A stretch of 64,000 nt of DNA, taken from the IMG/VR virus record IMGVR_UViG_3300027749_000111, positions 1 through 64,000 of that record, one strand, 5' to 3'. This DNA comes from a virus. The notes below the pieces were generated by a model. That model did not search any database. It saw only the letters and a program-made list of their open reading frames with translations, and was not told the DNA's origin. This document shows, piece by piece, positions 1 to 64,000 of this stretch (its first letter is position 1; each line of letters starts with the position of its first letter). Made by a program: the position numbers and the translations under genes.

Positions 1-599
1 ATAGGAGCACCATCACAGTTGTATTCAATGGTGATCTTGTAGTACTGCCCGTTGGGCATCTTGATACGTTTGACCACTGAACCGACAGGCCTGTTGAGAC
101 GAGCCTGCTCAAGGCAAAGTTGCTCAGCCTTGTCATCAAGCTCTTTCTGATGCTCAATGTACTTATGCATGTATTCCATGATCTTTGAATCCAACAGAGC
201 AATTGTTGTTGTTCCTCCAATGAACGCATCTTTAATGGCAAATACAATACGAAAGCTATTGTCTGAGTGTAAGTGTATGAGAACGTAGTCGCTACGACGA
301 CCTTGTATCATCTTGTTGTAACGCCAACGTGAACAGCTGGTGGGAAAGACGTAGCGTAACTTAACTTTGTACGAGGTCGTATTATCGCGATAGAATTTGC
401 CAGCACTGATGATCTTGAGCTGGGTGCGCACGGGCTCGTTGCCGTTTTTCTTGACTTCCCAGAGAGTCTTCTCTGTGATGTAGTCAATTACAGAACCGGG
501 CTTGAGTTTGTCATTTGAGTCGTGATAAAACCCTTCACCAGCTCGGTGAATAAAGTTAACTGCAACTGCAGCTGCACGCCGCTTGGATATGGTATCCAT
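1..599 (-). CDS. Unrecognised phage protein, truncated at window edge
   Basis: An open frame runs leftward from ATG at 599 to the window edge without a stop, giving about 199 visible residues; the C-terminus lies outside. The start is supported by AGGAGG about 6 bases upstream (606-611). The protein begins MDTISKRRAAAVAVNF and mixes basic and aromatic residues (for example FPTSCSRWRYNKMIQGRR near residue 90). A charged, probably helical stretch follows at about residues 135-170, then a beta-like end with KMPNGQYYKI. No catalytic motif is recognised. It is the most promoter-distal visible gene of the leftward cluster of small proteins, so it may act early or in host takeover; that is inference from position only. 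Confidence 0.75.
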   Translation of the reverse strand, partial: MDTISKRRAAAVAVNFIHRAGEGFYHDSNDKLKPGSVIDYITEKTLWEVKKNGNEPVRTQLKIISAGKFYRDNTTSYKVKLRYVFPTSCSRWRYNKMIQGRRSDYVLIHLHSDNSFRIVFAIKDAFIGGTTTIALLDSKIMEYMHKYIEHQKELDDKAEQLCLEQARLNRPVGSVVKRIKMPNGQYYKITIEYNCDGAP

Positions 600-675
600 T
601 GTCTACCTCCTAGTAGATTGTTGTGAGTGGGCCCGTTATTGTTCGGTGGAGCCCATACCGTTTTTGTTGGGAAAC

Positions 676-1011
676 CTATCCCAGGTGCCACTTGTTGCAG
701 ATGCTGCACTTGTATGCAGAGTCTGGGTTGTGGTTGCCGTGATGGGATGCAACGATCAAGGCTTCCTTGGCACTGTTGAATGCTGCCTTGGGTTGCCCTG
801 CTCGTGATCCTGTCTTGGCAATGTGTTCGTTGGCTGGTCCTACAGCTCCGGTGTACTCACGGTCTGTCTTGACCTCAACAACACGTCCGTTGATAGTTAC
901 ACCATCAATGGTACGCATCTGACGAACACTGTCACCAGTGGAGCGGACGCTGTCGAGAATCCGATCAAGGTCAAGCTCCCGTGGTGATTGACGACGACGG
1001 GTCTTACTCAT
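676..1011 (-). CDS. Small basic protein with C-terminal zinc-knuckle-like motif
   Basis: 111 residues, start ATG at 1011 behind GGAGAAGGAGGTGAATT, a strong ribosome site. The N-terminus is very basic (MSKTRRRQSPRELDLDR). The last dozen residues are YKCSICNKWHLG, a Cys-x2-Cys-x2-Trp-His arrangement that could bind one metal ion, perhaps between two subunits because only one Cys pair is present. The middle (DGVTINGRVVEVKTDREYTG) looks like a small beta unit. The gene is separated by about 75-80 bp from each neighbour in the leftward cluster. Function not recognised; a nucleic-acid or host-factor binding role is possible from the charge and metal motif only. Confidence 0.75.
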   Translation of the reverse strand: MSKTRRRQSPRELDLDRILDSVRSTGDSVRQMRTIDGVTINGRVVEVKTDREYTGAVGPANEHIAKTGSRAGQPKAAFNSAKEALIVASHHGNHNPDSAYKCSICNKWHLG

Positions 1012-1093
1012 AATTCACCTCCTTCTCCAACCCTGGCCTCGACCGACCAGTGATTGGGAGTATCTAGAGGGGTGGATGGAAACATCAGGGGTA

Positions 1094-1330
1094 CTACAAT
1101 GTCAGCATGGCTTCGCGCTCAACTTCAGCAGCGAATACAATGTAACGGTATCCAAGGTCACGCAGGTTAAGGCGGTAAGCTTGGTTCTCAGCAGCAGCCA
1201 GTGTCGGTCGCTCATCGAATGCAAACCCGTCTTCGAGAACAACGTAAGTTGTCTTCCAAGACTTGACAGCGTATCGAGGTGCGAACTGTACCTTGACCAG
1301 TTGCTTCTTCTTCTTCTTGCTCTTTTTCAT
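1094..1330 (-). CDS. Small lysine-rich protein, unrecognised
   Basis: 78 residues, ATG at 1330 preceded by AAAGGAGGTGAA. The N-terminus is a run of lysines (MKKSKKKKKQLVKV) that would bind nucleic acid or acidic surfaces. It is followed by a compact aromatic-rich segment (SWKTTYVVLEDGFAFDERPTL) and a helix-like segment (AAAENQAYRLNLRDLGYRY). No family recognised. It lies in the leftward cluster of small, separately spaced genes. The inverted repeat just upstream, at 1350-1367, may regulate it. Confidence 0.7.
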   Translation of the reverse strand: MKKSKKKKKQLVKVQFAPRYAVKSWKTTYVVLEDGFAFDERPTLAAAENQAYRLNLRDLGYRYIVFAAEVEREAMLTL

Positions 1331-1349
1331 TTCACCTCCTTTGACTCAC

Positions 1350-1367
1350 CTATCATCGAAGTGATAG
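1350..1367. promoter_or_regulatory. Inverted repeat upstream of a leftward gene (possible operator or leader hairpin)
   Basis: CTATCA-TCGAAG-TGATAG is a perfect 6-bp inverted repeat with a 6-base centre, about 20 bases upstream of the ATG at 1330 and beside its ribosome site. It could be a repressor half-site pair or an mRNA hairpin limiting translation. No second copy was seen. Confidence 0.25.
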
Positions 1368-1408
1368 CATGAGGTTTCCTAGTAATGAATAGAGCACAGC
1401 ACTATGAA

Positions 1409-1717
1409 CTAAATACCACAGTCCATTTCAACAGTCAATGCATCAAAATCGCGCACTTGCTTGACTTCAAAAGCACTCTGAGTAACTTGTACGAGTGCAT
1501 CACGCATTGCTTGTCGCTCACGTTCAAGCCGAGCAAGACGCTTGTCACGACGCTCTTGAGCAATCTCTGCAAGCATCGAAGCATTAACCCAACGCCAGAC
1601 GAGATTGCGTTGCTCGTATGAGTGCATCAAGCAGTACTTGTTGTCACCAACTGTGTGCTCAGCTTCGCTGAGACACTTGGCAGATTGCCATGCGCACAAT
1701 GTTGTTGTCTTTATCAT
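1409..1717 (-). CDS. Small Cys/His protein with charged helix, unrecognised
   Basis: 102 residues if started at ATG 1717. A GTG two codons upstream (1723) is in frame but overlaps the ribosome site GGGAGGTGA, so the ATG is preferred. The N-terminal third has C-A-W...KC and YCLMHSYEQRN, giving three Cys and one His that could bind zinc. A long charged helix follows (about residues 50-80, with AEIAQERRDKRLARLERER). The layout resembles small DNA- or RNA-associated phage proteins, but no family is recognised. Encoded in the leftward cluster. Confidence 0.7.
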   Translation of the reverse strand: MIKTTTLCAWQSAKCLSEAEHTVGDNKYCLMHSYEQRNLVWRWVNASMLAEIAQERRDKRLARLERERQAMRDALVQVTQSAFEVKQVRDFDALTVEMDCGI

Positions 1718-1771
1718 ATTCACCTCCCTTCTCTAACTATCCAGTTTTTCAACCGTTGAGGATGTTTTGAA

Positions 1772-2017
1772 CTACTCTGTAGCTACGTACTCGAGCTCAG
1801 CATCTCTGTACTCAGCACGAGCAGCTATGCACTTAGCCTCAGCAGCATCGAGCTTATCCTCAGCAGATTTGAACTTAGCCTTAGCATCTAAGTACTCATC
1901 CCAAGCAACTCTGTACTCAGCATGAGCAGCTATGCACTTAGCCTCAGTAGCATCGTACTTAGCCTCAACAGACTTAGCCTTAGCAGCTTTGAGTTTGTCT
2001 TTAACTCGTTTAATCAT
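1772..2017 (-). CDS. Alanine-rich heptad-repeat coiled-coil protein (paralog 1)
   Basis: 81 residues from ATG 2017, behind an AGGAGGTGAAT ribosome site; a longer in-frame extension upstream lacks such a site. After MIKRVKDKLKAAKAKS the protein is built of seven-residue units with Ala in the core positions and Lys/Glu/Asp outside (for example AEAKCIA, ARAEYRD, AKAKFKS), so it should form one long amphipathic alpha helix or coiled coil. The two upstream genes on this strand encode proteins of the same design, which indicates local duplication. Two spaced Cys could crosslink helices. Cellular role unknown. Confidence 0.7.
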   Translation of the reverse strand: MIKRVKDKLKAAKAKSVEAKYDATEAKCIAAHAEYRVAWDEYLDAKAKFKSAEDKLDAAEAKCIAARAEYRDAELEYVATE

Positions 2018-2086
2018 ATTCACCTCCTCTCTTTGTTTGGTACGTCTTATGACGTAGCTCCCCAGGGTGGAATCAAACCACCTCAA

Positions 2087-2323
2087 CTACTTCCCCTGAT
2101 GAAGGGGGGACCACATTATAGCTGCGTACTCGTACTCAGCCTTAGCAGCTTCGCACTTAGCCCAAGCATCATTGCGCTTAGCCACAGCAGCTAAGACCTC
2201 AGCATCAGTATCGTCGTACTCAGCCCAAGCATCGAGCTCATCACAAGCAGCTTCGAGCTCATCACAAGCAGCAAAGTACTTAACCCGAGCAGCATCGATC
2301 TTGTCTTCATCTAGCGTATCCAT
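2087..2323 (-). CDS. Alanine-rich heptad-repeat coiled-coil protein (paralog 2)
   Basis: 78 residues from ATG 2323 (AGGAGGTGA just upstream; the GTG two codons earlier overlaps the ribosome site). It begins MDTLDEDKIDAARVKYFAA, which closely matches the N-terminus of the next paralog upstream (MNTLDKDRLDAAWVKF). The body is Ala/Glu/Asp-rich heptads (AACDELE, AACDELD, AKCEAAK), predicted all-helical and more acidic than paralog 1. The C-terminus (MWSPLHQGK) departs from the repeat pattern. No catalytic residues are seen. It probably acts by protein-protein interaction. Confidence 0.7.
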   Translation of the reverse strand: MDTLDEDKIDAARVKYFAACDELEAACDELDAWAEYDDTDAEVLAAVAKRNDAWAKCEAAKAEYEYAAIMWSPLHQGK

Positions 2324-2362
2324 ATTCACCTCCTCTCCTTGTTAGTAGGAACAAATCAACAG

Positions 2363-2641
2363 CTAGGACCAGGCGCGGGCTCCGAGCTCAGCTCGAATAG
2401 CTTTGAGCTCAGCCCAAGCAGCATCGCACTCATCACAAGCAGCTTCGTACTTAGCCTTAGCAGCTAGGTACTTATCCTCAGCAGCATCGACCTCAGCATA
2501 ATCAGCATCGAACTTAGCCCAAGTAGCTGAGAACTTAGCATCAGCAGCTTTGTACTCAGCCCAAGCAGCTGAGCACTTAGCATCAGCAGCTTTGAACTTA
2601 ACCCAAGCAGCATCGAGCCTATCTTTATCTAGTGTATTCAT
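2363..2641 (-). CDS. Alanine-rich heptad-repeat coiled-coil protein (paralog 3)
   Basis: 92 residues from ATG 2641, preceded by GAGGAGGTGATC. It starts MNTLDKDRLDAAWVKFKAAD and continues as repeated units (ADAKCSAAWAEYKAADAKFS) typical of a continuous helix with Ala on one face and regularly placed aromatic residues. It is the first gene of the leftward cluster after the divergent region, so it should be the most promoter-proximal. Its similarity to the next two genes points to tandem duplication followed by drift. Function unknown. Confidence 0.7.
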   Translation of the reverse strand: MNTLDKDRLDAAWVKFKAADAKCSAAWAEYKAADAKFSATWAKFDADYAEVDAAEDKYLAAKAKYEAACDECDAAWAELKAIRAELGARAWS

Positions 2642-2647
2642 GATCAC

Positions 2648-2967
2648 CTCCTCTCTCTTGCCCGCTGTCGAAGCAACGGCACAAGGTTCTCTTGCATGTC
2701 AAGCACACATTCCCCTACAAGTTCATAATCTTTTTTGTAGTGAAGCGCTCGACCATACCTAAGGCTTAAAACCGCAAGACCCCCTCGAGCACTTCCAGAA
2801 ACATTGATCTTTTAAGAGGGGGGGGGCAATCAGCAGAAACTCTATTTCTAGCAAGGAAGGTCGCTTTAAAAAAAACGGCGGGGGCCCTGGGGCACTTTCC
2901 AGAACTACTGGGTTTTAACGGTGTATCTGGATTGCAGTAGTATATAGAACTTTATAAAAGGAATACA
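2648..2967. other. Divergent intergenic region with G-tracts and a direct repeat
   Basis: This 320-bp stretch separates the leftward small genes from the rightward operons and holds no convincing gene. It contains a run of ten G near 2817-2826 and a second G-rich block near 2878-2892. An imperfect direct repeat is present: GCACTTCCAGAA at 2789-2800 and GCACTTTCCAGAA at 2892-2904. A promoter for the rightward genes lies at its right end. A leftward promoter should also lie here but I could not place one confidently. The repeats could be operator sites; G-tracts of this kind can form unusual structures (inference). Confidence 0.5.
2914..2946 (+). promoter_or_regulatory. Putative phage promoter for the rightward genes
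   Basis: TTTAAC, 16 bases, AGTAGTATATAG. It matches, with two changes in each hexamer, the signal seen at 5036 and 25503 (TGTAAT-N16-CATAGT followed by TAT). It lies at the same distance (54 bp) from the start codon at 2968. Confidence 0.4.
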
Positions 2968-4134
2968 ATGAAAAATTGGATCCCAGACATGTGGCAGCGT
3001 AAGGTTGCACACTCTGATGAATATAAAACATTCTCGGAATTTGCAAAGCACGTCAGAGATCACCATTCTGAATTCCTCAACGGTGATGCGAAACATGTCC
3101 TCAACGGTGCTGAGTACGATCCCGATTCATTTTTCCCAGAAGTCGCAGCTCACATAGACGAGATATACAGACCAGAGTACATTCAAAATATGATCCGTAG
3201 TTATACGAGGCAAATTCACCCGGAAGCTTATAGGGAAAGTCCCCAGGTCACAAACATATCAAATGAAATTTGCGGATGTGGTAATCCTGCTTATGCAACT
3301 GGAGCAGATGGCCATCCCATTTGTAAGGAACATTTATTCAAAGAGCTGGGTGGCGCGGGACACTTGGGGGTTGGCGTCGAACCGTTTGACTCAGACTCAG
3401 CTCGTCAAGAGATAGATAGTATCCCATCATTTACAGATGAAGAATGGAAAGACATGAAAATTACGTTTAATGGCGAACCTCATACTGGCAGTAGAATAAA
3501 CTGGCAACTTCCAGGAGCTGTTAAATACGCTCATGATGACCTACACCCATGGCCGATGACTGAGCAGGAAGCAGCGACTCACGTTTTAAGCAGCGGGCAC
3601 CATGAAGAAATAATAAGAGAAATGATGTCCCAGTCCGGTTTGAGTCGTGAAGAATCAATTCAGGGTATATTAAAATATATCAAAAGCCCTTTGAGAACCC
3701 ACACAATGCTTCATAAAAACCAGCCATTTGGCAAGTCTTCTCATGAGCACGATGAAGAACCATTAGAAGTAGATGTTCCTGAAACTATTGAAACAATTAT
3801 ACCAACTACTATCGGTGTTGGTGCTAATGCACGTCGTGCTGATAAAACTGACAAACTAAATTCAGGAAAAGATCACTGGCAACAAAGATATGCAATGGAC
3901 GAAGGCGAATTTGGTGAAGCAACGAATCCCGAACAACACATAATGACCATTCCATGCAGAACGTGTAACGTAGACCAAAACATTTCCGTTAGCCCAGAAC
4001 AACAACGACAATTACAATTGCCCAGAGCGCAACGCCCCCTCATTCAGGATATCCTTCCTCACCATCCTGTAGGTGTACGTGAGCTATTCATCTCAGGAAC
4101 TTGTGATCCTTGTTGGAAAAAAATGTTCAGATAA
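2968..4134 (+). CDS. Unrecognised protein with N-terminal R-K-V-A tag and Cys clusters
   Basis: 388 residues, ATG 2968 behind AAAGGAATACA. The N-terminus MKNWIPDMWQRKVAHSDE carries the basic-hydrophobic-Ala motif common in this region. A Cys cluster CGCGNPAYATGADGHPICKEH (about residues 106-126, split here for reading) looks like a small zinc finger. A second Cys pair set, CRTCN near residue 332 and CDPCW near the end, could form another zinc site. An EPFDSDSA motif near residue 140 recurs as EPFDFDSP in the gene at 6396. An internal HWQQRYAMDEGE near residue 305 resembles the N-termini of the next two proteins. Function unknown; possibly a head-internal protein (inference). Confidence 0.75.
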   Translation: MKNWIPDMWQRKVAHSDEYKTFSEFAKHVRDHHSEFLNGDAKHVLNGAEYDPDSFFPEVAAHIDEIYRPEYIQNMIRSYTRQIHPEAYRESPQVTNISNEICGCGNPAYATGADGHPICKEHLFKELGGAGHLGVGVEPFDSDSARQEIDSIPSFTDEEWKDMKITFNGEPHTGSRINWQLPGAVKYAHDDLHPWPMTEQEAATHVLSSGHHEEIIREMMSQSGLSREESIQGILKYIKSPLRTHTMLHKNQPFGKSSHEHDEEPLEVDVPETIETIIPTTIGVGANARRADKTDKLNSGKDHWQQRYAMDEGEFGEATNPEQHIMTIPCRTCNVDQNISVSPEQQRQLQLPRAQRPLIQDILPHHPVGVRELFISGTCDPCWKKMFR

Positions 4135-4144
4135 AAGGAATACA

Positions 4145-4525
4145 ATGAAAGATTGGAATCTACGTTATGCCAGTGAAATGGATGAACAAACACTAAATCG
4201 TCTTATCCCAACTACTAGCAGTGAAATTAGAATGAATCCATATAGTCGTAGTGTTCAAAAGCATGTACTGCACAAACCAGTTGGTAATCTTGATCATATT
4301 ATTACAGTTGTAGGTAAGTACCCAAAACTTATACACCACCGTGCCTACATGTATGAAAACGAATCCACAGAACCAACTGGATGGGGCGAACACGCTACTG
4401 AAGCATTATACCAGCACTTTTTGGAAGAACCAATAGTTTTGCCCAATCAAGATGATAGGCACCATCCTGATAATCACCAACACATACTTCATAGAGTTAA
4501 AAGTTGGATAGCCAAACAAGTATAA
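4145..4525 (+). CDS. Tandem paralog A, N-terminal WNLRYASE tag
   Basis: 126 residues from ATG 4145. This start has AAAAGGAATACA directly upstream and aligns with the start of the paralog at 4575, so longer upstream starts are rejected. Both proteins begin MK-x-WNLRYA-x-EMDEQTLNR and share TTSSEI, ENEST and EEPIV-x-PNQDD with a terminal HHPDNH motif. This copy is the more His-rich. No family recognised. The conserved first dozen residues ending RYASE resemble a removable leader of a phage-head protein, which is inference. Confidence 0.75.
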   Translation: MKDWNLRYASEMDEQTLNRLIPTTSSEIRMNPYSRSVQKHVLHKPVGNLDHIITVVGKYPKLIHHRAYMYENESTEPTGWGEHATEALYQHFLEEPIVLPNQDDRHHPDNHQHILHRVKSWIAKQV

Positions 4526-4574
4526 GCTAGTTTGAAGAAGACGGATCACTTCTACACATTTAAGGAATACAATC

Positions 4575-4982
4575 ATGAAAAATTGGAATCTACGTTATGC
4601 TGCTGAAATGGACGAACAAACACTAAATCGTATTGTTCCCACTACTAGCAGTGAAATTAAAATGAATCCAGTTAGCATGTTTAATAATTATAGTGGTCAA
4701 AATAATTATAGTGCTCAAATGCATTTATTGAACAGGCCAATTGGTAATCTTGGTCAAATTATGACACTTATAGGTAATAATTCAAGATTTATACCCAACA
4801 ATGCCTACATGTTTGAAAACGAATCCACAAGAACTGAATGGGAAAGCCAGGCTAATGAAGCATTACAACAGCACTTTGAGGAAGAACCAATAGTTTTTCC
4901 CAATCAAGATGATTTGCACCATCCCGACAACCACCGATACGTACTTAATAGAGTTAAAAGTTATGTGGCCAATCAAGTATAA
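4575..4982 (+). CDS. Tandem paralog B, N-terminal WNLRYAAE tag
   Basis: 135 residues from ATG 4575 behind AAGGAATACAATC. Roughly half its residues match the preceding protein over the full length. It has an insertion of Asn/Tyr-rich sequence near residues 36-52 (NNYSGQNNYSAQ). The 16 bases around the stop (GTATAAGCTAGTTTGA) are identical in both genes, so the duplication included downstream DNA and is probably fairly recent. Function unknown. The tag and position suggest the same fate as its neighbours. Confidence 0.75.
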   Translation: MKNWNLRYAAEMDEQTLNRIVPTTSSEIKMNPVSMFNNYSGQNNYSAQMHLLNRPIGNLGQIMTLIGNNSRFIPNNAYMFENESTRTEWESQANEALQQHFEEEPIVFPNQDDLHHPDNHRYVLNRVKSYVANQV

Positions 4983-5035
4983 GCTAGTTTGACCTTGCAA
5001 AAAATTCGGGCCAAGTGTCTGGTCTGGCGCGGCAC

Positions 5036-5071
5036 TGTAATTTACACTGTAAAGCACCATAGTATATACAA
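5036..5071 (+). promoter_or_regulatory. Putative phage promoter (TGTAAT-N16-CATAGT)
   Basis: TGTAAT at 5036-5041, 16 bases, CATAGT at 5058-5063, then ATATACAA. The same arrangement with identical hexamers and spacer occurs at 25503. The start codon at 5093 is 57 bp downstream of the first hexamer. The site also holds TGTAA-T-TTACA, an exact inverted repeat that could bind a regulator. An alternative sigma70 reading is TTTACA-N16-TATATA. Confidence 0.55.
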
Positions 5072-5092
5072 TCCAAAAGAAGGAACGCAGTT

Positions 5093-5533
5093 ATGAGCGA
5101 CTATATCACTAGCAGGCGACAACTCAAAATAGCCAGTGAACTGTTGGAACAACAAATTCTAATGGAAATCACAGAGCTAAAGGATATGGCCTCTCGACTG
5201 CTGGGCACCGGTGAAAGTCTACCAACCATCTTGCGCCATGACCGTGGCCACGATGATTGGCATCGCAGCATGGGCCAGGAGCCCTGCACCAGCGAAAGCG
5301 ATTGCGCCAGCAAGGCACAGGTGCACAAGAGCATGGAACACCGTGCCAGTGCACCGCAGCCCAGCATTAACGACACATTAGAAGCTCTTGAAAGAGTAGA
5401 ATTCAACTATCGCACTCTGTCCAAACAGCTTGCAGCACAAGGCCTGCACACCGAGGCCGCAACGCATGCTGAGCATGCACAAAGTGCACGAATGGGCCTG
5501 GATGCCTTGAAAAGGCTAATAGAACAGCAATGA
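5093..5533 (+). CDS. Helical protein with N-terminal LKIASE tag
   Basis: 146 residues, ATG 5093 behind AAGAAGGAACG. It begins MSDYITSRRQLKIASELLEQ, another basic-hydrophobic-Ala-Ser-Glu N-terminus. The rest is mostly charged helix, with a central His/Cys-containing section (HDRGHDDWHRS; CTSESDCASK) and a C-terminal helix rich in Ala and His. Its stop overlaps the next start by four bases (ATGA at 5530), so the two are translationally coupled. This gene has more G/C-ending codons than its neighbours. No family recognised. Confidence 0.75.
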   Translation: MSDYITSRRQLKIASELLEQQILMEITELKDMASRLLGTGESLPTILRHDRGHDDWHRSMGQEPCTSESDCASKAQVHKSMEHRASAPQPSINDTLEALERVEFNYRTLSKQLAAQGLHTEAATHAEHAQSARMGLDALKRLIEQQ

Positions 5534-5904
5534 GTTGGAATGTGCACACTAACAGTTTGAGTGCTCGGTATTCCAATGGCAGGATCTATGACTTTAATTC
5601 GGGTCGCGATATAACACCACTGCCACCAGTGAGCAGAGCGCAAGAGCATCCCGATGAAATCTTTGAAGAGCTTCCTGATATCAATGCGCTTCTAGATCAG
5701 CACAGTGAACTCTTTGACATTCACAATGCTGAACTGCAAAGGCCAAAGCTTGACCAGCAGTTGCGTGATATGCACGCTATGGCCATGAAGTATCATGCGT
5801 ATGCCTGGCATGCACTGCGCAACTACCCAGATCATCCAATTAGCATGATGCTCAGTGGAATGGCCAAGGGACTGGGCTACAACACAATGATGAAAAATCA
5901 ATAG
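5530..5904 (+). CDS. Unrecognised protein coupled to the upstream gene
   Basis: 124 residues, ATG 5530 overlapping the stop of the previous gene. It begins MSWNVHTNSLSARYSNGRIYDF, a tryptophan-plus-RY start reminiscent of, but not identical to, the tags of its neighbours. The C-terminal half is a His/Met/Ala-rich helix (MHAMAMKYHAYAWHALRNYP). No metal site can be assigned with confidence. It shares an operon with the 5093 gene behind the promoter at 5036. Function unknown. Confidence 0.7.
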   Translation: MSWNVHTNSLSARYSNGRIYDFNSGRDITPLPPVSRAQEHPDEIFEELPDINALLDQHSELFDIHNAELQRPKLDQQLRDMHAMAMKYHAYAWHALRNYPDHPISMMLSGMAKGLGYNTMMKNQ

Positions 5905-6026
5905 CAAAGGCTTGCAATCATTGTAGATTGTAAAATTTTTTCAAGGCCTGGCTGCATGGGGGCGCGTGGCTCGCTAACTTATACGCAAATGGCAAGTAAA
6001 CAAACGCTTTTATTGTAGGAGTATAT

Positions 6027-6386
6027 ATGGAATACTATAATTTTTTAAAGGTTGCTTACAGTGAAGGCAATCACAATCACACTCCCGGTCAAAGCTGCAT
6101 GCACTGCGATACAATCGGTCACTTGATCAGTGAACTCTACATGCGAATTCGTCATCCTGGTGCTGCCACTGGCAAGAATCCACTGGATAGATTGCGCAGA
6201 GCCATTCCAACCACTCGAGCTGACAACAATCTGACTTCAGATAGAAGCATAGGCAATGATTTTACCGGGCCAATCAATCTTGATCTTGGTATTATAAGAC
6301 AGCTGGATGAAAATCGTTTGAGTCTATTGCCTGATGAAACTCCAGAAGAGGAAACCACCTGGATGATTGATGAGCCCAAAGATTAG
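6027..6386 (+). CDS. Small protein with N-terminal LKVAYSE tag
   Basis: 119 residues, ATG 6027 behind GTAGGAGTATAT, one of the better ribosome sites in this region. The N-terminus MEYYNFLKVAYSEGNHNHTPG carries the tag motif, followed by HTPGQSCMHCDT, which with HNH upstream could form a His/Cys metal site. The rest is polar and acidic at the end. It stands about 120 bp after the previous gene in a leader with no clear promoter match. Function unknown. Confidence 0.75.
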   Translation: MEYYNFLKVAYSEGNHNHTPGQSCMHCDTIGHLISELYMRIRHPGAATGKNPLDRLRRAIPTTRADNNLTSDRSIGNDFTGPINLDLGIIRQLDENRLSLLPDETPEEETTWMIDEPKD

Positions 6387-6395
6387 AATGCTATT

Positions 6396-7778
6396 ATGAA
6401 TAAATTTAATAGCAAGACTCATAAACTATCAGCAGCGGATGACTCTACTGACCCTGTTCTTAAGAGTGTAATAGGGCAACCTATTGATAGTATAAGAACT
6501 ATACACAATGGCAGTAGTATGGGTATTGCTGGCTCAGCAATACATCCTGATACAGTTTCAGACAGAGTTGCTGGTCATATAGCTAGACTTTACCTTGGTG
6601 CAATTGACAATGATCCCAGCAAGGTTAGTCCTATTGCACAAGAGCTTGCTGGTATTAAAATTGAACCGATAAGAGAAGGCAACAGAGCAACAGAGGACAG
6701 CACTATAACAATAGATCCTAGGGCTAGTCGTCTTGTACGATCACGATCATTGCATGAATTTTCTCAAATACCATTAGAATACACATCAGAGGAAGAATCT
6801 GGAATTGGCGAAGGCCTTTATACCGGCATTAATCTTACAATGGACCATTTTTTTAGAGATCCTGAACTGCCAACTCATATTGAAAATGGAAAGACCTTTG
6901 CCGCTGGTCACATGGACTACCCAGGCTTTGGCGAAATGATTGTGTGGCCGCACACACAGCTTGGCCAGGTGCATAGTTGGGTGCATGATCTATTGCATAG
7001 ACACATAAGCAGTGGTCAATGCGATGAAGAACACATGCAAAGTTTGATAGCTGGACTTGGTGTTGTCAGCCAAGCAGCTGAACCCAAAGAAGAACTTGGC
7101 AAGGGCGGAAAGGCCCTTGGTTGGGAACCCTTTGATTTCGATTCACCAATACAACAATTAAAATACCCAGTGCCCCTTCATCATGCAGTTGAACAGGTGC
7201 TTGGCAATGTGCGTCGTTCACCTGGTATCAGATTGCGAAAAACTGGCAATCCCGATAGAGATGCGTACTACCAACATCTTTGGGATAGCATTCCAGATGT
7301 TCGCTTTGGCCTTGACCTTTCACCAATGACATTAAACGCTGCCAGCCAAACAAGTCGTAGTCTGTTGTTTGACCAACAGCACAAGATGCGAGTGATGGAT
7401 AGTAGACGTGATGATCACGATCCATTGCTTGCTAACATTGTTGGAGGTGTTTTGTTAAGAAAAAAGAGCATCACTGGCCTTGATCTTAGTGCTCTTGCTC
7501 CACGAACCGGCATAGCCGCTGGGAATCTTGATTGGGACACAGGTGGAGCTCAGGCAACTATGAAAGCGCTTGGAATTGCGCAACAAAGAAGGACACAGGG
7601 TGCAACCTATCCAGATGCGTTGGCTATTAGTGGTATGGAAAAAGCCACACCTGAGTTTTTAGCTCAGGTCAATCTGCTGAGTAATATTGGTCCTGGACAA
7701 GATATTTCTGGAATTCAATCGGATATAGATGAACTTAGAAAACGATACCGTGGTAATTATACACCAAAAGGTAAATAA
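6396..7778 (+). CDS. Large unrecognised protein with EPFDFDSP motif
   Basis: 460 residues, ATG 6396. It starts MNKFNSKTHKLSAADD; the FNSK stretch and the basic-hydrophobic segment recur at the starts of the proteins at 18305 and 22935. Mid-protein has a His-rich section (HMDYPGFGEMIVWPH...QVHSWVHDLLHRH, residues about 170-205) that might coordinate metal. It is followed by GWEPFDFDSPIQQ near residue 245, related to EPFDSDSA in the 2968 protein and AFDADSPIEMF in the 22935 protein. No enzymatic family recognised. The shared segments suggest a diverged phage-specific family. Confidence 0.75.
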   Translation: MNKFNSKTHKLSAADDSTDPVLKSVIGQPIDSIRTIHNGSSMGIAGSAIHPDTVSDRVAGHIARLYLGAIDNDPSKVSPIAQELAGIKIEPIREGNRATEDSTITIDPRASRLVRSRSLHEFSQIPLEYTSEEESGIGEGLYTGINLTMDHFFRDPELPTHIENGKTFAAGHMDYPGFGEMIVWPHTQLGQVHSWVHDLLHRHISSGQCDEEHMQSLIAGLGVVSQAAEPKEELGKGGKALGWEPFDFDSPIQQLKYPVPLHHAVEQVLGNVRRSPGIRLRKTGNPDRDAYYQHLWDSIPDVRFGLDLSPMTLNAASQTSRSLLFDQQHKMRVMDSRRDDHDPLLANIVGGVLLRKKSITGLDLSALAPRTGIAAGNLDWDTGGAQATMKALGIAQQRRTQGATYPDALAISGMEKATPEFLAQVNLLSNIGPGQDISGIQSDIDELRKRYRGNYTPKGK

Positions 7779-7803
7779 TAATAAGAATGTAACATTAAAG
7801 CAC

Positions 7804-7832
7804 TTGACACAGAAAAAAATCTCCTATATATT
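7804..7832 (+). promoter_or_regulatory. Sigma70-type promoter
   Basis: TTGACA at 7804-7809, 17-base spacer, TATATT at 7827-7832, an almost consensus housekeeping promoter in the 72-bp gap before the gene at 7851. It differs from the TGTAAT-type signals elsewhere in this window, which suggests a different expression time for the 7851-9236 cluster. Confidence 0.7.
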
Positions 7833-7850
7833 TAATATTTAAGGAATCCA

Positions 7851-8150
7851 ATGAAAAAAGGTTGTTCTTGTTTGGGTTGTATTGTTAAAAAACACTATCA
7901 ATCAGTCAAAAAACAAGATTATTCTACACAACAAAATGCATTTAAGGCAAATACTGACCAAAATGCTCTTGTTTGTTCACTAATTATTAGTGATACCAGT
8001 AAAGATGCTGGCGATAATACTGTATTTTCTCAGCAAATTACAATTTTTGAGTGCCATGATCTTGTAAAATTGCTCCTTGGCTCCTCAGCAACACTAAGTT
8101 ACAATGAAAATCACGATTTAACACTGAAAGTAAATAAAATACATGAATAA
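7851..8150 (+). CDS. Small protein with N-terminal Cys motif
   Basis: 99 residues, ATG 7851 behind AAGGAATCCA, first gene after the consensus promoter at 7804. It starts MKKGCSCLGCIVKKHYQSVKK, with three Cys within six residues followed by basic residues. This could bind metal or be a lipid or redox site. The remainder alternates short beta-like and polar segments and ends KVNKIHE. No family recognised. Confidence 0.65.
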   Translation: MKKGCSCLGCIVKKHYQSVKKQDYSTQQNAFKANTDQNALVCSLIISDTSKDAGDNTVFSQQITIFECHDLVKLLLGSSATLSYNENHDLTLKVNKIHE

Positions 8151-8292
8151 TATGCTTGATTTAACAAAAGCACATCTAACAAAGCCAAAATTTCGTTTAA
8201 AAGCAAGAAAAAAACGCAATCATGGAGATGATTACCTAAATTTAGAGTATAGAAACACAATTCCACACCCGAGCAAGCGATCTGATCGTTAA
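8143..8292 (+). CDS. Very small basic protein
   Basis: 49 residues, ATG 8143 overlapping the end of the previous gene and ending one base before the next ATG at 8294, so it fills the gap exactly. About a third of residues are Lys, Arg or His (KFRLKARKKRNHG), as expected for a nucleic-acid-binding peptide. There is no clear ribosome site, and translation would rely on coupling. Real but unassigned. Confidence 0.5.
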   Translation: MNNMLDLTKAHLTKPKFRLKARKKRNHGDDYLNLEYRNTIPHPSKRSDR

Positions 8293-8293
8293 T

Positions 8294-8515
8294 ATGTGGA
8301 TTTGGAGCTGGGTTCTTGCATTTATAGGTGCTGGTGGAATCTATGTTGTAGGAAAAAAGAAAACATATGGCTGGTATGTGCTAATGATCAGCGAAATGTT
8401 GTGGACCATTTACGCAGTGACAACACATCAGTACGGATTCTTGCTTGCAGTCACACTTTACAGCGCAGCATACATAAAATCTTACTTGCGATGGAAAGAA
8501 GATGACGATGACTGA
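8294..8515 (+). CDS. Small membrane protein
   Basis: 73 residues, ATG 8294. Three hydrophobic segments: WIWSWVLAFIGAGGIYVVG, GWYVLMISEMLWTIYAVT and YGFLLAVTLYSAAYI. A basic then acidic tail follows (SYLRWKEDDDD). The pattern resembles small PnuC-like or holin-like integral membrane proteins of phages, but is too short for a firm assignment. It overlaps the start of the papain-like gene by 14 bp, so the two are probably co-translated. Confidence 0.7.
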   Translation: MWIWSWVLAFIGAGGIYVVGKKKTYGWYVLMISEMLWTIYAVTTHQYGFLLAVTLYSAAYIKSYLRWKEDDDD

Positions 8516-9236
8516 TCGCATTGTAGGTAAATTAGGTAAGCTAGCACCAAAGAGGCCAGAGGGCTTGCGCATGCTTGCTTTCTATCAGAGCAACCCACTG
8601 CCAGTTGCTCCTGACAAAGTAAATGTACCAAGCGTTAGTGATTGGGGAATGTTAGCCAATGACAAATATGGTGATTGTACCTTTGCTGGTATTGTTCACG
8701 CTCGCATGGCCAATGCAGCTGCGCTTGAACTTACAGAGACCTTTCCCACTGATGAAGAAGTGGTTGCTGCCTATTTGGCATATACCAATGGTCAAGATTG
8801 TGGAGCAGTAGAAGCCGAACTTTTAAAGTACTGGCAAAACAATGATCTCTTTGGCAGCAAGCTGGCAGCATTTGCTCCAACTGATCATGCTGATTTTGAT
8901 GAATTAAAAAGTGTTATAGCAAGCTATGGATTGATCTATATTGGTGTAAGGCTTCCTGTAACCTTTCAACAACAATTTGTTTCAGGTCAACCTTGGGATC
9001 TTACTGGGACCCCAGCCGATCAACAGATTGAAGGTGGTCACTGCGTGATACTCGTTGGATACGATGCAGATCATGCATATTGCATTACATGGGGACGTGT
9101 TCAAGCTGTTACCTGGCAATGGTTGCGCAGTTATATGGAAGAAAGCTGGGCTCTTATAACCCCAGAGATTGTAACGCATGGTGAGTACGGGAAGATGCGT
9201 TTTGCTGAACTAATGACAGACTTGGAGAAATTATAA
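8502..9236 (+). CDS. Papain-like cysteine hydrolase family protein
   Basis: 244 residues from ATG 8502; a second in-frame ATG at 8508 has better spacing to GGAAAG. The core has GDCTFAG with Cys59 as candidate nucleophile and GGHCVILVGYD with His180 as candidate base. These are the Cys and His blocks of C39/papain-like folds. The third catalytic block, normally Asn before a Trp-Gly, reads CITWG, so Thr replaces Asn. It is therefore either an active variant or a non-enzymatic binder. No signal peptide. The overlap with a membrane protein gene suggests a paired envelope- or lysis-related role (inference). Confidence 0.7.
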   Translation: MTMTDRIVGKLGKLAPKRPEGLRMLAFYQSNPLPVAPDKVNVPSVSDWGMLANDKYGDCTFAGIVHARMANAAALELTETFPTDEEVVAAYLAYTNGQDCGAVEAELLKYWQNNDLFGSKLAAFAPTDHADFDELKSVIASYGLIYIGVRLPVTFQQQFVSGQPWDLTGTPADQQIEGGHCVILVGYDADHAYCITWGRVQAVTWQWLRSYMEESWALITPEIVTHGEYGKMRFAELMTDLEKL

Positions 9237-10144
9237 TGAGTTTACCAGATCGCAGTGAAGCATGGGAAGAAAGTTTAGATCCACGCTTGGGCAGTTGGTA
9301 CAATCCAGCAAGCTGGGGAATTACAAAGGACATTGGCAAAGACTTTAAGGACGTAGCCACTGGAAACTTTGGCCAACTTGGCAAGGATGTTGGAAAAACT
9401 ATTAGCGAAGGTGTTAAAGATATAAAAGGAATCAACAAGACTGTTGACAATGCTGCTAAATCAACATGGAATTTTGCTAAAGATCACGCAGGAGAAATTG
9501 CTTTGGGCGTTGGTATGGGTGCGCTAGCATTGACTGGTGTTGGTTTGATTGCTGATGCTGGTATTGGTGCAGGGCTTGCCGCTGATGTTGCAGCTACAAC
9601 AGTGGCCGAAACAGCAGGTGCAGGTGCAGCAGCAGCAGAAACAGCAGGCGCTGCAGCAGCAGCCGACACAGCAGGTGCAGCAGCAGCCGACACAGCAGCC
9701 ACAGCAGCAGAAGATACAGCAGCCAGTTCTAGTGGTAGAATACAACTATTAAAAGATAAAATAACAAACAGCGCTCCTGCGCAAAAAGTTAAAGATATAT
9801 ATGATACCAAAGCTGTGCAAACAGTTAAAAACGTAGCAACAAACCCAGCAGTAGATATTGCTGCAAGCACAGCGTATACGCAAAATAATATGCCAACCAT
9901 GCCAGAAATTCCAACTCCACCCGCTCCACCACCCGCTCCAACATCGTATGCAGCTGCCCCAGTTGATACGTCAAATAGTGCTACGGGACAAGCAGTAACT
10001 GGCCCGGCTTACACTGGTACTGGTGCTGCTCTTAACATTTCACAAGGTACAACTGGAGCAAAACAAGACAAGATTTTGGATCTTGTAGAACAATTTGGTT
10101 TGCATCCAAATGATATTAAAGCTAGTTTAACCAGTTGGCAATAA
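9236..10144 (+). CDS. Ala-rich protein with hydrophobic core segment
   Basis: 302 residues, start ATG overlapping the previous stop (TAATG). Residues 1-85 are polar and helical, with GKDV-type repeats. Residues about 88-120 (IALGVGMGALALTGVGLIAD) are hydrophobic and could insert in a membrane. An Ala/Thr/Glu low-complexity run encoded by GCAGCA-type repeats follows (DNA about 9617-9725). Pro-rich spacers (PPAPPPAPTS) lead to a short C-terminal helix (KILDLVEQFGLHPNDIKASL). The architecture suits a virion pilot or membrane-interacting protein, but no homologous family is recognised. Confidence 0.65.
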   Translation: MSLPDRSEAWEESLDPRLGSWYNPASWGITKDIGKDFKDVATGNFGQLGKDVGKTISEGVKDIKGINKTVDNAAKSTWNFAKDHAGEIALGVGMGALALTGVGLIADAGIGAGLAADVAATTVAETAGAGAAAAETAGAAAAADTAGAAAADTAATAAEDTAASSSGRIQLLKDKITNSAPAQKVKDIYDTKAVQTVKNVATNPAVDIAASTAYTQNNMPTMPEIPTPPAPPPAPTSYAAAPVDTSNSATGQAVTGPAYTGTGAALNISQGTTGAKQDKILDLVEQFGLHPNDIKASLTSWQ

Positions 10145-10173
10145 CTAAAAGTGTTCGTAGAACGCTCTAGTAA

Positions 10174-11082
10174 ATGATGAAACGCACAGCTGATACACCA
10201 AATGGAAATCATGGGATGGATGCCGACCTTGATACCATTGAAGAAGAAAACACGTTTGGCATACCAGGAACTAGTCGCATACCATCAAAACAATTGTTAG
10301 CTAGTATACGTAGACTTGCTGACATGGGCAATCAAGATGAAAACGCAACAGAAATAACAGCACCAACTGGAACTGGTAAGATCGATTTAAAAAAAGAACC
10401 ACCTGCTGTTAAAAATGAAGGGCTTGCTAGTGTTAGTCCAGGTTCATTATCAACACTGATTGGAGCAAGTAAAATGAGTTTACAACAAAGAATAGCATAT
10501 ATAATGGAAAATGGTCAACCATTTTGCAATCACTGCGAAAGCCACTACTTTCCTAAGTCTTTGGGCATTACTGCATGTACCGATTGTGGTTGCAAACGCC
10601 CTAATGTTGATCATGGCAGTCAAGATGGTAACTTTTCTCGTGTAGAAGGCGGAACAGTTGCTGATGAAGTTGGTGGAAAAGAAATTATCAAAGTGCAATC
10701 TGTTAGATTGGCAAGCACCGATGACTATGTTAAATTGTTTAACAGCAAGATCGCTACTGACAGCGATAACTACAATCGTGGCTACAATGATGCTATGAAT
10801 GGTCAGGAACTGGATGAGGACCTTGCTCTGCTCAGTGATGACTATTACAATGGCTATGAACAATATAAGTTTTTTAATAAAACGCCACAACAGAGTGTAA
10901 GACAAAATTTGTACGATATCAAGCCAAATAGCAATGGTATTCCACGCAGTTATGATCATCACCTAACTCCTGGTGAATTTGATCGTGGACCCATTCAATT
11001 GACAGATGGTCAAGGACGGGCTGCTGTAGCAAACAAATTGCCATTTCCAATTGACGTAATAGAAAAGTTCTTTGAGGTATAA
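10174..11082 (+). CDS. Zinc-ribbon protein with internal RLAS/KIAT motifs
   Basis: 302 residues, ATG 10174 (tandem ATGATG; no strong ribosome site). It begins MMKRTADTPNGNHG. A four-Cys zinc ribbon is visible near residues 117-140 (FCNHCESHYF ... CTDCGCKRP). After residue 180 come VRLASTDDYVKLFNSKIATD, holding two copies of the basic-hydrophobic-Ala motif. A Tyr/Gly/Asp-rich block follows (YNRGYNDAMNGQELDEDL and DDYYNGYEQY) that looks like a duplicated half-motif. Function unknown. It sits among tagged proteins. Confidence 0.7.
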   Translation: MMKRTADTPNGNHGMDADLDTIEEENTFGIPGTSRIPSKQLLASIRRLADMGNQDENATEITAPTGTGKIDLKKEPPAVKNEGLASVSPGSLSTLIGASKMSLQQRIAYIMENGQPFCNHCESHYFPKSLGITACTDCGCKRPNVDHGSQDGNFSRVEGGTVADEVGGKEIIKVQSVRLASTDDYVKLFNSKIATDSDNYNRGYNDAMNGQELDEDLALLSDDYYNGYEQYKFFNKTPQQSVRQNLYDIKPNSNGIPRSYDHHLTPGEFDRGPIQLTDGQGRAAVANKLPFPIDVIEKFFEV

Positions 11083-11086
11083 TACA

Positions 11087-11755
11087 ATGAATAATTGCCC
11101 AGTTTGTGATAGCGGTCGTTTGCTTACTAAAATTGGTAGTGCTGGTGAAGAAACCTTTTGTTTAAACTGTCGACGCATTGTTGTTAGTGCTTCACTGGGC
11201 TTTGTATTTACAGCTGCTGGCGATGATGGTGTCAAAGAGTGCAGTGGACCATCAGAAGACCCAAGGCCAGGATTCAAGGGCCCAGGGCCAAAGTCCAAGT
11301 GCCATTTGTATGAACCAGGCAATGAAGAGACCAAAAAAAGAGCTTATGAAAAGGCTAAGAATGCTGCTTGGGTCTCACAACACAAGAAAAAAGCATCTAC
11401 CATTGTAAATGCCACAATATTTAGCCTTGATCCTGCTGGTTCCAACCTTGTAGGGATTGATACTGCTACAGAAGCAAAGGCCGCTCCTGTCACATTGCGC
11501 AGCGTTGGAAGCAACCCAGTTGATACCGCTAGAAAGGGATTGCCACGTGCCGATAGCCCCGTTGCTGTAACAGCACCAAGTGGCATACAAAACTCAGGGC
11601 TTAGTGGCACAAGCCAGCTTGCTAGCAAAAGATTAGCAACATTAATACAAGAAGATATGACTAGAAACAATAAAGATATTTCACCAATTATGGGAAAACC
11701 AATGTGTACAAGTTGTGGAACAATACATGAAGGTGAATGTAAAACAGATCGTTAG
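11087..11755 (+). CDS. Two-zinc-ribbon protein
   Basis: 222 residues from ATG 11087; a TTG five codons upstream is in frame but less likely. The N-terminus MNNCPVCDSGRLL pairs with FCLNCRRIV to make a zinc ribbon. The C-terminus has MCTSCGTIHEGEC, a second Cys cluster. In between is a Lys/Ala helix (ETKKRAYEKAKNAAWVSQHK) and an RLAT motif near the end. Ribbons at both ends suggest nucleic-acid or protein docking. Its last codons contain a candidate promoter for the next gene. Confidence 0.7.
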   Translation: MNNCPVCDSGRLLTKIGSAGEETFCLNCRRIVVSASLGFVFTAAGDDGVKECSGPSEDPRPGFKGPGPKSKCHLYEPGNEETKKRAYEKAKNAAWVSQHKKKASTIVNATIFSLDPAGSNLVGIDTATEAKAAPVTLRSVGSNPVDTARKGLPRADSPVAVTAPSGIQNSGLSGTSQLASKRLATLIQEDMTRNNKDISPIMGKPMCTSCGTIHEGECKTDR

Positions 11756-11765
11756 TTGTATTAGT
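11738..11765 (+). promoter_or_regulatory. Putative phage promoter inside the preceding gene's 3' end
   Basis: TGTAAA at 11738-11743, 16 bases, ATTAGT at 11760-11765. The spacer is identical to the copies at 5036 and 25503, with one hexamer change on the left and two on the right. The ATG at 11791 is 53 bp downstream of the first hexamer, within the 53-61 bp range of the other sites. Confidence 0.45.
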
Positions 11766-11790
11766 AACTAGGAAATAGAAAGATTTCATT

Positions 11791-12501
11791 ATGTCATACG
11801 AAAACTTTGAAAACGAAATCAAGACTGCGGCAAATGACAGCACTTGGTTCAATGGTACGTCAGAAAGCATCCTTTTACGCCTTGACAGGCTTCAAGACCT
11901 TTTGGGCCGTGCACGGATGGCTGCTAGCACTCCTAACTTAAGCGATCGTGAACTAGAGCGCTACTCCAACACAATCACTCAGCTGTCAACTGAAAAAGAA
12001 CAATTGGAAAAGCTTGCAAGTGAATACGTTGACTTTGACGTTGAAGATTACCTTAATAGCCTTCCTGGCGGAACAATTGCTAGAGAATACCGTGTTAGCA
12101 GCGCTGGAACCAGTGATTTGGGTGAAGATGATGGTAGTTTTCTGTATAGAACAGCTTCCAAGATTCAAGAAGAATACGAAGACAATGACTGGATTAGTTT
12201 TGTAACTGCTGGTGCTGAGGTTTGGGTTGAAGACCAAAACCATCATTTGCTCAAGAGTCAACTTAATACTCGTGAAGCTGCTGTCTACTACGTAGAACAA
12301 AAGACACTACCAATCCTTGATGTTATCAAGCGTGCTGCTATCATTGATAACTTTGTAGATAATGCAGAAATATGCCGTCGTGCTAAAAACGATATTTCTA
12401 GCTTTCGCACTATGAAGAGTGCTAGTGCCAAGAAGCTGTCCAGCAACTTTGTTAAAGAAGCCCTGGACGACTCCTTTGGAGATAATATAAACTGGCTGTA
12501 A
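11791..12501 (+). CDS. Helical protein with tag-like motifs, upstream of Dps
   Basis: 236 residues, ATG 11791. It starts MSYENFENEIKTAANDS and contains a coiled-coil-prone region (residues about 25-80, LLRLDRLQDLLGRARMAAS and LSTEKEQLEKLASEY). FLYRTASKIQEEYED, a segment VTAGAEVWVEDQNHHLL and a C-terminal MKSASAKKLSSNF follow. The several K/R-x-A-S sites resemble the presumed protease motif of this phage. The stop is one base before the Dps start, so the two are cotranscribed and may act together. No family recognised. Confidence 0.7.
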   Translation: MSYENFENEIKTAANDSTWFNGTSESILLRLDRLQDLLGRARMAASTPNLSDRELERYSNTITQLSTEKEQLEKLASEYVDFDVEDYLNSLPGGTIAREYRVSSAGTSDLGEDDGSFLYRTASKIQEEYEDNDWISFVTAGAEVWVEDQNHHLLKSQLNTREAAVYYVEQKTLPILDVIKRAAIIDNFVDNAEICRRAKNDISSFRTMKSASAKKLSSNFVKEALDDSFGDNINWL

Positions 12502-12502
12502 T

Positions 12503-13015
12503 ATGAAAGACAGTTTGTTTGGTTTCCGACTTGTTGGAGCCGTAGAAGATGACACCAAGCAAGAGGTATCTGCTGATACCAGTCTTGTTGGTGTACTCAA
12601 AAAAATGCTTGCTGAAGCATATGTTCTTTACCACACTATCCATGGATTTCATTGGAATGTAACTGGTAGCGACTTCTATGAATATCACAAATTTTTTGAT
12701 GAAATAGTAGATGATATTTATGAGCATATTGATCCTATTGCAGAAAATATACGCAAACTTGGTAGCAATACACCATTTGTTATGAGCCAATTGGCTGATC
12801 TAAGTAGCATTGATGAAACTGATCTTGTCAGTAAGAACGCTTTAGAACTAACAAAAAAGTTTTATGATATGAATGAACAATATATTGATCATATCAAGGA
12901 TGCATTCAAAGTAGCTAACGATGCTAACGAACAAGGTGTTGCTAATTTTATTGCTGAGCGCATTGACATGCACCAAAAATGGTCATGGTTCTTAAAAGCA
13001 TCTCTGGAAAAGTAA
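12503..13015 (+). CDS. dps: Dps-family ferritin-like protein
   Basis: 170 residues, ATG 12503. Dps proteins form 12-subunit shells that oxidise iron with hydrogen peroxide at subunit interfaces, store it, and often coat DNA. The ferroxidase ligands are all visible in the family spacing: His50 (FHWN), His62, Asp66, Asp77 and Glu81. A helical C-terminal half ends with MHQKWSWFLKASLEK. Length fits the family. The N-terminus (about 25 residues) has some Lys but is not strongly basic, so DNA binding is uncertain. It might protect packaged or replicating phage DNA from oxidative damage (inference). Neighbours are of unknown function. Confidence 0.9.
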   Translation: MKDSLFGFRLVGAVEDDTKQEVSADTSLVGVLKKMLAEAYVLYHTIHGFHWNVTGSDFYEYHKFFDEIVDDIYEHIDPIAENIRKLGSNTPFVMSQLADLSSIDETDLVSKNALELTKKFYDMNEQYIDHIKDAFKVANDANEQGVANFIAERIDMHQKWSWFLKASLEK

Positions 13016-13257
13016 TGGACTCCACTTCAGATAACATTGCTAAAGTAGTAGCATTGCTTACCGCTATCACCACTGAACAAGAAGATATTGCTTATCAAAT
13101 GGTGTTAGAAATGGATCCTATTGAGTTGTTTAGTGCCCTTACTGGTGTACTATTGAGTGTTTTAAATAAATTATCTGAAGCTAGTGGTCAAACAGTAGAA
13201 TATTATTTGCAAGAATTAGGAAAACTCGCTGTACACATGAAACGCAATGACTACTAG
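13015..13257 (+). CDS. Small helical protein downstream of Dps
   Basis: 80 residues from ATG 13015, which overlaps the Dps stop (TAATG); a longer upstream reading would overlap Dps coding sequence and is rejected. The protein is acidic and helical, with a hydrophobic stretch (LFSALTGVLLSVLNKL) in the middle. It is too short and amphipathic for a confident membrane segment. It may be a Dps partner by coupling. Function unknown. Confidence 0.6.
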   Translation: MDSTSDNIAKVVALLTAITTEQEDIAYQMVLEMDPIELFSALTGVLLSVLNKLSEASGQTVEYYLQELGKLAVHMKRNDY

Positions 13258-13558
13258 AATTAAAATAGATGAATTGCCAGATGGTATTACTGTAAATGCT
13301 TATAGTAATAAAACAGTAAAGCTAGAATTCCAATCTGAGACTATAAACTCGAGTAAGTGCTCTAAATGTGATATAATATTTGAAAGCATTCTTGTCACTA
13401 ATAATGGTAGGCATGATGGCATTATAACAACAGCAAATAATAATACAGCTGTTTGGAAAAATTCTATGCCAAAGGATCGCACTCGTTGCATAAAGATGTT
13501 AGATGAAATTTTAATGACAAAGCTTGACAAACACAATGAAAGGCATAATAATGATTAA
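13247..13558 (+). CDS. Small protein with single Cys pair
   Basis: 103 residues, ATG 13247 overlapping the previous gene by 11 bp. It is beta-rich at first (MTTRIKIDELPDGITVNAYS), then has SSKCSKCDIIF, a lone Cys-x2-Cys. A helical, charged end follows (MLDEILMTKLDKHNERHNND). No family recognised. It is part of the Dps-containing run of overlapping genes. Confidence 0.6.
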   Translation: MTTRIKIDELPDGITVNAYSNKTVKLEFQSETINSSKCSKCDIIFESILVTNNGRHDGIITTANNNTAVWKNSMPKDRTRCIKMLDEILMTKLDKHNERHNND

Positions 13559-13694
13559 GTATAGTACAACACCAGGCAAAGATGCCAAGGCAATCACAAA
13601 TAGCCCAACTGCCCCCATCAAAACAAAGGGTGGAGGAGCTGAAGCAGCAGATGCCTTGGACGTTGATTCAGATGGTGAAAACGCAACAGATTAA
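13551..13694 (+). CDS. Very small polar protein
   Basis: 47 residues, ATG 13551 overlapping the preceding stop. MIKYSTTPGKDAKAITNS is followed by Lys/Gly and an acidic tail (DALDVDSDGENATD). It fills the gap between two larger genes and ends eight bases before the next start. Its DVDSDGEN could be a loose calcium-loop-like acidic stretch. Confidence is limited by size. Confidence 0.45.
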   Translation: MIKYSTTPGKDAKAITNSPTAPIKTKGGGAEAADALDVDSDGENATD

Positions 13695-13702
13695 GGATAA
13701 AA

Positions 13703-14536
13703 GTGTCAGAAGACCAGCCAGTAGTACACATTGTAATTCCTGATACTCAGGCTAAAGATGGTGTGCCAACCGAGCACCTAACTTGGATCGGTCAATACAT
13801 TGTTGATGAGTACCACAACAAGAACATCAAGATAATTCACCTTGGTGACCATGCAGACATGCCATCATTGTCAATGTATGACAAGGGCAAGAAAAGTATG
13901 GAAGGTCGTCGTGTTAAAGCAGACATTGAAGCTGCTAACGAGGCGTGGCGAATTCTTAACCAGCCTATATATGATTACAATGACAATCGTCGTAAAACAA
14001 AGCACAGTATTTGGAATCCAGAACGTCATATTCTCATTGGCAATCATGAAGACCGTATCAACCGTGCTACAGAAAATGATGCGCAGATTGATGGTTTGTT
14101 CTCTATAGAAGATCTTGATTACGAACGTACTGGTTGGAAAGTATCTGATTTTAAGCAAGTTTTGTGGCTTGATGGCGTGGCTTATAGTCATTACTTCTAT
14201 AACCCAATGAGTGGCGTGCCATATGGTGGCAATGCCGATAATAGACTCAAGACCATCGGCCACTCTTTTACAATGGGCCATCAACAAACATTGATGTATG
14301 GTCTGCGTTTTGTTGCTGGTAAAAGCCAACATGGTTTGATAGCTGGTGCATGCTATTTGCATGATGAAGAATACAAAGGCCCACAAGGCAATGCTCACTG
14401 GCGCGGCATCATTGTCAAGCATCAAGTGCATGATGGTAGTTATGATCCAATGTTTGTTAGTCTTGATTATTTGTGTCGACGCTATGAGAATATGAGTTTG
14501 GAGCGGTTTAAAAAGCTTAAGTATCCGCATATGTAG
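13703..14536 (+). CDS. Calcineurin-like metallophosphoesterase
   Basis: 277 residues from GTG 13703, behind AAGGATAAAA. Metal-binding blocks of the family are in order: IPDTQ near residue 14, HLGDHAD near residue 48, and GNHEDR near residue 115. A His-containing C-terminal part follows (SHYFY; GHSFTMGHQQ near residue 195). This predicts a two-metal phosphodiesterase or phosphatase. Phage members may process DNA ends, nucleotides or RNA; the substrate cannot be read here. It follows the Dps group and precedes two unassigned genes. Confidence 0.8.
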   Translation: MSEDQPVVHIVIPDTQAKDGVPTEHLTWIGQYIVDEYHNKNIKIIHLGDHADMPSLSMYDKGKKSMEGRRVKADIEAANEAWRILNQPIYDYNDNRRKTKHSIWNPERHILIGNHEDRINRATENDAQIDGLFSIEDLDYERTGWKVSDFKQVLWLDGVAYSHYFYNPMSGVPYGGNADNRLKTIGHSFTMGHQQTLMYGLRFVAGKSQHGLIAGACYLHDEEYKGPQGNAHWRGIIVKHQVHDGSYDPMFVSLDYLCRRYENMSLERFKKLKYPHM

Positions 14537-14539
14537 TAT

Positions 14540-15541
14540 ATGGACGCTGCAAAAAACACTGGTCGCAAGAACTTTAAATGTATCTTTAATGACTACATTA
14601 CAAAGGACAACCGTGATGCTGTTATTCAGTCTATCATATCTCAATTTCAAGGGTACTTTGCCGATCCAGAAGTGACTGTTGTTGACAATGGGTTTATTCT
14701 GTCACTAACTACCACTGATGAGCTCAACCCAACATCCATACGTGACAAGATCCTTTGGAACCGTTTTATTGAACGCGTAACCACTCAAGACAGCATCCGT
14801 AAGATTCAAATTCTTCGTTTACCACAGTCGTCCAATGGTTCAGTTGGTGGATTTGGTCCGCATGGAAGCGATAGCGGTGTTGATGAAATTATGATTTTAG
14901 ATGGCAAGCCAATTCCTCATATGGAATATAAAATAGACAATGCTGACCGTCCTGATGGACCCGCATTCATTGCCAGTGTAAAGTACGCTGACCCCACAAG
15001 CAATTTACTTCCTGTTATCTTTGGTCCTGGTGCAGAGTCTGGCAAGCCAGTTGACGAAGATCTTAAAAGTGATATTACTGAAGTGGACAATGGTCCAAAG
15101 CGTGTTCTTGGCTTTCGAGTAATTGCTTTTGATAGTGATACTGGTGGATCTTTTACCATGACAAAAGGCAATCAATATGGTGTTAGTATAGATGACACTC
15201 ATGGATTAACAAGCACTAACGAAAGTCTTGCCATGTTGCCAAGGGGTACTTTTTTCAATACAGACATTGAAAATGAACGGGGTTCTAGAACTGGTGTAGA
15301 AATAATGAAACGTAAAGATGAAACAACATCTGCACCATTGATTTTTGATGCTAGCAAAACTCTTACTAAAGAAGAAGAAGCTGAGACTGCTAGAAGTGCT
15401 GTTGAAATATCGCAATCAAAGGGTGGTGGCCAATCTGTGCCGGATGGTGGGCAAATAGAAGGTTGGTATGCTAGCAGTTTCTTTGGTCTGAATGAAACAT
15501 ACGATTATGTAGGGGATATAGACGATGATTACTTCATATAA
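14540..15541 (+). CDS. Unrecognised protein, possible virion component
   Basis: 333 residues, ATG 14540, three bases after the metallophosphoesterase stop. The N-terminal domain (residues 1-95) has mixed alpha/beta character (FVDP-type strands, DKILWNRFIERV). A long Gly/Asp-rich middle with turn-forming repeats follows, with a Glu/Lys helix (LTKEEEAETARSAVEISQ) near 275 and an acidic aromatic end (YDYVGDIDDDYF). No motif identifies it. It overlaps the following YiiX-like gene by 17 bp. Confidence 0.65.
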   Translation: MDAAKNTGRKNFKCIFNDYITKDNRDAVIQSIISQFQGYFADPEVTVVDNGFILSLTTTDELNPTSIRDKILWNRFIERVTTQDSIRKIQILRLPQSSNGSVGGFGPHGSDSGVDEIMILDGKPIPHMEYKIDNADRPDGPAFIASVKYADPTSNLLPVIFGPGAESGKPVDEDLKSDITEVDNGPKRVLGFRVIAFDSDTGGSFTMTKGNQYGVSIDDTHGLTSTNESLAMLPRGTFFNTDIENERGSRTGVEIMKRKDETTSAPLIFDASKTLTKEEEAETARSAVEISQSKGGGQSVPDGGQIEGWYASSFFGLNETYDYVGDIDDDYFI

Positions 15542-16073
15542 AGTATGCCCAGCTGGCAAAGAGGCTGATACCTACGCTCCTGGTGATTTTATTCTTGTAT
15601 CAACAAAGGGTATTCTATCTAATATTATTAGGTTTGGTCAATTTATTAGATATCATGGTAAAATGAAAGCATACAGTCACTGGAACCATGCTGCAATGAT
15701 TATTGATAAAGATGGTACAATTGTAGAAGCAGTTGGTCGTGGTGTTGTAACCAGTAATATCAATGAGTACAAGCACGTAGAATATTATTATGTCAGCAGC
15801 AAATTAAATGCTCAAAGTCGTAACCAAGCAGTTGCTGCCTGCAAGAGTTTTTTAAAAGATAAGTATGGATTTTTAACCATTGCCAGTATTACTTTAGAAT
15901 TACTAACTGGTATTAAATTACAATTTACCAATAGCAATACCATGATTTGTAGTGCTGTAGTAGGGCAATCTCTTTGGGCAGGTGGTGTAATCTTTGATAC
16001 TAACCCATACCAGATGATGCCAGCTGATCTTGCTGCTGCGTTCAAAATTGAATGTTTAGAAAGTATTGCATAA
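15525..16073 (+). CDS. YiiX/YaeF-like permuted papain-fold hydrolase
   Basis: 182 residues, ATG 15525. The order of motifs is that of permuted NlpC/P60 (C92-like) enzymes: an N-terminal GDFILVSTKG strand, then WNHAAMII with His55 as base and a Glu in VEAVGRGV. The nucleophile comes late, in MICSAVVG (Cys142). The family acts on amide or lipid-acyl bonds, often at the cell envelope. There is no signal sequence; transport would need a holin, or the protein acts inside. It is one of four papain-superfamily proteins in this window. Confidence 0.75.
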   Translation: MITSYKVCPAGKEADTYAPGDFILVSTKGILSNIIRFGQFIRYHGKMKAYSHWNHAAMIIDKDGTIVEAVGRGVVTSNINEYKHVEYYYVSSKLNAQSRNQAVAACKSFLKDKYGFLTIASITLELLTGIKLQFTNSNTMICSAVVGQSLWAGGVIFDTNPYQMMPADLAAAFKIECLESIA

Positions 16074-16086
16074 ATTCACTAAAGAC

Positions 16087-16113
16087 TTGACTTTCTGTTA
16101 TATTACGTATAAT
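16087..16113 (+). promoter_or_regulatory. Sigma70-like promoter
   Basis: TTGACT at 16087-16092 and a perfect TATAAT at 16108-16113 with a 15-base spacer, in the 48-bp gap before the ATG at 16122. The spacer is shorter than optimal, so strength is uncertain. It would drive the small gene, the membrane protein and perhaps the tRNA cluster. Confidence 0.55.
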
Positions 16114-16121
16114 GTAAGTTT

Positions 16122-16289
16122 ATGAAGAAAACAACCATTACCATCAGTTATGATGCCCGTGATATCCAGAGCGATGAGCTCGCAAGCAGTGAGATCAATG
16201 AAACAATTGCTGGTCTTTTAAATAGTTTGCGTACTCAAGTCAATGGTGTCCAGGTAACCGTAAAATTCCAGAATACAAAGGATAATTAA
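16122..16289 (+). CDS. Small beta-strand-rich protein
   Basis: 55 residues, ATG 16122, directly behind the promoter at 16087. The sequence runs MKKTTITISYDARDIQ, then an acidic helix (SDELASSEINETIAGLLNSL), then QVTVKF. It is a compact beta-alpha-beta pattern like many small phage proteins. It ends two bases before the next start. Function unknown. Confidence 0.6.
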   Translation: MKKTTITISYDARDIQSDELASSEINETIAGLLNSLRTQVNGVQVTVKFQNTKDN

Positions 16290-16291
16290 TC

Positions 16292-16693
16292 ATGTCATTA
16301 AACATTAACAAGCTATTTGAAACTACTGCTGTACGCAATGTAGTTCGTAGTGCCGTTGCTAGCGCTGTAGGAGCTGCTGTTGCATACGGTACTACCAAGT
16401 GGGCTAGTCTACAAACAAGCAACATTGCTTACTTGGCACCCACGTTTTCTACCGCATACTTTGCATTGGTTCACTTGCTTGAGAAGAAGTACCCTAAGCT
16501 TGGTTGGCTACTTGTCCTTCTGCCAAAGTCAACACCAATCAACTTTGCTCCAAAGGTAGTTCCTGTTGCGCCAGTTGTACCTACACCAGCTCCTGCTGCT
16601 AAGCCCATTGTTAAAACTGATGCGCCCAAGGCTCCTGTTGCTAAGAAGGCTCCCGCTGCTAAGAAGGCTGCTCCAAAGAAGACTGGTAAGTAG
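16292..16693 (+). CDS. Membrane protein with histone-H1-like Ala/Lys/Pro tail (holin candidate)
   Basis: 133 residues, ATG 16292. Two hydrophobic segments are visible: about residues 13-38 (VVRSAVASAVGAAVAYG) and 46-72 (IAYLAPTFSTAYFALVHLL). The last 55 residues are a Pro/Val/Ala then Lys/Ala/Pro repeat (KKAPAAKKAAPKKTGK) of the kind found in linker histones and some actinobacterial DNA-binding proteins. Two membrane spans plus a basic cytoplasmic tail fit a holin, but the tail is unusually long and would bind DNA or the acidic cell wall. No lysin is adjacent. Confidence 0.65.
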   Translation: MSLNINKLFETTAVRNVVRSAVASAVGAAVAYGTTKWASLQTSNIAYLAPTFSTAYFALVHLLEKKYPKLGWLLVLLPKSTPINFAPKVVPVAPVVPTPAPAAKPIVKTDAPKAPVAKKAPAAKKAAPKKTGK

Positions 16694-16702
16694 CCAAGGT
16701 CT

Positions 16703-16774
16703 TGCTCGGTAACTCAGAGGCAGAGTACTCGCCTGTTAAGCGAAGTGTCGTAGGTTCGATCCCTACCCGAGCAG
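16703..16774 (+). tRNA. tRNA-Asn (GTT)
   Basis: 72 nt. Acceptor arms TGCTCGG/CCGAGCA pair fully. D-stem ACTC/GAGT. Anticodon loop CTGTTAA gives anticodon GTT. T-arm GTAGG-TTCGATC-CCTAC. Discriminator G, no encoded CCA. The outermost anticodon-stem pair is a C-A mismatch, otherwise intact. Confidence 0.9.
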
Positions 16775-16778
16775 CTAA

Positions 16779-16814
16779 TGGGAGATCGTCCAATGGCAGG
16801 ACAACAGACTTTGA
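16779..16814 (+). pseudogene. 5' half of a tRNA-Gln (TTG), truncated remnant
   Basis: TGGGAGA, then D-arm GTCC-AATGGCA-GGAC, then the anticodon 5' stem and the loop start ACAGA-CTTTGA, ending exactly where the intact tRNA-Gln begins at 16815. It has no 3' half. It has the T1 and TTG anticodon context of bacterial tRNA-Gln. It looks like the scar of a deletion or template switch between two tandem tRNA-Gln genes. Confidence 0.75.
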
Positions 16815-16887
16815 TGAGGGGTAGTTCAATTGGCAGAACGGCGGACTTTGAATCCGTAGGTTGAAGGTTCGAGTCCTTCCTCCTCAG
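16815..16887 (+). tRNA. tRNA-Gln (TTG)
   Basis: 73 nt. Acceptor TGAGGGG/CTCCTCA (one G-T pair). D-stem GTTC/GAAC. Anticodon stem GCGGA/TCCGT with loop CTTTGAA, anticodon TTG. T-arm GAAGG-TTCGAGT-CCTTC. It has the U1-A72 pair usual for glutamine tRNAs. Discriminator G, no encoded CCA. Confidence 0.9.
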
Positions 16888-16901
16888 CAAATTGTAAAAG
16901 A

Positions 16902-16929
16902 TGTAAAATAGTCGTTGGAATAATATAGT
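16902..16929 (+). promoter_or_regulatory. Putative phage promoter before the HNH gene
   Basis: TGTAAA at 16902-16907, 16 bases, TATAGT at 16924-16929, 61 bp ahead of the ATG at 16963. It matches the TGTAAW-N16-NATAGT signal of other operons here. A second TGTAAA sits nine bases upstream. Confidence 0.5.
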
Positions 16930-16962
16930 CTTTGAATACAATAAAAAATTCAAAGGATCAAT

Positions 16963-17322
16963 ATGTCTAAACAAGCATGGCGTGATAACAATAAAGATGC
17001 TGTTAATGAATACCAGCGTAAATTTTATGCTGAAAACAAAGAAAAACAACTTAAAAAAATATATGCGAATAGAGCTAAGCGTCGAGCAAGACTAAAAGAA
17101 ACTATCAATAACATCAAGAATACACCATGTAAAGATTGTGGCAATATTTATCACCCTGAAGCAATGGATTTTGATCACCTTGGTAATAAAGAATTCAATA
17201 TTGCAAATGCTATGAGAGATGTTAAGAATCTTGATAGAGTATTAAAAGAAGTAGAGAAATGTGATATTGTATGTTCCAACTGTCATAGGGTTAGAACAGC
17301 AAAAAGAGCTGGTAGATCCTAG
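16963..17322 (+). CDS. HNH endonuclease
   Basis: 119 residues, ATG 16963 behind AAAGGATCAAT. A basic N-terminal helix (residues 1-60, Lys/Arg-rich) should bind DNA. The nuclease core is TPCKDCGNIYHPEAMDFDH, with the Cys pair and His of the first HNH half, followed by CDIVCSNCHRVRTAKR with the second Cys pair and His. This is the zinc-stabilised HNH form with all expected Cys and His present. It lies between tRNA genes, a common place for homing-type nucleases, and could be free-standing and mobile (inference). Confidence 0.85.
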   Translation: MSKQAWRDNNKDAVNEYQRKFYAENKEKQLKKIYANRAKRRARLKETINNIKNTPCKDCGNIYHPEAMDFDHLGNKEFNIANAMRDVKNLDRVLKEVEKCDIVCSNCHRVRTAKRAGRS

Positions 17323-17334
17323 TCTCCCAGCCAA

Positions 17335-17412
17335 CCGTCAGTAGCCAAGCTGGTGAAGGCCCTGAGCTTATATCTCAGAGATACGTAGGTTCGAACCCTA
17401 CCTGACGGACCA
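17335..17412 (+). tRNA. tRNA-Ile (TAT), CCA encoded
   Basis: 78 nt including CCA. Acceptor CCGTCAG/CTGACGG, discriminator A, then encoded CCA. D-arm GCC...GGC with AAGCTGGTGAA loop. Anticodon stem CTGAG/CTCAG with loop CTTATAT, anticodon TAT, reading AUA directly. T-arm GTAGG-TTCGAAC-CCTAC. It is the only tRNA of the three with an encoded CCA, suggesting a separate origin. Confidence 0.88.
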
Positions 17413-17497
17413 TTTAAAATACACTGCAACTCACCTAGTAGATATAGGATCTTTCCTATATTGTCCAGCGCCCACAAGGCAGAATACGGAGAACACT

Positions 17498-18277
17498 ATG
17501 GCATCGATGTTTGACTACGATGATTCAGTTAACTTAGCTTACAATGCTAAGATTGCAGGCAAAAATTTGATTGCAGCAAAGCATGAGCTGCTTAATAAAA
17601 CAGGTGAATTTTTGTTTCTTGCTCACAGTGACCGTGAGTTTGCTCTGCGCTGTCAAATGATTGAGCAGGACATTGAGGGTGTGGCTTACCGCCGATTGGC
17701 CAGCCTCAGCGACAGCAAGGCCAAGTTGGTCCGTGCTGCCTTTGATGAGTGGCAGCTCCGTCACGCTTCTTGTGGTATGTGCAAGACAGCCAGCGACAGA
17801 ATATCCCCTGAATGTAATGTCCCTGGTTGCAATAAATCTTCATTTGATGGCTATGTTTGCCCTACACATGGTGGTAAACCTCCAACTGATGAGCAACTCG
17901 CCGCTACAAGAAAAGTAATGCGAGACCGGGGCCTCCTTGGGGATAGCAAGACTACAATGGCTTCCAAGACAGCTGCTGGTCCTAAAGTGGTTGAAGTGCC
18001 TGCTCCTAATCGCCCAGTGGTTGAAGTGCCTGCTCCTAATCGCCCAGTGGTTGAAGTGCCTGCTCCTAATCGCCCAGTAGTTCAAGTACAACCTGTTAAT
18101 CGCCAAGTGGTTGAAGTGCCTGGTCGCACACAAAAATTAGTTCCTGTTGTTCGGGGACAAAGCACACAAGTTCCTTCTCTAGACATGCACCATGATGCTT
18201 GTTCTCCTACCGGATGCCACCCTGAATGCCGCATAAAGCTCCCACCAACGGGTGTTCAAAGTCAGATTCATCTTTAA
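17498..18277 (+). CDS. Multi-Cys protein with PVVEVPAPNR decapeptide repeats
   Basis: 259 residues, ATG 17498 behind ACGGAGAACACT. The N-terminal 90 residues are helical, with RRLASLSDSKAK and QLRHASCGMCKTAS (two tag-like motifs). A zinc cluster spans about 90-125 (CGMC, CNVPGCNKS, CPTHGG). Residues about 164-205 are three identical PVVEVPAPNR-type ten-residue repeats plus two degenerate ones, forming an extended linker. The C-terminus holds a third Cys set (CSPTGCHPECR). Function not recognised; the stiff linker joins two metal-binding ends. Confidence 0.7.
   Translation: MASMFDYDDSVNLAYNAKIAGKNLIAAKHELLNKTGEFLFLAHSDREFALRCQMIEQDIEGVAYRRLASLSDSKAKLVRAAFDEWQLRHASCGMCKTASDRISPECNVPGCNKSSFDGYVCPTHGGKPPTDEQLAATRKVMRDRGLLGDSKTTMASKTAAGPKVVEVPAPNRPVVEVPAPNRPVVEVPAPNRPVVQVQPVNRQVVEVPGRTQKLVPVVRGQSTQVPSLDMHHDACSPTGCHPECRIKLPPTGVQSQIHL
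17987..18106 (+). repeat. 30-bp in-frame tandem repeat
   Basis: Three exact 30-bp units (17987-18016, 18017-18046, 18047-18076) and one diverged unit (18077-18106) within the gene at 17498. A partial unit follows from 18107. Exact DNA identity rather than only protein identity indicates recent slippage or recombination, so copy number may vary among relatives. Confidence 0.9.
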
Positions 18278-18304
18278 TAACCTAACCATAGTTAAAGAAT
18301 AAAC

Positions 18305-19741
18305 ATGGCCAGGGTCTTTAATAGTAAAGGCATTGTCAAGAGTGCCACTTCGCATGAAGGCGAATCAGATCCAATCATCACGCCCCAAATGAATTCATTG
18401 TTTAGAAATGTTCATCCAGAGATACTAAAAGCTTCTATGCAACTTGTTATAGAAAACAGCCTTGAATCCAGCGAACAATCTCTAACAGAAGAACAAAAGA
18501 AATTGCTTGCAGAAGAACAAAAGAAATTGCTTGAAGGTTCTTCTAATATTGCTAATGAACGCAAGATTATTAAAGAACAAAAGAAAAGAAGAAAATTTTC
18601 TGCTGGCAAAATACAATATAATGCAGATGGTAGCTTCAACTTTGAGAATTCTTCGTACGATTCAGAAGATCCAGAAGAAGATATAGGAGATATAGAAAAT
18701 CCTGGAAGCGACTTTGAAAGCCAAGGTCACACTATTTGGGATGATTGGGATGATAACCAAACAACCGATCTGCCTCCAACAAACACAATTTTTGTTGATC
18801 CAACATATGTACCTGATACTGTTTCAACCAACAAAGCATATCAAGTTAAAGAAGTTAAAGATTGTGATCAATGCAGGGGTGTGATTGATTCAACGCTGAA
18901 TAAAATACAAAAAGAAAAATATAAAAAATTATTTGGAATAACAGGCAAATGCAGGTGCAATGATACTGGAGAAGTTTGCAATCAATGTAGTAACAACCTT
19001 GTAATAGGCCAGGTATGTCCAAGCTGCCGCGTTGTTGGCACAGCACTACCCGGCACCGACACCCCGCTTGGTTTTATAGGAACACAACCACTTCCAAATG
19101 TATCTTGGAATACAACAGATTTTGCTTATACCGATGAAATGCTTACAAGGCAGGCCCCAACTTCAAATATCTCCGCAGCAGATACTAGAGTATCTGATAA
19201 TAGTGCTAGAGCACAAGCAGCCTTTGGCAATCTTTTGTGGGATGACCCAACTTATGAACAAAACGAAACAGAACAAGATTTTCCTAGTGAATCACCAGAA
19301 GAAAAACCAAATCCAAATGTAAAAGAACACGATAGCCCAATGGGTAGAGCTGATTTAGGTTGGACAGATACAGCTTCGCCAGGCAATCCTATGATGGAAA
19401 AAATACAAACTATTACACGACCAGCAAAAGAAAAGCATAAAGAAACATGTATTTGTGGTGGCACTGGTAGAATCGATAGAGTTGATAGCAATCAAGCAAG
19501 AGCATTGATAAAAGATATAAAACTAAAAAATGCAAAGAAATTAGTTGAAATAAATTCTGAAGAAAATAGCATCGAAAGATCCCGCAAATTAGAAGAACTA
19601 TATGCTAATATATATGCATGCCCACACAACGAACCAAATAATTCTGTACAAAAAGATATAGTACCACCTAAACTTGAATACACTCCCGACGACGATGACG
19701 ACGACGATGAAGACGACGATGAAGACATGGATGAAGAATAA
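18305..19741 (+). CDS. Large acidic protein with DnaJ-like Cys-x2-Cys-x-Gly motifs
   Basis: 478 residues, ATG 18305. It starts MARVFNSKGIVKSATSHEGE, with the FNSK and K-x-A-T features. There is a Lys/Glu coiled-coil section (about 60-100). Cys pairs follow: CDQCRG near residue 195, CRCNDTGEVCNQC and CPSC near 220-240, and CICGGTGR near 384. These resemble the CxxCxGxG zinc motifs of DnaJ-type domains. The C-terminus is nearly pure Asp/Glu (about 18 residues), which can mimic DNA or bind basic partners. It is the first of four closely spaced large genes with similar clusters. Function unknown. Confidence 0.7.
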   Translation: MARVFNSKGIVKSATSHEGESDPIITPQMNSLFRNVHPEILKASMQLVIENSLESSEQSLTEEQKKLLAEEQKKLLEGSSNIANERKIIKEQKKRRKFSAGKIQYNADGSFNFENSSYDSEDPEEDIGDIENPGSDFESQGHTIWDDWDDNQTTDLPPTNTIFVDPTYVPDTVSTNKAYQVKEVKDCDQCRGVIDSTLNKIQKEKYKKLFGITGKCRCNDTGEVCNQCSNNLVIGQVCPSCRVVGTALPGTDTPLGFIGTQPLPNVSWNTTDFAYTDEMLTRQAPTSNISAADTRVSDNSARAQAAFGNLLWDDPTYEQNETEQDFPSESPEEKPNPNVKEHDSPMGRADLGWTDTASPGNPMMEKIQTITRPAKEKHKETCICGGTGRIDRVDSNQARALIKDIKLKNAKKLVEINSEENSIERSRKLEELYANIYACPHNEPNNSVQKDIVPPKLEYTPDDDDDDDEDDDEDMDEE

Positions 19742-19743
19742 AC

Positions 19744-20427
19744 ATGAGTGGTTATAACGTAGATAGTAGGGACCCTATAAATACAACTTGCTTTATGGGA
19801 GTTCTTAATGCTATAATTGCTAGCGGCAGTGTTGGTGGTGGATCTGATGCCGCATCACTAGCCTTTCATAAGAAACCTTTGAATCAAGTGGAACAATGCG
19901 GAAATGTATTTTCTGTAAATGATGATGATGATGATCCTGATCTCATGAAAGAGATTCTTGGTCAGTCTACTCTTACAAAGCAACAAGGTCAAAAACTTTT
20001 AGATAACCAAAGCAAAGAAAACATAGCAGCATACGGTGGTTTACCACGCCCTACCGATGGTGCATTGGATATTGAAAATGAATATCGTAGGTTGACTGGC
20101 CGCACTCATCTCATTCAAATGTTTAACAATGTACCATTTATGTGTTGTAGAGCACATGCTATTCCATATATTGTTGCTTCAAGAACGCACCATGCTACAA
20201 GAAACGTTATTAATCCATGGCCTCCAAGTTCGCCAATACCTTACGATTATGTTATGAGCGATAAACGCAGAGAATTAGAAAAAATTCAACGAATAGAAAA
20301 TAAAGCAAGATCGCGATGGATTTTAGATAAATTCAATGATGATGATAATGATGATCAAACAACAATAAAGATTATTCAAGGAGACAAGCTTATTGTTCCT
20401 CCCACTATTGACACGTCAGGTTTATAA
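19744..20427 (+). CDS. Unrecognised protein in the zinc-rich operon
   Basis: 227 residues, ATG 19744, three bases after the previous stop. It has Gly/Ser-rich and Asp-rich stretches (VNDDDDDPDLMKE). PFMCCRAHAIPYIVASRTHHATRN near residue 137 could bind metal through Cys/His. A Lys/Arg helix (SDKRRELEKIQRIENKARSR) lies near the end. No family recognised. Co-transcription with its neighbours is likely from the tiny gaps. Confidence 0.65.
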   Translation: MSGYNVDSRDPINTTCFMGVLNAIIASGSVGGGSDAASLAFHKKPLNQVEQCGNVFSVNDDDDDPDLMKEILGQSTLTKQQGQKLLDNQSKENIAAYGGLPRPTDGALDIENEYRRLTGRTHLIQMFNNVPFMCCRAHAIPYIVASRTHHATRNVINPWPPSSPIPYDYVMSDKRRELEKIQRIENKARSRWILDKFNDDDNDDQTTIKIIQGDKLIVPPTIDTSGL

Positions 20428-20430
20428 GTT

Positions 20431-22935
20431 ATGCATAAATTTTCTTTTAAAAATAATAAAATAATTGTTGCTAATAGCCAGTTCGATCTTTCTTATGGTG
20501 AAGGAACTGCACGCGTTGACAATGCTATCATAACAAATTCTAATGAATCTACTCAACAACAACAAAGCGAATACTATAAGACAATAAGTCAACCATTTGC
20601 TTTATTCAATGGTGCAATTCGACCAGCTGATATCGGTCCCGGCAAAACAGTTGAAGGTAGTTATGATATCTGGCACAATGACATGGATGGAGATGGTGTA
20701 GAAGACAGAGATAAAAACAATAATTCTATAGCCAAGAATATGCACGACCGTTTACTCACACAAAGCTCTGACACATACACCCCGCGTACAACTGCTAAGT
20801 ATATAAGAACAAGAATGAGTCTATCTTCGTTTCCTGCTGAGAGCAGAATACATAGGTTTATGAAAAATCTTAAAGATGGTGAAGCTCAAGATTTTATTTA
20901 TGCATATACCCCTACTGAAGTTTACGAACAAATTCTTGCTAACAACCGAGGTGCTTTGCGTGATATAACCACACAAGATCGTGTTGCTGCTGTTGCCACT
21001 GCCCGCACACAAAACAATTTATCAACCGATATAACTGATATTGAAGATCCAGTTAGCTTGGTGCTGACGCACCAGAATCCTTTTAAAGCACTGTATGAAG
21101 GTTTGATGTACCCGGACGCTGCACTTGGAATCTCTACTGAGCCTGAGCACATGCAAGGCCTTTGTGATTGTGGAAATAAAAAAGAAAATCACACAAAAGA
21201 AAATCATCCATTTTTTCCAAGAACAATAAGTGATAATGGTCAATTGGTTGATGGCAGAAACTATCGCAGTATTAATTCTCCTACTAGAAGTGGTATTTTC
21301 AGTAGAATTGTAAATGGTGTACAAAGTCGTTGGTCAAAAGGCCAGCCGGATGATCTTGAACCACAACTTATAAGAGCACATGAACATTTAAAAGAACAAG
21401 GAATAGAAGTCAGTCCAGAAGATGCTCAGATGGTAGTGCGCATTGGCGTGGGTCCGGAAGTAGTTAGATCTATTTATCATTTAAGTACGAGTGCTAGGGG
21501 TAGAAAACCACAAAGCGGTTCGCTACCAGCAAGAAAATCCATAATAAAACCATGTACAGCTTGCGGAAGTACACGTAAACAAAATAGACATCAGCGCGAC
21601 GGCACGTACTGGGATCAAGATATTATAGACCCAGATGTTACAAATCTCAAAGTAACAATCAATGCTGAGACCGGCAACCTAATGCTTATACCTGATACTA
21701 GACCACCTGGTGCTTTAAATGGTGAAGCCAATCGTACTAAAGCTCTTTTTAGAACAACACCAGATAATGTTTGTAAAGTTTGTGACGGTACTGGCGAGAT
21801 AGAGCAAGAAGGAAAACCAAGAAGAAGAAAGTCTGCATTTTCTATAAAACCAACAGTACTTGATAAAATTGGCAATATAATAACTGCAGCAAAAATGAAA
21901 TCAAATGATAGCATTGGTTGGCTTCCGAATGCCAATATTAGTTGTGCTACTTGTGGTGGTGACAATGATTATCGTGACAATGATATGCCATGCAGATCTT
22001 GTAGAATTGGCGACTTAAAGAGCGATGATACCGATAGTCCAGTGGCGCCAACTGGCAGCCGATACATAAACAAGAACGGTATCCTAATACCGATGACTCA
22101 TCTTGTTAGCATTGCCAACAAAGTATATGGTCCTGATTCAAACCCGCACAGGATTATTAATGATAGCGATGGATCGCTTGGAGAAAGAATCATGCCTGGC
22201 GATACAGAACATACTTTTACAATGAAAAAAGATAAAAGAACTGGTAAAACAATTTTTAGAGGACAAAGAGGCCACTGGTATCAAGTAATTGATCGTGCAG
22301 GCAGCCCTGTATTTAAAGATGAAGATAGTGCCCGAGCATGGGTAGGCAGATTTACTCCCGGTATAACCATTCCTCAATCTCACCTTGATGAATTAAATAA
22401 AATGGCTGCAAAAATTCGTAAGGGCCCTAATGCCAAACAAACAAGCGGCTCTGAAGAATTGGATCTGGTGTGTAAATACCTTAAGGAAAATTTGCTTTCG
22501 TTGCCAGAACAAAGTTTTACTGCGATGCGAACACCTGCAGCTAAAGTAAGGACCATTATTCCTGACAGCATAAAACCCGATGACATTGCATATCTTGGTC
22601 TTGAACAGCCTGGCAGAGACATCACCCATAAAAGTATTTGGCCTGGCATTGTAGAAATAAATAAAAAACGATCTGAACTTTTAGATGGAGACGATTCTGA
22701 AATCGATAATAAAGTAAATGTTTTTTATGATGCCTTATCACAAGCTGCTGCATCACAAGAAATCTTTAGCGATACACCAGAGCATATATCTAATAATTTG
22801 AATGCTTCTTACCAATCAATTGTTGATCATTTGCAAGAAAGATATCCAGAAACAACTAGAATCTCATTGCAAGATAGTTTTAGCAAAATGATTTTTCCTT
22901 TTATGAAGAAGCAATCAAAAGCTGGTGATATCTGA
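20431..22935 (+). CDS. Very large unrecognised protein with Ca-loop-like and zinc motifs
   Basis: 834 residues, ATG 20431. The N-terminus MHKFSFKNNKIIVANSQ loosely matches the tagged proteins. DMDGDGVEDRD near residue 84 has the Asp spacing of a dockerin/EF-hand calcium loop. Cys/His clusters are CDCGNKKENH near 248, CTACGS near 375, CKVCDGTGE near 450, CATCGG near 505 and CRSC near 520, enough for two or three zinc sites. The last 200 residues are mainly helical. No polymerase, nuclease or ATPase motif holds up. It starts four bases after the preceding stop and abuts the next gene (overlap at 22935). Confidence 0.7.
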   Translation: MHKFSFKNNKIIVANSQFDLSYGEGTARVDNAIITNSNESTQQQQSEYYKTISQPFALFNGAIRPADIGPGKTVEGSYDIWHNDMDGDGVEDRDKNNNSIAKNMHDRLLTQSSDTYTPRTTAKYIRTRMSLSSFPAESRIHRFMKNLKDGEAQDFIYAYTPTEVYEQILANNRGALRDITTQDRVAAVATARTQNNLSTDITDIEDPVSLVLTHQNPFKALYEGLMYPDAALGISTEPEHMQGLCDCGNKKENHTKENHPFFPRTISDNGQLVDGRNYRSINSPTRSGIFSRIVNGVQSRWSKGQPDDLEPQLIRAHEHLKEQGIEVSPEDAQMVVRIGVGPEVVRSIYHLSTSARGRKPQSGSLPARKSIIKPCTACGSTRKQNRHQRDGTYWDQDIIDPDVTNLKVTINAETGNLMLIPDTRPPGALNGEANRTKALFRTTPDNVCKVCDGTGEIEQEGKPRRRKSAFSIKPTVLDKIGNIITAAKMKSNDSIGWLPNANISCATCGGDNDYRDNDMPCRSCRIGDLKSDDTDSPVAPTGSRYINKNGILIPMTHLVSIANKVYGPDSNPHRIINDSDGSLGERIMPGDTEHTFTMKKDKRTGKTIFRGQRGHWYQVIDRAGSPVFKDEDSARAWVGRFTPGITIPQSHLDELNKMAAKIRKGPNAKQTSGSEELDLVCKYLKENLLSLPEQSFTAMRTPAAKVRTIIPDSIKPDDIAYLGLEQPGRDITHKSIWPGIVEINKKRSELLDGDDSEIDNKVNVFYDALSQAAASQEIFSDTPEHISNNLNASYQSIVDHLQERYPETTRISLQDSFSKMIFPFMKKQSKAGDI

Positions 22936-24995
22936 TGTCAAATAAAAAAACATTTAATTCTAAGTATGCAACTCCATCAGGCTGGGTATCTAGTCATGAT
23001 GATGATAATGATGATAATAATGATATTCCTGGTGGTTATGATATTGATGATTATGGTAATGATAAAGACAAATGGGACCCTAACCCCATCCTTGGCGTAA
23101 CTCCCGTATCGACAAACAACCCTGATGATCTGAGACATAATACTTCTCCGTTTGTTTTGAAGAGTGACAGCGAAGTAGAATCACAGCAAAGGGGTGTTGG
23201 AAGAGGTTCTGTTAAAGATTCAATAATGCCATTTGTACTAATGACAGACAAACAAGCTGAAGAACGCGGCTTTAAAATTCTACCAAAACTAACAGAAGAA
23301 GAACGGGATGCAAAAAGACAAAGCACAATAGATCAAGGCATACCATTAACTCAAAAAGAAGCTTTACTTCATGCTGGCCCGGTAGCAATGAATATCATTG
23401 CTTCGCAACACATTGACCATCAATGCTCAAAATGCGATGGCACTGGGCAACTTCTAGAAGTTCGTAGTGGCTTTGGAACAAGACCAGTTCCATGCAGCAA
23501 ATGCCATGGCTACGGGCACACAGACTTTGAACCGAGTGCTCTTGGCGGAGTAATGGATGTTAAAACTTCAATTGGCACAATTGAACAACACCGGCAAATG
23601 CACGATAAGTTTTGTCATCGTTTAAGTTGTTTGCCGCATTGTTGTTACAAACCGGTTATTGATCCTATTCGTGAAAGTATGCAAAAACGAGGGATGCTTA
23701 TTCAGGATAAAGATGTTAAAGTTAGAACCGGTTCAACTCCAGAATTAAGACAGCTATTAGCTCAACCAGTGGTAAGTGATCAATGGCAGCGAACTGCAGC
23801 CGGACTAATTGTTTATGGTGGTAGAAATCGTTTAGCTGGGGCAAGCAGCGATGTTCTAAGCATAGGCCCCGGTTCCATCGTTGGAATTGCAAATCATTCA
23901 TTAGAAAACCCATATGGTGTACCGAGACCATCGACTTCGCACCCTGTACCATTAGACAAAGCATTTGATGCTGATAGTCCAATAGAAATGTTTCCCAGCA
24001 GGGATCGTTCAATGATGGCATTGGTAGATAGTGTTGCTAAAGATGGTAGATCATGGGACGGATGGGTTGATGCTCGTTCAAGTGGAGCAATTGCGGCTCA
24101 CAACAAAATGTGGAAAGAAATTCAAAAGGCTAGTGGCAGATATCCTTATGAACTAGACCAACAGCATACATTAAATATGTTTAATAGACACATTTTAGAT
24201 AGCGATGCAAATCAAGTTTTCACTGATATTTATCTTAAGAGCTTGCAAGGCATTACAAGTGAATGGACACAATTGTTTGGAAAGAAATCAACTGCACCTT
24301 ACGCTGTAACTCTAAGTGCACAGCCAAGAGTTAGCGGTGGAGAATCAACTGGCAGTAATCTTGTTTACCGTAAGAACATCCCAATGAGATTCACATTTTT
24401 GCACGGTCCGCACAGCGCCATTGCCAGCCGTTCATATGGAACCAGAATTGGTAAAAGAATTCAAACTTTGTATGGCGATGCTCAAGAAACACCTGATGTT
24501 GTTGCACAATACCTTAGAGGTCCCAACTCATTTTCACTTGCTTCACTGCTTCGTCACATACAATTTGGTGATCCCGATGGTAGATTATTAAACGCACTTC
24601 AATCAATAGATATAAGTCGTGGTGGTACTCCAGGAGATGAAGATGACCCATTTAATCTTACTCCTAAAGCTGCTTTGCTAGGCAAGCGTGTTGAAATTGA
24701 TCCTGAGACTATTACTAGCATGAATAGCGAAAGTTATGATGCACTGGGTAGTACATCTGGTCAATATGGAACAACACCATTGCGCACACCAGATCTTGAA
24801 ATTAATGATGATACGTACCATACACCTGCATTCAAAGATTTCTTAAAAACAGCTATAGAAGCAGACTTGCCACATCTTTTGAAAGATGGTGTTTTAACTG
24901 ATGAACAAATAGATACGGGTATTAAAGCTATGAAAAATAACCGCAGCATGGATATTGAGCATGCTAAAAGAGCTATATTCCCCGGACATTTATAA
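22935..24995 (+). CDS. Very large unrecognised protein with DnaJ-like zinc pair
   Basis: 686 residues, ATG 22935 overlapping the previous stop. It begins MSNKKTFNSKYATPSGW, with FNSK and the K-Y-A-T tag, then an Asp/Asn-rich run. CSKCDGTGQLLEV and CSKCHGYGH (residues about 158-195) make one DnaJ-like zinc unit. CHRLSCLPHCC follows near 230. AFDADSPIEMFPSRD near 340 relates to the EPFD-x-DSP motif of the 6396 and 2968 proteins. The second half is alpha/beta with no recognised catalytic motif. Role unknown. Confidence 0.7.
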   Translation: MSNKKTFNSKYATPSGWVSSHDDDNDDNNDIPGGYDIDDYGNDKDKWDPNPILGVTPVSTNNPDDLRHNTSPFVLKSDSEVESQQRGVGRGSVKDSIMPFVLMTDKQAEERGFKILPKLTEEERDAKRQSTIDQGIPLTQKEALLHAGPVAMNIIASQHIDHQCSKCDGTGQLLEVRSGFGTRPVPCSKCHGYGHTDFEPSALGGVMDVKTSIGTIEQHRQMHDKFCHRLSCLPHCCYKPVIDPIRESMQKRGMLIQDKDVKVRTGSTPELRQLLAQPVVSDQWQRTAAGLIVYGGRNRLAGASSDVLSIGPGSIVGIANHSLENPYGVPRPSTSHPVPLDKAFDADSPIEMFPSRDRSMMALVDSVAKDGRSWDGWVDARSSGAIAAHNKMWKEIQKASGRYPYELDQQHTLNMFNRHILDSDANQVFTDIYLKSLQGITSEWTQLFGKKSTAPYAVTLSAQPRVSGGESTGSNLVYRKNIPMRFTFLHGPHSAIASRSYGTRIGKRIQTLYGDAQETPDVVAQYLRGPNSFSLASLLRHIQFGDPDGRLLNALQSIDISRGGTPGDEDDPFNLTPKAALLGKRVEIDPETITSMNSESYDALGSTSGQYGTTPLRTPDLEINDDTYHTPAFKDFLKTAIEADLPHLLKDGVLTDEQIDTGIKAMKNNRSMDIEHAKRAIFPGHL

Positions 24996-25007
24996 TAAAG
25001 AAGAAAC

Positions 25008-25490
25008 ATGCCAATACAACCAGAAGAATATCCAAATCCATCAGATGTTGCCAATGATGACCGTACTTGCTTGGTCTGTGAATTTGGCGACAACAATCCA
25101 GCTATGGGCAAACTTGAACCAATTGGAAAACGTCCTGACAACAACCACACGCTATGGTGTCATGATGGGCGTTGTATGAGTTGGCTTACTACAAAGTACG
25201 GCCCTAGTTTTGATAACTTATTTAGTGGCACACCAAAAAGCACCCTAACAATAGGAAACAGGCCACAGCTTGGACTTGCTGCCAGCAAAGAAACAATGGA
25301 AAACATCTGGGCCTTTGCTGGCAAATTCAAATACTTTACTGCTGCCAGTGGAACAGATTCTTTTCCAATTTCCAATGAAGGCGATGAAATGCACAGTGAT
25401 GCTACAGCTCCTGTAGCTCCAGCAATGACCAGTGAAATAAAAGTAAAGACCAATAGCGATGGATCTTATAAACCACCAAGCACTTTCTAA
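25008..25490 (+). CDS. Small zinc-ribbon-like protein
   Basis: 160 residues, ATG 25008 behind AAGAAGAAAC. A Cys set CLVCEFGDNNP and LWCHDGRCMSW (residues about 20-60) looks like one zinc finger. A helical segment (ETMENIWAFAGKFKYF) and an Ala/Thr/Pro tail follow. It is the last gene before the promoter at 25503, so it likely ends the long unknown-protein block. No family recognised. Confidence 0.7.
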   Translation: MPIQPEEYPNPSDVANDDRTCLVCEFGDNNPAMGKLEPIGKRPDNNHTLWCHDGRCMSWLTTKYGPSFDNLFSGTPKSTLTIGNRPQLGLAASKETMENIWAFAGKFKYFTAASGTDSFPISNEGDEMHSDATAPVAPAMTSEIKVKTNSDGSYKPPSTF

Positions 25491-25502
25491 AGTGCGTAAC
25501 AA

Positions 25503-25536
25503 TGTAATAACCCAATTTATGTACCATAGTGTATGT
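25503..25536 (+). promoter_or_regulatory. Putative phage promoter for the head operon (TGTAAT-N16-CATAGT)
   Basis: TGTAAT at 25503-25508, 16 bases, CATAGT at 25525-25530, then GTATGTAA. Both hexamers and the spacer are identical to the site at 5036. The ATG at 25557 is 54 bp downstream of the first hexamer and has a strong TAGGAGAAATA ribosome site. Confidence 0.55.
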
Positions 25537-25556
25537 AACTTCTTATAGGAGAAATA

Positions 25557-26138
25557 ATGGAACCTCGTCTTAATATCAAGATTGCTCAAATCTTTGAAGC
25601 TGCTGAAATGCCCGTTGACCCTAACTTTATTGGTCCAGATGACCAATGGGTTGGCGATTGGATTGACAGAACTGAAGATTATCCAGAAAATATGCAAGCT
25701 TACATGGAACAACGTGAAGGCATTGGTGAACACCTTGACCGCAACGTTCAAAATGAAGGTTTTAGCGCCACACCAAACCCTGCTCAAGACTATGCATTGA
25801 TGGTTCTGGAGCCTGAAGTTGCTGGAACCCCAGACCTTGCAGAGATTCCTGGCGGAGCGGGCGCTTCTGGCACAACATTGCCTCGTGCTGCTAGCAAGCT
25901 GCGCAAACAGGCCAATGGTTTTAACAACACACAATCTCGTGTTGACTTTACCATGGGTGTAGTTGCCAATGCTTCATCTGGTTCATTGACCAATGCTAGA
26001 GTTGTTGTTGAAACTCCCAGTACAAAGATTGCCGGTACAGTAATTGCTGTTGGCGAACAAGAATTTGCTGTTGTTTGGGATGACCGGACTGCAAGCGTTG
26101 AACGCAAGGGCGACTACGAGCTAGTATTCTCTGAATAA
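25557..26138 (+). CDS. First gene of head operon; C-terminal SH3-like barrel
   Basis: 193 residues, ATG 25557. It starts MEPRLNIKIAQIFEAAEMP, a basic-hydrophobic-Ala start with a nearby Ala-Ala-Glu. An acidic helical middle leads to a linker (GGAGASGTTLPRAASKLRKQ). The C-terminal 55 residues (TKIAGTVIAVGEQEFAVVWDD) look like a KOW/SH3-type small barrel. In its position before the portal it may be a head protein, but no family is recognised. Confidence 0.65.
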   Translation: MEPRLNIKIAQIFEAAEMPVDPNFIGPDDQWVGDWIDRTEDYPENMQAYMEQREGIGEHLDRNVQNEGFSATPNPAQDYALMVLEPEVAGTPDLAEIPGGAGASGTTLPRAASKLRKQANGFNNTQSRVDFTMGVVANASSGSLTNARVVVETPSTKIAGTVIAVGEQEFAVVWDDRTASVERKGDYELVFSE

Positions 26139-26143
26139 TTAAT

Positions 26144-26734
26144 ATGTTTAAAACACGTAAAACTAAGATCGTTTCGGTTCCTGCTGAAGAGATCCTTGAA
26201 GTTGTAGCGCCAGATCTTGAATCCGTAGTAACCACAGTATACAACATAGAACAATTGACTATAAGCTATCAAGACGAGGTGGTAGCCACTGGTGAATTGA
26301 TCGATAGTGCTGGCGGTATCTATGAATATAATTGGGACAAAAAGTTAAAGAGAATAAGCTCTTTGAGTGGCAAAAGCATCAATAGTCTTGTTTGGATGCT
26401 GTGCGACACCGTTTTGCAAAAGTATTATGTAAGGCCAGAATCAATAGCAGTTGAAACACCAGTCGAATTAAAGATTGCTGAAGCTTTAAAAGTTGCTATA
26501 ACGCCCGTTTTAAATTCTATAAAAATGCTAGAAAACAAAGTTGTAACAGCCAGGCCAGCGCCTGCCCCAGTACAACAAATAGCTCAAAGGCCACAGATGA
26601 TTCAATCTGCACCATCAATGCCAACTGATACACCAGCTATCAATGTGGCTGATAGTGACATTAGTGCCAATGCTATGCGGTACTTACAACAATCCAGTGA
26701 ACCAGATCTGGATATAGATTATATGAGTCTCTAG
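26144..26734 (+). CDS. Unrecognised protein upstream of portal
   Basis: 196 residues, ATG 26144. It begins MFKTRKTKIVSVPAEEILEV; a beta-rich first half (TISYQDEVVATGELID) and a helical middle (ELKIAEALKVAITPVLNSIKML) precede a Pro/Gln/Ala linker (ARPAPAPVQQIAQRPQM). The C-terminal peptide is acidic. A structural accessory or scaffolding-related role is possible from location only. Confidence 0.65.
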   Translation: MFKTRKTKIVSVPAEEILEVVAPDLESVVTTVYNIEQLTISYQDEVVATGELIDSAGGIYEYNWDKKLKRISSLSGKSINSLVWMLCDTVLQKYYVRPESIAVETPVELKIAEALKVAITPVLNSIKMLENKVVTARPAPAPVQQIAQRPQMIQSAPSMPTDTPAINVADSDISANAMRYLQQSSEPDLDIDYMSL

Positions 26735-26742
26735 GAGAGAAT

Positions 26743-27486
26743 ATGCAATCAGCAGAAGGCAAGGGCCCAAAGCAAGTAAAAAAACCATACGTGCTCGGTA
26801 ATTTTGTTACTAACTATGGTAATGATGGTGCACCAACTGGTACTCCAAACCCACCCAGCTCTCCATACACTGCTGTTGTTGGCGCTACCACTATCAGTGG
26901 AACCACATGGGCAGGCGGAATTGTCGGCAGTGCTGTGCCAGGTCTTAATGTTAATATAAATGGCAATGGTGCCACTGATGTAAGTTATGTATGTGCAGCA
27001 GATCCATTGCTCACACTATCCGATATAGAAACTACTTATGTTGACCTATGGGTAAATGCAACATTCTCTGGTGCATGCACTCTTCGTTTGCAAGGTAGTA
27101 ACAATAGGTTCCAAGGAAATACAGACTACAACTCCTCAGCCTGGACGACATTGCTTACAACAACAATTACTGGCAATGGTGTTACTGGTCAATCGATTAC
27201 AATGAACAACACTGCATCCGGTGTAGAAAACCCCAAGATGGCATACCGCGTTACTGCTAGTGGTCCTACTGCCAGCGGTATTATTGACTGGGCAATTCCA
27301 GGTTTCTTTGTTGATTACAGTGCAATGGGCATTGGCAACAACGCTGGAGATGCCAATGGCAGCATTGGTCAGCTGAACATTCAAAGCCCTAGCTACCTTA
27401 CAATTTCTGGTGGAAGCATTACAAATACAGTTAATGGCACACCTCCATACAGTGCAACTAGCAATAACATTGACTACTACGGTTAA
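26743..27486 (+). CDS. Beta-rich virion protein candidate
   Basis: 247 residues, ATG 26743 behind TAGGAGAGAAT. After a short basic start (MQSAEGKGPKQVKKPY) the protein is Gly/Thr/Asn/Ser-rich with alternating hydrophobics, typical of beta-sandwich head-fibre or decoration proteins (for example VDLWVNATFSGACTLRLQG). No transmembrane segment. It lies just before the portal gene. Assignment as a surface or fibre protein is inference. Confidence 0.6.
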   Translation: MQSAEGKGPKQVKKPYVLGNFVTNYGNDGAPTGTPNPPSSPYTAVVGATTISGTTWAGGIVGSAVPGLNVNINGNGATDVSYVCAADPLLTLSDIETTYVDLWVNATFSGACTLRLQGSNNRFQGNTDYNSSAWTTLLTTTITGNGVTGQSITMNNTASGVENPKMAYRVTASGPTASGIIDWAIPGFFVDYSAMGIGNNAGDANGSIGQLNIQSPSYLTISGGSITNTVNGTPPYSATSNNIDYYG

Positions 27487-27497
27487 AGGATAATATA

Positions 27498-27686
27498 ATG
27501 GATCGTAAGCAAAACATTAGAACAGCTAGCATTCGTCGTGTTGGAGCTAACTTTGATTTTAATGGCAACCCTATTGACCAAAATGATGGTGGCGGTGTTA
27601 TCCATTTTAGTGGCTCCATGGCCTTTTATCCATGTGGTTGCCAAAAGGTTGGAAACATAGGCACTTGCAGTTGTTTGACCTTCTAA
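27498..27686 (+). CDS. Small protein with C-terminal Cys cluster and RTAS tag
   Basis: 62 residues, ATG 27498 behind AAAGGATAATATA. It begins MDRKQNIRTASIRRVGANF, with the basic-x-Ala-Ser motif at residues 8-11. It ends FYPCGCQKVGNIGTCSCLTF, four Cys in two Cys-x-Cys pairs, a compact metal site. It sits immediately before the portal gene with an 11-base gap. Function unknown. Confidence 0.65.
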   Translation: MDRKQNIRTASIRRVGANFDFNGNPIDQNDGGGVIHFSGSMAFYPCGCQKVGNIGTCSCLTF

Positions 27687-27696
27687 GGAATATTAC

Positions 27697-30069
27697 ATGT
27701 CATCTCAAGACTGGAGTGCATCTGCGGAATTAAACCGTATGCGCACAGCTGGTATTACCGGATCAAGTAACCCTATTCGCAATCGCATTGAAACTCGCGA
27801 ACTGTTGAACAGAGTTAAAAATGGTTCGCTAGCAGATGACGTTATGCGAATGCCCACTGAAGGCAGGTCACGACTCAACAATCTTGGCAACGGCGTTAAC
27901 ATGGAAGGCATGGCCAAGACCATTGGTCGTACTGCTGCTGCCACTGGTAGCGATGCACAATGGGCATGGCCAAAGTTGCATGACCCCTTTGAATACTGGC
28001 GTGAACGCACCTGGTGGTTCAACATGGAAGACCCTGATGAGCAGACACGTAAAATTCGTGACTGGGCTCGTTTACTCTACACAACTCACCACCTTGTCCC
28101 CGGCCTAATTGATATTTACACTCGTTTTCCCTTGTTGGACATTGAGTTTGTTCACCACGATAAAAGAATCAGTGATTTTTACAATGAATTGTTCTTTGAT
28201 GGTTTGAACTATCAAGAATTCCTTTATGACCTTGGCCGTGAACACTGGACTGTTGGTGAAGTGTTTGCCATGGGCAGCTGGCACGATGGTATTGGTGCAT
28301 GGGAAGATGATGAAATCATCAATCCTAACGACGTTATTGTTGCTAAGAATCGTGCTCTTCGCACCTATCAATTCCACGTAAAAGTACCAGATGAAATTAA
28401 AAAGCTTATTGAACGACGTGACCCTTCTCAGGAATACCAGATGCTTATGCAGATGTATCCTGATGTTGTTGCCTGGGCTCGTCAAGACAAGGAAATTCCA
28501 GTTTCTGATGTGATCATGCAACAGATCAAATTCAAAACCAATCCTTGGTCTGAACATGGTACTCCAATCCTACTTAGAGCATTCCGTATGCTTATGCTTG
28601 AAGAGAGTCTTAACGCAGCCCAGGATGCCATTGCTGACCGTTTGTACTCACCATTGATCCTAGCCACCCTAGGACTCCCTGACGTTGACCAAGATGGTCC
28701 ATGGATTCCTGATGCTACTGAATTGCAATCATTGCGCAACGACCTCTCAATGGCCATTAACAGTGACTTCCGTTTGATGACATACCACCACGGTTTAACC
28801 ATTCAGAATGCTTTTGGTCGTGAAAGCATGCCACGTTTGGATGCAGACTTTATGCGAGTACAGACCAACGTCATGGGTGTATTTGGTATTGGTGCAGACT
28901 TGATCCAGGGCGGCCAAGGCGGTACTTATGCAAGCGGTGCGCTCAACCGTGAGCTAATCACCCAAATGCTTAGCACCTACCAGCACAAAATTGAAAAATT
29001 TATTCGTAAGCGTATGGAACCAGTGGCTGAACGTCAAGGACATTATGAAATGCGCAATATTGGCGGTCAAATGATTCCAATCATGGAAACAGTATTGATG
29101 GTTGATGAAGAAACAGGTGCTGAATACATTGAAAAGCGTCCTAAATTAGCTATTCCTGAAGTGCGCTTTCGCAGCATGAACTTGCGTGATGAAACAGTTG
29201 AACGTGGTTTCTTACAAAACTTAATGGCTGCAGGCTTTCCAATTTCATTGGGCACACTGGCTGTTAATATTCCAATTGATTTTGATGACGAAATTGAAAC
29301 TCGTCGCGAAGAAAAAGTCAAAACAGTAATTGCTGAACAAGAGTTCAAACGTGAATTGTTTCAACAGCTATTGGTGCAACAATTGCCAATCCCACCTGAA
29401 TACATTCAAGAATACCAGGCCTACCTTGCAATGCTAGAAAACCCTGCACTGGCTGCACAGCTGGCTCCAGGGGCTATTTCTGGCCTTGTTACGCCGCCAT
29501 CTGCTCCCAATATGACTGGAGTGCCCACACAACATAGTGATGCTGCTATTGGAGCGCAGATCTCACCACTTGTCAATCAAATGGCTGCACAACAACAAAC
29601 ACAACGTGGAACAGAAAGGCAACGTCCTTCTGAATCTTACGAACAAAAGAAAGATCAACCTAAGCCTAGCAAAAAAGGTCCAAAGAATGGTCCTCAAAAG
29701 AACAAGAAAAAGGCTAGTGCTGATGATGAAGACCTGACAACTAGTTTTGGTGAGGGTTTTAATCCATTGCAAGAACGTGTTGAATACGGTGGTCGTATGA
29801 AATTTGCTACACCAATGGAAAGTCGTAAGCGTCGTCGTATGAAATTGGCTACAGGCATGAAAGTAAATATAGACAATGATTATGAAAAGTTTGACGAAGA
29901 AGAATTTAAATTACACCTTGCAGCGCTTATAGAAGCAAGTGATGAATCTTTTATTCCAACACCAACTAACTTAGACGAACATAGCAGCGGTGAAGGTGGA
30001 ATGGATCAACCAGCACGCATACAAACTAACCCAGAAGAAAAGGGCGTAGGACATGAGCCAATTGTTTAA
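27697..30069 (+). CDS. Portal protein
   Basis: 790 residues, ATG 27697 behind AAGGAATATTAC. Portals form the dodecameric ring at one capsid vertex through which DNA is packed and released. The core resembles large phage portals: EYWRERTWWFNMEDPDEQT, a crown of helices with HTPILLRAFRMLMLEESL-like stem features (residues about 285-310), and the wing/clip region to about 550. The C-terminal 200 residues are an unusual tail: Gln/Pro-rich linker, Lys-rich RKK-type stretch, KKASADDE, then MKFATPMESRKRRRMKLATG. The last has two exact copies of the presumed protease motif, so the tail may be trimmed after assembly (inference). Confidence 0.88.
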   Translation: MSSQDWSASAELNRMRTAGITGSSNPIRNRIETRELLNRVKNGSLADDVMRMPTEGRSRLNNLGNGVNMEGMAKTIGRTAAATGSDAQWAWPKLHDPFEYWRERTWWFNMEDPDEQTRKIRDWARLLYTTHHLVPGLIDIYTRFPLLDIEFVHHDKRISDFYNELFFDGLNYQEFLYDLGREHWTVGEVFAMGSWHDGIGAWEDDEIINPNDVIVAKNRALRTYQFHVKVPDEIKKLIERRDPSQEYQMLMQMYPDVVAWARQDKEIPVSDVIMQQIKFKTNPWSEHGTPILLRAFRMLMLEESLNAAQDAIADRLYSPLILATLGLPDVDQDGPWIPDATELQSLRNDLSMAINSDFRLMTYHHGLTIQNAFGRESMPRLDADFMRVQTNVMGVFGIGADLIQGGQGGTYASGALNRELITQMLSTYQHKIEKFIRKRMEPVAERQGHYEMRNIGGQMIPIMETVLMVDEETGAEYIEKRPKLAIPEVRFRSMNLRDETVERGFLQNLMAAGFPISLGTLAVNIPIDFDDEIETRREEKVKTVIAEQEFKRELFQQLLVQQLPIPPEYIQEYQAYLAMLENPALAAQLAPGAISGLVTPPSAPNMTGVPTQHSDAAIGAQISPLVNQMAAQQQTQRGTERQRPSESYEQKKDQPKPSKKGPKNGPQKNKKKASADDEDLTTSFGEGFNPLQERVEYGGRMKFATPMESRKRRRMKLATGMKVNIDNDYEKFDEEEFKLHLAALIEASDESFIPTPTNLDEHSSGEGGMDQPARIQTNPEEKGVGHEPIV

Positions 30070-30247
30070 TGATAGCAACCCAAATATTTTACCCAAGGTG
30101 TCTTTTAATAAGCACAGCTTTTTAGACATTGTAAGCCCACTTGTTAAAATTGATATTATCAAGGAAGGCGAAGGTAAAATTGCTCGTAATGCTGGCAAAC
30201 TAGACCTTAGCAATAGCATTTATGAAAAATTGGATGAGGATGACTAA
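30053..30247 (+). CDS. Small acidic/helical protein after portal
   Basis: 64 residues, ATG 30053 overlapping the portal end by 17 bp, with GTAGGAC before it. MSQLFNDSNPNILPKVSFNK, then VSPLVKIDIIKEGEGKIARN and an acidic end (YEKLDEDD). No membrane segment. Coupled translation with the portal suggests an assembly or accessory role. Unassigned. Confidence 0.55.
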   Translation: MSQLFNDSNPNILPKVSFNKHSFLDIVSPLVKIDIIKEGEGKIARNAGKLDLSNSIYEKLDEDD

Positions 30248-30603
30248 TGCTAGCTTCCACTTTCTTTGATTCTAGCAATGCATGGTTTGGATATGTAGCC
30301 AATTTTTTCTTTGCTGCCACTGCATTTGGTGCAATTGGTAGAATGCTTTACAAAATTATTACAAAGCACTATGACAATAGGGTTAATGAAGTACGCGATG
30401 AAATGAATGTCCATTTCAAAGAAATCCTCGGTCAATACAAGCCCAATGGTGGTAGTAGCGGTAAAGACCAGTGGAATCGTATGGAATCCAAAGTGGATCA
30501 CCTTATGGGACTTGAACATCAAGTCGATAAATTGAGTAAATCCATAGACCGTCATCTTGGTTATCACGAAGGATTGCGTGCCGCACACGACGAAGAAGAA
30601 TAA
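30247..30603 (+). CDS. Single-span membrane protein with coiled coil
   Basis: 118 residues, ATG 30247 overlapping the previous stop. Residues about 12-36 (AWFGYVANFFFAATAFGAIGRML) form one transmembrane segment. It is followed by a charged coiled coil containing YDNRVNEVRDEMNVHFKEIL and MESKVDHLMGLEHQVDKLSK, and a His-containing end. This architecture is common for phage holin-like or spanin-like accessory proteins. It sits directly before the DUF1003 gene, so the two may act together at the membrane. Not a firm holin call. Confidence 0.6.
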   Translation: MLASTFFDSSNAWFGYVANFFFAATAFGAIGRMLYKIITKHYDNRVNEVRDEMNVHFKEILGQYKPNGGSSGKDQWNRMESKVDHLMGLEHQVDKLSKSIDRHLGYHEGLRAAHDEEE

Positions 30604-30606
30604 TAT

Positions 30607-30981
30607 ATGCGTACAATTAAAAAGGTAAGTCATTGGGATTTTCACCCACACGTACGCAGTGGTGATCAACGAACACTTGGAGAAAAATGTGCTGACATTA
30701 TGCGTCGTTCTATGGGTAGTTGGCCTTTTGTCTTTAGCTTCTGTGCCGTTATGGCGTGGTGGATGTGGTATAACAATACAACGCATCGTTCTTTTGATGC
30801 TTATCCTTTCATCCTGCTCAATCTCTGTTTGTCTACTCTCGCTGGTCTTCAAGGCGCTATTCTGCTTATAGCTGCCAAACGAGCAGATCGTATTCAAGCA
30901 GAACTTGCTGCTTACCACTTAAAGGTAAGCGAAGATCACCAGATAATGTTAGAACAATTAAAAGAAATGTTGTCCAAATAA
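30607..30981 (+). CDS. DUF1003 family membrane protein
   Basis: 124 residues, ATG 30607. The family hallmark is clear: a first span beginning MGSWPFVFSFCAVMAWWMW, then FDAYPFILLNLCLSTLAGLQ, and a charged helix after RADRIQAELAAYHLKVSE. DUF1003 proteins are two-span inner-membrane proteins of unknown biochemical role, found in bacteria and a number of phages. A position between portal and protease genes is unexpected for a lysis protein. It may be a moved host gene (inference). Confidence 0.85.
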   Translation: MRTIKKVSHWDFHPHVRSGDQRTLGEKCADIMRRSMGSWPFVFSFCAVMAWWMWYNNTTHRSFDAYPFILLNLCLSTLAGLQGAILLIAAKRADRIQAELAAYHLKVSEDHQIMLEQLKEMLSK

Positions 30982-31001
30982 AAATTCATTGTTAAGAAAC
31001 A

Positions 31002-31030
31002 TTACAACGATGTAAAACTTAATCTATTAT
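31002..31030 (+). promoter_or_regulatory. Possible promoter before the protease gene
   Basis: TTACAA at 31002-31007 and TATTAT at 31025-31030 with a 17-base spacer, in a 65-bp gap ahead of the ATG at 31047. A TGTAAA also lies at 31011 but without a matching partner hexamer. Weak evidence. Confidence 0.3.
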
Positions 31031-31046
31031 AGCAAAGGTTACGAAT

Positions 31047-31718
31047 ATGATTAAATTTGGCGCTCCCACTGTAACTTTAATGGGTAGAAGCGCACTGTCT
31101 AATATTAATTCTAATGTACAACCTATTGAATTGCATCATGTTAAACTAGAAGATTTTTCTAATTTTAAACCTGAAAAGGGTTTTGTTTATGTTGCTAGCC
31201 GTGCAATCAGTTCTCGTGTAAATGCCAACTATGATGGATGGCCTGTAGACCAAATTAAAAAAAGTTACAAATCATTTGTTGGTCGTCCAATCTATGTAGA
31301 ACACAACAATAGCGATCCAGATCGTGCGCGTGGAGTTATCCTAGATGCCATCTACAAAGAATCAAAGTTATCCAGTGGTATTGTTGATGCCAGCGTTTAT
31401 TGTTTGATGGAAGTCGATGCTCAAACCTTTCCCAAATTGGCCAGTGCCATTATGGAAGGCAAACTAAAGGCTGTGAGCATGGGTGCTGATGTAGAAGGCA
31501 CTCAGTGCAGCGCTTGCGGCAAGTATGCAAGCAAACCAAGCGAATACTGTGTGCATATCCCCAGACTAAAGGGGCGTACAGTAACAGTATACAAAGAAGG
31601 CAGCCGTTCAGAAAGCTTGGTATTTGAAAGTTGCATCAAGCCTAACTTTTTTGAATTGAGCTTTGTATTTGATCCAGCTGATGAAAGCGCCTGGGTTACA
31701 GACAAGAGGCGTTACTAA
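31047..31718 (+). CDS. Prohead maturation protease
   Basis: 223 residues, ATG 31047. It belongs to the herpesvirus-assemblin/T4-gp21-like serine proteases that cut scaffold and capsid proteins after prohead assembly. The catalytic His is in YVEHNNSDPD (His86), the Ser in AVSMGADVEG (Ser144), the family spacing. A Cys cluster follows Ser144 (CSACGKYASKPSEYCVH), a metal-binding insert seen in relatives from large phages. The gene precedes a zinc protein, scaffold and capsid genes, the standard order. Its target motif is discussed under findings. Confidence 0.85.
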   Translation: MIKFGAPTVTLMGRSALSNINSNVQPIELHHVKLEDFSNFKPEKGFVYVASRAISSRVNANYDGWPVDQIKKSYKSFVGRPIYVEHNNSDPDRARGVILDAIYKESKLSSGIVDASVYCLMEVDAQTFPKLASAIMEGKLKAVSMGADVEGTQCSACGKYASKPSEYCVHIPRLKGRTVTVYKEGSRSESLVFESCIKPNFFELSFVFDPADESAWVTDKRRY

Positions 31719-32512
31719 TGGAATTGGTAGTGCACGATAACTTAAAGATAGCATTAGAATTGTTGCGGTTGCCAAGCTTTTCACAACCAGTTGACAATTG
31801 CCCAAAGTGTGGTGTGTCTAGTTTTTCAATAAAAAATGATGGTATATGTCAGAACCGTACAACTTGTGGTTATATTGATCCTCAAGTTGAAGCTGATATG
31901 GCTGCCTGGCAACAGGCTACAATGCTCCAACAACAAATTAACGAAGAAAAGAACCAAGACCTTGGCAAATCAAAACCAAAGGCAAAGAATAAAAAGAAGG
32001 CTATCAGAGAGGCTGCTCAACAGAGCCCATCTGTACCCATTAAAAATTATAATAATTCTTTAGAAATTTCTGAAGCAAAAAGATGTAAAATGTGTGGTGA
32101 AAAGAGTATAGTAGATGGTAACTGTACTACAAGAATGCCAGACGGTGGCCTTTGTGCAGGAACAAAAGCTATATTTGATATAGAATCAAAAGAGTTTACT
32201 GGTATTGATGAAAAAGCTTTAGACATTAGAGGCCCCAAAATCAGGCCAACTTTTACTGTTTGGAACAGTCCAGCAAAGAAAAAAATAAAAGCTTCAAAGA
32301 ATATCTTAGATTTAAAAATCTCACTAACAATAGATCCCAGGGCTGTACCGCCAGGAACTATGTTAGACAACAGCATTGTTGTAGCAGATGAACCTGCTAC
32401 AAGAGCGCAAGAAATGTTAGAGATCGATGCACAGATGCAAGCAAGGCAAAAGCTTGATGCATCAATGCAACAAGGTCAATCTGACACTGATACAGAAACA
32501 ACCAATAGCTAG
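31718..32512 (+). CDS. Zinc-ribbon protein between protease and scaffold
   Basis: 264 residues, ATG 31718 overlapping the protease stop (TAATG). The N-terminal zinc ribbon reads CPKCGVSSFS...CQNRTTCGYID. A Lys-rich coil (QQQINEEKNQDLGKSKPKAK) follows, then a second ribbon CKMCGEKSIVDGNCTTRMPDGGLC near residue 125. The rest is polar with a helical end. Translational coupling to the protease suggests it acts in prohead formation, perhaps as a scaffold partner or protease cofactor (inference). Confidence 0.65.
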   Translation: MELVVHDNLKIALELLRLPSFSQPVDNCPKCGVSSFSIKNDGICQNRTTCGYIDPQVEADMAAWQQATMLQQQINEEKNQDLGKSKPKAKNKKKAIREAAQQSPSVPIKNYNNSLEISEAKRCKMCGEKSIVDGNCTTRMPDGGLCAGTKAIFDIESKEFTGIDEKALDIRGPKIRPTFTVWNSPAKKKIKASKNILDLKISLTIDPRAVPPGTMLDNSIVVADEPATRAQEMLEIDAQMQARQKLDASMQQGQSDTDTETTNS

Positions 32513-32520
32513 GAGCTACC

Positions 32521-34047
32521 ATGAGTCGTTTTGATGACGAATTAATCAAGCAAGCTGAAAACGCCTACGAACTTCGTGTTGGTCCAGGTGCTGTTCAAAC
32601 ACCCCGCCAGATTCCCCACATTCAAAATATTCAACCCTATGCTGATGCTTTGGTCCCAGCAGAAACTGGCATTAGCAACCAAATGAATTTGACCAGTGCT
32701 GATCGCCCTGTTACCAGAATGCTTGATGTTCGTGACCTTGACGCCGCTGACCCAGCTGGTGGAAAACCTGGTGAAATTGTTGGTATGCCTGGCATGAGCA
32801 ATGTATACGCTTTGGGCGGACCAGACCCAGTTATCCAACCGGGCGCTCTTGTTCCCAGCACTGGCTTTGGTGGTGACATTGCTGGCCTGCCACAAGGCAG
32901 TCTTGGCGTTCTTCCAAAGGCTGCTAGCATAAACCCAATTGATGAAAGTTTGTATCAAGTTTACAAGGCTAGCCGCGAAGTGCGTGATGCAATTGCTAGT
33001 GAAATTGATTTTGATTTTGGTAATTTGATCACTGCTAGCAATGAAGCATCTACAGTAATGCGTTTTGCTAGTGCTGACAATGAAATCAATCAAATTATTG
33101 GCACCGTTGCCAACATTGTACTTGACATTGAAAATGACCTTATTGAAACTGGTGATTTTAAGCAGGCTAGTGCTGACCTTGAATCATTGGAAGGTTTATT
33201 GGATGATGTTAACAAGTACGCTAAAAAGAAGAACTGCACCAGTTGCAAGGGTGAAGGTTGCGATGAATGCAAAGACGAAGAGGGTACCACAGCTGCCAAG
33301 AAGAAAAAGAAGGGCATGCCACCTTGGCTAAAGAAAAAAGGTGACGACGACGAAGACGACGACGACGAAGACGAAGATGATGAATGCAGCAATTGTCATG
33401 GTAAAGGTTGTGACAAGTGCAAGAAATCCAAGTCAAAGAAGAAAAAGAAGGCTTCTGCTTATTATGCCACCAACGGTAACCAGGAGACTGGTGTCACCAT
33501 TGACGTTCGTGATCTTGATGATCAAGCCGGGTTGTTTAGCCGTTTGAAAGTTATGACTCCTGACTTTACCACCAATCCTCTTGACGCTGAAGAAATCAAT
33601 GCTGAAGATGCTGGTTACGTTAAATTTTACAATGATGGTTCTTCGACCGGTATCATACCTGGACAAGAGCCTCACAAGACGGAGGTATTCCCAATGGATG
33701 GCACTAACCCTGCTTATGTTCCTTACCAGAATGCTCTCGGTGCCGTACAGGCTAGCCGTGAACGTATCTTTGATTCTCTGCAAGTTGTAGAGCGTCTCGA
33801 GAAGCTTGGAATGGTCAGTAGTGATGACCGTGCCAAGCACCTCGCTAAATTTGAGCAGATGTCCGATTCTAAGCTTGCTGGTTTTAAAGCTAGTTTGGAC
33901 ATGCTTGAAGAGTCTGGGGCTCGTCAACCCCGGAGCCAGAAATTGGCAAGTGGTTCTAGCCGCCTGCCAGAAATGGGTCGGTTGACAACGGCCTCAACAG
34001 TTAATCGTCAGCAGCTTTCCGCTGATGACTGGCTGATGACACTTTAA
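32521..34047 (+). CDS. Scaffold-like head protein with many tag motifs and zinc/acidic insert
   Basis: 508 residues, ATG 32521 behind TAGGAGCTACC. Its place between protease and decoration/capsid genes is where scaffold genes lie. Helical regions alternate with short motifs of the K/R-x-A-S type: LPKAAS, YKASRE, ITASNE, RFASADNE, KQASADLE, KKASAYYA, KLASGS and LTTAST. These would be cut many times if that is the protease site. An insert at about residues 235-315 has two CxxCxGxGCxxC-like zinc units around a near-pure Asp/Glu run and Lys-rich stretches. Such a zinc/acid/base insert is unusual for a scaffold. Confidence 0.65.
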   Translation: MSRFDDELIKQAENAYELRVGPGAVQTPRQIPHIQNIQPYADALVPAETGISNQMNLTSADRPVTRMLDVRDLDAADPAGGKPGEIVGMPGMSNVYALGGPDPVIQPGALVPSTGFGGDIAGLPQGSLGVLPKAASINPIDESLYQVYKASREVRDAIASEIDFDFGNLITASNEASTVMRFASADNEINQIIGTVANIVLDIENDLIETGDFKQASADLESLEGLLDDVNKYAKKKNCTSCKGEGCDECKDEEGTTAAKKKKKGMPPWLKKKGDDDEDDDDEDEDDECSNCHGKGCDKCKKSKSKKKKKASAYYATNGNQETGVTIDVRDLDDQAGLFSRLKVMTPDFTTNPLDAEEINAEDAGYVKFYNDGSSTGIIPGQEPHKTEVFPMDGTNPAYVPYQNALGAVQASRERIFDSLQVVERLEKLGMVSSDDRAKHLAKFEQMSDSKLAGFKASLDMLEESGARQPRSQKLASGSSRLPEMGRLTTASTVNRQQLSADDWLMTL

Positions 34048-34070
34048 CCCCTACCTAAGGAGAAAGAAAC

Positions 34071-34592
34071 ATGCTGCAACTTAATAGCGTAGCCAACGTT
34101 GGGGTACACCGTACGTGCACCCCATTGTACGAAAAGTACGAGGCTACACCATACAACACATTCCTGGACCCCAGTGACACGACCAATATCTATTCAGGTA
34201 TGGTCATGTACCGCACTGGTCCTGACACTGTTGCCAATGCTGGTACAGCTGCGTCTGGAGTCGGTGCAAAGCCTTTTGGCCTCAGCTGCTTGGACCGCAA
34301 TCCCAACATTGACGATGTAACCCAGGTTGGTATCAACTCTTGGGCTGTTTGGCTTGGAGGAAGCAACGCTTTCTTTACACTGACTGCTCCTGCCTTTGAC
34401 ACCACTCAGGCTTACAACGTTTTGACTACTGGTGCTCGTACGCTTCTGTACACCGCTTCCGGTACTGGTCAGGTAACTGCGGTTTCTGGTGCTGCCACCA
34501 CACTTGCTTCAGTTCCTGTCGCTGAGCTGATCGATGTTATCAGCCCAACACAAATTGTTGTCCGCCTTGTTCCATTCGGCGCTACAGCCTAA
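34071..34592 (+). CDS. Capsid decoration protein candidate
   Basis: 173 residues, ATG 34071 behind CTAAGGAGAAAGAAAC, a strong ribosome site. It is almost wholly beta-predicted, Thr/Val/Ala-rich, with one Cys each in an early CTPLYEKYE and middle SCLDRNP. No charge tracts. It lies directly before the major capsid gene, shares that gene's C-ending codon preference, and so is probably made in high amounts. Small beta proteins in this position usually stabilise or decorate the capsid lattice; exact family not recognised. Confidence 0.65.
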   Translation: MLQLNSVANVGVHRTCTPLYEKYEATPYNTFLDPSDTTNIYSGMVMYRTGPDTVANAGTAASGVGAKPFGLSCLDRNPNIDDVTQVGINSWAVWLGGSNAFFTLTAPAFDTTQAYNVLTTGARTLLYTASGTGQVTAVSGAATTLASVPVAELIDVISPTQIVVRLVPFGATA

Positions 34593-34611
34593 CCCTGAAA
34601 GGTAAATAAAC

Positions 34612-35625
34612 ATGAGTAACATTTTCCCTAATGGCGCTGTAGCCGATCACCTGGCTCCACGCGTTGCAAAGAAGTCTGATGACTACGTTGCTGGAATCGT
34701 AGAGGCTCAAGAGCGTCTCGCTTCGGCTACTGGTCGTAAGACTGCTTCCCGTGATGAGAAGCAACGCCGCCTCGCCGGTATCCTTGCTGACAAGGACAAC
34801 TACATGGTCCGTTTGGGCCAGGGTATGATTGGTCCAATCCAGTTGAAGCTTCGTTACCAGGGTATGACCCGTAACGTGCTGCTGGAAGACCCATTGACTC
34901 CTGGTGTACCAGTCATGTACGACGTACTTGACGAATACGGTCAGGCCTATATTCTTTCTGGTAACGAAGGTGAAGTCCGTGTGACACCCTTCGAAGGCAA
35001 GAAGGTTCCAGTACGTTTGTTCCGTATTGCTACCTTCCCCCAGATCAAGAAGGAAGACCTCTGGTACCTGCGTGTTAACATCGTTGAGTATGCTCAGGAC
35101 ATGAGCAAGCAAGCTATCATGATGCAGGAAGACGCTCGTCTTATCACTGTGCTTGAGGCTGCTATCAACAACTACGCTGTTGACCCCAACCACGTTGTTA
35201 GCCCCAACCACATCGTCAACGAACTGTCGGGTTACATTACCCCAGACTCGATGTACGACCTGGTTGCCCTGATTGAAGTCCACCAGTTGGAGGCCAGTCG
35301 TCTTTTGTTCAACCCAATCGACTACCGTGACCTCTACAAGTGGGACATCAACCAGACCGGTTGGGCCTTCAAGGACCGCGTTGTTGCCGGTGAGCGTATC
35401 GTTCAATTTGGTGGCTTCCAAGTTCAGCGTTCGATTGAAGTACCTCAGGGTACTGTTTACATGACCCCAAGCCCCGAGTTCCTCGGTGTCTTCCCAGTCA
35501 TGTACTCGCTCGACGTCGAAGAGAACCACACCCCTGAGAAGTTCCACAAGGGTTGGGTCATGGACGAGCTCGTTAGTGAGATTGTTCTTAACCCCCGTGG
35601 TTTGGGCAAGATCGTTAAGGCCTAG
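34612..35625 (+). CDS. Major capsid protein (HK97 fold)
   Basis: 337 residues, ATG 34612. HK97-fold landmarks: a helical N-terminal region (to about residue 60), an E-loop-like segment with LRYQGMTRNVLLEDPLTPG, a long spine helix (SKQAIMMQEDARLITVLEAA) and P- and A-domain strands. It ends NPRGLGKIVKA. Three candidate cleavage motifs lie in the first 56 residues: RLAS (35-38), KTAS (43-46) and RLAG (53-56), consistent with proteolytic maturation. Codons are more GC-rich and C-ending than in the rest of the window, as expected for the most abundant protein. A strong hairpin follows the gene. Confidence 0.88.
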   Translation: MSNIFPNGAVADHLAPRVAKKSDDYVAGIVEAQERLASATGRKTASRDEKQRRLAGILADKDNYMVRLGQGMIGPIQLKLRYQGMTRNVLLEDPLTPGVPVMYDVLDEYGQAYILSGNEGEVRVTPFEGKKVPVRLFRIATFPQIKKEDLWYLRVNIVEYAQDMSKQAIMMQEDARLITVLEAAINNYAVDPNHVVSPNHIVNELSGYITPDSMYDLVALIEVHQLEASRLLFNPIDYRDLYKWDINQTGWAFKDRVVAGERIVQFGGFQVQRSIEVPQGTVYMTPSPEFLGVFPVMYSLDVEENHTPEKFHKGWVMDELVSEIVLNPRGLGKIVKA

Positions 35626-35640
35626 TCTTAACCCTCGCAA

Positions 35641-35676
35641 TGGGTGGGGTCTAGGTGCTTTCCTAGGCCCCACCCA
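35641..35676 (+). terminator. Strong hairpin after the major capsid gene
   Basis: TGGGTGGGGTCTAGG and CCTAGGCCCCACCCA pair over 15 bp with one G-U wobble; loop TGCTTT. No long U-run follows (GCUGUAAAAAAUG), so it may act as a terminator, a partial attenuator or a 3'-end stabiliser of the abundant capsid message. Confidence 0.75.
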
Positions 35677-35758
35677 GCTGTAAAAAATGTATTAAAAGCA
35701 ATTCTAGAATTCCTAGATTTGTTAGGGCAAATAGCCCCTTGAAACAAGGAGAATTAAA

Positions 35759-36322
35759 ATGGCAAGAACAGTATCTCGTAGTGGTGATAACGGAGAATCA
35801 ACTCCAGTCCCAGTGGTTGCTCTAGATGGTTTCATCGAAGAGCACAAGGCTGACCCTGCAGACCTGAGTGCAGCAAGGATCCCAACGGCTCCAGCAGCAT
35901 TCACAGGAATGAAGGAAGTTCAGACTGCTGACTGGATTGAGAATCTTATGACCAGTGCAACAGTATTCTCAAGCCCCAAAGGTAGCTTCAAGCTAGCTTC
36001 CGCAGGTATCCACGGTAGCATCCAGCCAATTGCGGCTGAGATCCGACAGGATCCATATGTACTAAGAGCAGTACAACGTGGTCGAATTGCCTTCATCACT
36101 GAAGAAAAGGCCATGGAAAAGATCGCTACTCTTGCAGATGAAAGCAGTACAAGTGAAACCCACATGGATCGCCTTCGTGAGAGTCTTAATGCTGGTGCCA
36201 GCGAAAACAATGGGATGTACAAAATTCCATTGCCAGATGAAGCAGAGCCAAAGGGCAAGTCACAAAGCTTTGAAGAGGTCTGGGCAACAAGCACTAGCAT
36301 GCCAACAAATTTAAATAAATAA
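35759..36322 (+). CDS. Head-region protein, unrecognised
   Basis: 187 residues, ATG 35759 behind AAGGAGAATTAAA. It starts MARTVSRSGDNGEST and has SFKLASAGIHGS near residue 76, a tag-like motif. A helical second half follows (EEKAMEKIATLADESS; HMDRLRESLNAGASEN). Position after the capsid gene suggests an accessory head or completion protein. No family recognised. It is bracketed by hairpins at 35641 and 36326. Confidence 0.65.
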   Translation: MARTVSRSGDNGESTPVPVVALDGFIEEHKADPADLSAARIPTAPAAFTGMKEVQTADWIENLMTSATVFSSPKGSFKLASAGIHGSIQPIAAEIRQDPYVLRAVQRGRIAFITEEKAMEKIATLADESSTSETHMDRLRESLNAGASENNGMYKIPLPDEAEPKGKSQSFEEVWATSTSMPTNLNK

Positions 36323-36325
36323 CCC

Positions 36326-36345
36326 GGTGGGGCTAGCGTTCCACC
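36326..36345 (+). terminator. Intergenic hairpin
   Basis: GGTGGGGC-TAGC-GTTCCACC, 8-bp stem with two G-U pairs and a four-base loop, directly after the 35759 gene and 18 bases before the next ATG. No U-tract, so attenuation or mRNA-end protection is as likely as termination. Confidence 0.45.
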
Positions 36346-36362
36346 TTGTATAAGGAGCTTAA

Positions 36363-36653
36363 ATGAGCGACACTAGCAATAAAACAGCTGCTGAAGAAGC
36401 AATTGCTTTTACAGTGGTAAACGCCGAAAGTGCTGGACCGCTGGGTGCTGTTATTCCTAGCGGTACTGTTTTGAGTGGAACAACTGTTTTTAACCAACCA
36501 TGGTTTACCCCCTGGGTTCCACAAACATTTCCTGGGACTGTAAGTGGTGGTTATGCACAGCCCATGCTGAGTGGTACAGGATACGCCGGTCAGAACCTTG
36601 CTGGCTTTGTTTTTCAAAATGACCAGTACAACACAACCGTGAGAGGATTCTAA
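36363..36653 (+). CDS. Small virion-type protein
   Basis: 96 residues, ATG 36363 behind ATAAGGAGCTTA. MSDTSNKTAAEEAIAF starts with a K-T-A-A-E-E sequence. The remainder is Gly/Ser/Pro/aromatic with beta character (WFTPWVPQTFPGTV). Two-base gap to the next gene. It probably co-assembles with it. Unassigned. Confidence 0.6.
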   Translation: MSDTSNKTAAEEAIAFTVVNAESAGPLGAVIPSGTVLSGTTVFNQPWFTPWVPQTFPGTVSGGYAQPMLSGTGYAGQNLAGFVFQNDQYNTTVRGF

Positions 36654-36655
36654 TT

Positions 36656-37402
36656 ATGGCTATTACACCTAATGTACCAGCAGAGCAGGGCAACAAGACT
36701 GTTCTTCGTGCTAACACTCGTGGTGGTAACAATGTTATTACCGTGTTTGACCCAGTTGATCCAGCATTAATGGTCAATGCTTTCACACAGGCTAGTGGTG
36801 TTCTTCGCTTGACTGGTGTTAGCAGTGCCGTTACATTTTCAATCAGCGGTAGTGCTGGTGGTAACAGCGCCACAATCACCGGTTCAACCGGTAAGGTAAG
36901 CGACCTTGTAACAGCGCTTGGCAATGGCCCACTGGCTAGCATTCAATTCTTTGTTAACGCTGGACCCTCTCAGTTCCTCAAGGGCAACACTGGGACCAAC
37001 ACAAGCACCGGTGGTGCTGTTGTTGACATCATTGTTCCCAGCGGTGTTGTTCTAACAGTTATCAGTGGAACTGGTGGCGTACCACCCACCATTACAGCTG
37101 TTACTCTTACAGGCACACTTGGATCAACTTACCCTAGCTACGCTGGTATTCCCAATGCAACACCAACATGGATTGATGACGTTACTGTACACAGCTACAG
37201 CGTTGGTTATGCTGGTATCATTAACAATGCGATTACCCTCAGTGGCCAGACTGGTGTTAACACTGCCAACACTGTTCAAAGCCAAGTTCGTCAGATCAGC
37301 ACTGGTGTTAGCGAAACTCAAGAGTACGATGGTTACTTTGCCACCTACAGTGGGAACCTTTTCCAGACTGCCCAGAAGCGGACATACCGTCAGCAGAGCT
37401 AA
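36656..37402 (+). CDS. Beta-rich structural protein
   Basis: 248 residues, ATG 36656. Gly/Thr/Val-rich, alternating pattern throughout. The middle SGSAGGNSATITGSTGKVSD and VPSGVVLTVISGTGGVPP have turn-rich beta-sandwich features. It ends with polar FQTAQKRTYRQQS. It resembles phage head-surface or tail-associated proteins in composition; no family recognised. The next start overlaps its stop. Confidence 0.6.
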   Translation: MAITPNVPAEQGNKTVLRANTRGGNNVITVFDPVDPALMVNAFTQASGVLRLTGVSSAVTFSISGSAGGNSATITGSTGKVSDLVTALGNGPLASIQFFVNAGPSQFLKGNTGTNTSTGGAVVDIIVPSGVVLTVISGTGGVPPTITAVTLTGTLGSTYPSYAGIPNATPTWIDDVTVHSYSVGYAGIINNAITLSGQTGVNTANTVQSQVRQISTGVSETQEYDGYFATYSGNLFQTAQKRTYRQQS

Positions 37403-37539
37403 TGAAAAGCATTGCGAACACAACGCAATTATCAATAGAAATAATACGAAACGACGGTACTCGGGAAATCCTGGGTACCGTTGTTTTATCAAAGGCTGAC
37501 AATGACAACGACAGTATTGACCAGTTCAGTAAGGAATAA
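37402..37539 (+). CDS. Very small protein overlapping two neighbours
   Basis: 45 residues, ATG 37402 overlapping the previous stop by one base, stop 37 bases past the next start. The sequence MKSIANTTQLSIEIIRNDGT is a plausible beta/helix mini-protein with an acidic end (KADNDNDSIDQFSKE). The fact that its DNA can form a 17-bp hairpin is an argument against it being a normal gene. Real but uncertain. Confidence 0.4.
   Translation: MKSIANTTQLSIEIIRNDGTREILGTVVLSKADNDNDSIDQFSKE
37449..37486 (+). terminator. Long hairpin, terminator-like, inside a mini-ORF
   Basis: AAACGACGGTACTCGGG and CCTGGGTACCGTTGTTT pair over 17 bp with three G-U wobbles, loop AAAT. U-rich sequence at the foot (UUGUUUUAUC) resembles an intrinsic terminator, separating the head-surface genes from the 37502 gene. 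It is covered by the 45-residue frame at 37402. Confidence 0.6.
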
Positions 37540-38125
37540 TTTAGTATCTACTGTGTTGGGTAGTGGATACAATTCTGCTTACCCAAATTACATACAGTGG
37601 GGAACTGGTAGTTCATCTGCTCTTGCTACCGATCAAACCGTTAGCAATCCTTTGGATAGTAGGATAGCGCTGTCAAAGACAGTTACTACAACTACTACCA
37701 GCGGAGATACTCTATTGCTTACTGCTAAGCTTACTAGCAGTGGTACTAATAATATTACTAACCTTGGTGTTTTTACAGTTCAGTCTAGCACAGCTGATGG
37801 TACACTTGCAACTCAGCTCAATCCTGTGGTAACAACGGTAAATGTCAGTGGTTACAATAATTTTCCAAGCATTTTTCCATTTGATGTACAAGTGCTCAAT
37901 GAAGTAATGACTGTTGTCACTGGAAATGGATCTTCTCAATGGACAGTTATTCGTGCAACCAATGGCAGCCCCATCAGTAGCAGTGTAATACCCTCTACAA
38001 CTCGCATAGTAGGTGGGAATAATACTGCAAATGGTACCATGTTTTTAAAGTCTAGTTTTGACGGTGGTGTCTTATTAAATGCTGGTGATGCTTTACAATT
38101 CAAAATTAGCCTACAGTTTATATAG
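37502..38125 (+). CDS. Beta-rich virion protein
   Basis: 207 residues from ATG 37502, which has AAAGG seven bases upstream; a TTG seven codons earlier is less likely. It is Ser/Thr/Asn-rich, with VSNPLDSRIALSKTVTT and NVSGYNNFPSIFPFDVQVLN. It ends LNAGDALQFKISLQFI, a pattern seen in small phage tail or head-fibre proteins. No specific family recognised. Its expression is separated from upstream genes by the hairpin at 37449. Confidence 0.6.
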   Translation: MTTTVLTSSVRNNLVSTVLGSGYNSAYPNYIQWGTGSSSALATDQTVSNPLDSRIALSKTVTTTTTSGDTLLLTAKLTSSGTNNITNLGVFTVQSSTADGTLATQLNPVVTTVNVSGYNNFPSIFPFDVQVLNEVMTVVTGNGSSQWTVIRATNGSPISSSVIPSTTRIVGGNNTANGTMFLKSSFDGGVLLNAGDALQFKISLQFI

Positions 38126-38133
38126 GAGCAATA

Positions 38134-38676
38134 ATGGCAGCTTTCAACTCTAACTATCTTTTCCCCAATGAAGGTCTAGACTACATTCTTAATATTTTCC
38201 CACGTGGCACCAACCCGTTGCCCAGTGGTACATACATGGGATTGTTCTCTACTCCATGGAGCACTATTCAAGCTAGTGGTACTCCCAACGTAACACTCAA
38301 TGGTGTTGCCAATAGCAGTGCGTATTTCATCCAAGAAGCTAACTTTACTGGGTATTCACGTCAATTCATCCCATCTGGTGCAACCTATTGGACAGCGCCA
38401 ATCGGTGCTAGCTTTACTGTAAGTGGTACTGTAAGCGGTCAAACTACCACTACCAATAGTGGTTATACCTTTAGCGCAACAGCTACTGGTACAGCATATG
38501 GTATCTTTATATCCAACAGCGGTACTGCAGCTGTGACATCCAGTGGTACAGGAAATAGTACTAACCCAACTGTAATTTGGTACGCTCCATTTAGCGATCT
38601 TAATGCTGTAACGGTTGCTAGCGGTGACAGTATCACTGTAACTCCAACTTGGCAATTTGCTCCTAACGCAGGATAA
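38134..38676 (+). CDS. Beta-rich virion protein
   Basis: 180 residues, ATG 38134 behind TAGGAGCAATA. The N-terminal third (MAAFNSNYLFPNEGLDYILN, then THMGLF-like and EANFTGYSRQFIP) matches, by eye, a phage protein type placed near fibre genes. After that comes a Thr/Ser/Gly beta region ending VTPTWQFAPNAG. Secreted-like low charge suits a virion surface location. Function not certain. Confidence 0.6.
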   Translation: MAAFNSNYLFPNEGLDYILNIFPRGTNPLPSGTYMGLFSTPWSTIQASGTPNVTLNGVANSSAYFIQEANFTGYSRQFIPSGATYWTAPIGASFTVSGTVSGQTTTTNSGYTFSATATGTAYGIFISNSGTAAVTSSGTGNSTNPTVIWYAPFSDLNAVTVASGDSITVTPTWQFAPNAG

Positions 38677-38688
38677 TAGGTACGCCAT

Positions 38689-41304
38689 ATGGCGATAACC
38701 ATAATACAATCTGCATCATTTACTGGTACCGCACGTGCGTATGCATCATCTTATAATACTCAATGGGTAGAAACATTTACTTTTACTTCTGCTCCTGCAG
38801 CAAATAGCTATTTAGCATTTGCTTTTAATTCAAATTGGGGAGGAGTGTTTGCCAACTCAGTAACTCTTGGAACCACTCAAACTACCACTGCAACAAGTGG
38901 TACAAGTGGTAGTTCGCTATTAAAAATAGGAACTGGTCTAACCGTTCCAAGTGGAACTTGGATTGGTGGACCAAGTATTAAAAGTGGTGCTGTAGTCAAT
39001 GCATACAATAGTGGAACTGGAGTTGCTACTCTTTCTTTAAGTTTAGGTGCTAACTTTTCAGCCACTGCCAATGCCTATACTCTAGTAAATAACACTGGAA
39101 CACCGATACCTTTATATTTACTAGATGATGGTAATACTGGTGCCGGTACTAATACACTACCTATTTATGCTAGTTATATATCATCAAATTCAAGCAATTT
39201 AAACAAATTAATTTTTGTATGGGGAAATGGAAGTGGTTTTACTTCATCCATTTTAGCAACTGCAATGGAAATAAAAGGTACTGCTGCGCCAAGCACAGCC
39301 GCCAATTCAGTTAAATCACGCTATACAACCGCTGGTGGTATTATTGATTCCACATCAGCTGGCTGGGTTGGCCAATGGACTGGTGCTTACCAAAATGCAA
39401 CCTGGTCGGGGAATGGTACAACACTAACGCTTGGCGGCAATGCATTTTCTGCAAACATTGTACAACCAGGAACATATGTTGTAGCATCGCTCTCCTCAAT
39501 AATTCCTAACAATGTTCCAATGTTTGCTTATAGCCCCACTACATTTGCTAGTACGTTTAGTGGTACTGGTTCGGATGGTACTCTTGTATTAGAAGGTCAA
39601 GTTATTGAACAGAGTGCATCTTCCTACGGTGGCGCACAACAAGCCGGTGCCCTTGGATTAAACAACTGGGCAGCTTGTCCAATAATGACATCTTATCCAG
39701 CATCTCAACAACCATGGATTGGTGTATTCCAAGCTGCAAGCGGTCAAGGAGGGTCTTTTACGCAAGTAGCAGCCACTGGTGTAAATATACCAACAAGTAA
39801 TACTAATACGTTTGTAATACCCACAACTTCAACAGTTACAGGAGCCTTAGCTTCTGGATATGCAGTTGTTTATACTCAAAGTGGTGGGATCGCTTTTAAC
39901 TATACCAGCAGAGGGTCAACGGGATTTTCTGGATGCACCCTAGCAAATTATCCATCTACTAGTTTTGCTGTTAATGGATACAGTTTTATTAATTATTCTC
40001 CAAATACTTTGACATCTGGAATAACGGGTTTATTCCCATCGGGTAGTCCCACCAGTAGCAACTTTGGCGGTTTAACACTGGGTGACTCAACTCCATCAGG
40101 AACTAGCGTTTCTCCCATAACAGTTGTATCAGGGGGATTTGGTGGATCAATGTATATGATGATGGCCGGTTACGCTACTAGCGGTTCCTATACACCTATT
40201 AATTTATATGGTACTATAAATAACTCTAGTGGCGGTTCACCAAATGGTGGTATATGGACTTTGGTACCATCTAATCGCAATGTACCAAAAATTTCTACTA
40301 CTACTGCTGAAAACCTTTCAAAAGATACTAAAACTGTACAAAGAAATCGAATAGCTCAATTTATTCAAACATCTGTTGCTATTGCTATTAAAGTCGTGGC
40401 GTGGGTTCGATTTGCTCAGGCTGTCCAGGTGCTCGCTTCAAGTGCTCTCAAAACGGTGGCTTGCTCGAGGTTCGCTTCGGCGGTTCAAGTTCTGACTTCA
40501 AGCGCTCTCAAAACGGTGGGTCACTCCAGGGTCGCTCAGGCTGTCCAAATTGGCGCTTTGAGGGCTGTCAGAATCGCCAGTCATTCCAGATTTGCTCAGG
40601 TTGTCCAAATTGGCGCTTCAAGGGCTGTCAGAATCGTCAGACGTTCAAGGGCCGCTAAAGCCGTATCGACGGGAAGGTCGCTGGGTCGGCGCGGGGGAAG
40701 TCAAATACTTTTGCTGGCTAAAATCGTCCAAATAGGGGGCTCTCGGGTCACTCGGGCGGTATCCCGTAAAAGATCAGCACAATCTATTCAAAACACAAAT
40801 GTATTTATTAATCGTGTTAAAACTATAATAAAATTAGCCAGGACTTTATTGGTAGAATCATTATCTATAAACCGTAGGGTAAACCGTGGTCGTAAAGCAA
40901 TCGTAACACAACCGGTTCAAGCAGTTGTAACCCGTAAAGTTAATCGTGGTCGACGCGGTATTGTAACTGTAAACTATAGTATATCTACTAGCAGGCGTAG
41001 AACGTCATTCAGACGTGCCATAGCTACCATGGTTGCAGTAGGAAAAAACATAGCTACTAGACCATTTTATATCCTTACTACTGAAAGAGCCACAGAAACC
41101 CATACACTGGTTAGCGTCAGTGAAACAATCACAAACAACGTTGATATTACGGGTGAGTTTACTAATGAAAATGATCTACCACCAAGTGACTATAACGAAC
41201 CTGGCATAACTACCCCTAATGATTTTAATGAACCTAGCATTACAACCCCAGTCGACTTTACCGAGCCAGACTGGCCAACGGGCGAAGATGTAGTACCCAC
41301 TTGA
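38689..41304 (+). CDS. Large fibre-like protein with basic 20-residue repeats
   Basis: 871 residues, ATG 38689. Residues 1-545 are beta-rich, Gly/Ser/Thr/Asn-rich, as in tail or head fibres. Residues about 560-665 are five diverging 20-residue repeats of the type RFAQAVQ-x-L-x-SSALKTV, strongly basic. More Arg-rich segments follow to about 800 (INRRVNRGRKAIVT; TSRRRTSFRRAI). The last 50 residues are acidic with repeated ITTP-x-DF units. The repeat DNA is much more GC-rich than the flanks, pointing to a separate origin. A conserved adhesin is likely for the first part; the basic part has no recognised role. Confidence 0.65.
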   Translation: MAITIIQSASFTGTARAYASSYNTQWVETFTFTSAPAANSYLAFAFNSNWGGVFANSVTLGTTQTTTATSGTSGSSLLKIGTGLTVPSGTWIGGPSIKSGAVVNAYNSGTGVATLSLSLGANFSATANAYTLVNNTGTPIPLYLLDDGNTGAGTNTLPIYASYISSNSSNLNKLIFVWGNGSGFTSSILATAMEIKGTAAPSTAANSVKSRYTTAGGIIDSTSAGWVGQWTGAYQNATWSGNGTTLTLGGNAFSANIVQPGTYVVASLSSIIPNNVPMFAYSPTTFASTFSGTGSDGTLVLEGQVIEQSASSYGGAQQAGALGLNNWAACPIMTSYPASQQPWIGVFQAASGQGGSFTQVAATGVNIPTSNTNTFVIPTTSTVTGALASGYAVVYTQSGGIAFNYTSRGSTGFSGCTLANYPSTSFAVNGYSFINYSPNTLTSGITGLFPSGSPTSSNFGGLTLGDSTPSGTSVSPITVVSGGFGGSMYMMMAGYATSGSYTPINLYGTINNSSGGSPNGGIWTLVPSNRNVPKISTTTAENLSKDTKTVQRNRIAQFIQTSVAIAIKVVAWVRFAQAVQVLASSALKTVACSRFASAVQVLTSSALKTVGHSRVAQAVQIGALRAVRIASHSRFAQVVQIGASRAVRIVRRSRAAKAVSTGRSLGRRGGSQILLLAKIVQIGGSRVTRAVSRKRSAQSIQNTNVFINRVKTIIKLARTLLVESLSINRRVNRGRKAIVTQPVQAVVTRKVNRGRRGIVTVNYSISTSRRRTSFRRAIATMVAVGKNIATRPFYILTTERATETHTLVSVSETITNNVDITGEFTNENDLPPSDYNEPGITTPNDFNEPSITTPVDFTEPDWPTGEDVVPT
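40381..40680 (+). repeat. 60-bp tandem repeat array inside the fibre-like gene
   Basis: Five units with an exact 60-bp period (starting 40381, 40441, 40501, 40561, 40621). Best conserved are CTCAAAACGGTGG, GCTCAGG-TGTCCAAATTGGCGCTT and GGGCTGTCAGAATCG. GC content is clearly above the surrounding DNA. The -1 frame is also open across the array (40401-40658) and would encode Cys-rich units such as CSGCPNWRFKGCQNRQ. Confidence 0.9.
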
Positions 41305-41316
41305 TTTTACCCTAGT
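41289..41316 (+). promoter_or_regulatory. Candidate phage promoter before the endolysin gene
   Basis: TGTAGT, 16 bases, CCTAGT, each one mismatch from TGTAAT and CATAGT, straddling the end of the fibre-like gene. It lies 45 bp before ATG 41334, closer than the other copies (53-61 bp), so it is less certain. Confidence 0.3.
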
Positions 41317-41333
41317 TAATAAGGAGATTTATT

Positions 41334-42020
41334 ATGTCACAAGATGCACGCGCCGCCATTGTTGCCTGGGCCAAATGGGGAGTAGCCAATAAGCCACAGA
41401 TCCATTACAAGGAAGTTCGCCCTTTTCCATTGACTAGTGTTTTGCCATTTACCACAGATTGTTCGGGGTTTGCCACTCTTTGCTATTTTTTGGCTGGAGC
41501 ACCTGACCCAAATTCGAGCAACTATAACCACTACGGCTACACTGGCACTCTGCTAGCTCACGGTACAAAGATCACCCTAGCAGAAGCCCAGCCAGGAGAC
41601 CTAATTGTTTATGGTCCTGGAACTGGTGAGCATGTTGCTATCATTGTGGAGAATGACGGTAAAGATCCACTTACCGTAAGTCATGGCCAAGAAAGTGATC
41701 CCAGCTACGTTCGTGTAAGCCAAGATGGTCGCAAGCCACAAACTTATCTGCGTTTTAACACAGCCACAAATAATCCAAAGCTTCCCGGTGCAGTGCCTAA
41801 CAACAGTGTTCCTAAGCCAAGTGTTGTTGTCGCTCACACCACTATCCAACAGGGTTCAACCGGTAGTGCTGTAGTTCTATTGCAACAAACCCTAAAAATC
41901 TACGTTGACGGAATCTTTGGACCAGCTACCGATGCTGCAGTTCGCAACTTTCAAAAGCAAGCAAAAATTACTGTTGACGGAATCGTTGGACCAGAAACAT
42001 GGAAGGCTCTAGGAGTCTAA
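41334..42020 (+). CDS. Endolysin: NlpC/P60 hydrolase with PG-binding domain
   Basis: 228 residues, ATG 41334 behind AAGGAGATTTATT. The N-terminal NlpC/P60-type domain has TDCSGFATL with Cys43 as nucleophile, GDLIVYGPGTGEHVAII with His100 as base, and a later SHG. Such enzymes cut peptide bonds in peptidoglycan stems. A Pro/Val linker leads to a C-terminal PG_binding_1 domain: LLQQTLKIYVDGIFGPATDAAV and VDGIVGPETWKALGV. No signal peptide, so release needs a holin. It lies between fibre and adhesin genes rather than beside a membrane gene. Confidence 0.9.
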   Translation: MSQDARAAIVAWAKWGVANKPQIHYKEVRPFPLTSVLPFTTDCSGFATLCYFLAGAPDPNSSNYNHYGYTGTLLAHGTKITLAEAQPGDLIVYGPGTGEHVAIIVENDGKDPLTVSHGQESDPSYVRVSQDGRKPQTYLRFNTATNNPKLPGAVPNNSVPKPSVVVAHTTIQQGSTGSAVVLLQQTLKIYVDGIFGPATDAAVRNFQKQAKITVDGIVGPETWKALGV

Positions 42021-42799
42021 TGTCAACTCGCACCAGATATAATTTTACTTACGGCACGCTTAGTGGCTACAACAACTCTCAGACCACATTTACTGGCATT
42101 GGGTTTCCAAACAATATTCCTAACGGTACATATTGGCCAATTGTATTGAATCCGGGATACAACGGAGCTACTGCTAGCGGTGAAATTGTTTATGTGACTG
42201 GTATTACTGCTGGTGTTATAACGGTTAGTGGTCGTGGCAGCGAAGGAACAGTGGCCAGCAGTGGTGCTCCAAATACTCCATGGGTAGCTGGTCCATTGAT
42301 CAGTGACTTTGGTCTTTCTAACATGATTACCAATGGAGACTTTTCAGTGCCAGCATCCGGTGGTCAATTGTTTGTAAGTACCAGTACTACTAGTGGACAA
42401 TTTACAAGTACTTTTCCCACTGGTGTTAACATTAGCGGTTCACAAGTTGTAGGTAGTGGATCAATACCTGCAAGCATTGTAGCCTATCCGCCAATCAACG
42501 TTATTACTGCTTCTAGTTATACAACAGTTGCTGCTGATGCAAACCAAATTGTTACCATATCGGGTACCGGCACTACAACATTAACTATTGCAAAAGATCT
42601 TTATTCAGTTGGTACTCAAATTACCTTTTTAGAAATTGTTGTGCCAGCATCAACTTGTGTTATTAGTGGCGCTGCCGGTGTAACAATAGTATCTAAAGGC
42701 AGTACGGCTGCTGTTCCAATATTGAATGGACAATATTCTGTAGCTACAGCCATTCAAACAAGTCTTAATAATTGGGTGGTCTTTGGAGACATTTACTAA
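42020..42799 (+). CDS. Tail-fibre-type beta protein
   Basis: 259 residues from ATG 42020, overlapping the endolysin stop (TAATG) with AGGAGTC before it. The first part (FTYGTLSGYNNSQTTFTGIG, VYVTGITAGVITVSGRGSEG) is typical of phage fibre N-terminal segments. The C-terminal 100 residues (ITASSYTTVAADANQIVTIS; TIAKDLYSVGTQITFLEI) match a repeat type found in fibre tips. It overlaps the following glycine-rich gene by one base, suggesting a fibre/adhesin pair. Confidence 0.65.
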   Translation: MSTRTRYNFTYGTLSGYNNSQTTFTGIGFPNNIPNGTYWPIVLNPGYNGATASGEIVYVTGITAGVITVSGRGSEGTVASSGAPNTPWVAGPLISDFGLSNMITNGDFSVPASGGQLFVSTSTTSGQFTSTFPTGVNISGSQVVGSGSIPASIVAYPPINVITASSYTTVAADANQIVTISGTGTTTLTIAKDLYSVGTQITFLEIVVPASTCVISGAAGVTIVSKGSTAAVPILNGQYSVATAIQTSLNNWVVFGDIY

Positions 42800-43731
42800 T
42801 GGCAATTGCTGGTGTTGTTGCTAAAACCATTAGGCCAGTGGTAAGTGGCGCTGTTACAACTATTACTAGTGACAGTACATACTATTATCGTGCTTATACA
42901 GCTGTACAAACCAATCAATTTGCTCTAAACATTACTGGCGGTGAACTTATCGCTGATATTTTATTGGTAGCAGGTGGTGGTGGTGGCGGTGGTTCTAACG
43001 CTCACACAGGTTTTGGAGGTGGTGGAGGCGGTGCTGGTCAAGTTTCTTTTCAAAGCTCTGTAATACTATCCCCTGGCAACTATAAAGTATCAGTTGGCGC
43101 TGGAGGAACAGCAAACACTACAACAACAAATTCTGGTAATCCCAGTCAATTTTTTCAAGATCCATTTTCCGGTGTTATTGTTTCATATCTTGCAGCCGGT
43201 GGTGGCCATGGTGGAAATGATGGTACTAATAGTTTAGGGCCTGCTGGTGGAAGTGGTGGCAATGGTGGCGGAGGTGCATCGTACACCACTAATGGTGCTG
43301 GCGGCACTGGCAGTGCAGGTTACAACGGTGGTGCTGGAATTAAAACAACTAACAACACTGGTGGAGGTGGTGGAGGCGCTGGAGCGGTAGGGTCAAACGG
43401 TGGTGGTACTAATGGTGGTAACGGTGGTGCTGGCACTAGTGCTTATGCAGCATGGCTTAAATCTACTGGCACAGCAATAGGTAATATTGGTGGAGGTGGT
43501 GGAGGCGGATCCAACAATGGCACTGGCGGCACTGGCGGGACTGGCGGTGGAGGTAGCGGAAACCCAGGTGCTGGAACTGGCAACGCAACAAGTGGAACAG
43601 CAAATACAGGTGGTGGAGGTGGAGGTTCTACTGGTTGGTCAACGCCTTCAACAACTCTTCCCGGCAATGGTGGTAGTGGCATTGTAATCATTCGTTATTT
43701 AAAAAATCAAAGACCTAGGAATGTAAATTAA
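42799..43731 (+). CDS. Glycine-rich adhesin-like protein
   Basis: 310 residues from ATG 42799 (overlapping TAATG). After a short beta start the signature ILLVAGGGGGGGSN appears, then multiple Gly tracts separated by Ser/Asn/Thr, and it ends GNGGSGIVIIRYLK. This is the pattern of phage glycine-rich tip proteins (polyglycine type II sandwiches, as in S16 gp38-like adhesins), which set host specificity. It immediately follows a fibre gene. Receptor cannot be inferred. Confidence 0.75.
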   Translation: MAIAGVVAKTIRPVVSGAVTTITSDSTYYYRAYTAVQTNQFALNITGGELIADILLVAGGGGGGGSNAHTGFGGGGGGAGQVSFQSSVILSPGNYKVSVGAGGTANTTTTNSGNPSQFFQDPFSGVIVSYLAAGGGHGGNDGTNSLGPAGGSGGNGGGGASYTTNGAGGTGSAGYNGGAGIKTTNNTGGGGGGAGAVGSNGGGTNGGNGGAGTSAYAAWLKSTGTAIGNIGGGGGGGSNNGTGGTGGTGGGGSGNPGAGTGNATSGTANTGGGGGGSTGWSTPSTTLPGNGGSGIVIIRYLKNQRPRNVN

Positions 43732-43736
43732 ATTAT

Positions 43737-44627
43737 ATGAGAGTGCGTCCTTTCCCACAATATGCTGTAGAACCCATTGGTATCATGACATATTCATTGG
43801 GTTCACTTGCCAACCCTGATTATATAATGGTTAGTGGTTCTAGCATTCCAAACGTAACTCTTTCAGTTGTTAATACAGATAACAATACTATTATTTTACC
43901 AAGCGGAACTTATGCAACTCCTGAAGGTACCGGAACCTTTCAATACACATTTAACTCAAGTCAAACTGCTGTAACAGGCAACTACTCAGCCACTTGGAAT
44001 TACACAATCAGCGGAAGCCCACGAATCTATACTGATAGTTTTGTTGTAACTGACCAGATGCCATATTGGAGTGCATTAAGTTATGAAGAGCGTCAACTTG
44101 TAACAGGAATTGTTCACCGTATTGACAAAAGTTTTGATAGTACAGCTGGAGGCCCGTACCTCCAGGAACTCAATCAAAGTGGTTTTATTTTGTACGAAGA
44201 AGTTGCTATGATCATGAGCACAGAAGCCATTGATTATATTAATTATGAATTTCAACCGGTATTCAATCCAGCTTATGAAGTTGGAGTCAATGCCACCGTT
44301 CAATTTCCTACCAATTGGACGGGAATTTTAGTTAGCCAAACTTACGCTAATTTTCTCAAGCACATAGCGCGTAACTACATTGAACAACCAATGCCTCAGG
44401 GTATGAATGCTGCTTGGATGGACCGTCGCGATTATTATAATCGTTGGTGGAATCTATATTTGTTTGAAAAGGAAATAGCTGACAAACAACTGCGTCAAAT
44501 GAAACGTTGGTTTATGGTTGGATCCAAACGAAGCATGTTGGTTGCTGGTGGCCTTATCCCACGTATGTTCGTTAACCCTGCTCGACCGCACTTTCAATAT
44601 GCAGCAGTCAATATGGGAGGCGCATAG
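43737..44627 (+). CDS. Neck/connector-region protein with N-terminal Ig-like part
   Basis: 296 residues, ATG 43737 (weak ribosome site). Residues 1-105 are a beta domain (TPEGTGTFQYTFNSSQTAVTG). Residues 115 onward are helical with SYEERQLVTGIVHRIDKSF, NFLKHIARNYIEQPM and FEKEIADKQLRQMKRWFM. The helical half suits a head-tail adaptor. Its location between adhesin and HK97-gp10-like genes supports a neck role. Combination with an Ig-like domain is unusual; assignment is moderate. Confidence 0.6.
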   Translation: MRVRPFPQYAVEPIGIMTYSLGSLANPDYIMVSGSSIPNVTLSVVNTDNNTIILPSGTYATPEGTGTFQYTFNSSQTAVTGNYSATWNYTISGSPRIYTDSFVVTDQMPYWSALSYEERQLVTGIVHRIDKSFDSTAGGPYLQELNQSGFILYEEVAMIMSTEAIDYINYEFQPVFNPAYEVGVNATVQFPTNWTGILVSQTYANFLKHIARNYIEQPMPQGMNAAWMDRRDYYNRWWNLYLFEKEIADKQLRQMKRWFMVGSKRSMLVAGGLIPRMFVNPARPHFQYAAVNMGGA

Positions 44628-44628
44628 T

Positions 44629-44985
44629 GTGGATTGGAAATTACGCTATGCAATGGGCCGCCCTCAAAAACCTCGTAGTAACCCAACGGTAATTCGTCTT
44701 CAGTGCAATACTAAAAATGGTTACGACATTCATCTAAAAAATGGTGAGGCCGCTTGCGCTTTATGTCTAGATGCCGTTAATACGTATCAGACTCAAAGAA
44801 ATAGATCTCGAGGAGTACAGCCATTTCAACAAGCAGCTCACGGTACCAATGCTGGTTATCAAAGGCATTTAAAGAATAATGAATCTGCTTGTAACGATTG
44901 TTTAGCAGCACACAGAGCACATGTTGTTTTTTACAATCTTAATGCTGCAGAAAGAGCTAGACTCCAAGGTGAAGGTGAAGAATGA
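44629..44985 (+). CDS. Duplicated HLK-x-x-E-x-C-x2-C zinc-motif protein
   Basis: 118 residues from GTG 44629, supported by GGGAGG nine bases upstream; the longer frame has no ribosome site. It begins VDWKLRYAMGRPQ, the same W-x-LRYA start as the 4145 and 4575 proteins. Two zinc half-repeats are visible: NGYDIHLKNGEAACALCLDA and HGTNAGYQRHLKNNESAC with NDC. This HGT/AGY-HLK-C-C unit is frequent in actinobacteriophage proteins, which supports the suggested host group. It likely binds DNA or a virion partner. Confidence 0.7.
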   Translation: MDWKLRYAMGRPQKPRSNPTVIRLQCNTKNGYDIHLKNGEAACALCLDAVNTYQTQRNRSRGVQPFQQAAHGTNAGYQRHLKNNESACNDCLAAHRAHVVFYNLNAAERARLQGEGEE

Positions 44986-45665
44986 GCGGAATCAACCCAA
45001 ACCCAGAAACACCAGTATCAGAAGGAGATCTTTCTTATCAAAATAGCAGTCCATTGCTTGTAGTAAAACAACGTGAAATCTGGGCTGAAATTGATCAACA
45101 ACGTTTTCATAGTGAAGCATTGCAATGGTTTGGTGAAGAAGTTATTGTACGACAGATCTGGCGTGCAGAAGATGCAGCACTTGGGCTAGTAACTTATTGT
45201 CAACAATGCCAGGACAGTCCTAACCCAAAAAGCCCAGATAGCAACATTCAAAATCGTGTTAGCAAGGTATACCGACAATCGGGTAACAGTTTTTGCACCA
45301 ACTGCTATGGTACAACTTTTACTGGTGGTTTTAAACCAACTTGTTACCACTTGTACATGTTAGCTGCTGACACGCCGCAAGTTCGTTCGAACCTTAGCAC
45401 CGGTCAGTTTTGGCGTGACAATCCAACAGTACAATTTATGTGGTATCCAGAAATTCGTGTTAATGACCTGGTTGTAAGAGTTAATTCATGGAGTGGTGAC
45501 AACCCAATTGCTACCGGCGATCGCTTTGAAGTGTCCACTGTTAATGTAAGTACGATTAGAACTGGCCCTGGCATCAGTTATAACACTACAAAGATCATTA
45601 ATCAATATACAACAATTGAAAATTTACCAACTAGTCACCCCTATTATAATGTGCCGATAATATGA
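44982..45665 (+). CDS. Head-tail neck protein with zinc cluster
   Basis: 227 residues, ATG 44982 overlapping the previous stop (ATGA). The core includes CQQCQDSPNP near residue 75 and CTNCYGTTFTGGFKPTCYH, which would bind zinc. Flanks are beta-rich (VNDLVVRVNSWSG; TGDRFEVSTVNV). The order before an HK97-gp10-like and a tail terminator-like gene marks it as a neck or connector component. Related phage neck proteins with a Cys cluster are known; exact family not recognised. Confidence 0.65.
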   Translation: MSGINPNPETPVSEGDLSYQNSSPLLVVKQREIWAEIDQQRFHSEALQWFGEEVIVRQIWRAEDAALGLVTYCQQCQDSPNPKSPDSNIQNRVSKVYRQSGNSFCTNCYGTTFTGGFKPTCYHLYMLAADTPQVRSNLSTGQFWRDNPTVQFMWYPEIRVNDLVVRVNSWSGDNPIATGDRFEVSTVNVSTIRTGPGISYNTTKIINQYTTIENLPTSHPYYNVPII

Positions 45666-46183
45666 TTCCAATGCCAGCTATAGTAACACAACAGATTTCA
45701 CGCCGTGCTGTTGAAATGATTAAATTAACAGCACCAAAGAGAACGGGCAAAGCAGTAAACTCTATAATCCCAGCAGGACAAACGGGGATGATTGCAGTTG
45801 AAATACCAGATAATGTAGCATACTTGATAAATCTTGATGAGGGCAGCGGCGCCAAACCAATGATTAACTTGACTGGCAAAGTCATTCCAATTCGCGAACC
45901 GGATGGGACCATTGCCTTTAGAAAGGTTGCAACAAATTCAATTGGAAAAATTCCTATTGTTTCAAGAGCATCTGATAACGGTCAAATTTATGATGGTAAA
46001 CCCATGTGGGTTAAAGCAGCTATACCTGCACAATCATTTATTTATAGTTCAATTGATCGTAGCATTAGTGAATGGGAAAAAACATTAAAACCCGACGATT
46101 TAATAAAGATCCTACAGCAGACTAGTTTAAAGGATAGTATAAATATTATTCTTGCAGGGAACACAGGCGGATTGATTAACTAA
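45662..46183 (+). CDS. HK97 gp10-like neck protein
   Basis: 173 residues, ATG 45662 overlapping the preceding stop (ATGA). It has the typical start QQISRRAVEMIKLTAPKRTG then AVNSI, a small beta core (GMIAVEIPDNVAYLINLDEG), and an end helix (DRSISEWEKTLKPDDLIKIL). HK97-gp10-like proteins join the head connector to the tail. Location after a neck protein and before a terminator-like gene fits. Confidence 0.75.
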   Translation: MIPMPAIVTQQISRRAVEMIKLTAPKRTGKAVNSIIPAGQTGMIAVEIPDNVAYLINLDEGSGAKPMINLTGKVIPIREPDGTIAFRKVATNSIGKIPIVSRASDNGQIYDGKPMWVKAAIPAQSFIYSSIDRSISEWEKTLKPDDLIKILQQTSLKDSINIILAGNTGGLIN

Positions 46184-46830
46184 TGTTTATTACCGCTGTA
46201 AAGACTGCCATTGTAGAAGCGCTGGATGCTGGGTTTGCACAACTATCATCTTATCCGTCTGATAGCAGCCTGGACCTTACTCCAAATAGTATTACTATTG
46301 AATACCCACTAGAATTAATCCAATGGCCAGTTATATTAGTACAATTTAGACCCAGCAAGGTACAATGGAGTGGCCTGCAACCAGATAATTTCACTTCATA
46401 CTCTGGTGGCATTACAATTAGTGGTGTAAACTATCCTGCGCATACAAGCGATCGGACAGGCTACTTTGAAGGAAGCATTGACCTCCAGATCATGGCCATG
46501 CACAGTGAAGAACGTGATCGTCTTTGGGATAGTTTAACTAACTTACTGCTTATGGGTGCTGGCAGCCCAGCTAGCGCTGCATTTTATAACAGCATTCTTA
46601 ATAACAGCCTGGTAGGGTTGACTATCTTACCAGATACATATATTACATTGGGAGACAGCATCACTTCAGGTACTCCTTGGAGTCCTGATGATATTACTTA
46701 TGAAGCTAGTGTTCGTATCAATTGTATTGGTGATTTTTACACTACAAAATACGATTACCAAGTGCCAAATATTACTACTATTACTACCAGCGGTACTACT
46801 TATATTCCGGCCAAGATCCCGGCGCAATAA
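46183..46830 (+). CDS. Tail completion/terminator-like protein
   Basis: 215 residues, ATG 46183 overlapping the previous stop. An N-terminal helix (MFITAVKTAIVEALDAGF), then strands with EYPLELIQWPVILVQF and FEGSIDLQIMAMHSEERDRL. A helix, a loop and further strands follow. This is the usual layout of small tail-terminator proteins that cap the tube before head joining. It directly precedes the sheath operon. Moderate confidence. Confidence 0.6.
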   Translation: MFITAVKTAIVEALDAGFAQLSSYPSDSSLDLTPNSITIEYPLELIQWPVILVQFRPSKVQWSGLQPDNFTSYSGGITISGVNYPAHTSDRTGYFEGSIDLQIMAMHSEERDRLWDSLTNLLLMGAGSPASAAFYNSILNNSLVGLTILPDTYITLGDSITSGTPWSPDDITYEASVRINCIGDFYTTKYDYQVPNITTITTSGTTYIPAKIPAQ

Positions 46831-46871
46831 GGTTAATCAAATATCTATCAAAAGAACACTGTAAAACACAC

Positions 46872-46888
46872 GCTTTGTTGTACAAAGC
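46872..46888 (+). promoter_or_regulatory. Leader hairpin upstream of the sheath gene
   Basis: GCTTTG-TTGTA-CAAAGC, a perfect 6-bp stem, 15 bases before ATG 46904 and just upstream of its AAGGAG. A TGTAAA lies at 46860 without a second hexamer at 16 bp. It could influence translation or stability of the sheath message. Confidence 0.35.
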
Positions 46889-46903
46889 AGTGAAGGAGAA
46901 CAT

Positions 46904-48445
46904 ATGGCTACTTCTAATTATCAAGTGCCGGGCGTATACGTAACTCAGAGCACATCGGCTCTGACCACTGTAAGCCCGACAGATCTAAGAATTGCAATCG
47001 TGGCTGACCAGCCAACGCTTGGCATACAAACAGACACCTTTACAGTGCCAGTTGCTACCAGTGGTATTACTTTGGGTCAATTGACCGTTCCAATGGTTAA
47101 CCTTAGCAGCACAGGTGCTTACACTTCCTACAGTGGTTTTTCTGTAACTTGGGTTAGTGGGACAACCTCAGTAACTGGTACTTATGGTGTTAACTTTAAC
47201 ATCAGCACTGCTAGCGGTATAAGCTATCTTACTACCAGCGGCGTTAGTGCCAGTGTATCTGCATTGCCAAGTGGTAACGTCAACATCCAATATGGTCACT
47301 ATTGGGGCGCTTATGGCACCTACTACAATCAAAATTCAGTTGTTAGTGCTATTGGTACTGCTGTAAGTGGCACTTCTATTCTTAATCCTGCTGTGCTTGC
47401 TTCACAACTTGCATTCCAAAATGGTGCTAGTACAGTTACAATCGTTCCTGTTGCTAGATTGGCAACTTCAAACTCTGGAGTTGCCACAACATCTGACTGG
47501 GTCAATACTTTTAATGTTTCTACTAGTGGTAGCAGCCAAATCTTTTTGTCAAATACTTCAACGAATGTTGTTGTTCCATTGAATGGTTTGAACAACTCAG
47601 CAACTGGACAGCTTACAACAGCATCTGCTAGTGGTACTGTTGCTAGCGGTATTGCCAACTACTTTACAGTTCAACAGAATGCTGGCAATTACCAACGTGG
47701 TTTCCTTGGCGTTGATGGTACAAGTACATTCATCACTGTTACTGGCATTCAAACATTGGCCAGCGGATTTAATAGCTCACGCATTAGCCTTGCATTCCCA
47801 GCAGTTCTTAATTACAACCCAGGTTTGAATACTTCTACTGGTTTGAGCAATGTTACATTTAATATTCCTGGCTATTACCTTGCTGCTGCTGTTGCTGGAA
47901 CTTTTGTTGGTCAACAACCTGATGTAAGCACCCCGATTACCAACAAGCAAGTTTACGGTTTCAATGATATTCCCAATCAAATCAGTCTCAATGATGCTGC
48001 AACAAGCTATTTGCCATATGGCATTATGGTTGTACGTAAAAAATCTGATGGTTATTTCTGGGTACTACAAGGTCTTACCACCAACACAAGTACTTGGCTA
48101 ACTCAAGAGATTTCAATCAATGCAATTGGTGACCGACTTGCTCAGTTGGTTCGTAGTGATCTTGTTAACAGTTACCTTGTTGGTGGACCTTTGACAAAGA
48201 ATACATCTGCTGCTGTAATCGCAACAGTTCAAGCTACTCTTACCAACGCATTGAGCAAGGGTCTAATCCAGAGTTACCAAAATCTGAATCTTACACTCAA
48301 CCCAGCTACGCCAACAACCGTTAGCATCACATTCCAATATGCACCGACTTACCCGATTAACTACATCCAGGCTTCTCTGAGTCTTAACACCCAGACTGGT
48401 CAAGTCGTTTACGGTAATGCTCAGAGCAACTTTGTAGTCTACTAG
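46904..48445 (+). CDS. Tail sheath protein
   Basis: 513 residues, ATG 46904 behind GAAGGAGAACAT. The start SNYQVPGVYVTQSTSALTTV is diagnostic of contractile sheath proteins. A variable beta-rich outer domain follows (residues about 40-330). The conserved C-terminal handshake domain has YLPYGIMVVRKKSDGYFWVLQGL and TQEISINAIGDRLAQLVRS, ending in strands before residue 513. It establishes a contractile tail. The sheath contracts to drive the tube through the host envelope. Confidence 0.9.
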   Translation: MATSNYQVPGVYVTQSTSALTTVSPTDLRIAIVADQPTLGIQTDTFTVPVATSGITLGQLTVPMVNLSSTGAYTSYSGFSVTWVSGTTSVTGTYGVNFNISTASGISYLTTSGVSASVSALPSGNVNIQYGHYWGAYGTYYNQNSVVSAIGTAVSGTSILNPAVLASQLAFQNGASTVTIVPVARLATSNSGVATTSDWVNTFNVSTSGSSQIFLSNTSTNVVVPLNGLNNSATGQLTTASASGTVASGIANYFTVQQNAGNYQRGFLGVDGTSTFITVTGIQTLASGFNSSRISLAFPAVLNYNPGLNTSTGLSNVTFNIPGYYLAAAVAGTFVGQQPDVSTPITNKQVYGFNDIPNQISLNDAATSYLPYGIMVVRKKSDGYFWVLQGLTTNTSTWLTQEISINAIGDRLAQLVRSDLVNSYLVGGPLTKNTSAAVIATVQATLTNALSKGLIQSYQNLNLTLNPATPTTVSITFQYAPTYPINYIQASLSLNTQTGQVVYGNAQSNFVVY

Positions 48446-48453
48446 GAGAACAA

Positions 48454-48927
48454 ATGGCAACCTCAACTTTTCGTGTAGGTGGTGGGTACACCGCATTTAT
48501 TTACAATGGTCAACCTTTAATTTATGCTCAGATCATTACTGAACGCGCTCCTTCACCAGTTGCTAACCCTACACCAATTCAACCTCTAGATGCACCATAT
48601 CCTATTGAGATTGCTTTGCCAATCGCTTTGAGCAATGGTTACCTAGAAATTCAGTTCTTGGAACAATGGGATGCAGAAGTCTGGGCTCAATTGGGTGGAA
48701 ACTTTGCTACTGCCAGTGACTTGCTTGATGTTTTTAAAGCACAGCTGGCACAAGGTGAAGTTACTTGTGTAAAGGTCATCAATAAACCAGATGGTACACA
48801 GCGTAAGATTGTTTACCAGGGCTGTGTAGTAACCAATGTAACTATTGATGAAAGCATTCAAATCAATACAATGACAATTCCCAAAGCGGTCACACTAATG
48901 TACCGCTCTAGAAAAGAACTCCTCTAA
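48454..48927 (+). CDS. Tail tube protein
   Basis: 157 residues, ATG 48454 behind TAGGAGAACAA. Directly after the sheath, in the invariable sheath-tube order. TFRVGGGYTAFIYNGQPL and EQWDAEVWAQLGG are followed by a beta-rich end with a VKVINKPDGTQRKIVYQGC segment typical of tube proteins. The tube forms the inner channel for DNA passage. It lacks known enzymatic features. Confidence 0.8.
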   Translation: MATSTFRVGGGYTAFIYNGQPLIYAQIITERAPSPVANPTPIQPLDAPYPIEIALPIALSNGYLEIQFLEQWDAEVWAQLGGNFATASDLLDVFKAQLAQGEVTCVKVINKPDGTQRKIVYQGCVVTNVTIDESIQINTMTIPKAVTLMYRSRKELL

Positions 48928-48943
48928 GGAAAGGTATAAAAAA

Positions 48944-49960
48944 ATGGCTGCTCGCTCATTTATCATTCAGCTTCAACCCGGAGTTGGTCAGGCTATTCTT
49001 CCTGATCACCGCAAGATGCTCCCTGGCCTTCAATACGTTGTTGATGCCGAAACATTTGGAAAGATCTCGCTAGGCGCCCGCCAAAACATCGTTAAAGTTG
49101 TTAGCGTTAACCTGGACAACACTGGCAATGCTTCATTGACTACCAGCAGTGGTACCTTTGTTCCTGCACAGGTTTCTAGTGGTCTTAACACACAAGCTGT
49201 TGCCAGTGGAGTCAGCTGGTTTAATTTGCTCACCACAGTTGGAACTAGCCTGTCATCCTTTAGCCTTGCTGGATTTGGTGCACAAGGTTACGATGCCGGT
49301 GGTACCCAAGGTACCGGTACCGGCATTGGTACACCCAATTCTACTTTGAGTGGAACTGCTAGCAATCAAACATTGGTTGGCCCAGAGGGTAACCGCTACT
49401 CACTGGTCTACAACGGAACCAACGTAGCTATTTCCGGTGGTTGGTCAACAGTATGGCTTGATGAAAACAATCGTTACGTTACCCCAAGCGGTGCCACATC
49501 ATATCAAGTTAACGCAGATGGCCTTGGAACTTCATATGCAATTAGTTCTAACACCAGCTTGCCCAGCACACTTGGCACCAACGTAACAACGGTTGGAACC
49601 AAGCAGGGTGCCTTTGCCGGTATTTCGCTTGTAAACATTCCAGCTGGTAACTTTGGTTGGGTTATGATTGAAGGCACTCACCCTAACGTTGCCGTTCCTA
49701 GCGGTACTGCTGTTGGATCTACCGTAGCAGTTGGTAGTGGTACTGGTGCCAACCTTGGCGTTGCCCGTACAGTCAACCCAACAGCTACAAGCGTCAGTGC
49801 TGCTGGCGTTGTAACTGGTAGCGCTCTTGCTAACAACGTATTTGGTACTGTATTGACAGCTGCTGCTAGTGGAACAAGCACCAACCAGTGGTTTGCTGCT
49901 GTTGAAGTGCGCAGCCGTCGTGTCAAGAAGCCATACGTCAGAGTTTTGAACAAGAACTAG
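48944..49960 (+). CDS. Virion protein after the tail tube
   Basis: 338 residues, ATG 48944 behind TAAGGAAAGGTATAA. It starts MAARSFIIQLQPGVGQAILP with PGLQYVVDAETFGKISLGAR. A long Gly/Ser/Thr-rich beta domain follows, and it ends RSRRVKKPYVRVLNKN. GWVMIEGTHPNVAVPSGTAVG near residue 225 has the appearance of small decoration-type barrels. It is possibly a minor tube or head decoration protein. The following hairpin and C-ending codons suggest strong expression. Exact role uncertain. Confidence 0.6.
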   Translation: MAARSFIIQLQPGVGQAILPDHRKMLPGLQYVVDAETFGKISLGARQNIVKVVSVNLDNTGNASLTTSSGTFVPAQVSSGLNTQAVASGVSWFNLLTTVGTSLSSFSLAGFGAQGYDAGGTQGTGTGIGTPNSTLSGTASNQTLVGPEGNRYSLVYNGTNVAISGGWSTVWLDENNRYVTPSGATSYQVNADGLGTSYAISSNTSLPSTLGTNVTTVGTKQGAFAGISLVNIPAGNFGWVMIEGTHPNVAVPSGTAVGSTVAVGSGTGANLGVARTVNPTATSVSAAGVVTGSALANNVFGTVLTAAASGTSTNQWFAAVEVRSRRVKKPYVRVLNKN

Positions 49961-49973
49961 CATCAAAGAGGTA

Positions 49974-50000
49974 GGTGCTGTATAATGGGTATACAGCACC
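49974..50000 (+). terminator. Perfect 11-bp hairpin after the tail virion gene
   Basis: GGTGCTGTATA-ATGGG-TATACAGCACC, an exact inverted repeat with a 5-base loop, between the 48944 gene and the chaperone gene. It lacks a U-run. It may stop or process the abundant tail message so that the chaperone is made less. Confidence 0.7.
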
Positions 50001-50016
50001 CTAGACCAGAGGTAAT

Positions 50017-50523
50017 ATGAGCAAGAAAATTATAAACTTTGAACCTGAAGAGGTTACCCAGAACGTTGACACCTTTCCAGAAGAGTGGAAAGATGAGTTC
50101 GAAGGTCTATTGTTTCTAGGTTATCTTCAAAGAGAAGTAACTCAGATTCCATTTCACAAGTTTGTAATCAGGACCTTGACCATCAATGAAAAGATTGATG
50201 TTAGTCTTATTACCAAGCCATATGTTGATAGCGTAGGCTTCAACCGTGCTTGGAAGTCAGCCGTCGTTGCAGCCGGTCTAGTCAGTGTTGATGGTAGAGA
50301 ATTGGTATCATCCAACAAGAGTATCAATTCATTGCAGCAAAAGTATGATTATGTTACCAGCAACTGGTATGACATCGTCGTAGAACTGCTGTATGAAGAA
50401 ATTCAAAAGCTTGAAGATACAGTTGTCATCGTGCTTGGAGAATTGGGGATTATACCAAGAGTAGCCCCAACTAGTGTGTTTGAAGACGAGCAGGAATCCG
50501 ATATCCCAAAAGATGGGAAGTAG
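50017..50523 (+). CDS. Tail assembly chaperone, short form
   Basis: 168 residues, ATG 50017 behind AGAGGTAAT. It precedes the tape measure gene in the standard chaperone place. A helical protein with FEGLLFLGYLQREVTQIPFH and LLYEEIQKLEDTVVIVLGEL, ending in an acidic tail (DEQESDIPKDGK, order as in the protein about FEDEQ). A -1 slippery site at 50505 lets some ribosomes continue into the second frame, giving a longer form. Both forms chaperone tape measure assembly in other phages. Confidence 0.75.
   Translation: MSKKIINFEPEEVTQNVDTFPEEWKDEFEGLLFLGYLQREVTQIPFHKFVIRTLTINEKIDVSLITKPYVDSVGFNRAWKSAVVAAGLVSVDGRELVSSNKSINSLQQKYDYVTSNWYDIVVELLYEEIQKLEDTVVIVLGELGIIPRVAPTSVFEDEQESDIPKDGK
50505..50511 (+). 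other. Programmed -1 frameshift site CCCAAAA
   Basis: C CCA AAA in the reading frame of the short chaperone (codons CCA-AAA at 50506-50511) is an exact X-XXY-YYZ slippery heptamer. It is five codons upstream of the stop at 50521, counting from CCA. The -1 frame is open from there through 50936. Location and layout match chaperone G/GT frameshifts. Confidence 0.75.
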
Positions 50524-50936
50524 ATCCCTACATAGTTGGCAAAACTGAAATTGCGTTTGCACGCGGAATATTAAGCCAACTTGATCTTAATTCAGTACAA
50601 GAACAAATGCTTCTTGCAGTTATGTATCGCAAACAAAAGAAAGAAATTGAAGCTGAAGAATCTGCTTTTGAACGCGATCTTTTTATTAACAATCCTTCTA
50701 TGTATCAAGAATACTTAAAACAAAAAGAAGAAGATGTCTCCAGTGGCAACAATGGCATAACGTGGGTTGCTCCTGAAAGCGTTGAAGAAGCTCGTGAGCT
50801 TATGAACATCTTTGCTGATGTTGAAAAACAATTAAACCAAGAGAAGAACGGTTATCAAAATGAAGAAAGCTCAGAACAATCAATGAGTTTTATAAATTTG
50901 TTTAACGGTATCAATATCGATGAGATTGGTGAATAA
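50511..50936 (+). CDS. Tail assembly chaperone, frameshift extension
   Basis: 141 residues after the slip, joined to 165 of the short form for a total of 306. It continues RWEVDPYIVGKTEIAFARGI without a stop, although the first in-frame ATG is only at 50607. A helical charged middle (YRKQKKEIEAEESAFERDL) and an end with MSFINLFNGINIDEIGE. Analogous to the T part of gpGT, it should bind the tape measure. A separate initiation at 50607 has no good ribosome site, which favours the frameshift origin. Confidence 0.7.
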   Translation, partial: RWEVDPYIVGKTEIAFARGILSQLDLNSVQEQMLLAVMYRKQKKEIEAEESAFERDLFINNPSMYQEYLKQKEEDVSSGNNGITWVAPESVEEARELMNIFADVEKQLNQEKNGYQNEESSEQSMSFINLFNGINIDEIGE

Positions 50937-50938
50937 CA

Positions 50939-53503
50939 ATGGCAGAGGTACCATTTAATATTACAGGTGATAATAGCAACTTTGAAAGTTCACTTAACAA
51001 TAGTGCACGCATTGTAAAAGAAATGGTTCAAGACTTTCAAACTCTTAATGATGCTATGGATAGCACCGTTACTAGAGCAAGCAAAATAAAAACATTCTTT
51101 GAAGACAATGTTGAGCTTGTTGGAGACATGAAAAAAATGCTTGAACTCATTGCAAGTATCAATGAAAGCAACCAAGCTGCTCTAACAAACAACCTGCAAG
51201 CCATTCGTGAAATGCTTACCAGCGTTAGCAGGATGGGTGGAAACATTCAAGATGCTGCAAGATTAATTAATACAGCAAGCATTGCTGGTGGAGGCGGCTT
51301 TGGCGGTGGCGGTGGAAATGCTGCAGATCAAATTCAACAATATCAACAGCAGCTAGCTGCCAACCAACCAAAACAATCTGCTCAACAAGAAGAAAAAGAT
51401 TTTATTATTGGTGCAACTGACCGAATTGCTGCCAAAGCAGTTGCTGAAGGTGAAACTGCAAATAGGTTTAAATCAATTTTTGGTGGTAAAAAAGAAATAG
51501 AAGACAAAGAAGAAAAAGAAAAGAGTAAGCTAGAAAAACTAGCACAAGAAGTGACTGAAAATAATATCCGTGCGTTTGGAGGCGCCCCAGGCGCCCCAGG
51601 CGGCAGGCGTAGAACGTCAGACGAAGACGACGAAGAACCAAGCTTACCGCCTGTAATTAGAGCGAGTAAACCCCCAGAAAAAACAGAAGAAAAAGCTAAA
51701 CCCGCCCCAGTTGATGCATATTATGAAGCAATAATTAAAAAATTCCCAAATTTAGATGGCAAACTTGAACGAGAGACACCAACTGAAAATCCACGAATAG
51801 CAGCAAATTTTGCTAAAGACTCAATAAGTAGGTGGGGAAACGCAACACTCCTCAAGCCATTTGCTAGCTTTTTAAATAGAAAGATTCCAAGGCTATCAAG
51901 CGTTGCTACCGCTATTGACACAATGAAAGCTAAAGTAGCAGAAAACGAGTACATGGCAGACATGGGAGAAGGTGCTCCTATAGCTACAGAAGAAATCTGG
52001 AAAAAGCATCTAGAAGATCCAAATAATGACCTTACCAAGGCATACAGCGCAATGAATCGAGCTTTATCGAAACCCTTTCAAAGACTTGCTAATTTTCGTA
52101 ATACCCCTGCTGCTCAAGCATTTGCTGGCTATCAAGGAGCCACTCAATTGGCAGCTCTTGCCAGACAATACACTGGCATTGGCCAACAGTATGGTGGCGC
52201 AATGGGCACTGTTGACTATGGACAATCTGCAGGCTTGGCCTTGCAAGCCAACACAAAGTCATTATTTGGTCTTAACCCATTTTATAGTACACAGAATGCT
52301 ATGCAAGCCCAGATGCAAGGCATTGGAATTGGTTATCGCGGCGCTGGATTAAATCAATATCAAAGTATTGCCCAGAACATGCAAACCACTCTTGGCCTTA
52401 GTCAAGGGCAAATTGGTAGCATAATTGGTGCCACAACAGGTGCTGGTGTTTCGCAACAGGCCGCTGCAAATACCATTTCCGCAGTTAGACAAGCTGGCAA
52501 TGGATCTAGCTTTTACAATGCTAGCTATGCTACTCAAGTGGCTACCAGCAACATGGTAACTGGCGGTAGCATTGGTCTGAGCAGCAGTGCTGCTGCATAT
52601 CTCGGCACAACAGCCAGCGGTTTAGCCAAGGATGCAATTGCTGGTCGCGAGCAATTTACTGGCATTGAAGCTATGAACAGCCCATTTGGCCTTAGCATTG
52701 TTGCTACTGCGCTTGGTGTTCAAATGACTGATTTGTATAGCATCACAGGCAAAATGGGTGGCAAGCAATACCTTAACCTGTACACTGGCCTTTTACTTGA
52801 CAGGATTTCACAGACTGTAGGCATTGATTTTCGTACTATAAAAAGTATAGATCAACTTAAACAAAAGGCCTATATCTTGATGCAAGTTCTACCAGGCTTT
52901 GGCATTACTCAAGTAACTGATCAACAGGGTGCTGTTGACTATGTATGGCTTTTGATTCAACAGTATAAAAATAGTGGTGGCGATAGTAAACGCGCAGACA
53001 CAATTAGAATCTTTCATGCAGGCGGCCCACAACACAATCCTACCCATAGCGGTAGTGGCGGACACAGTAGTGGCGGCCTCGTCCCCACTGGTCGGGCCGC
53101 AGTAATGAACAACTTTAGCGAAAGTGGTAGTGGCGGTAGCGGTAGTGGCGGACACAGTAGTGGCGGACACAATGGTGGTAGCGGTAGTCCTGTTAGCGCT
53201 GGTGCCACTGGTCGGGCCGCAGTAATGAACAACTTTAGCGAAAGTGGTAGTGGCGGTAGCGGTAGTACTGTTAGCGCTGCAATACAAAATTTAAATTCTA
53301 GAATCTATAATGGTACTGGCCACACTGGCAGTGGAGGGTCTAGTAATAGCGGTGGTGGTGGTAACAATAGTACAACCACTACAATAAGTTTTGCAAACGT
53401 CAACTCACACAGATTAGCACAGTTAGTCGGTCTGGCACTCACAACCAATACCAATGGGCAAACTCCGGTCACTCATAACATTCCTAGAGGTGTTACTCCA
53501 TGA
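50939..53503 (+). CDS. Tape measure protein
   Basis: 854 residues, ATG 50939, two bases after the chaperone stop. Its position and helical make-up (residues 1-120 with KTFFEDNVELVGDMKKMLEL) fit a tape measure. Pro/Asp-rich spacers (APGAPGGRRRTS) and Gln/Ala/Gly-rich segments follow. There is a 120-bp duplicated Gly/Ser/His region in the last 170 residues. No lytic domain is seen in it. By the usual 1.5 angstrom per residue, it implies a tail of roughly 0.1 micrometre. Confidence 0.75.
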   Translation: MAEVPFNITGDNSNFESSLNNSARIVKEMVQDFQTLNDAMDSTVTRASKIKTFFEDNVELVGDMKKMLELIASINESNQAALTNNLQAIREMLTSVSRMGGNIQDAARLINTASIAGGGGFGGGGGNAADQIQQYQQQLAANQPKQSAQQEEKDFIIGATDRIAAKAVAEGETANRFKSIFGGKKEIEDKEEKEKSKLEKLAQEVTENNIRAFGGAPGAPGGRRRTSDEDDEEPSLPPVIRASKPPEKTEEKAKPAPVDAYYEAIIKKFPNLDGKLERETPTENPRIAANFAKDSISRWGNATLLKPFASFLNRKIPRLSSVATAIDTMKAKVAENEYMADMGEGAPIATEEIWKKHLEDPNNDLTKAYSAMNRALSKPFQRLANFRNTPAAQAFAGYQGATQLAALARQYTGIGQQYGGAMGTVDYGQSAGLALQANTKSLFGLNPFYSTQNAMQAQMQGIGIGYRGAGLNQYQSIAQNMQTTLGLSQGQIGSIIGATTGAGVSQQAAANTISAVRQAGNGSSFYNASYATQVATSNMVTGGSIGLSSSAAAYLGTTASGLAKDAIAGREQFTGIEAMNSPFGLSIVATALGVQMTDLYSITGKMGGKQYLNLYTGLLLDRISQTVGIDFRTIKSIDQLKQKAYILMQVLPGFGITQVTDQQGAVDYVWLLIQQYKNSGGDSKRADTIRIFHAGGPQHNPTHSGSGGHSSGGLVPTGRAAVMNNFSESGSGGSGSGGHSSGGHNGGSGSPVSAGATGRAAVMNNFSESGSGGSGSTVSAAIQNLNSRIYNGTGHTGSGGSSNSGGGGNNSTTTTISFANVNSHRLAQLVGLALTTNTNGQTPVTHNIPRGVTP
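53085..53266 (+). repeat. 120-bp spaced direct repeat in the tape measure gene
   Basis: A 62-bp block coding TGRAAVMNNFSESGSGGSGS recurs at 53085-53146 and 53205-53266 with full identity, separated by Gly/Ser/His repeats. It would permit deletion or expansion by recombination and so change protein length. Confidence 0.85.
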
Positions 53504-54084
53504 CCAATCAAATGAATAAACCATTAACAACAGTTGCTTCGTTTATTGATAAAACTTCCAGCCCAGAAAAAGTTTATAATTTTCCATTTAATATTGATAG
53601 TTTGAATTGGTCCTATCAAGTTAACACGCAAAGCTATGACACTATTGGTGGTCGTGTCACTCAAATGTTGTCTGCTCGAGCCACCATGATGTCATTGCAA
53701 GGCCAAGCTGGCAACCGTGAAAACGTTGTTAATTTGTATGAAACTTTTAAAAAGCTACAAGACACTCAGAATACAACCAAATCCAGCATGACACTAAGCG
53801 TTCCCAGCCAAAATTTATTGTTTAATGTTTGGCTAGAACAGATGCAAATTGGTTGGGACATCACAACAATTACATATCCTTATTCAATGTCATTTGAATT
53901 GGATCAGGACCTTTCAAATGCATCGGTAAGCGCATTAACATCAGCCGCTATGAGCACAGCACTAAATAAAATTGCAGGTGGCATTGGTTTTAATCCAGTT
54001 TGGCTTGGATTGTCTACCCTTGATCTTAACTTACAATTTAGTGATATTAAAACTTTTATAAATCAATTTCAAACACAACAATAA
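53500..54084 (+). CDS. Tail/baseplate protein after tape measure
   Basis: 194 residues, ATG 53500 overlapping the tape measure stop (ATGA). The first half has FPFNIDSLNWSYQVNTQSYD and LSARATMMSLQGQAGNRENV; a helical and beta second half ends FINQFQTQQ. It resembles phage proteins that link tail tube to baseplate in position, but no domain is certain. Very likely virion. Confidence 0.6.
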   Translation: MTNQMNKPLTTVASFIDKTSSPEKVYNFPFNIDSLNWSYQVNTQSYDTIGGRVTQMLSARATMMSLQGQAGNRENVVNLYETFKKLQDTQNTTKSSMTLSVPSQNLLFNVWLEQMQIGWDITTITYPYSMSFELDQDLSNASVSALTSAAMSTALNKIAGGIGFNPVWLGLSTLDLNLQFSDIKTFINQFQTQQ

Positions 54085-54099
54085 TAAGGGTAGATAGAT

Positions 54100-54279
54100 A
54101 TGGATAACAAACAACAACTATACACTGCTAATTGCAAAGTGTCTGGCCCCATTCTTTACGCTGGCAAACAAGATGTTGTATTTAATGGCTTTGCATTCAG
54201 TGGAAGTATGGGAATGATTCATCAAATAAATACGGATAACAATCCAGATTGGCAATCATGGCTGGGAACGCAGCAATAA
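54100..54279 (+). CDS. Small tail-region protein
   Basis: 59 residues, ATG 54100 behind AAGGGTAGATAGAT. It overlaps the start of the next gene by 22 bp. The sequence (MDNKQQLYTANCKVSGPILY, later FAFSGSMGMIHQINTDNNPD) looks like a partial beta domain. It fills a real 173-bp gap between genes. A small baseplate accessory is possible. Unassigned. Confidence 0.55.
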   Translation: MDNKQQLYTANCKVSGPILYAGKQDVVFNGFAFSGSMGMIHQINTDNNPDWQSWLGTQQ

Positions 54280-54932
54280 CTCTTTACAATGGCAGCAAGC
54301 CTGTTACTTATGATCTGTGGATACAGAGCATTCGCACAGCTTCTAACAATCAATTTAGTGCACAGCAAACGCATGCTGGTATGAATTGGATACCAATTCG
54401 TCGTGCTGAAATGTTTATAGACTTTGTAGCACTATGGCCAATTGTGGGCACTGGGGATTATGATAATTCGAATACATTAAAACAAGGGTATGAAGACCTT
54501 GATCCAAGCGACGGCTTTGGTAAAATGAATAGATTGCAAGATGCTATCAAGAATCACCACCATTCTACTATTAATTCTGCTGGCATACCAACTCCAATGC
54601 AATTAATTTATTATAACAATGATAGCAACTCTCCCATATACAATCCAATGATTAGTCCGTTAAACAGTAGCAAGAATACTCTATCAACACTACAATATAG
54701 TGGATGGATACAGAGCGCAGAAAAACAATATGTTAAATTTAAAAACGTTTTTTATACCAATTACCATATGAACATCTTGACAAAGAACAATAGCAACACT
54801 CCATCAACTGTTATGCAACAAAATTATACCTATGCACCAACTGCAGCCACTCAACAAGCATATGGTGACAGTTGGATCAGGCTCGGCCCATTGGTTGCAA
54901 GCATTCCTCAAATTAACGGTATTACACGATGA
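54258..54932 (+). CDS. Baseplate-region protein
   Basis: 224 residues from ATG 54258; a TTG three codons before is weaker. It has AITLYNGSKPVTYDLWIQSI, PIRRAEMFIDFVALWPIV and many Asn/Ser/Thr. A YTNYHMNILTKNNSN segment comes near the end. Its position next to a hub gene, overlapping its start (ATGA), points to a baseplate component. No fold recognised. Confidence 0.6.
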   Translation: MAGNAAITLYNGSKPVTYDLWIQSIRTASNNQFSAQQTHAGMNWIPIRRAEMFIDFVALWPIVGTGDYDNSNTLKQGYEDLDPSDGFGKMNRLQDAIKNHHHSTINSAGIPTPMQLIYYNNDSNSPIYNPMISPLNSSKNTLSTLQYSGWIQSAEKQYVKFKNVFYTNYHMNILTKNNSNTPSTVMQQNYTYAPTAATQQAYGDSWIRLGPLVASIPQINGITR

Positions 54933-57697
54933 GTTTTAATCAATCAGGAACCTTTGCATATTCACCCGATGTTGCTTGCAGCATCTATACTAGAAATGGC
55001 ATAGTTGATGTATCTCAAGATATCATTGATTTTACCATTACAAGGCAGATGAATGCTGTTAGCCAAATGAACATGGTGTTGGCCAATCCTGGTCGTAAAT
55101 ACAATCGTAAAATTAATACTATGGATCGCGTTACGGTCTTTTTAAAAAGAACAAGTTGGATTCAAGTGTTTACTGGATATATTACCTTTGCTCCTATTGA
55201 AACGCTTGTACCAACGCCTATTAATATTGCTGCTGACTGTACACTGCGCATATTGCAAACTACCTATTGGGATGACCAGTTGAGTGCATTTCAACAGCTG
55301 TTGATGAACAACTCAGACACTGTTGCTCAGAGCTCTGATGCCACTCTTAACGATGGTGGTGTTGCTCAGATGATAATAAATTTGTTAGTTGATGTTTGTG
55401 GATGGAATCAAAACAATATTCACATCCAATCGATACCTTTTAAATTTATAGAGTATGCAAGTCAAGCTTATACATCACAAATATCAGCATCAACAGGTAG
55501 ATTAGATCAAAATGTTATTAACAACCTTATATCAGCCATTGGTGCCAACTCATACATCAATGGCAAAAGCAACGTAACAGGTGGTCTTAACTCTACCAAT
55601 ACACACAGCGTAACTCAAAGTGGCGCTCCAGCCGGTACAAAGTTTACAGTATTAAATGCTCAAGCGTTTTATACAACACCGTTGACTAAACACACATACT
55701 CATATGCAGATTACAATCGAACAAATTCCGCTAGTAATGGCATAAGTTTTAACACTTGGCAGGCCAATCAAAACCAAAGAGATTTTAATACACCTGGGGA
55801 TAACCCAATGAATCCTATTAATGGCGATGCTGTTACCAAGGATATTTATTGGTGCAATTTGCCATTTGTATATTCTACATATACTGATCAAAAAAAAATT
55901 GATTATGCTAAAAATTGGATTAAACATAATTATGTAAACAATGATAATACTGGTCGTTTTTTAACACTAACAAATTACAGTACAAATAAAAGCATTGCTC
56001 TTAGAGCAACTGGTGTACTACAAAAACCCAATGTAACTGTTAAAAATAAAGCTGTAATCATTACAGACATTGCCAATGCTAATTATATTCAAGTGCATCC
56101 TGCCGTGGTAGCCTATTTAAATGGCAAAGCAACTGATGATGATCCAACAAAAGTTGTTGTTGGTAATGCGCCATCATTTATTCCAACTGCTCCAATCTTT
56201 ATAAGTTGGTCTAGCACCGAGGTAAAAAATGCTGGTCCAATAAACATTACATCCAATCAAACTACAGATCAAATTAAAAGCGCTCTTGGTGTAACAACTA
56301 CTAATAATAATGCTATATTAACCAGCGCAAAAGATAGATTGCTTACTGCAGCACAAGCTCAAGTCGGTGCTATATACAGCCAAGACAGCAGTGGCCCCCA
56401 CTATCGTGAAACACCAGGTAACGGTAGCAAAAAAGGTTCATTTGACTGTAGTGGCTTTACACAATGGTGTTATAAACAAATTGGTATTAGTATTGGTGGT
56501 GTTACCACCACTCAGTGGGGTGCAGGAAAGTCTAGTGACAATGCTACGCACGGAGCATTCTTAGGCAACAACACACCTCCACAAGCTGGTGATTTGATCT
56601 TTTGGAATACTTATAATAATTCAGAAAAGCAACCAGGGCACGTTTCAATGTGCCTTGAAAGTTTTGATGCTAAAACGGGTAAAGGTGCAATCATATCAGC
56701 CAATGGTACAGGCATGCCTCTTAGCATTGATCGTTCAATTAATTGGAAGACTCTCAAAGGTGGTGGTATACTTAATAACAACACTAAATATAAAATGCAA
56801 TACATGGGTGCACGCCGCCCACTAACACTACATCCTGGTTGGGGTGTATCGTCTTCAAACAACTCTAGCAGCGTTGATCCAAACAACCCTAGCAGTGCTC
56901 TTTTAAATATTAATAGTAGTTTTAACAACTTGTTGGGCCCTCCTGTAATAAATCCAATAGCAAGCGCTCTTGTAGGAACTCCAAGAGCCTTTTTGCTTGA
57001 CAACAACGTCATGGCTGATTTCCAGCAGATTATGGGTGCTGGTCTAAGAAATTATATGAGTGCTCCCAATGGTGATTTTGTAGGTTGGTTCTCTGATTTT
57101 TATGGAATATTTGGCACTGATCCATGTCTTGAAATTAGCCCAGTAGAAATTGTTGACTTTCAAATTTACCATGATGACAATCAATTGGTTACTCACTATG
57201 GCGTTGTTGGAGATACTAGTTTGAATAATTCTACTGGCGCCATATCAAACTATTTGACAAGCAACGGCATTATCAGTATAGAAGACGGCTCTACTATGAA
57301 CATAATGTTTGGCGGATTGAGCAATTCAACCAATACTACAGTTAATGCTTTAAGTTTTCTTCAAAGGTATGGTTTGCGTCCAATGGTGCAATCACAAAAT
57401 ATGATTAAAAGCCATAGCATGGAATATATGTATGGTTTGTATGGTTTTATGAATCAATGGGCCAATCAATTTGCCAGCACTATTAACCTTACATTTATGC
57501 CAGAATTATATCCAGGAATGAGGGTATCAATGCATATTGACAATGAAGCAGGCAGCACAGATCATTATCAATTCTACTGCACAGCAGTAACGCACCAGGG
57601 CAGTCGTTCAGGCGGTTTTACCACGCAAGCAGTATTTACTGCACCAAAAAAGAATGGTAATATTTTAGATTATGGATACGATTACGTATGGCGTTAA
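54929..57697 (+). CDS. Baseplate hub protein with inserted NlpC/P60 domain
   Basis: 922 residues, ATG 54929 overlapping the preceding stop. The N-terminus (SQDIIDFTITRQMNAVSQMN, then MDRVTVFLKRTSWIQVFTGY) matches T4-gp27/gpD-like hubs. Residues about 470-640 hold an NlpC/P60 lysin: FDCSGFTQWC with Cys507, GDLIFWNTYNN, and PGHVSMCLE with His571. After it comes hub-like sequence again (LEISPVEIVDFQIYHDDN; YPGMRVSMHID). The domain sits between hub halves rather than at an end. It would locally cut cell-wall peptide during penetration. Confidence 0.8.
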   Translation: MSFNQSGTFAYSPDVACSIYTRNGIVDVSQDIIDFTITRQMNAVSQMNMVLANPGRKYNRKINTMDRVTVFLKRTSWIQVFTGYITFAPIETLVPTPINIAADCTLRILQTTYWDDQLSAFQQLLMNNSDTVAQSSDATLNDGGVAQMIINLLVDVCGWNQNNIHIQSIPFKFIEYASQAYTSQISASTGRLDQNVINNLISAIGANSYINGKSNVTGGLNSTNTHSVTQSGAPAGTKFTVLNAQAFYTTPLTKHTYSYADYNRTNSASNGISFNTWQANQNQRDFNTPGDNPMNPINGDAVTKDIYWCNLPFVYSTYTDQKKIDYAKNWIKHNYVNNDNTGRFLTLTNYSTNKSIALRATGVLQKPNVTVKNKAVIITDIANANYIQVHPAVVAYLNGKATDDDPTKVVVGNAPSFIPTAPIFISWSSTEVKNAGPINITSNQTTDQIKSALGVTTTNNNAILTSAKDRLLTAAQAQVGAIYSQDSSGPHYRETPGNGSKKGSFDCSGFTQWCYKQIGISIGGVTTTQWGAGKSSDNATHGAFLGNNTPPQAGDLIFWNTYNNSEKQPGHVSMCLESFDAKTGKGAIISANGTGMPLSIDRSINWKTLKGGGILNNNTKYKMQYMGARRPLTLHPGWGVSSSNNSSSVDPNNPSSALLNINSSFNNLLGPPVINPIASALVGTPRAFLLDNNVMADFQQIMGAGLRNYMSAPNGDFVGWFSDFYGIFGTDPCLEISPVEIVDFQIYHDDNQLVTHYGVVGDTSLNNSTGAISNYLTSNGIISIEDGSTMNIMFGGLSNSTNTTVNALSFLQRYGLRPMVQSQNMIKSHSMEYMYGLYGFMNQWANQFASTINLTFMPELYPGMRVSMHIDNEAGSTDHYQFYCTAVTHQGSRSGGFTTQAVFTAPKKNGNILDYGYDYVWR

Positions 57698-58485
57698 ACA
57701 ACAGTTCATTCAATCCCAATGATGGGGTGCGCAGAGTAATTATTATTACTGAACCTGTTCTTTATCCACAGAGCGCAGCTGCTAATGCCAGTAAAGATTA
57801 TTTTTGCAAGGCTATAGACATGAAAGGCTTTCAAATTGAAATTGATTTGCAAGCTTTACCACCCGGCGTAGCATACAATCAAATAAAAATCAATCAAGTT
57901 TGGTGGGTAGAAAAACGCACCACAAGATATAGGTTATATTTATATGGTGGTACTTACGATCCAGAATACCAAACTATTGATAGTACAGGCTTAATCCAAC
58001 CCAATTGGGGTAGTTGGTATGATACAACTAATCAAATTGCTGTTGCATCTGGAACACCATACGTTGTAACATTCAATACAACTGTAGGAGAAAATAATTT
58101 TACATTAGTTTCAGGATCGCAAATTACTGCCGCAGCACAGGGTATATATAACTTTCAGTTTACTGCTCAGCTTGCAATTATTAATATAGGTGGTACTGCA
58201 ACCTATAATGCCAACATTTGGGTAAGACAAAATGGTATTGATGTGCCATATACTGGTGGAGAAATAAGCATTTATGCTAAATCACCATATTCACTGCCCA
58301 GCTGGAACTTTGTTCAACAAATGAATGCAGGGGATTACATACAATTAATGTGGGCCGTGGATACTCCAAACAACATTTACGTAGCCGCACAACCTGCGGC
58401 AGCCAATGGTTACGCGCCAGCCTCTTCTATGCCACCATATGGTCCAGAAATTCCATCTTGGACTATGACTGTAGCCCAGGTATAG
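57688..58485 (+). CDS. Baseplate-associated protein with C1q/jelly-roll-like domain
   Basis: 265 residues, ATG 57688 overlapping the hub stop by 10 bp. The N-terminal half has KGFQIEIDLQALPPGVAYNQ and KINQVWWVEKRTTRYRLYLY. The C-terminal half (ITAAAQGIYNFQFTAQLAII, WVRQNGIDVPYTGG, MNAGDYIQLMWAV) matches trimeric C1q/TNF-like phage receptor-binding or spike domains. It may contact the host surface or decorate the baseplate. Confidence 0.7.
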   Translation: MALNNSSFNPNDGVRRVIIITEPVLYPQSAAANASKDYFCKAIDMKGFQIEIDLQALPPGVAYNQIKINQVWWVEKRTTRYRLYLYGGTYDPEYQTIDSTGLIQPNWGSWYDTTNQIAVASGTPYVVTFNTTVGENNFTLVSGSQITAAAQGIYNFQFTAQLAIINIGGTATYNANIWVRQNGIDVPYTGGEISIYAKSPYSLPSWNFVQQMNAGDYIQLMWAVDTPNNIYVAAQPAAANGYAPASSMPPYGPEIPSWTMTVAQV

Positions 58486-58486
58486 T
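58459..58486 (+). promoter_or_regulatory. Weak candidate phage promoter before the gp25-like gene
   Basis: TGGACT, 16 bases, TATAGT followed by GTACTATG, 59 bp before ATG 58518. The right hexamer and flanking fit the recurrent signal; the left has two mismatches. It lies in the end of the previous gene. Confidence 0.25.
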
Positions 58487-58517
58487 GTACTATGGCCTTT
58501 ATTTTGCCTAAGATACT

Positions 58518-58970
58518 ATGAAGACTATATCAGTAAGCAATAGAGATATACAGCTGAATGGCGGTAAAATTCAATTTGCTACGGGGAATGCCAAGCTTGT
58601 ACAAGACCTTCAGAGGTGGCTAGAAGAGCCTATAGGGACCGGTTGGACCAGCCCTGGGTTCGGTAGTCTTTTAAACAGCTATATAGGCCAGACACAAAAT
58701 GTTGTTGGCACTGGAACGGTAGAAAATGAAGTGTTTAGAGTGCTTCAATTGTACCAGGGGCAACAGATCTTATCCTTGAAAAATGCCCAAACTTCTGCTA
58801 CACTAGGCAACTGGAACAAGAGTGAACTTATACAAAGCATTATATCAATTAAAACTGATGTACAAGCTACATCTATAATTTGTAATATTGCATTGACTAC
58901 TCTTGACAATAGCACTATCAATTTAACATTATCTATTAATAATAACGGAGTTAGCGTACAACATGGCTGA
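58518..58970 (+). CDS. Baseplate wedge protein, T4 gp25-like
   Basis: 150 residues, ATG 58518. It has RDIQLNGGKIQFATGNAKLV, then QDLQRWLEEPIGTGW and FGSLLNSYIGQ; later strands match the gpW/gp25 family. In contractile tails gp25-like proteins help join the sheath to baseplate wedges. A neighbouring baseplate J gene overlaps its stop (8 bp). Confidence 0.8.
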   Translation: MKTISVSNRDIQLNGGKIQFATGNAKLVQDLQRWLEEPIGTGWTSPGFGSLLNSYIGQTQNVVGTGTVENEVFRVLQLYQGQQILSLKNAQTSATLGNWNKSELIQSIISIKTDVQATSIICNIALTTLDNSTINLTLSINNNGVSVQHG

Positions 58971-61458
58971 TACATCAGGAGTACTAGCTAGGCTGCAAGC
59001 AGCACTGTCAGTTTACGATCCAACTTGGGACGTAACAGTTGGCAGTGCTACTTATAAAATCCTAGAATCAGTAGCAACAGAGATTGCTAACGCAAGCAAT
59101 AATACCGTTTTGCAAACATACAGCTATGATGTTAATACACAGTATGGTCAAGACCTAGATACTTTTTGTAATTTATTTGGTGTTTATCGACAGCTTGGTA
59201 AAAGAGCTTCTGGCACCGTTACCTTTTATACAAGTGGTTCTTCTTCTGTTATTTCTTTGATACCGATTGGTACTCAAGTTGCTGTACCAATCAATACAAG
59301 TAACAACATCACCACTGCTGTTTACTTTTCTACGCTTGAAGCAGCAATCATTCAACCTGGTGGTTTATCTGTTGATGTGCCAGTGGTTGCCACACTACCA
59401 GGAACTGTTGGTAACGTTGCTGCAGGCGCAATTACTACCATGGTAAATTCAATTGTTGGTGTTAATAGAGTAATTAATGCCGCTGCCTTTACTGGTGGTG
59501 CAGATCCAGAAAGCGATGCTGCTTTTAGAAACCGTTGGACCAACACAGCATTTAACAATACTACTGGTACATTTGGCAAGTATGTTGTTACTGCATTGCA
59601 AGATAATAATGTTGGCAGAGCAAATGCCATTGGTCAACAAAATTATTGGGATGAACAATCACAAGTGCAAGCAACGATTAGTGGTGGAAGCGGTAACTTT
59701 TATTTTAATCTTGTTGCATACAGTGGTATGACCAACTTAATAACAAATAGTGGTTACACAACTTCAACAGTTGTTGCTAGCAGTGGGTTCTCATATACAT
59801 CAACTGGCAGTGCTGTAACCAGTGGCCTCAATACATTGATCTCCGGTCAAGCCCCAGGATATAATATTGTTGTTAGCTCTATAACAACTACAGGAACAGT
59901 ATCTGCTGGATTTAATATTAGTTTTAGTAACCCAAGTCCATACCGTTTGATGATTGGTAGCGGCACAACATTTAGTTCTATTCCAACAGTTACTGTTACT
60001 GGCCAAACTGTTAGTGGCGTTAACTACTATGAATGGGTCCAAAGCAACAACCCAGATCTTGGTATTAGTGGGACCCTGTCTTATATTAATAACAATGTAC
60101 AAACCAGTGGTTTTTTATTTCCACAAGGCAATGAACTAATAGGATCTAATCTTAATACCAGCAGCCAAATTACCTATTCAAATAATATTGATTATTATTA
60201 CCCAAGCAATTTAACACCGCAATTAAAATTAAATATAGCAAATGGAACAAATAATCCTAGTTTGTTCATCGGTAATAACATCGAAATGATCTCAGAATAT
60301 TGCCCAGCTGCTAGTAGGTCTACAACTATTGCAAGCGGTAATTACGTTGATGTATTTATTGATGGAACCTCATCAGTAATTGTGCAAGAACAAAGTGTAT
60401 ACAACCCATTATTTACATTGAGCGGCGGAGCAAACGCTCCCTCCTATCTTAATTTGTCTAATTATATTGTTGCCAGTGGTGTTAGCGCAGCATTGATAAC
60501 ATCTATTTCCGGCGATGTTTATATACCATTTGATCAACAACCACTTAATAATTTTCCTTCTCAACTTAATGCATCAAACAGTGGTGTAGCTGATACAATT
60601 TACGTTTATAACAATACCACTGGTAGCGGTTACTATTATCCTATTGCCCTCAATCCATATTTGAGTCCAAGCGGCACTGCATATACTACATTTACCGGTG
60701 CAATTGTTTCAGGTATGACAAACGTTTCTACCACTTTTATTCCAGTTATTGGTGCCAGTGGGCTTTTATATCCAGGAATGGCGTTAGCAAATAGTGTTGC
60801 TACAAGCGGTTCGCCGTTTTATATTAAATCAGTATCATCTAGTGGCATCACTCTTAATAACAACGTTACTGGAACTTATACTGCTGCAACTGGGGTTGTA
60901 ATCAGTGGTAAAACATTGGCATATCCTTTGTATGATGTTACTGACTCTAGTAATAGCATTCTTTCAATGAACGGCATTGCATTCGATAATGCCGCAACTC
61001 CATCGGGCTGGCCTGCATTCCCAACTGCTTTGTCATGGGTAACATACAATCATGGTTATAACAGCGATGTTGTTCAAGTCGATAGTTTAACACAACAGAG
61101 CAGGCCAATCGGTGTTAACGCCCTTGTACACCAAGCTACATTTGTTCCAATGATAATTAACTTAACACTTGTTCTTTCACAAGGCACAAGCATAGCCACT
61201 GCTCAATCTGATATTAGCAACCAAATAACTCAATACTTTTCAAATGTTGGGTACAATTCAATGATTTCATTTTCTAATGTTGCAACGCAAGTTCTTTCAG
61301 CAGGTGGTGTTTCAAATGTAAGAGTAAATAGCATTAATACAACTGCTATTGATGGAACCATTCTTACAACACAAACAAAAGATTTTAATCTTGCAAGCAA
61401 TCAATTGCCTGTATTGTATAATATTGTTTACACTTACAAGGGATCTAGTAACTTCTAA
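58963..61458 (+). CDS. Baseplate J-like wedge protein
   Basis: 831 residues, ATG 58963. N-terminal hallmarks of the J/gp6-like family: YGQDLDTFCNLFGVYRQLGK, FYTSGSSSVISLIPIGTQVA, and the glycine-rich VATLPGTVGNVAAGAITTM, followed by GGADPESDAAFRNRW. A long Ser/Gly/Thr/Asn beta insert in residues about 240-650 is larger than in standard family members. Canonical C-terminal parts end near SQITYSN-like and VTQVLSAGGVSNV-like segments. It forms the wedge ring of the baseplate. Confidence 0.85.
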   Translation: MADTSGVLARLQAALSVYDPTWDVTVGSATYKILESVATEIANASNNTVLQTYSYDVNTQYGQDLDTFCNLFGVYRQLGKRASGTVTFYTSGSSSVISLIPIGTQVAVPINTSNNITTAVYFSTLEAAIIQPGGLSVDVPVVATLPGTVGNVAAGAITTMVNSIVGVNRVINAAAFTGGADPESDAAFRNRWTNTAFNNTTGTFGKYVVTALQDNNVGRANAIGQQNYWDEQSQVQATISGGSGNFYFNLVAYSGMTNLITNSGYTTSTVVASSGFSYTSTGSAVTSGLNTLISGQAPGYNIVVSSITTTGTVSAGFNISFSNPSPYRLMIGSGTTFSSIPTVTVTGQTVSGVNYYEWVQSNNPDLGISGTLSYINNNVQTSGFLFPQGNELIGSNLNTSSQITYSNNIDYYYPSNLTPQLKLNIANGTNNPSLFIGNNIEMISEYCPAASRSTTIASGNYVDVFIDGTSSVIVQEQSVYNPLFTLSGGANAPSYLNLSNYIVASGVSAALITSISGDVYIPFDQQPLNNFPSQLNASNSGVADTIYVYNNTTGSGYYYPIALNPYLSPSGTAYTTFTGAIVSGMTNVSTTFIPVIGASGLLYPGMALANSVATSGSPFYIKSVSSSGITLNNNVTGTYTAATGVVISGKTLAYPLYDVTDSSNSILSMNGIAFDNAATPSGWPAFPTALSWVTYNHGYNSDVVQVDSLTQQSRPIGVNALVHQATFVPMIINLTLVLSQGTSIATAQSDISNQITQYFSNVGYNSMISFSNVATQVLSAGGVSNVRVNSINTTAIDGTILTTQTKDFNLASNQLPVLYNIVYTYKGSSNF

Positions 61459-62408
61459 TGGCTGGAAATATTGCTCCCATTAATTTGCACTCTACTTTTG
61501 CTCAAAAAGTAAGCAACTTTCCTGATAATGTCTATGAGTTTAATGAAAATACCAACATTAATACTTTAATGAAAATCCTGTTAGGAAATAGTGGAACTGG
61601 ACAATTGTATAATATACAAACAGCCGCACGGCTAGGCCAAGAACGTATAGAGTACAGCAACCTAGATAACATACTTGGTATGATTCTTAATATTAAAAGA
61701 ACATCTCCTGAAATTTATAGTTTTTCTACTAACCCATTTATTGATCAATTGAGTATGACTCAATGGGAAGAAATAATTCATAAAGATTCTACCTATCGCG
61801 AACGTTTGTTGAGTGCAGCTGAGTCATTTCAAAATGGTGCAAACTTATGGTCAATAACCATGTTGTGCCAGGCAATGACACAAATAAAATTTTATGTAAC
61901 AGAAAGTTGGAGAACACCCAACCTGGGTCGTGCAACGGTGCCTTCAGACTTAGAAGTGGTTCTCATACCTATTTTAGACAACCCTTCATCTGCTTTTTTC
62001 AAATGGGATCAAAGTAAAGCTATGAATATTCTTTCTTCAATAAACAAAATGGTACCAGAGCACATGATCATTAGCTTTGGAAAACCTGTGTATAATCTTA
62101 CAAATGTCCCAGTAACATATGCTGTATCATCGGGAGTTTCACAATATTTTTATATGCAACCAACAGTTACGCCAACACAAATTAGCTCACCAACAATAGT
62201 ACAACCAGGTTCAAGCACACGATATTGGCTGCAAAGCAATCAAAAGAACGTTGCTCCTTATTTTTCTCACTTGCAAACACAAGAAATATCTATTGATGTT
62301 ACTGGCAACATTATCAATGTTAATAGCTCTGATAACACTGGTGTACCGTATAATAGCATTGCTAACCCATCTATTCAAGTAACTTCTACATTGTATGGTG
62401 CACAATAA
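61458..62408 (+). CDS. Baseplate gpI-like protein
   Basis: 316 residues, ATG 61458 overlapping the J stop. Order after a J-like gene is the usual gpI place. It has ILGMILNIKRTSPEIYSFST, STYRERLLSAAESFQNGANL and SINKMVPEHMIISFGKPVYN. The last 100 residues are beta-rich with a PTQISSPTIVQPGSSTRYWL segment. It probably connects wedges with fibres. Family assignment rests mainly on order and overall pattern. Confidence 0.6.
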   Translation: MAGNIAPINLHSTFAQKVSNFPDNVYEFNENTNINTLMKILLGNSGTGQLYNIQTAARLGQERIEYSNLDNILGMILNIKRTSPEIYSFSTNPFIDQLSMTQWEEIIHKDSTYRERLLSAAESFQNGANLWSITMLCQAMTQIKFYVTESWRTPNLGRATVPSDLEVVLIPILDNPSSAFFKWDQSKAMNILSSINKMVPEHMIISFGKPVYNLTNVPVTYAVSSGVSQYFYMQPTVTPTQISSPTIVQPGSSTRYWLQSNQKNVAPYFSHLQTQEISIDVTGNIINVNSSDNTGVPYNSIANPSIQVTSTLYGAQ

Positions 62409-64000
62409 TGTCTATTCTTCCAAGGAATACTGATCCATCTAAAGACTACGTAACACAAGGGTATAATCCACCATTGACACAAAATGGATTGGTATACAAT
62501 CAAATTTATGCTCACACAGGTGTAGTAGACACTCTTAATAATATCAATCAAAATGCTTATGCTGATCCAAATTTATCTATTATTAATAATTCTAATAATA
62601 CATTATCACTTACACAACAGCAACAAACACAATGGATTTCCTCTGCTGATTATGGCAATAATGTTAATGGTTCATCTGTTACATTAAAGTATTATGTTGC
62701 AAATACAACGTACTTTAATACAATTAATTTTAACATTTTAAATGTACCTTGTTATGTTCAATTGTTAGATTATGATGGCAACATATTAGATCCAAATGCA
62801 ACATTTAGCATTGCTGGTGGAAATGATATTTATACTACAACTGACTGGGTTAATATCAAATATGTTTCTGATCAAACATTAACCATTCAATCAGATACTG
62901 AAAAAAACTTTATACAAGTTGTTATTAGTAGAAATAAATTAGTACAGCAACCAAGTTCATTAAGCAACACCTTACAGAGCATTCCTTACAGCGTTGGCAT
63001 TAGAAATCTTAGTTTAAAACTAAATATACAATCATCAAATGATGTGCCAATTAGTGGTACTGCAACACCATTTATTGTGCAAAACAAATTTGGTTTTATT
63101 GAACAATACAATCAAGTTGTTTTTTCCGGAACCAATGCATTTACAACCAGTGGTAATAACTACTGGAAGTCTGCACCACAACCAGTTGGTGATGCCGTTG
63201 TAAGCTTTTATATTCAAACAGGTGTATCAGGTTCTAACACTATGAATGCATCTGTTATTAATAAACTTTATTTAGATCCTATTTATAGTGGATGCAAATT
63301 CAATATGTATTACACTACTTATACTGGTTTTGCCAATAATAATGACCCATCTGGTTATACTTGGACTCCAATACAACGTGATTTCACTATGCACAAGGGC
63401 CTATACACTTTACCAAATATAACATCTACTTATATCAAGCTTGAATTTACTCAACTTGCTTCTGAACCATATGATATGCAATATGATTACATCAATAGAG
63501 ATATTAATGTATTTCCATACTATGTAGAACAATACTATGCTGATCTTGAAAATAATATTATTGATGGCGCTAGCGATAATTATTATTATTTAACATCTAA
63601 TAACAATCAAGCACCTAATTACCAAACCAGTGCATCAACGTTATTTGGTGTTGCAAGCAACAGCAGCAATTTAAATTCATCATGGCCATCTATTGGCACC
63701 AGCACAACATCATCACCATCAGTATCTAGTGCCTCATACATTATTGATCCAAGCATGAGCTATAAATTAATTGATAGTAACGGTCAATATAACGGTCAAA
63801 GTTACACGCAATTTTTGCAACGACGTTTCCCCAATGTTGGTACTCACAATTATTCTCAGATTACTGTAAAGCACAATTGGCATCAAGCTTACTATGCTGG
63901 TTTATACAATGTTTCTGCTTTTTATGAAAAAAATACATACGATGATTTAAAACCAATCATTAGCAATTTAATTTCTAGCAATAATAACAACCAATTCTCT
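62408..64000 (+). CDS. Baseplate wedge or fibre protein, truncated at window edge
   Basis: 531 visible residues, ATG 62408 overlapping the previous stop (TAATG), open to the right edge. It starts MSILPRNTDPSKDYVTQGYN. Asn/Ser/Tyr-rich with beta strands (VSFYIQTGVSGSNTMNAS) and aromatic YVEQYYADLENN. No coiled coil or enzymatic motif. Its place after gpI suggests a large baseplate or fibre-attachment protein. The C-terminal part is missing. Confidence 0.65.
   Translation, partial: MSILPRNTDPSKDYVTQGYNPPLTQNGLVYNQIYAHTGVVDTLNNINQNAYADPNLSIINNSNNTLSLTQQQQTQWISSADYGNNVNGSSVTLKYYVANTTYFNTINFNILNVPCYVQLLDYDGNILDPNATFSIAGGNDIYTTTDWVNIKYVSDQTLTIQSDTEKNFIQVVISRNKLVQQPSSLSNTLQSIPYSVGIRNLSLKLNIQSSNDVPISGTATPFIVQNKFGFIEQYNQVVFSGTNAFTTSGNNYWKSAPQPVGDAVVSFYIQTGVSGSNTMNASVINKLYLDPIYSGCKFNMYYTTYTGFANNNDPSGYTWTPIQRDFTMHKGLYTLPNITSTYIKLEFTQLASEPYDMQYDYINRDINVFPYYVEQYYADLENNIIDGASDNYYYLTSNNNQAPNYQTSASTLFGVASNSSNLNSSWPSIGTSTTSSPSVSSASYIIDPSMSYKLIDSNGQYNGQSYTQFLQRRFPNVGTHNYSQITVKHNWHQAYYAGLYNVSAFYEKNTYDDLKPIISNLISSNNNNQFS

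Follow-up and report, generated by a model that had tools for sequence, protein, structure and literature searches.

The window, the whole stretch of 64,000 nucleotides analyzed here, belongs to a lake-dwelling phage that is kin of the Bxz1 and Myrna phages. The capsid protein of Myrna is 64.5% (∼65%) identical to that of the window, and by sequence matches the capsid, portal and protease are all homologous to those of the Bxz1-like lineage (Ceeclamvirinae); the profile matches are to phrog_2522, phrog_2833 and phrog_2774, and the protease matches are found in the same phages as the capsid relatives. The functions of most genes in these phages are not known.

The head genes, which like all genes described below lie on the plus strand, are arranged in the order portal (27697), protease (31047), scaffold (32521) and capsid (34612). 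The portal gene (27697-30069; phrog_2833, 1e-170) is followed by the candidate prohead protease (31047-31718; phrog_18299 head maturation protease, E = 3e-24), a Cys-rich protein, MELVVHDNLKIALELL (31718-32512), and the scaffold-like protein (32521-34047), with the C-terminus QKLASGSSRLPEMGRLTTASTVNRQQLSADDWLMTL conserved in relatives, so that the protease sits between portal and capsid, together with the scaffold. The capsid gene is predicted to encode a propeptide of 45 or 46 residues (34612-34749), which contains PRVAKKSDDYV and ends in GRKTA-S, and the mature major capsid protein (34750-35625; phrog_2522, 3e-108); an AlphaFold model of the capsid protein was discarded, with a mean pLDDT of 31.8. 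The Bxz1/Myrna mycobacteriophages (Ceeclamvirinae), Rhodococcus phage E3 and Gordonia phage Stormageddon resemble the window in having a related portal and protease, but in these isolates protease and scaffold form one fused protein, whereas the window has two genes.

The assignment of the candidate protease rests on links, in sequence and predicted structure, to annotated head proteases. It matches annotated jumbo-phage head proteases in tblastn searches and that of Dickeya JA29 in hhalign (98.5%), and its model matches predicted structures of phage G gp19 (7e-14), of PaBG (3e-8) and of named prohead proteases. The match to T4 gp21 is marginal (hhalign probability 7.5%), and a search of solved structures with the profile and the model of the protease gave no credible match. 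E-H86-N and V-S144-M-G are invariant, with His86 and Ser144 as the candidate catalytic residues of a possible assemblin-type fold.

Numerous proteins encoded in the genome arm upstream of the portal begin with a short leader that contains either a strict motif, [KR][VILMFYWT]A[STA], or a looser core, [KR]-hydrophobic-A. The nine leaders listed in the sequence-only reading, an earlier examination of the letters alone, are all present in the translations with the starts given there, three of them fitting the looser core only (RKVAH at 2968, LKVAY at 6027 and KSAT at 18305); some leaders deviate from the strict motif. The gene at 2968-4134 encodes a protein of 388 aa with two CxxC motifs and the leader MKNWIPDMWQRKVAHSDE; its counterpart in one relative starts with MSWKERFSSKMNRSSWKIAHND. 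The clearest form of the leader, M-N-W-x-x-R-Y-A (class A), is represented by MKDWNLRYASE (4145-4525) and its paralogue MKNWNLRYAAE (4575-4982); the ATG at 4145 is internal to a longer, GTG-started ORF (4073-4525). Next come a protein with the leader ...SRRQLKIASE (5093-5533) and a small Cys/His-rich protein with the leader MEYYNFLKVAYSE (6027-6386). Class B comprises MARVFNSKGIVKSATSHE (18305-19741) and MSNKKTFNSKYATPS (22935-24995), the counterparts of the latter in relatives reading FNSKTAS, FNSKYAI, FNAKYAM and FNAKYAN, and MNKFNSKTHKLSAADD (6396-7778) is of class B type. The class C leader MHKFSFKNNKIIVANS (20431-22935) has the homologues MYKFSFFKKTAAQ, MRKFRFNKSAADQ and MFNFSFNKNKVKVAKD. 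The protein encoded at 10174-11082 starts with MMKRTADTP, its homologues in relatives with MMRYATQDN or MRYADTS, and the motif also occurs internally; the N-terminus of MEPRLNIKIAQIF (25557-26138) is kept across relatives as NIK[IV]A[DEQ]LF or near variants, and the last upstream leader belongs to a protein of 62 aa, MDRKQNIRTASIRR (27498-27686). A candidate core protein (11791-12501) combines the leader with three internal motifs and belongs to a family that is conserved in Bxz1-like isolates (E3 gp67, Phrappuccino gp32, Ghost gp77 and Stormageddon gp5); this family retains the short leader in phages of Mycobacterium, Rhodococcus and Gordonia although the bodies diverge. Past the capsid gene, one protein carries two internal motifs, FKLASA and EKIATL (35759-36322), and another, directly past the capsid genes, starts with the leader MSDTSNKTAAEEA (36363-36653). 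The leader-like starts at 6396, 20431, 25557 and 36363 had been overlooked.

The enrichment test proposed in the sequence-only reading, on the first 20 residues of upstream compared with tail proteins, came out in its favor. The strict motif starts within residues 1-20 in 6 of the 32 upstream genes, compared with 0.41 expected, a count reached by none of 1000 shuffles, in 1 of the 11 head genes and in none of the 25 tail genes of the window. Over full-length proteins, it is found 21 times upstream (4.9 expected) and 13 times in head proteins (2.0 expected), compared with 7 times in tail proteins (4.3 expected, p = 0.12). The motif was defined post hoc from these very data, which is the one point in favor of chance or composition (Ala- and Lys-rich proteins) as its source; tests were therefore run on relatives, and these, being independent, carry more weight.

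In phages with near-identical capsids, the early proteins are mostly unrelated to those of the window, but the motif excess recurs, sharply, at residues 1-20. When protein bodies were clustered by BLAST before counting, the strict motif was found at positions 1-10 10.0 times compared with 0.93 expected, and the looser core 20.8 times at positions 1-10 (4.7 expected) and 16.8 times at positions 11-20 (5.0 expected), with near background values from position 21 on. The excess is specific, with 235 occurrences observed and 59 expected, compared with ∼0.8-1.3-fold for six permuted motifs. High-GC mycobacteriophages and phage G repeat the enrichment of the core, with 8 copies in the protease-scaffold protein of Phrappuccino (0.93 expected), 5 in gp32 of the same phage (0.48 expected) and 21 in the first 40 kb of phage G (4.9 expected). 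Chance, the probability of which is negligible, is ruled out by the composition-preserving shuffles, the permuted motifs, the tail controls and the non-homologous relatives. The motif is genuine, far beyond chance, and broader than had been noticed.

The class A leader is found in 43 proteins with 35 unrelated body families, among them an amidase and one with a SET domain, compared with 0-3 matches for permuted controls, and together with the confinement of the enrichment to residues 1-20, this is the pattern seen in T4, a short N-terminal peptide common to unrelated proteins. Different synonymous codons are used for R, Y and A, which indicates that conservation is at the protein level. In the region that starts 500 bases past the capsid gene and extends to 60,000 bases, class A and B leaders are almost lacking. 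As had been proposed, the leader is shared by many proteins with non-homologous bodies, and it is conserved at the protein level and concentrated in the head-side genome arm. When 2.9 million viral contigs were searched for MNWxxRYA[AS], 30 stretches matched, ∼16 of these in contigs with homologues from this lineage, the remainder resembling chance matches. In the examined isolates of the Bxz1/Myrna, E3 and Stormageddon group, the annotated head-side genes showed no leader of the W-x-x-R-Y-A form. For one tagged protein, the basic KPWDE protein, a search for homologues without a leader gave no phage match in tblastn and none that could be confirmed in genomes, its low-complexity part possibly having been masked.

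It is highly improbable that the shared N-termini were left over from a common ancestor, through duplication followed by divergence of the bodies, or are a DNA-level element instead of a functional peptide. There are a few true paralogues among the leader proteins (4145 and 4575), but this explanation has to contend with the 35 body families, the wide synonymous variation at the R, Y and A codons, the leader subtypes that have only [KR]-hydrophobic-A in common, and the replication of the core in high-GC mycobacteriophages and phage G.

The core of the leader recurs, as the sequence-only reading had it, in the scaffold, portal and capsid proteins. It is identical to the motif that is enriched in these proteins, which are encoded next to the candidate head maturation protease. 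In the window, the motif occurs in the scaffold-like protein at 181 (RFAS) and 474 (KLAS) and in the portal both near the N-terminus, as GRTAAATG (residues 77-84), and as MKFATP and MKLATG in the tail at the C-terminus; the three copies claimed for the capsid N-terminus depend on the definition, the positions being 35 and 43 for the strict motif and 17, 35, 43 and 53 for the looser core. The head proteins of the isolates are likewise motif-rich. The first capsid site is present in 17 of the 18 aligned capsids; the 18th, that of phage G, begins at the second site, at the position of the predicted mature capsid protein of the window. The first site (R17-A19) lies within a conserved R-x-A-x-x-SDxYV block and could be structural. 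PaBG, a fold-level relative, loses ∼20% of its capsid protein on maturation (PMC7412058), and the strict motif is absent from its capsid, gp81 and portal; With a capsid that is processed yet lacks the motif, PaBG speaks against the protease-site reading, and its use for testing the motif directly was dropped.

The leader might direct proteins elsewhere, for instance to the host membrane, the host ribosome or a compartment in which the phage replicates, its likeness to the head motif being coincidental, and indeed enzyme or zinc domains are present in several of the tagged proteins, which could act in the cytosol. This is quite unlikely, given that scaffold, portal and protease-scaffold proteins share the enrichment of the four-residue core while tail proteins and most downstream genes do not, and that the leader contains neither a hydrophobic segment nor a classical export signal.

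By position and length, the leaders resemble the capsid-targeting sequences of T4 and P1. The T4 internal proteins IPI-III and Alt, processed by gp21, also carry a short N-terminal peptide on diverged cargo that is poorly conserved among relatives. In T4, the first 10 residues suffice for targeting; residues 4 and 7 are important for this function and residues 8 and 10 for processing, and the two are separable (PMC9026906); these positions are comparable to W3 and Y7-A8 of the window leader. The leader of T4 is removed by the prohead protease, whereas packaging and cleavage here are predictions from sequence, and the cargo list of the window lineage is much longer and, even where capsids are nearly identical, differs greatly from one phage to the next. 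In P1, the N-terminal 30 residues of DarB suffice to carry a foreign protein into the head (PMC9024508), a signal known for one protein, compared with one consensus on dozens of proteins here. The protease of SPN3US and phiKZ (gp245, gp175) cuts capsid, portal and ejected proteins at a single motif, and a propeptide can contain several such sites (PMC10052503, PMC5694885), but that motif is A-X-E or S/A-X-E, and of the N-terminal propeptides of SPN3US only two are short.

Head proteases of the T4 and phiKZ type cut after Glu (PMC10052503, PMC5694885, PMC9026906), and a site of this kind, which had been suggested for the window, is not borne out. The leader core does not have the form [IL]-x-E or S/A-x-E, Glu is not enriched inside or directly after it, and what stays constant is K/R, A and S/A, with the basic residue two positions before Ala and the small one directly behind it. 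An x-x-E motif finds no support in the profile of residues surrounding the core.

The leader is probably a capsid-targeting sequence combined with a prohead-protease site, carried by modular head-packaged proteins; head location, docking partner, cleavage and injection are inferred. The aromatic-plus-basic part (W-x-x-R-Y or F-N-S-K-Y) would be what docks a protein in the core of the prohead, on either scaffold or protease, and the [KR]-hydrophobic-Ala core with the following small residue would be the recognition site of the protease encoded at 31047-31718. This protease would trim the leader during head maturation and would also cut the scaffold, the N-terminal region of the portal and, between residues 45 and 47 (GRKTA-S), the N-terminus of the capsid protein. 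The trimmed cargo would stay with the DNA in the head and enter the host upon infection. The leader could instead be an uncleaved docking peptide that binds scaffold or capsid and takes cargo into the head, with the protease cutting elsewhere. The W/F-N-S part is conserved besides the core, and targeting and processing residues are separable in T4 (PMC9026906), in agreement with such a peptide, but inside scaffold, portal and capsid, and also where the phage G capsid starts, the core is found with no aromatic part, which fits a protease site better and makes simple docking unlikely.

If the leader is a head-loading tag, many genes can be sorted together as head-packed and probably delivered into the cell, head maturation in these phages involves a new protease specificity, and a very short tag becomes available with which foreign proteins could be brought into phage heads. 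The tagged genes turn over rapidly between phages with 97-98% identical capsids, which suggests that the arm is an exchange site of host-specific, perhaps anti-defence, proteins. It is conceivable, though not quite probable, that the eight-residue tag is an open plug-in delivery system for dozens of freely exchangeable head-loaded proteins, trimmed by a prohead protease whose basic-hydrophobic-Ala specificity has no earlier description and dates to the common ancestor with phage G; the exchangeable cargo would include amidase, SET-domain, cupin, ParB-like, Dps and zinc proteins. In the collection of papers that was searched, there was no prior account of such a leader in Bxz1-like phages.

The suggestion that the tagged proteins are a large set of zinc proteins holds weakly. 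CxxC is present in 45% of the tagged proteins, 29% of the untagged upstream proteins and 9% of the tail proteins, so that Cys-richness is mostly a property of the whole upstream arm; the excess in tagged proteins is modest, and a special zinc content of these proteins was rejected. The Dps/ferritin-like protein (12503-13015; PF00210, E = 2e-21) has an N-terminal extension, and a variant leader, W-x-G-F-[KRQ], is found at the N-terminus in 5 of the 7 Dps-bearing relatives, in partial form in the window, and not in the copies of two relatives. One more tagged protein had been overlooked, a Cys-rich protein of 118 aa with the class A leader MDWKLRYAMGRPQ, which is encoded within the tail module (44629-44985).

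The window covers 64 000 of the 66 372 bases of the virus record. The lineage is related to the Bxz1/Myrna mycobacteriophages, as its capsid protein shares 65% identity with the Myrna one and both portal and capsid match the corresponding PHROG families. The main genes, with starts picked by a simple script, are located on the plus strand from 2968 onward: an arm of mostly uncharacterized genes (2968-27686) is followed by the genes for the portal (27697), a candidate prohead protease (31047), a Cys-rich protein (31718), a scaffold-like protein (32521), a cement-like protein (34071) and the capsid protein (34612) and, 3' of the latter, by the tail genes. The arm also contains three tRNA genes (Asn, Gln and Ile; 16703-17412), and the segment preceding it (1-2967), with no long plus-strand gene, is likely a boundary or noncoding region.

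Many arm proteins start with a short leader that has the core [KR]-hydrophobic-Ala followed by a small residue, and the leaders listed in the sequence-only reading are all present in the window translations. The strict motif, [KR][VILMFYWT]A[STA], is found within 20 residues of the start in 6 of the 32 upstream proteins, compared with 0.41 expected from composition-preserving shuffles, and in none of the 25 tail proteins, the arm-versus-tail comparison that this reading had proposed. Counted over whole proteins, the motif exceeds the expectation ∼4-fold in the upstream set and 6.5-fold among head-module proteins, with no significant excess in the tail proteins. Taken alone, the enrichment in the window would be circular because the motif was picked from this same sequence.

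Related capsid genes were identified at 80 loci in IMG/VR. The protein encoded at 22935, when searched in 16 of these 80 contigs, has relatives in only two (29-30% identity), and much of the upstream arm is subject to rapid turnover, so that many arm proteins are independent observations. This independence is not complete, many of the contigs being of common ancestry and drawn from similar lake samples, and therefore, protein bodies (residues 26 on) were clustered by BLAST, with the counts expressed in cluster equivalents. The strict motif amounts to 10.0 cluster equivalents at positions 1-10, compared with 0.93 expected, and [KR]-hydrophobic-A to 20.8 versus 4.7 at positions 1-10 and 16.8 versus 5.0 at positions 11-20, with near-background values at residues 21-50. 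The real motif occurs at 4.0 times the expectation (235 versus 59), compared with 0.8-1.3 times for six permuted control motifs. The residue profile around [KR]-x-A shows an excess of Trp three residues before the basic residue, a preference for Thr, Leu and Tyr in the middle position, and, in the position following the Ala, a preference for Ser (z = 11) and Ala; the same profile for tail proteins lacks the Trp and Ser preferences.

The recurrent N-terminal forms are M-N-W-x-x-R-Y-A-[AS] (class A), ...F-N-[SA]-K-[YT]-A (class B) and M-x-[KN]-F-x-F-x-K...A (class C). Class A is represented by 43 proteins in 35 body families, and 36 distinct class A leaders are preceded by a ribosome-binding-site-like sequence, compared with 0-3 for each of seven controls made by permuting or shifting the pattern. 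The codons for Arg, Tyr and Ala vary (AGA 17, CGT 8, CGC 5 and others), so it is the peptide that is conserved, not the DNA. The DNA pattern for MNWxxRYA[AS] occurs in 30 stretches among 2.9 million viral contigs, ∼16 of these on contigs with ORFs homologous to the window lineage; the rest, on contigs with 0-2 such ORFs and mostly at the start of short or unsupported frames, need no explanation because ∼20 chance matches are expected by a rough estimate.

Across 12 related contigs, leaders of the strict and class A types cluster upstream of the capsid gene, in the arm, and are at or near background from 500 to 60 000 bases downstream of it, with one class A case, in the window. This protein (44629-44985), with the leader MDWKLRYAMGRPQ, contains two CxxC motifs and is encoded within the tail module, apparently by an inserted cargo gene. 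A second group of leaders, at +60 to +92 kb, probably belongs to the same arm on a circular map, judging from the lengths of the contigs.

The candidate protease (31047-31718) matches phrog_18299, 'head maturation protease' (3e-24), annotated jumbo-phage head proteases in a tblastn search and, in hhalign, the Dickeya JA29 'prohead core protease' (98.5%) and phage G gp19 (99.8%), with invariant His86 and Ser144. Among predicted structures, the protease model (pLDDT 73.6) matches those of phage G gp19, PaBG and several named prohead proteases; it has no match in the PDB, and the alignment with T4 gp21 is only marginal. A conserved Cys/His cluster (C154, C157, C168, H170 and C196), mostly common to phage G gp19, is likely a metal site. 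Maturation removes ∼20% of the PaBG capsid protein, and several PaBG virion proteins undergo cleavage (PMC7412058); PaBG lacks the motif although its capsid is processed.

Recurrence of the motif in the scaffold, the portal tail and the capsid N-terminus, also claimed from the sequence, was confirmed and extends across the relatives. In most of these, the scaffold C-terminus is QK[VL]ASG..RLPEMGR.TTAS..........DDWLMTL. The portal carries the motif in its C-terminal tail and also around residue 80, where relatives have NRRTAAATGSDAQW. Of 18 aligned capsid proteins, 17 have R-x-A-x-x-SDxYV, or something close to it, at the N-terminus; a second site, GRK[TL][AST] or variants of it, follows ∼25 residues later. 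The capsid protein of phage G, with a solved structure of 280 residues (6wkk), is encoded without an N-terminal extension and begins at the second site, which points to a propeptide formed by capsid residues 1-45/46. At the C-termini of the scaffold (34047 in the window) and of some members of the 11791 family (the window gene 11791-12501 and its homologues; 12501 in the window), a motif is followed by two acidic residues and a hydrophobic terminus (DDWLMTL, DDSLMFG, DDQLLY), which may be a shared contact site.

The leader is best read as a docking peptide that would attach cargo in the prohead core and would be trimmed by the phage protease between the Ala of [KR]-hydrophobic-Ala and the small residue, the precise position of the cut in A-[SA] being a guess. 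Such trimming would be similar to that of T4 internal proteins by gp21. For T4 targeting, the first 10 residues are enough, with residues 4 and 7 directing targeting, and 8 and 10 processing (PMC9026906); for P1 DarB, the first 30 are enough (PMC9024508). The sequences themselves demonstrate the leader, with its enrichment, specificity and distribution, as well as the core common to head proteins and the protease gene; from these, we infer that the tagged proteins are packaged, docked, cleaved and ejected.

Most of the 46 tagged proteins scanned have no Pfam match. Those that do include a complete amidase of 473 aa with the leader MNWSQRYS (contig L104, 1155-2576, minus strand; PF01425, 2e-71, domain from residue 33) and a SET-domain protein with the leader MINWKQRYAG (contig L099, 13242-13637, minus strand; 4e-8); weaker matches are to cupin, ParB-like nuclease, zinc ribbons and a DnaJ-type zinc region. 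An amidase would be an unexpected head cargo. A tagged, very basic 57-aa protein, KPWDEKDPDGGKHHKLSPEQKAKAKARAKAHGRPYPNW, present in two genomes (contigs L156, 2864-3037, and L147, genome G003), possibly binds DNA. Homologues of the window Dps/ferritin protein (PF00210) occur in seven relatives, five with an N-terminal W-x-G-F-[KRQ] extension and two with the ferritin domain right at the start; because the extension is at best a variant leader, the Dps-linked cargo proposed earlier is kept as possible cargo only. Two of the predicted structures that match the protease model, A0A6J5N5R9 and A0A6J5RFH1, are of uncultured-phage proteins named ferritin/Dps; their match to the head-protease fold hints at fusions of protease and Dps, which, if true, would place Dps in the head.

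Among more distant phages, the motif is abundant in the Phrappuccino protease-scaffold fusion (8 versus 0.93 expected) and gp32 (5 versus 0.48), Stormageddon gp9 (5 versus 0.53) and Ghost gp96 (4 versus 0.93), and the E3 protease starts with MQKRIASE. The first 40 kb of phage G contain 21 motifs versus 4.9 expected, mostly in head-side genes, and gp13 of this phage has the N-terminus MKRLISKTAARYAASGE. The 11791 family is found in E3, Phrappuccino, Ghost, Stormageddon and probably Myrna. When compared directly, the window copy matches the isolates weakly (Phrappuccino, E = 7e-5), and its relatives bridge the gap; the short leaders differ (MFKTRTAAN, MFRTAAPG, MFRSASVV, MFTNATRIA), each preceding a common WF[DN]G block. 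Unlike the isolates, in which protease and scaffold are fused in one gene (Myrna gp97, Phrappuccino gp53, E3 gp77), the window encodes these proteins separately, with the Cys-rich protein between them (the Cys-rich and scaffold-like genes span 31718-34047). Myrna gp97 is annotated as 'tape measure', and its N-terminus is the protease.
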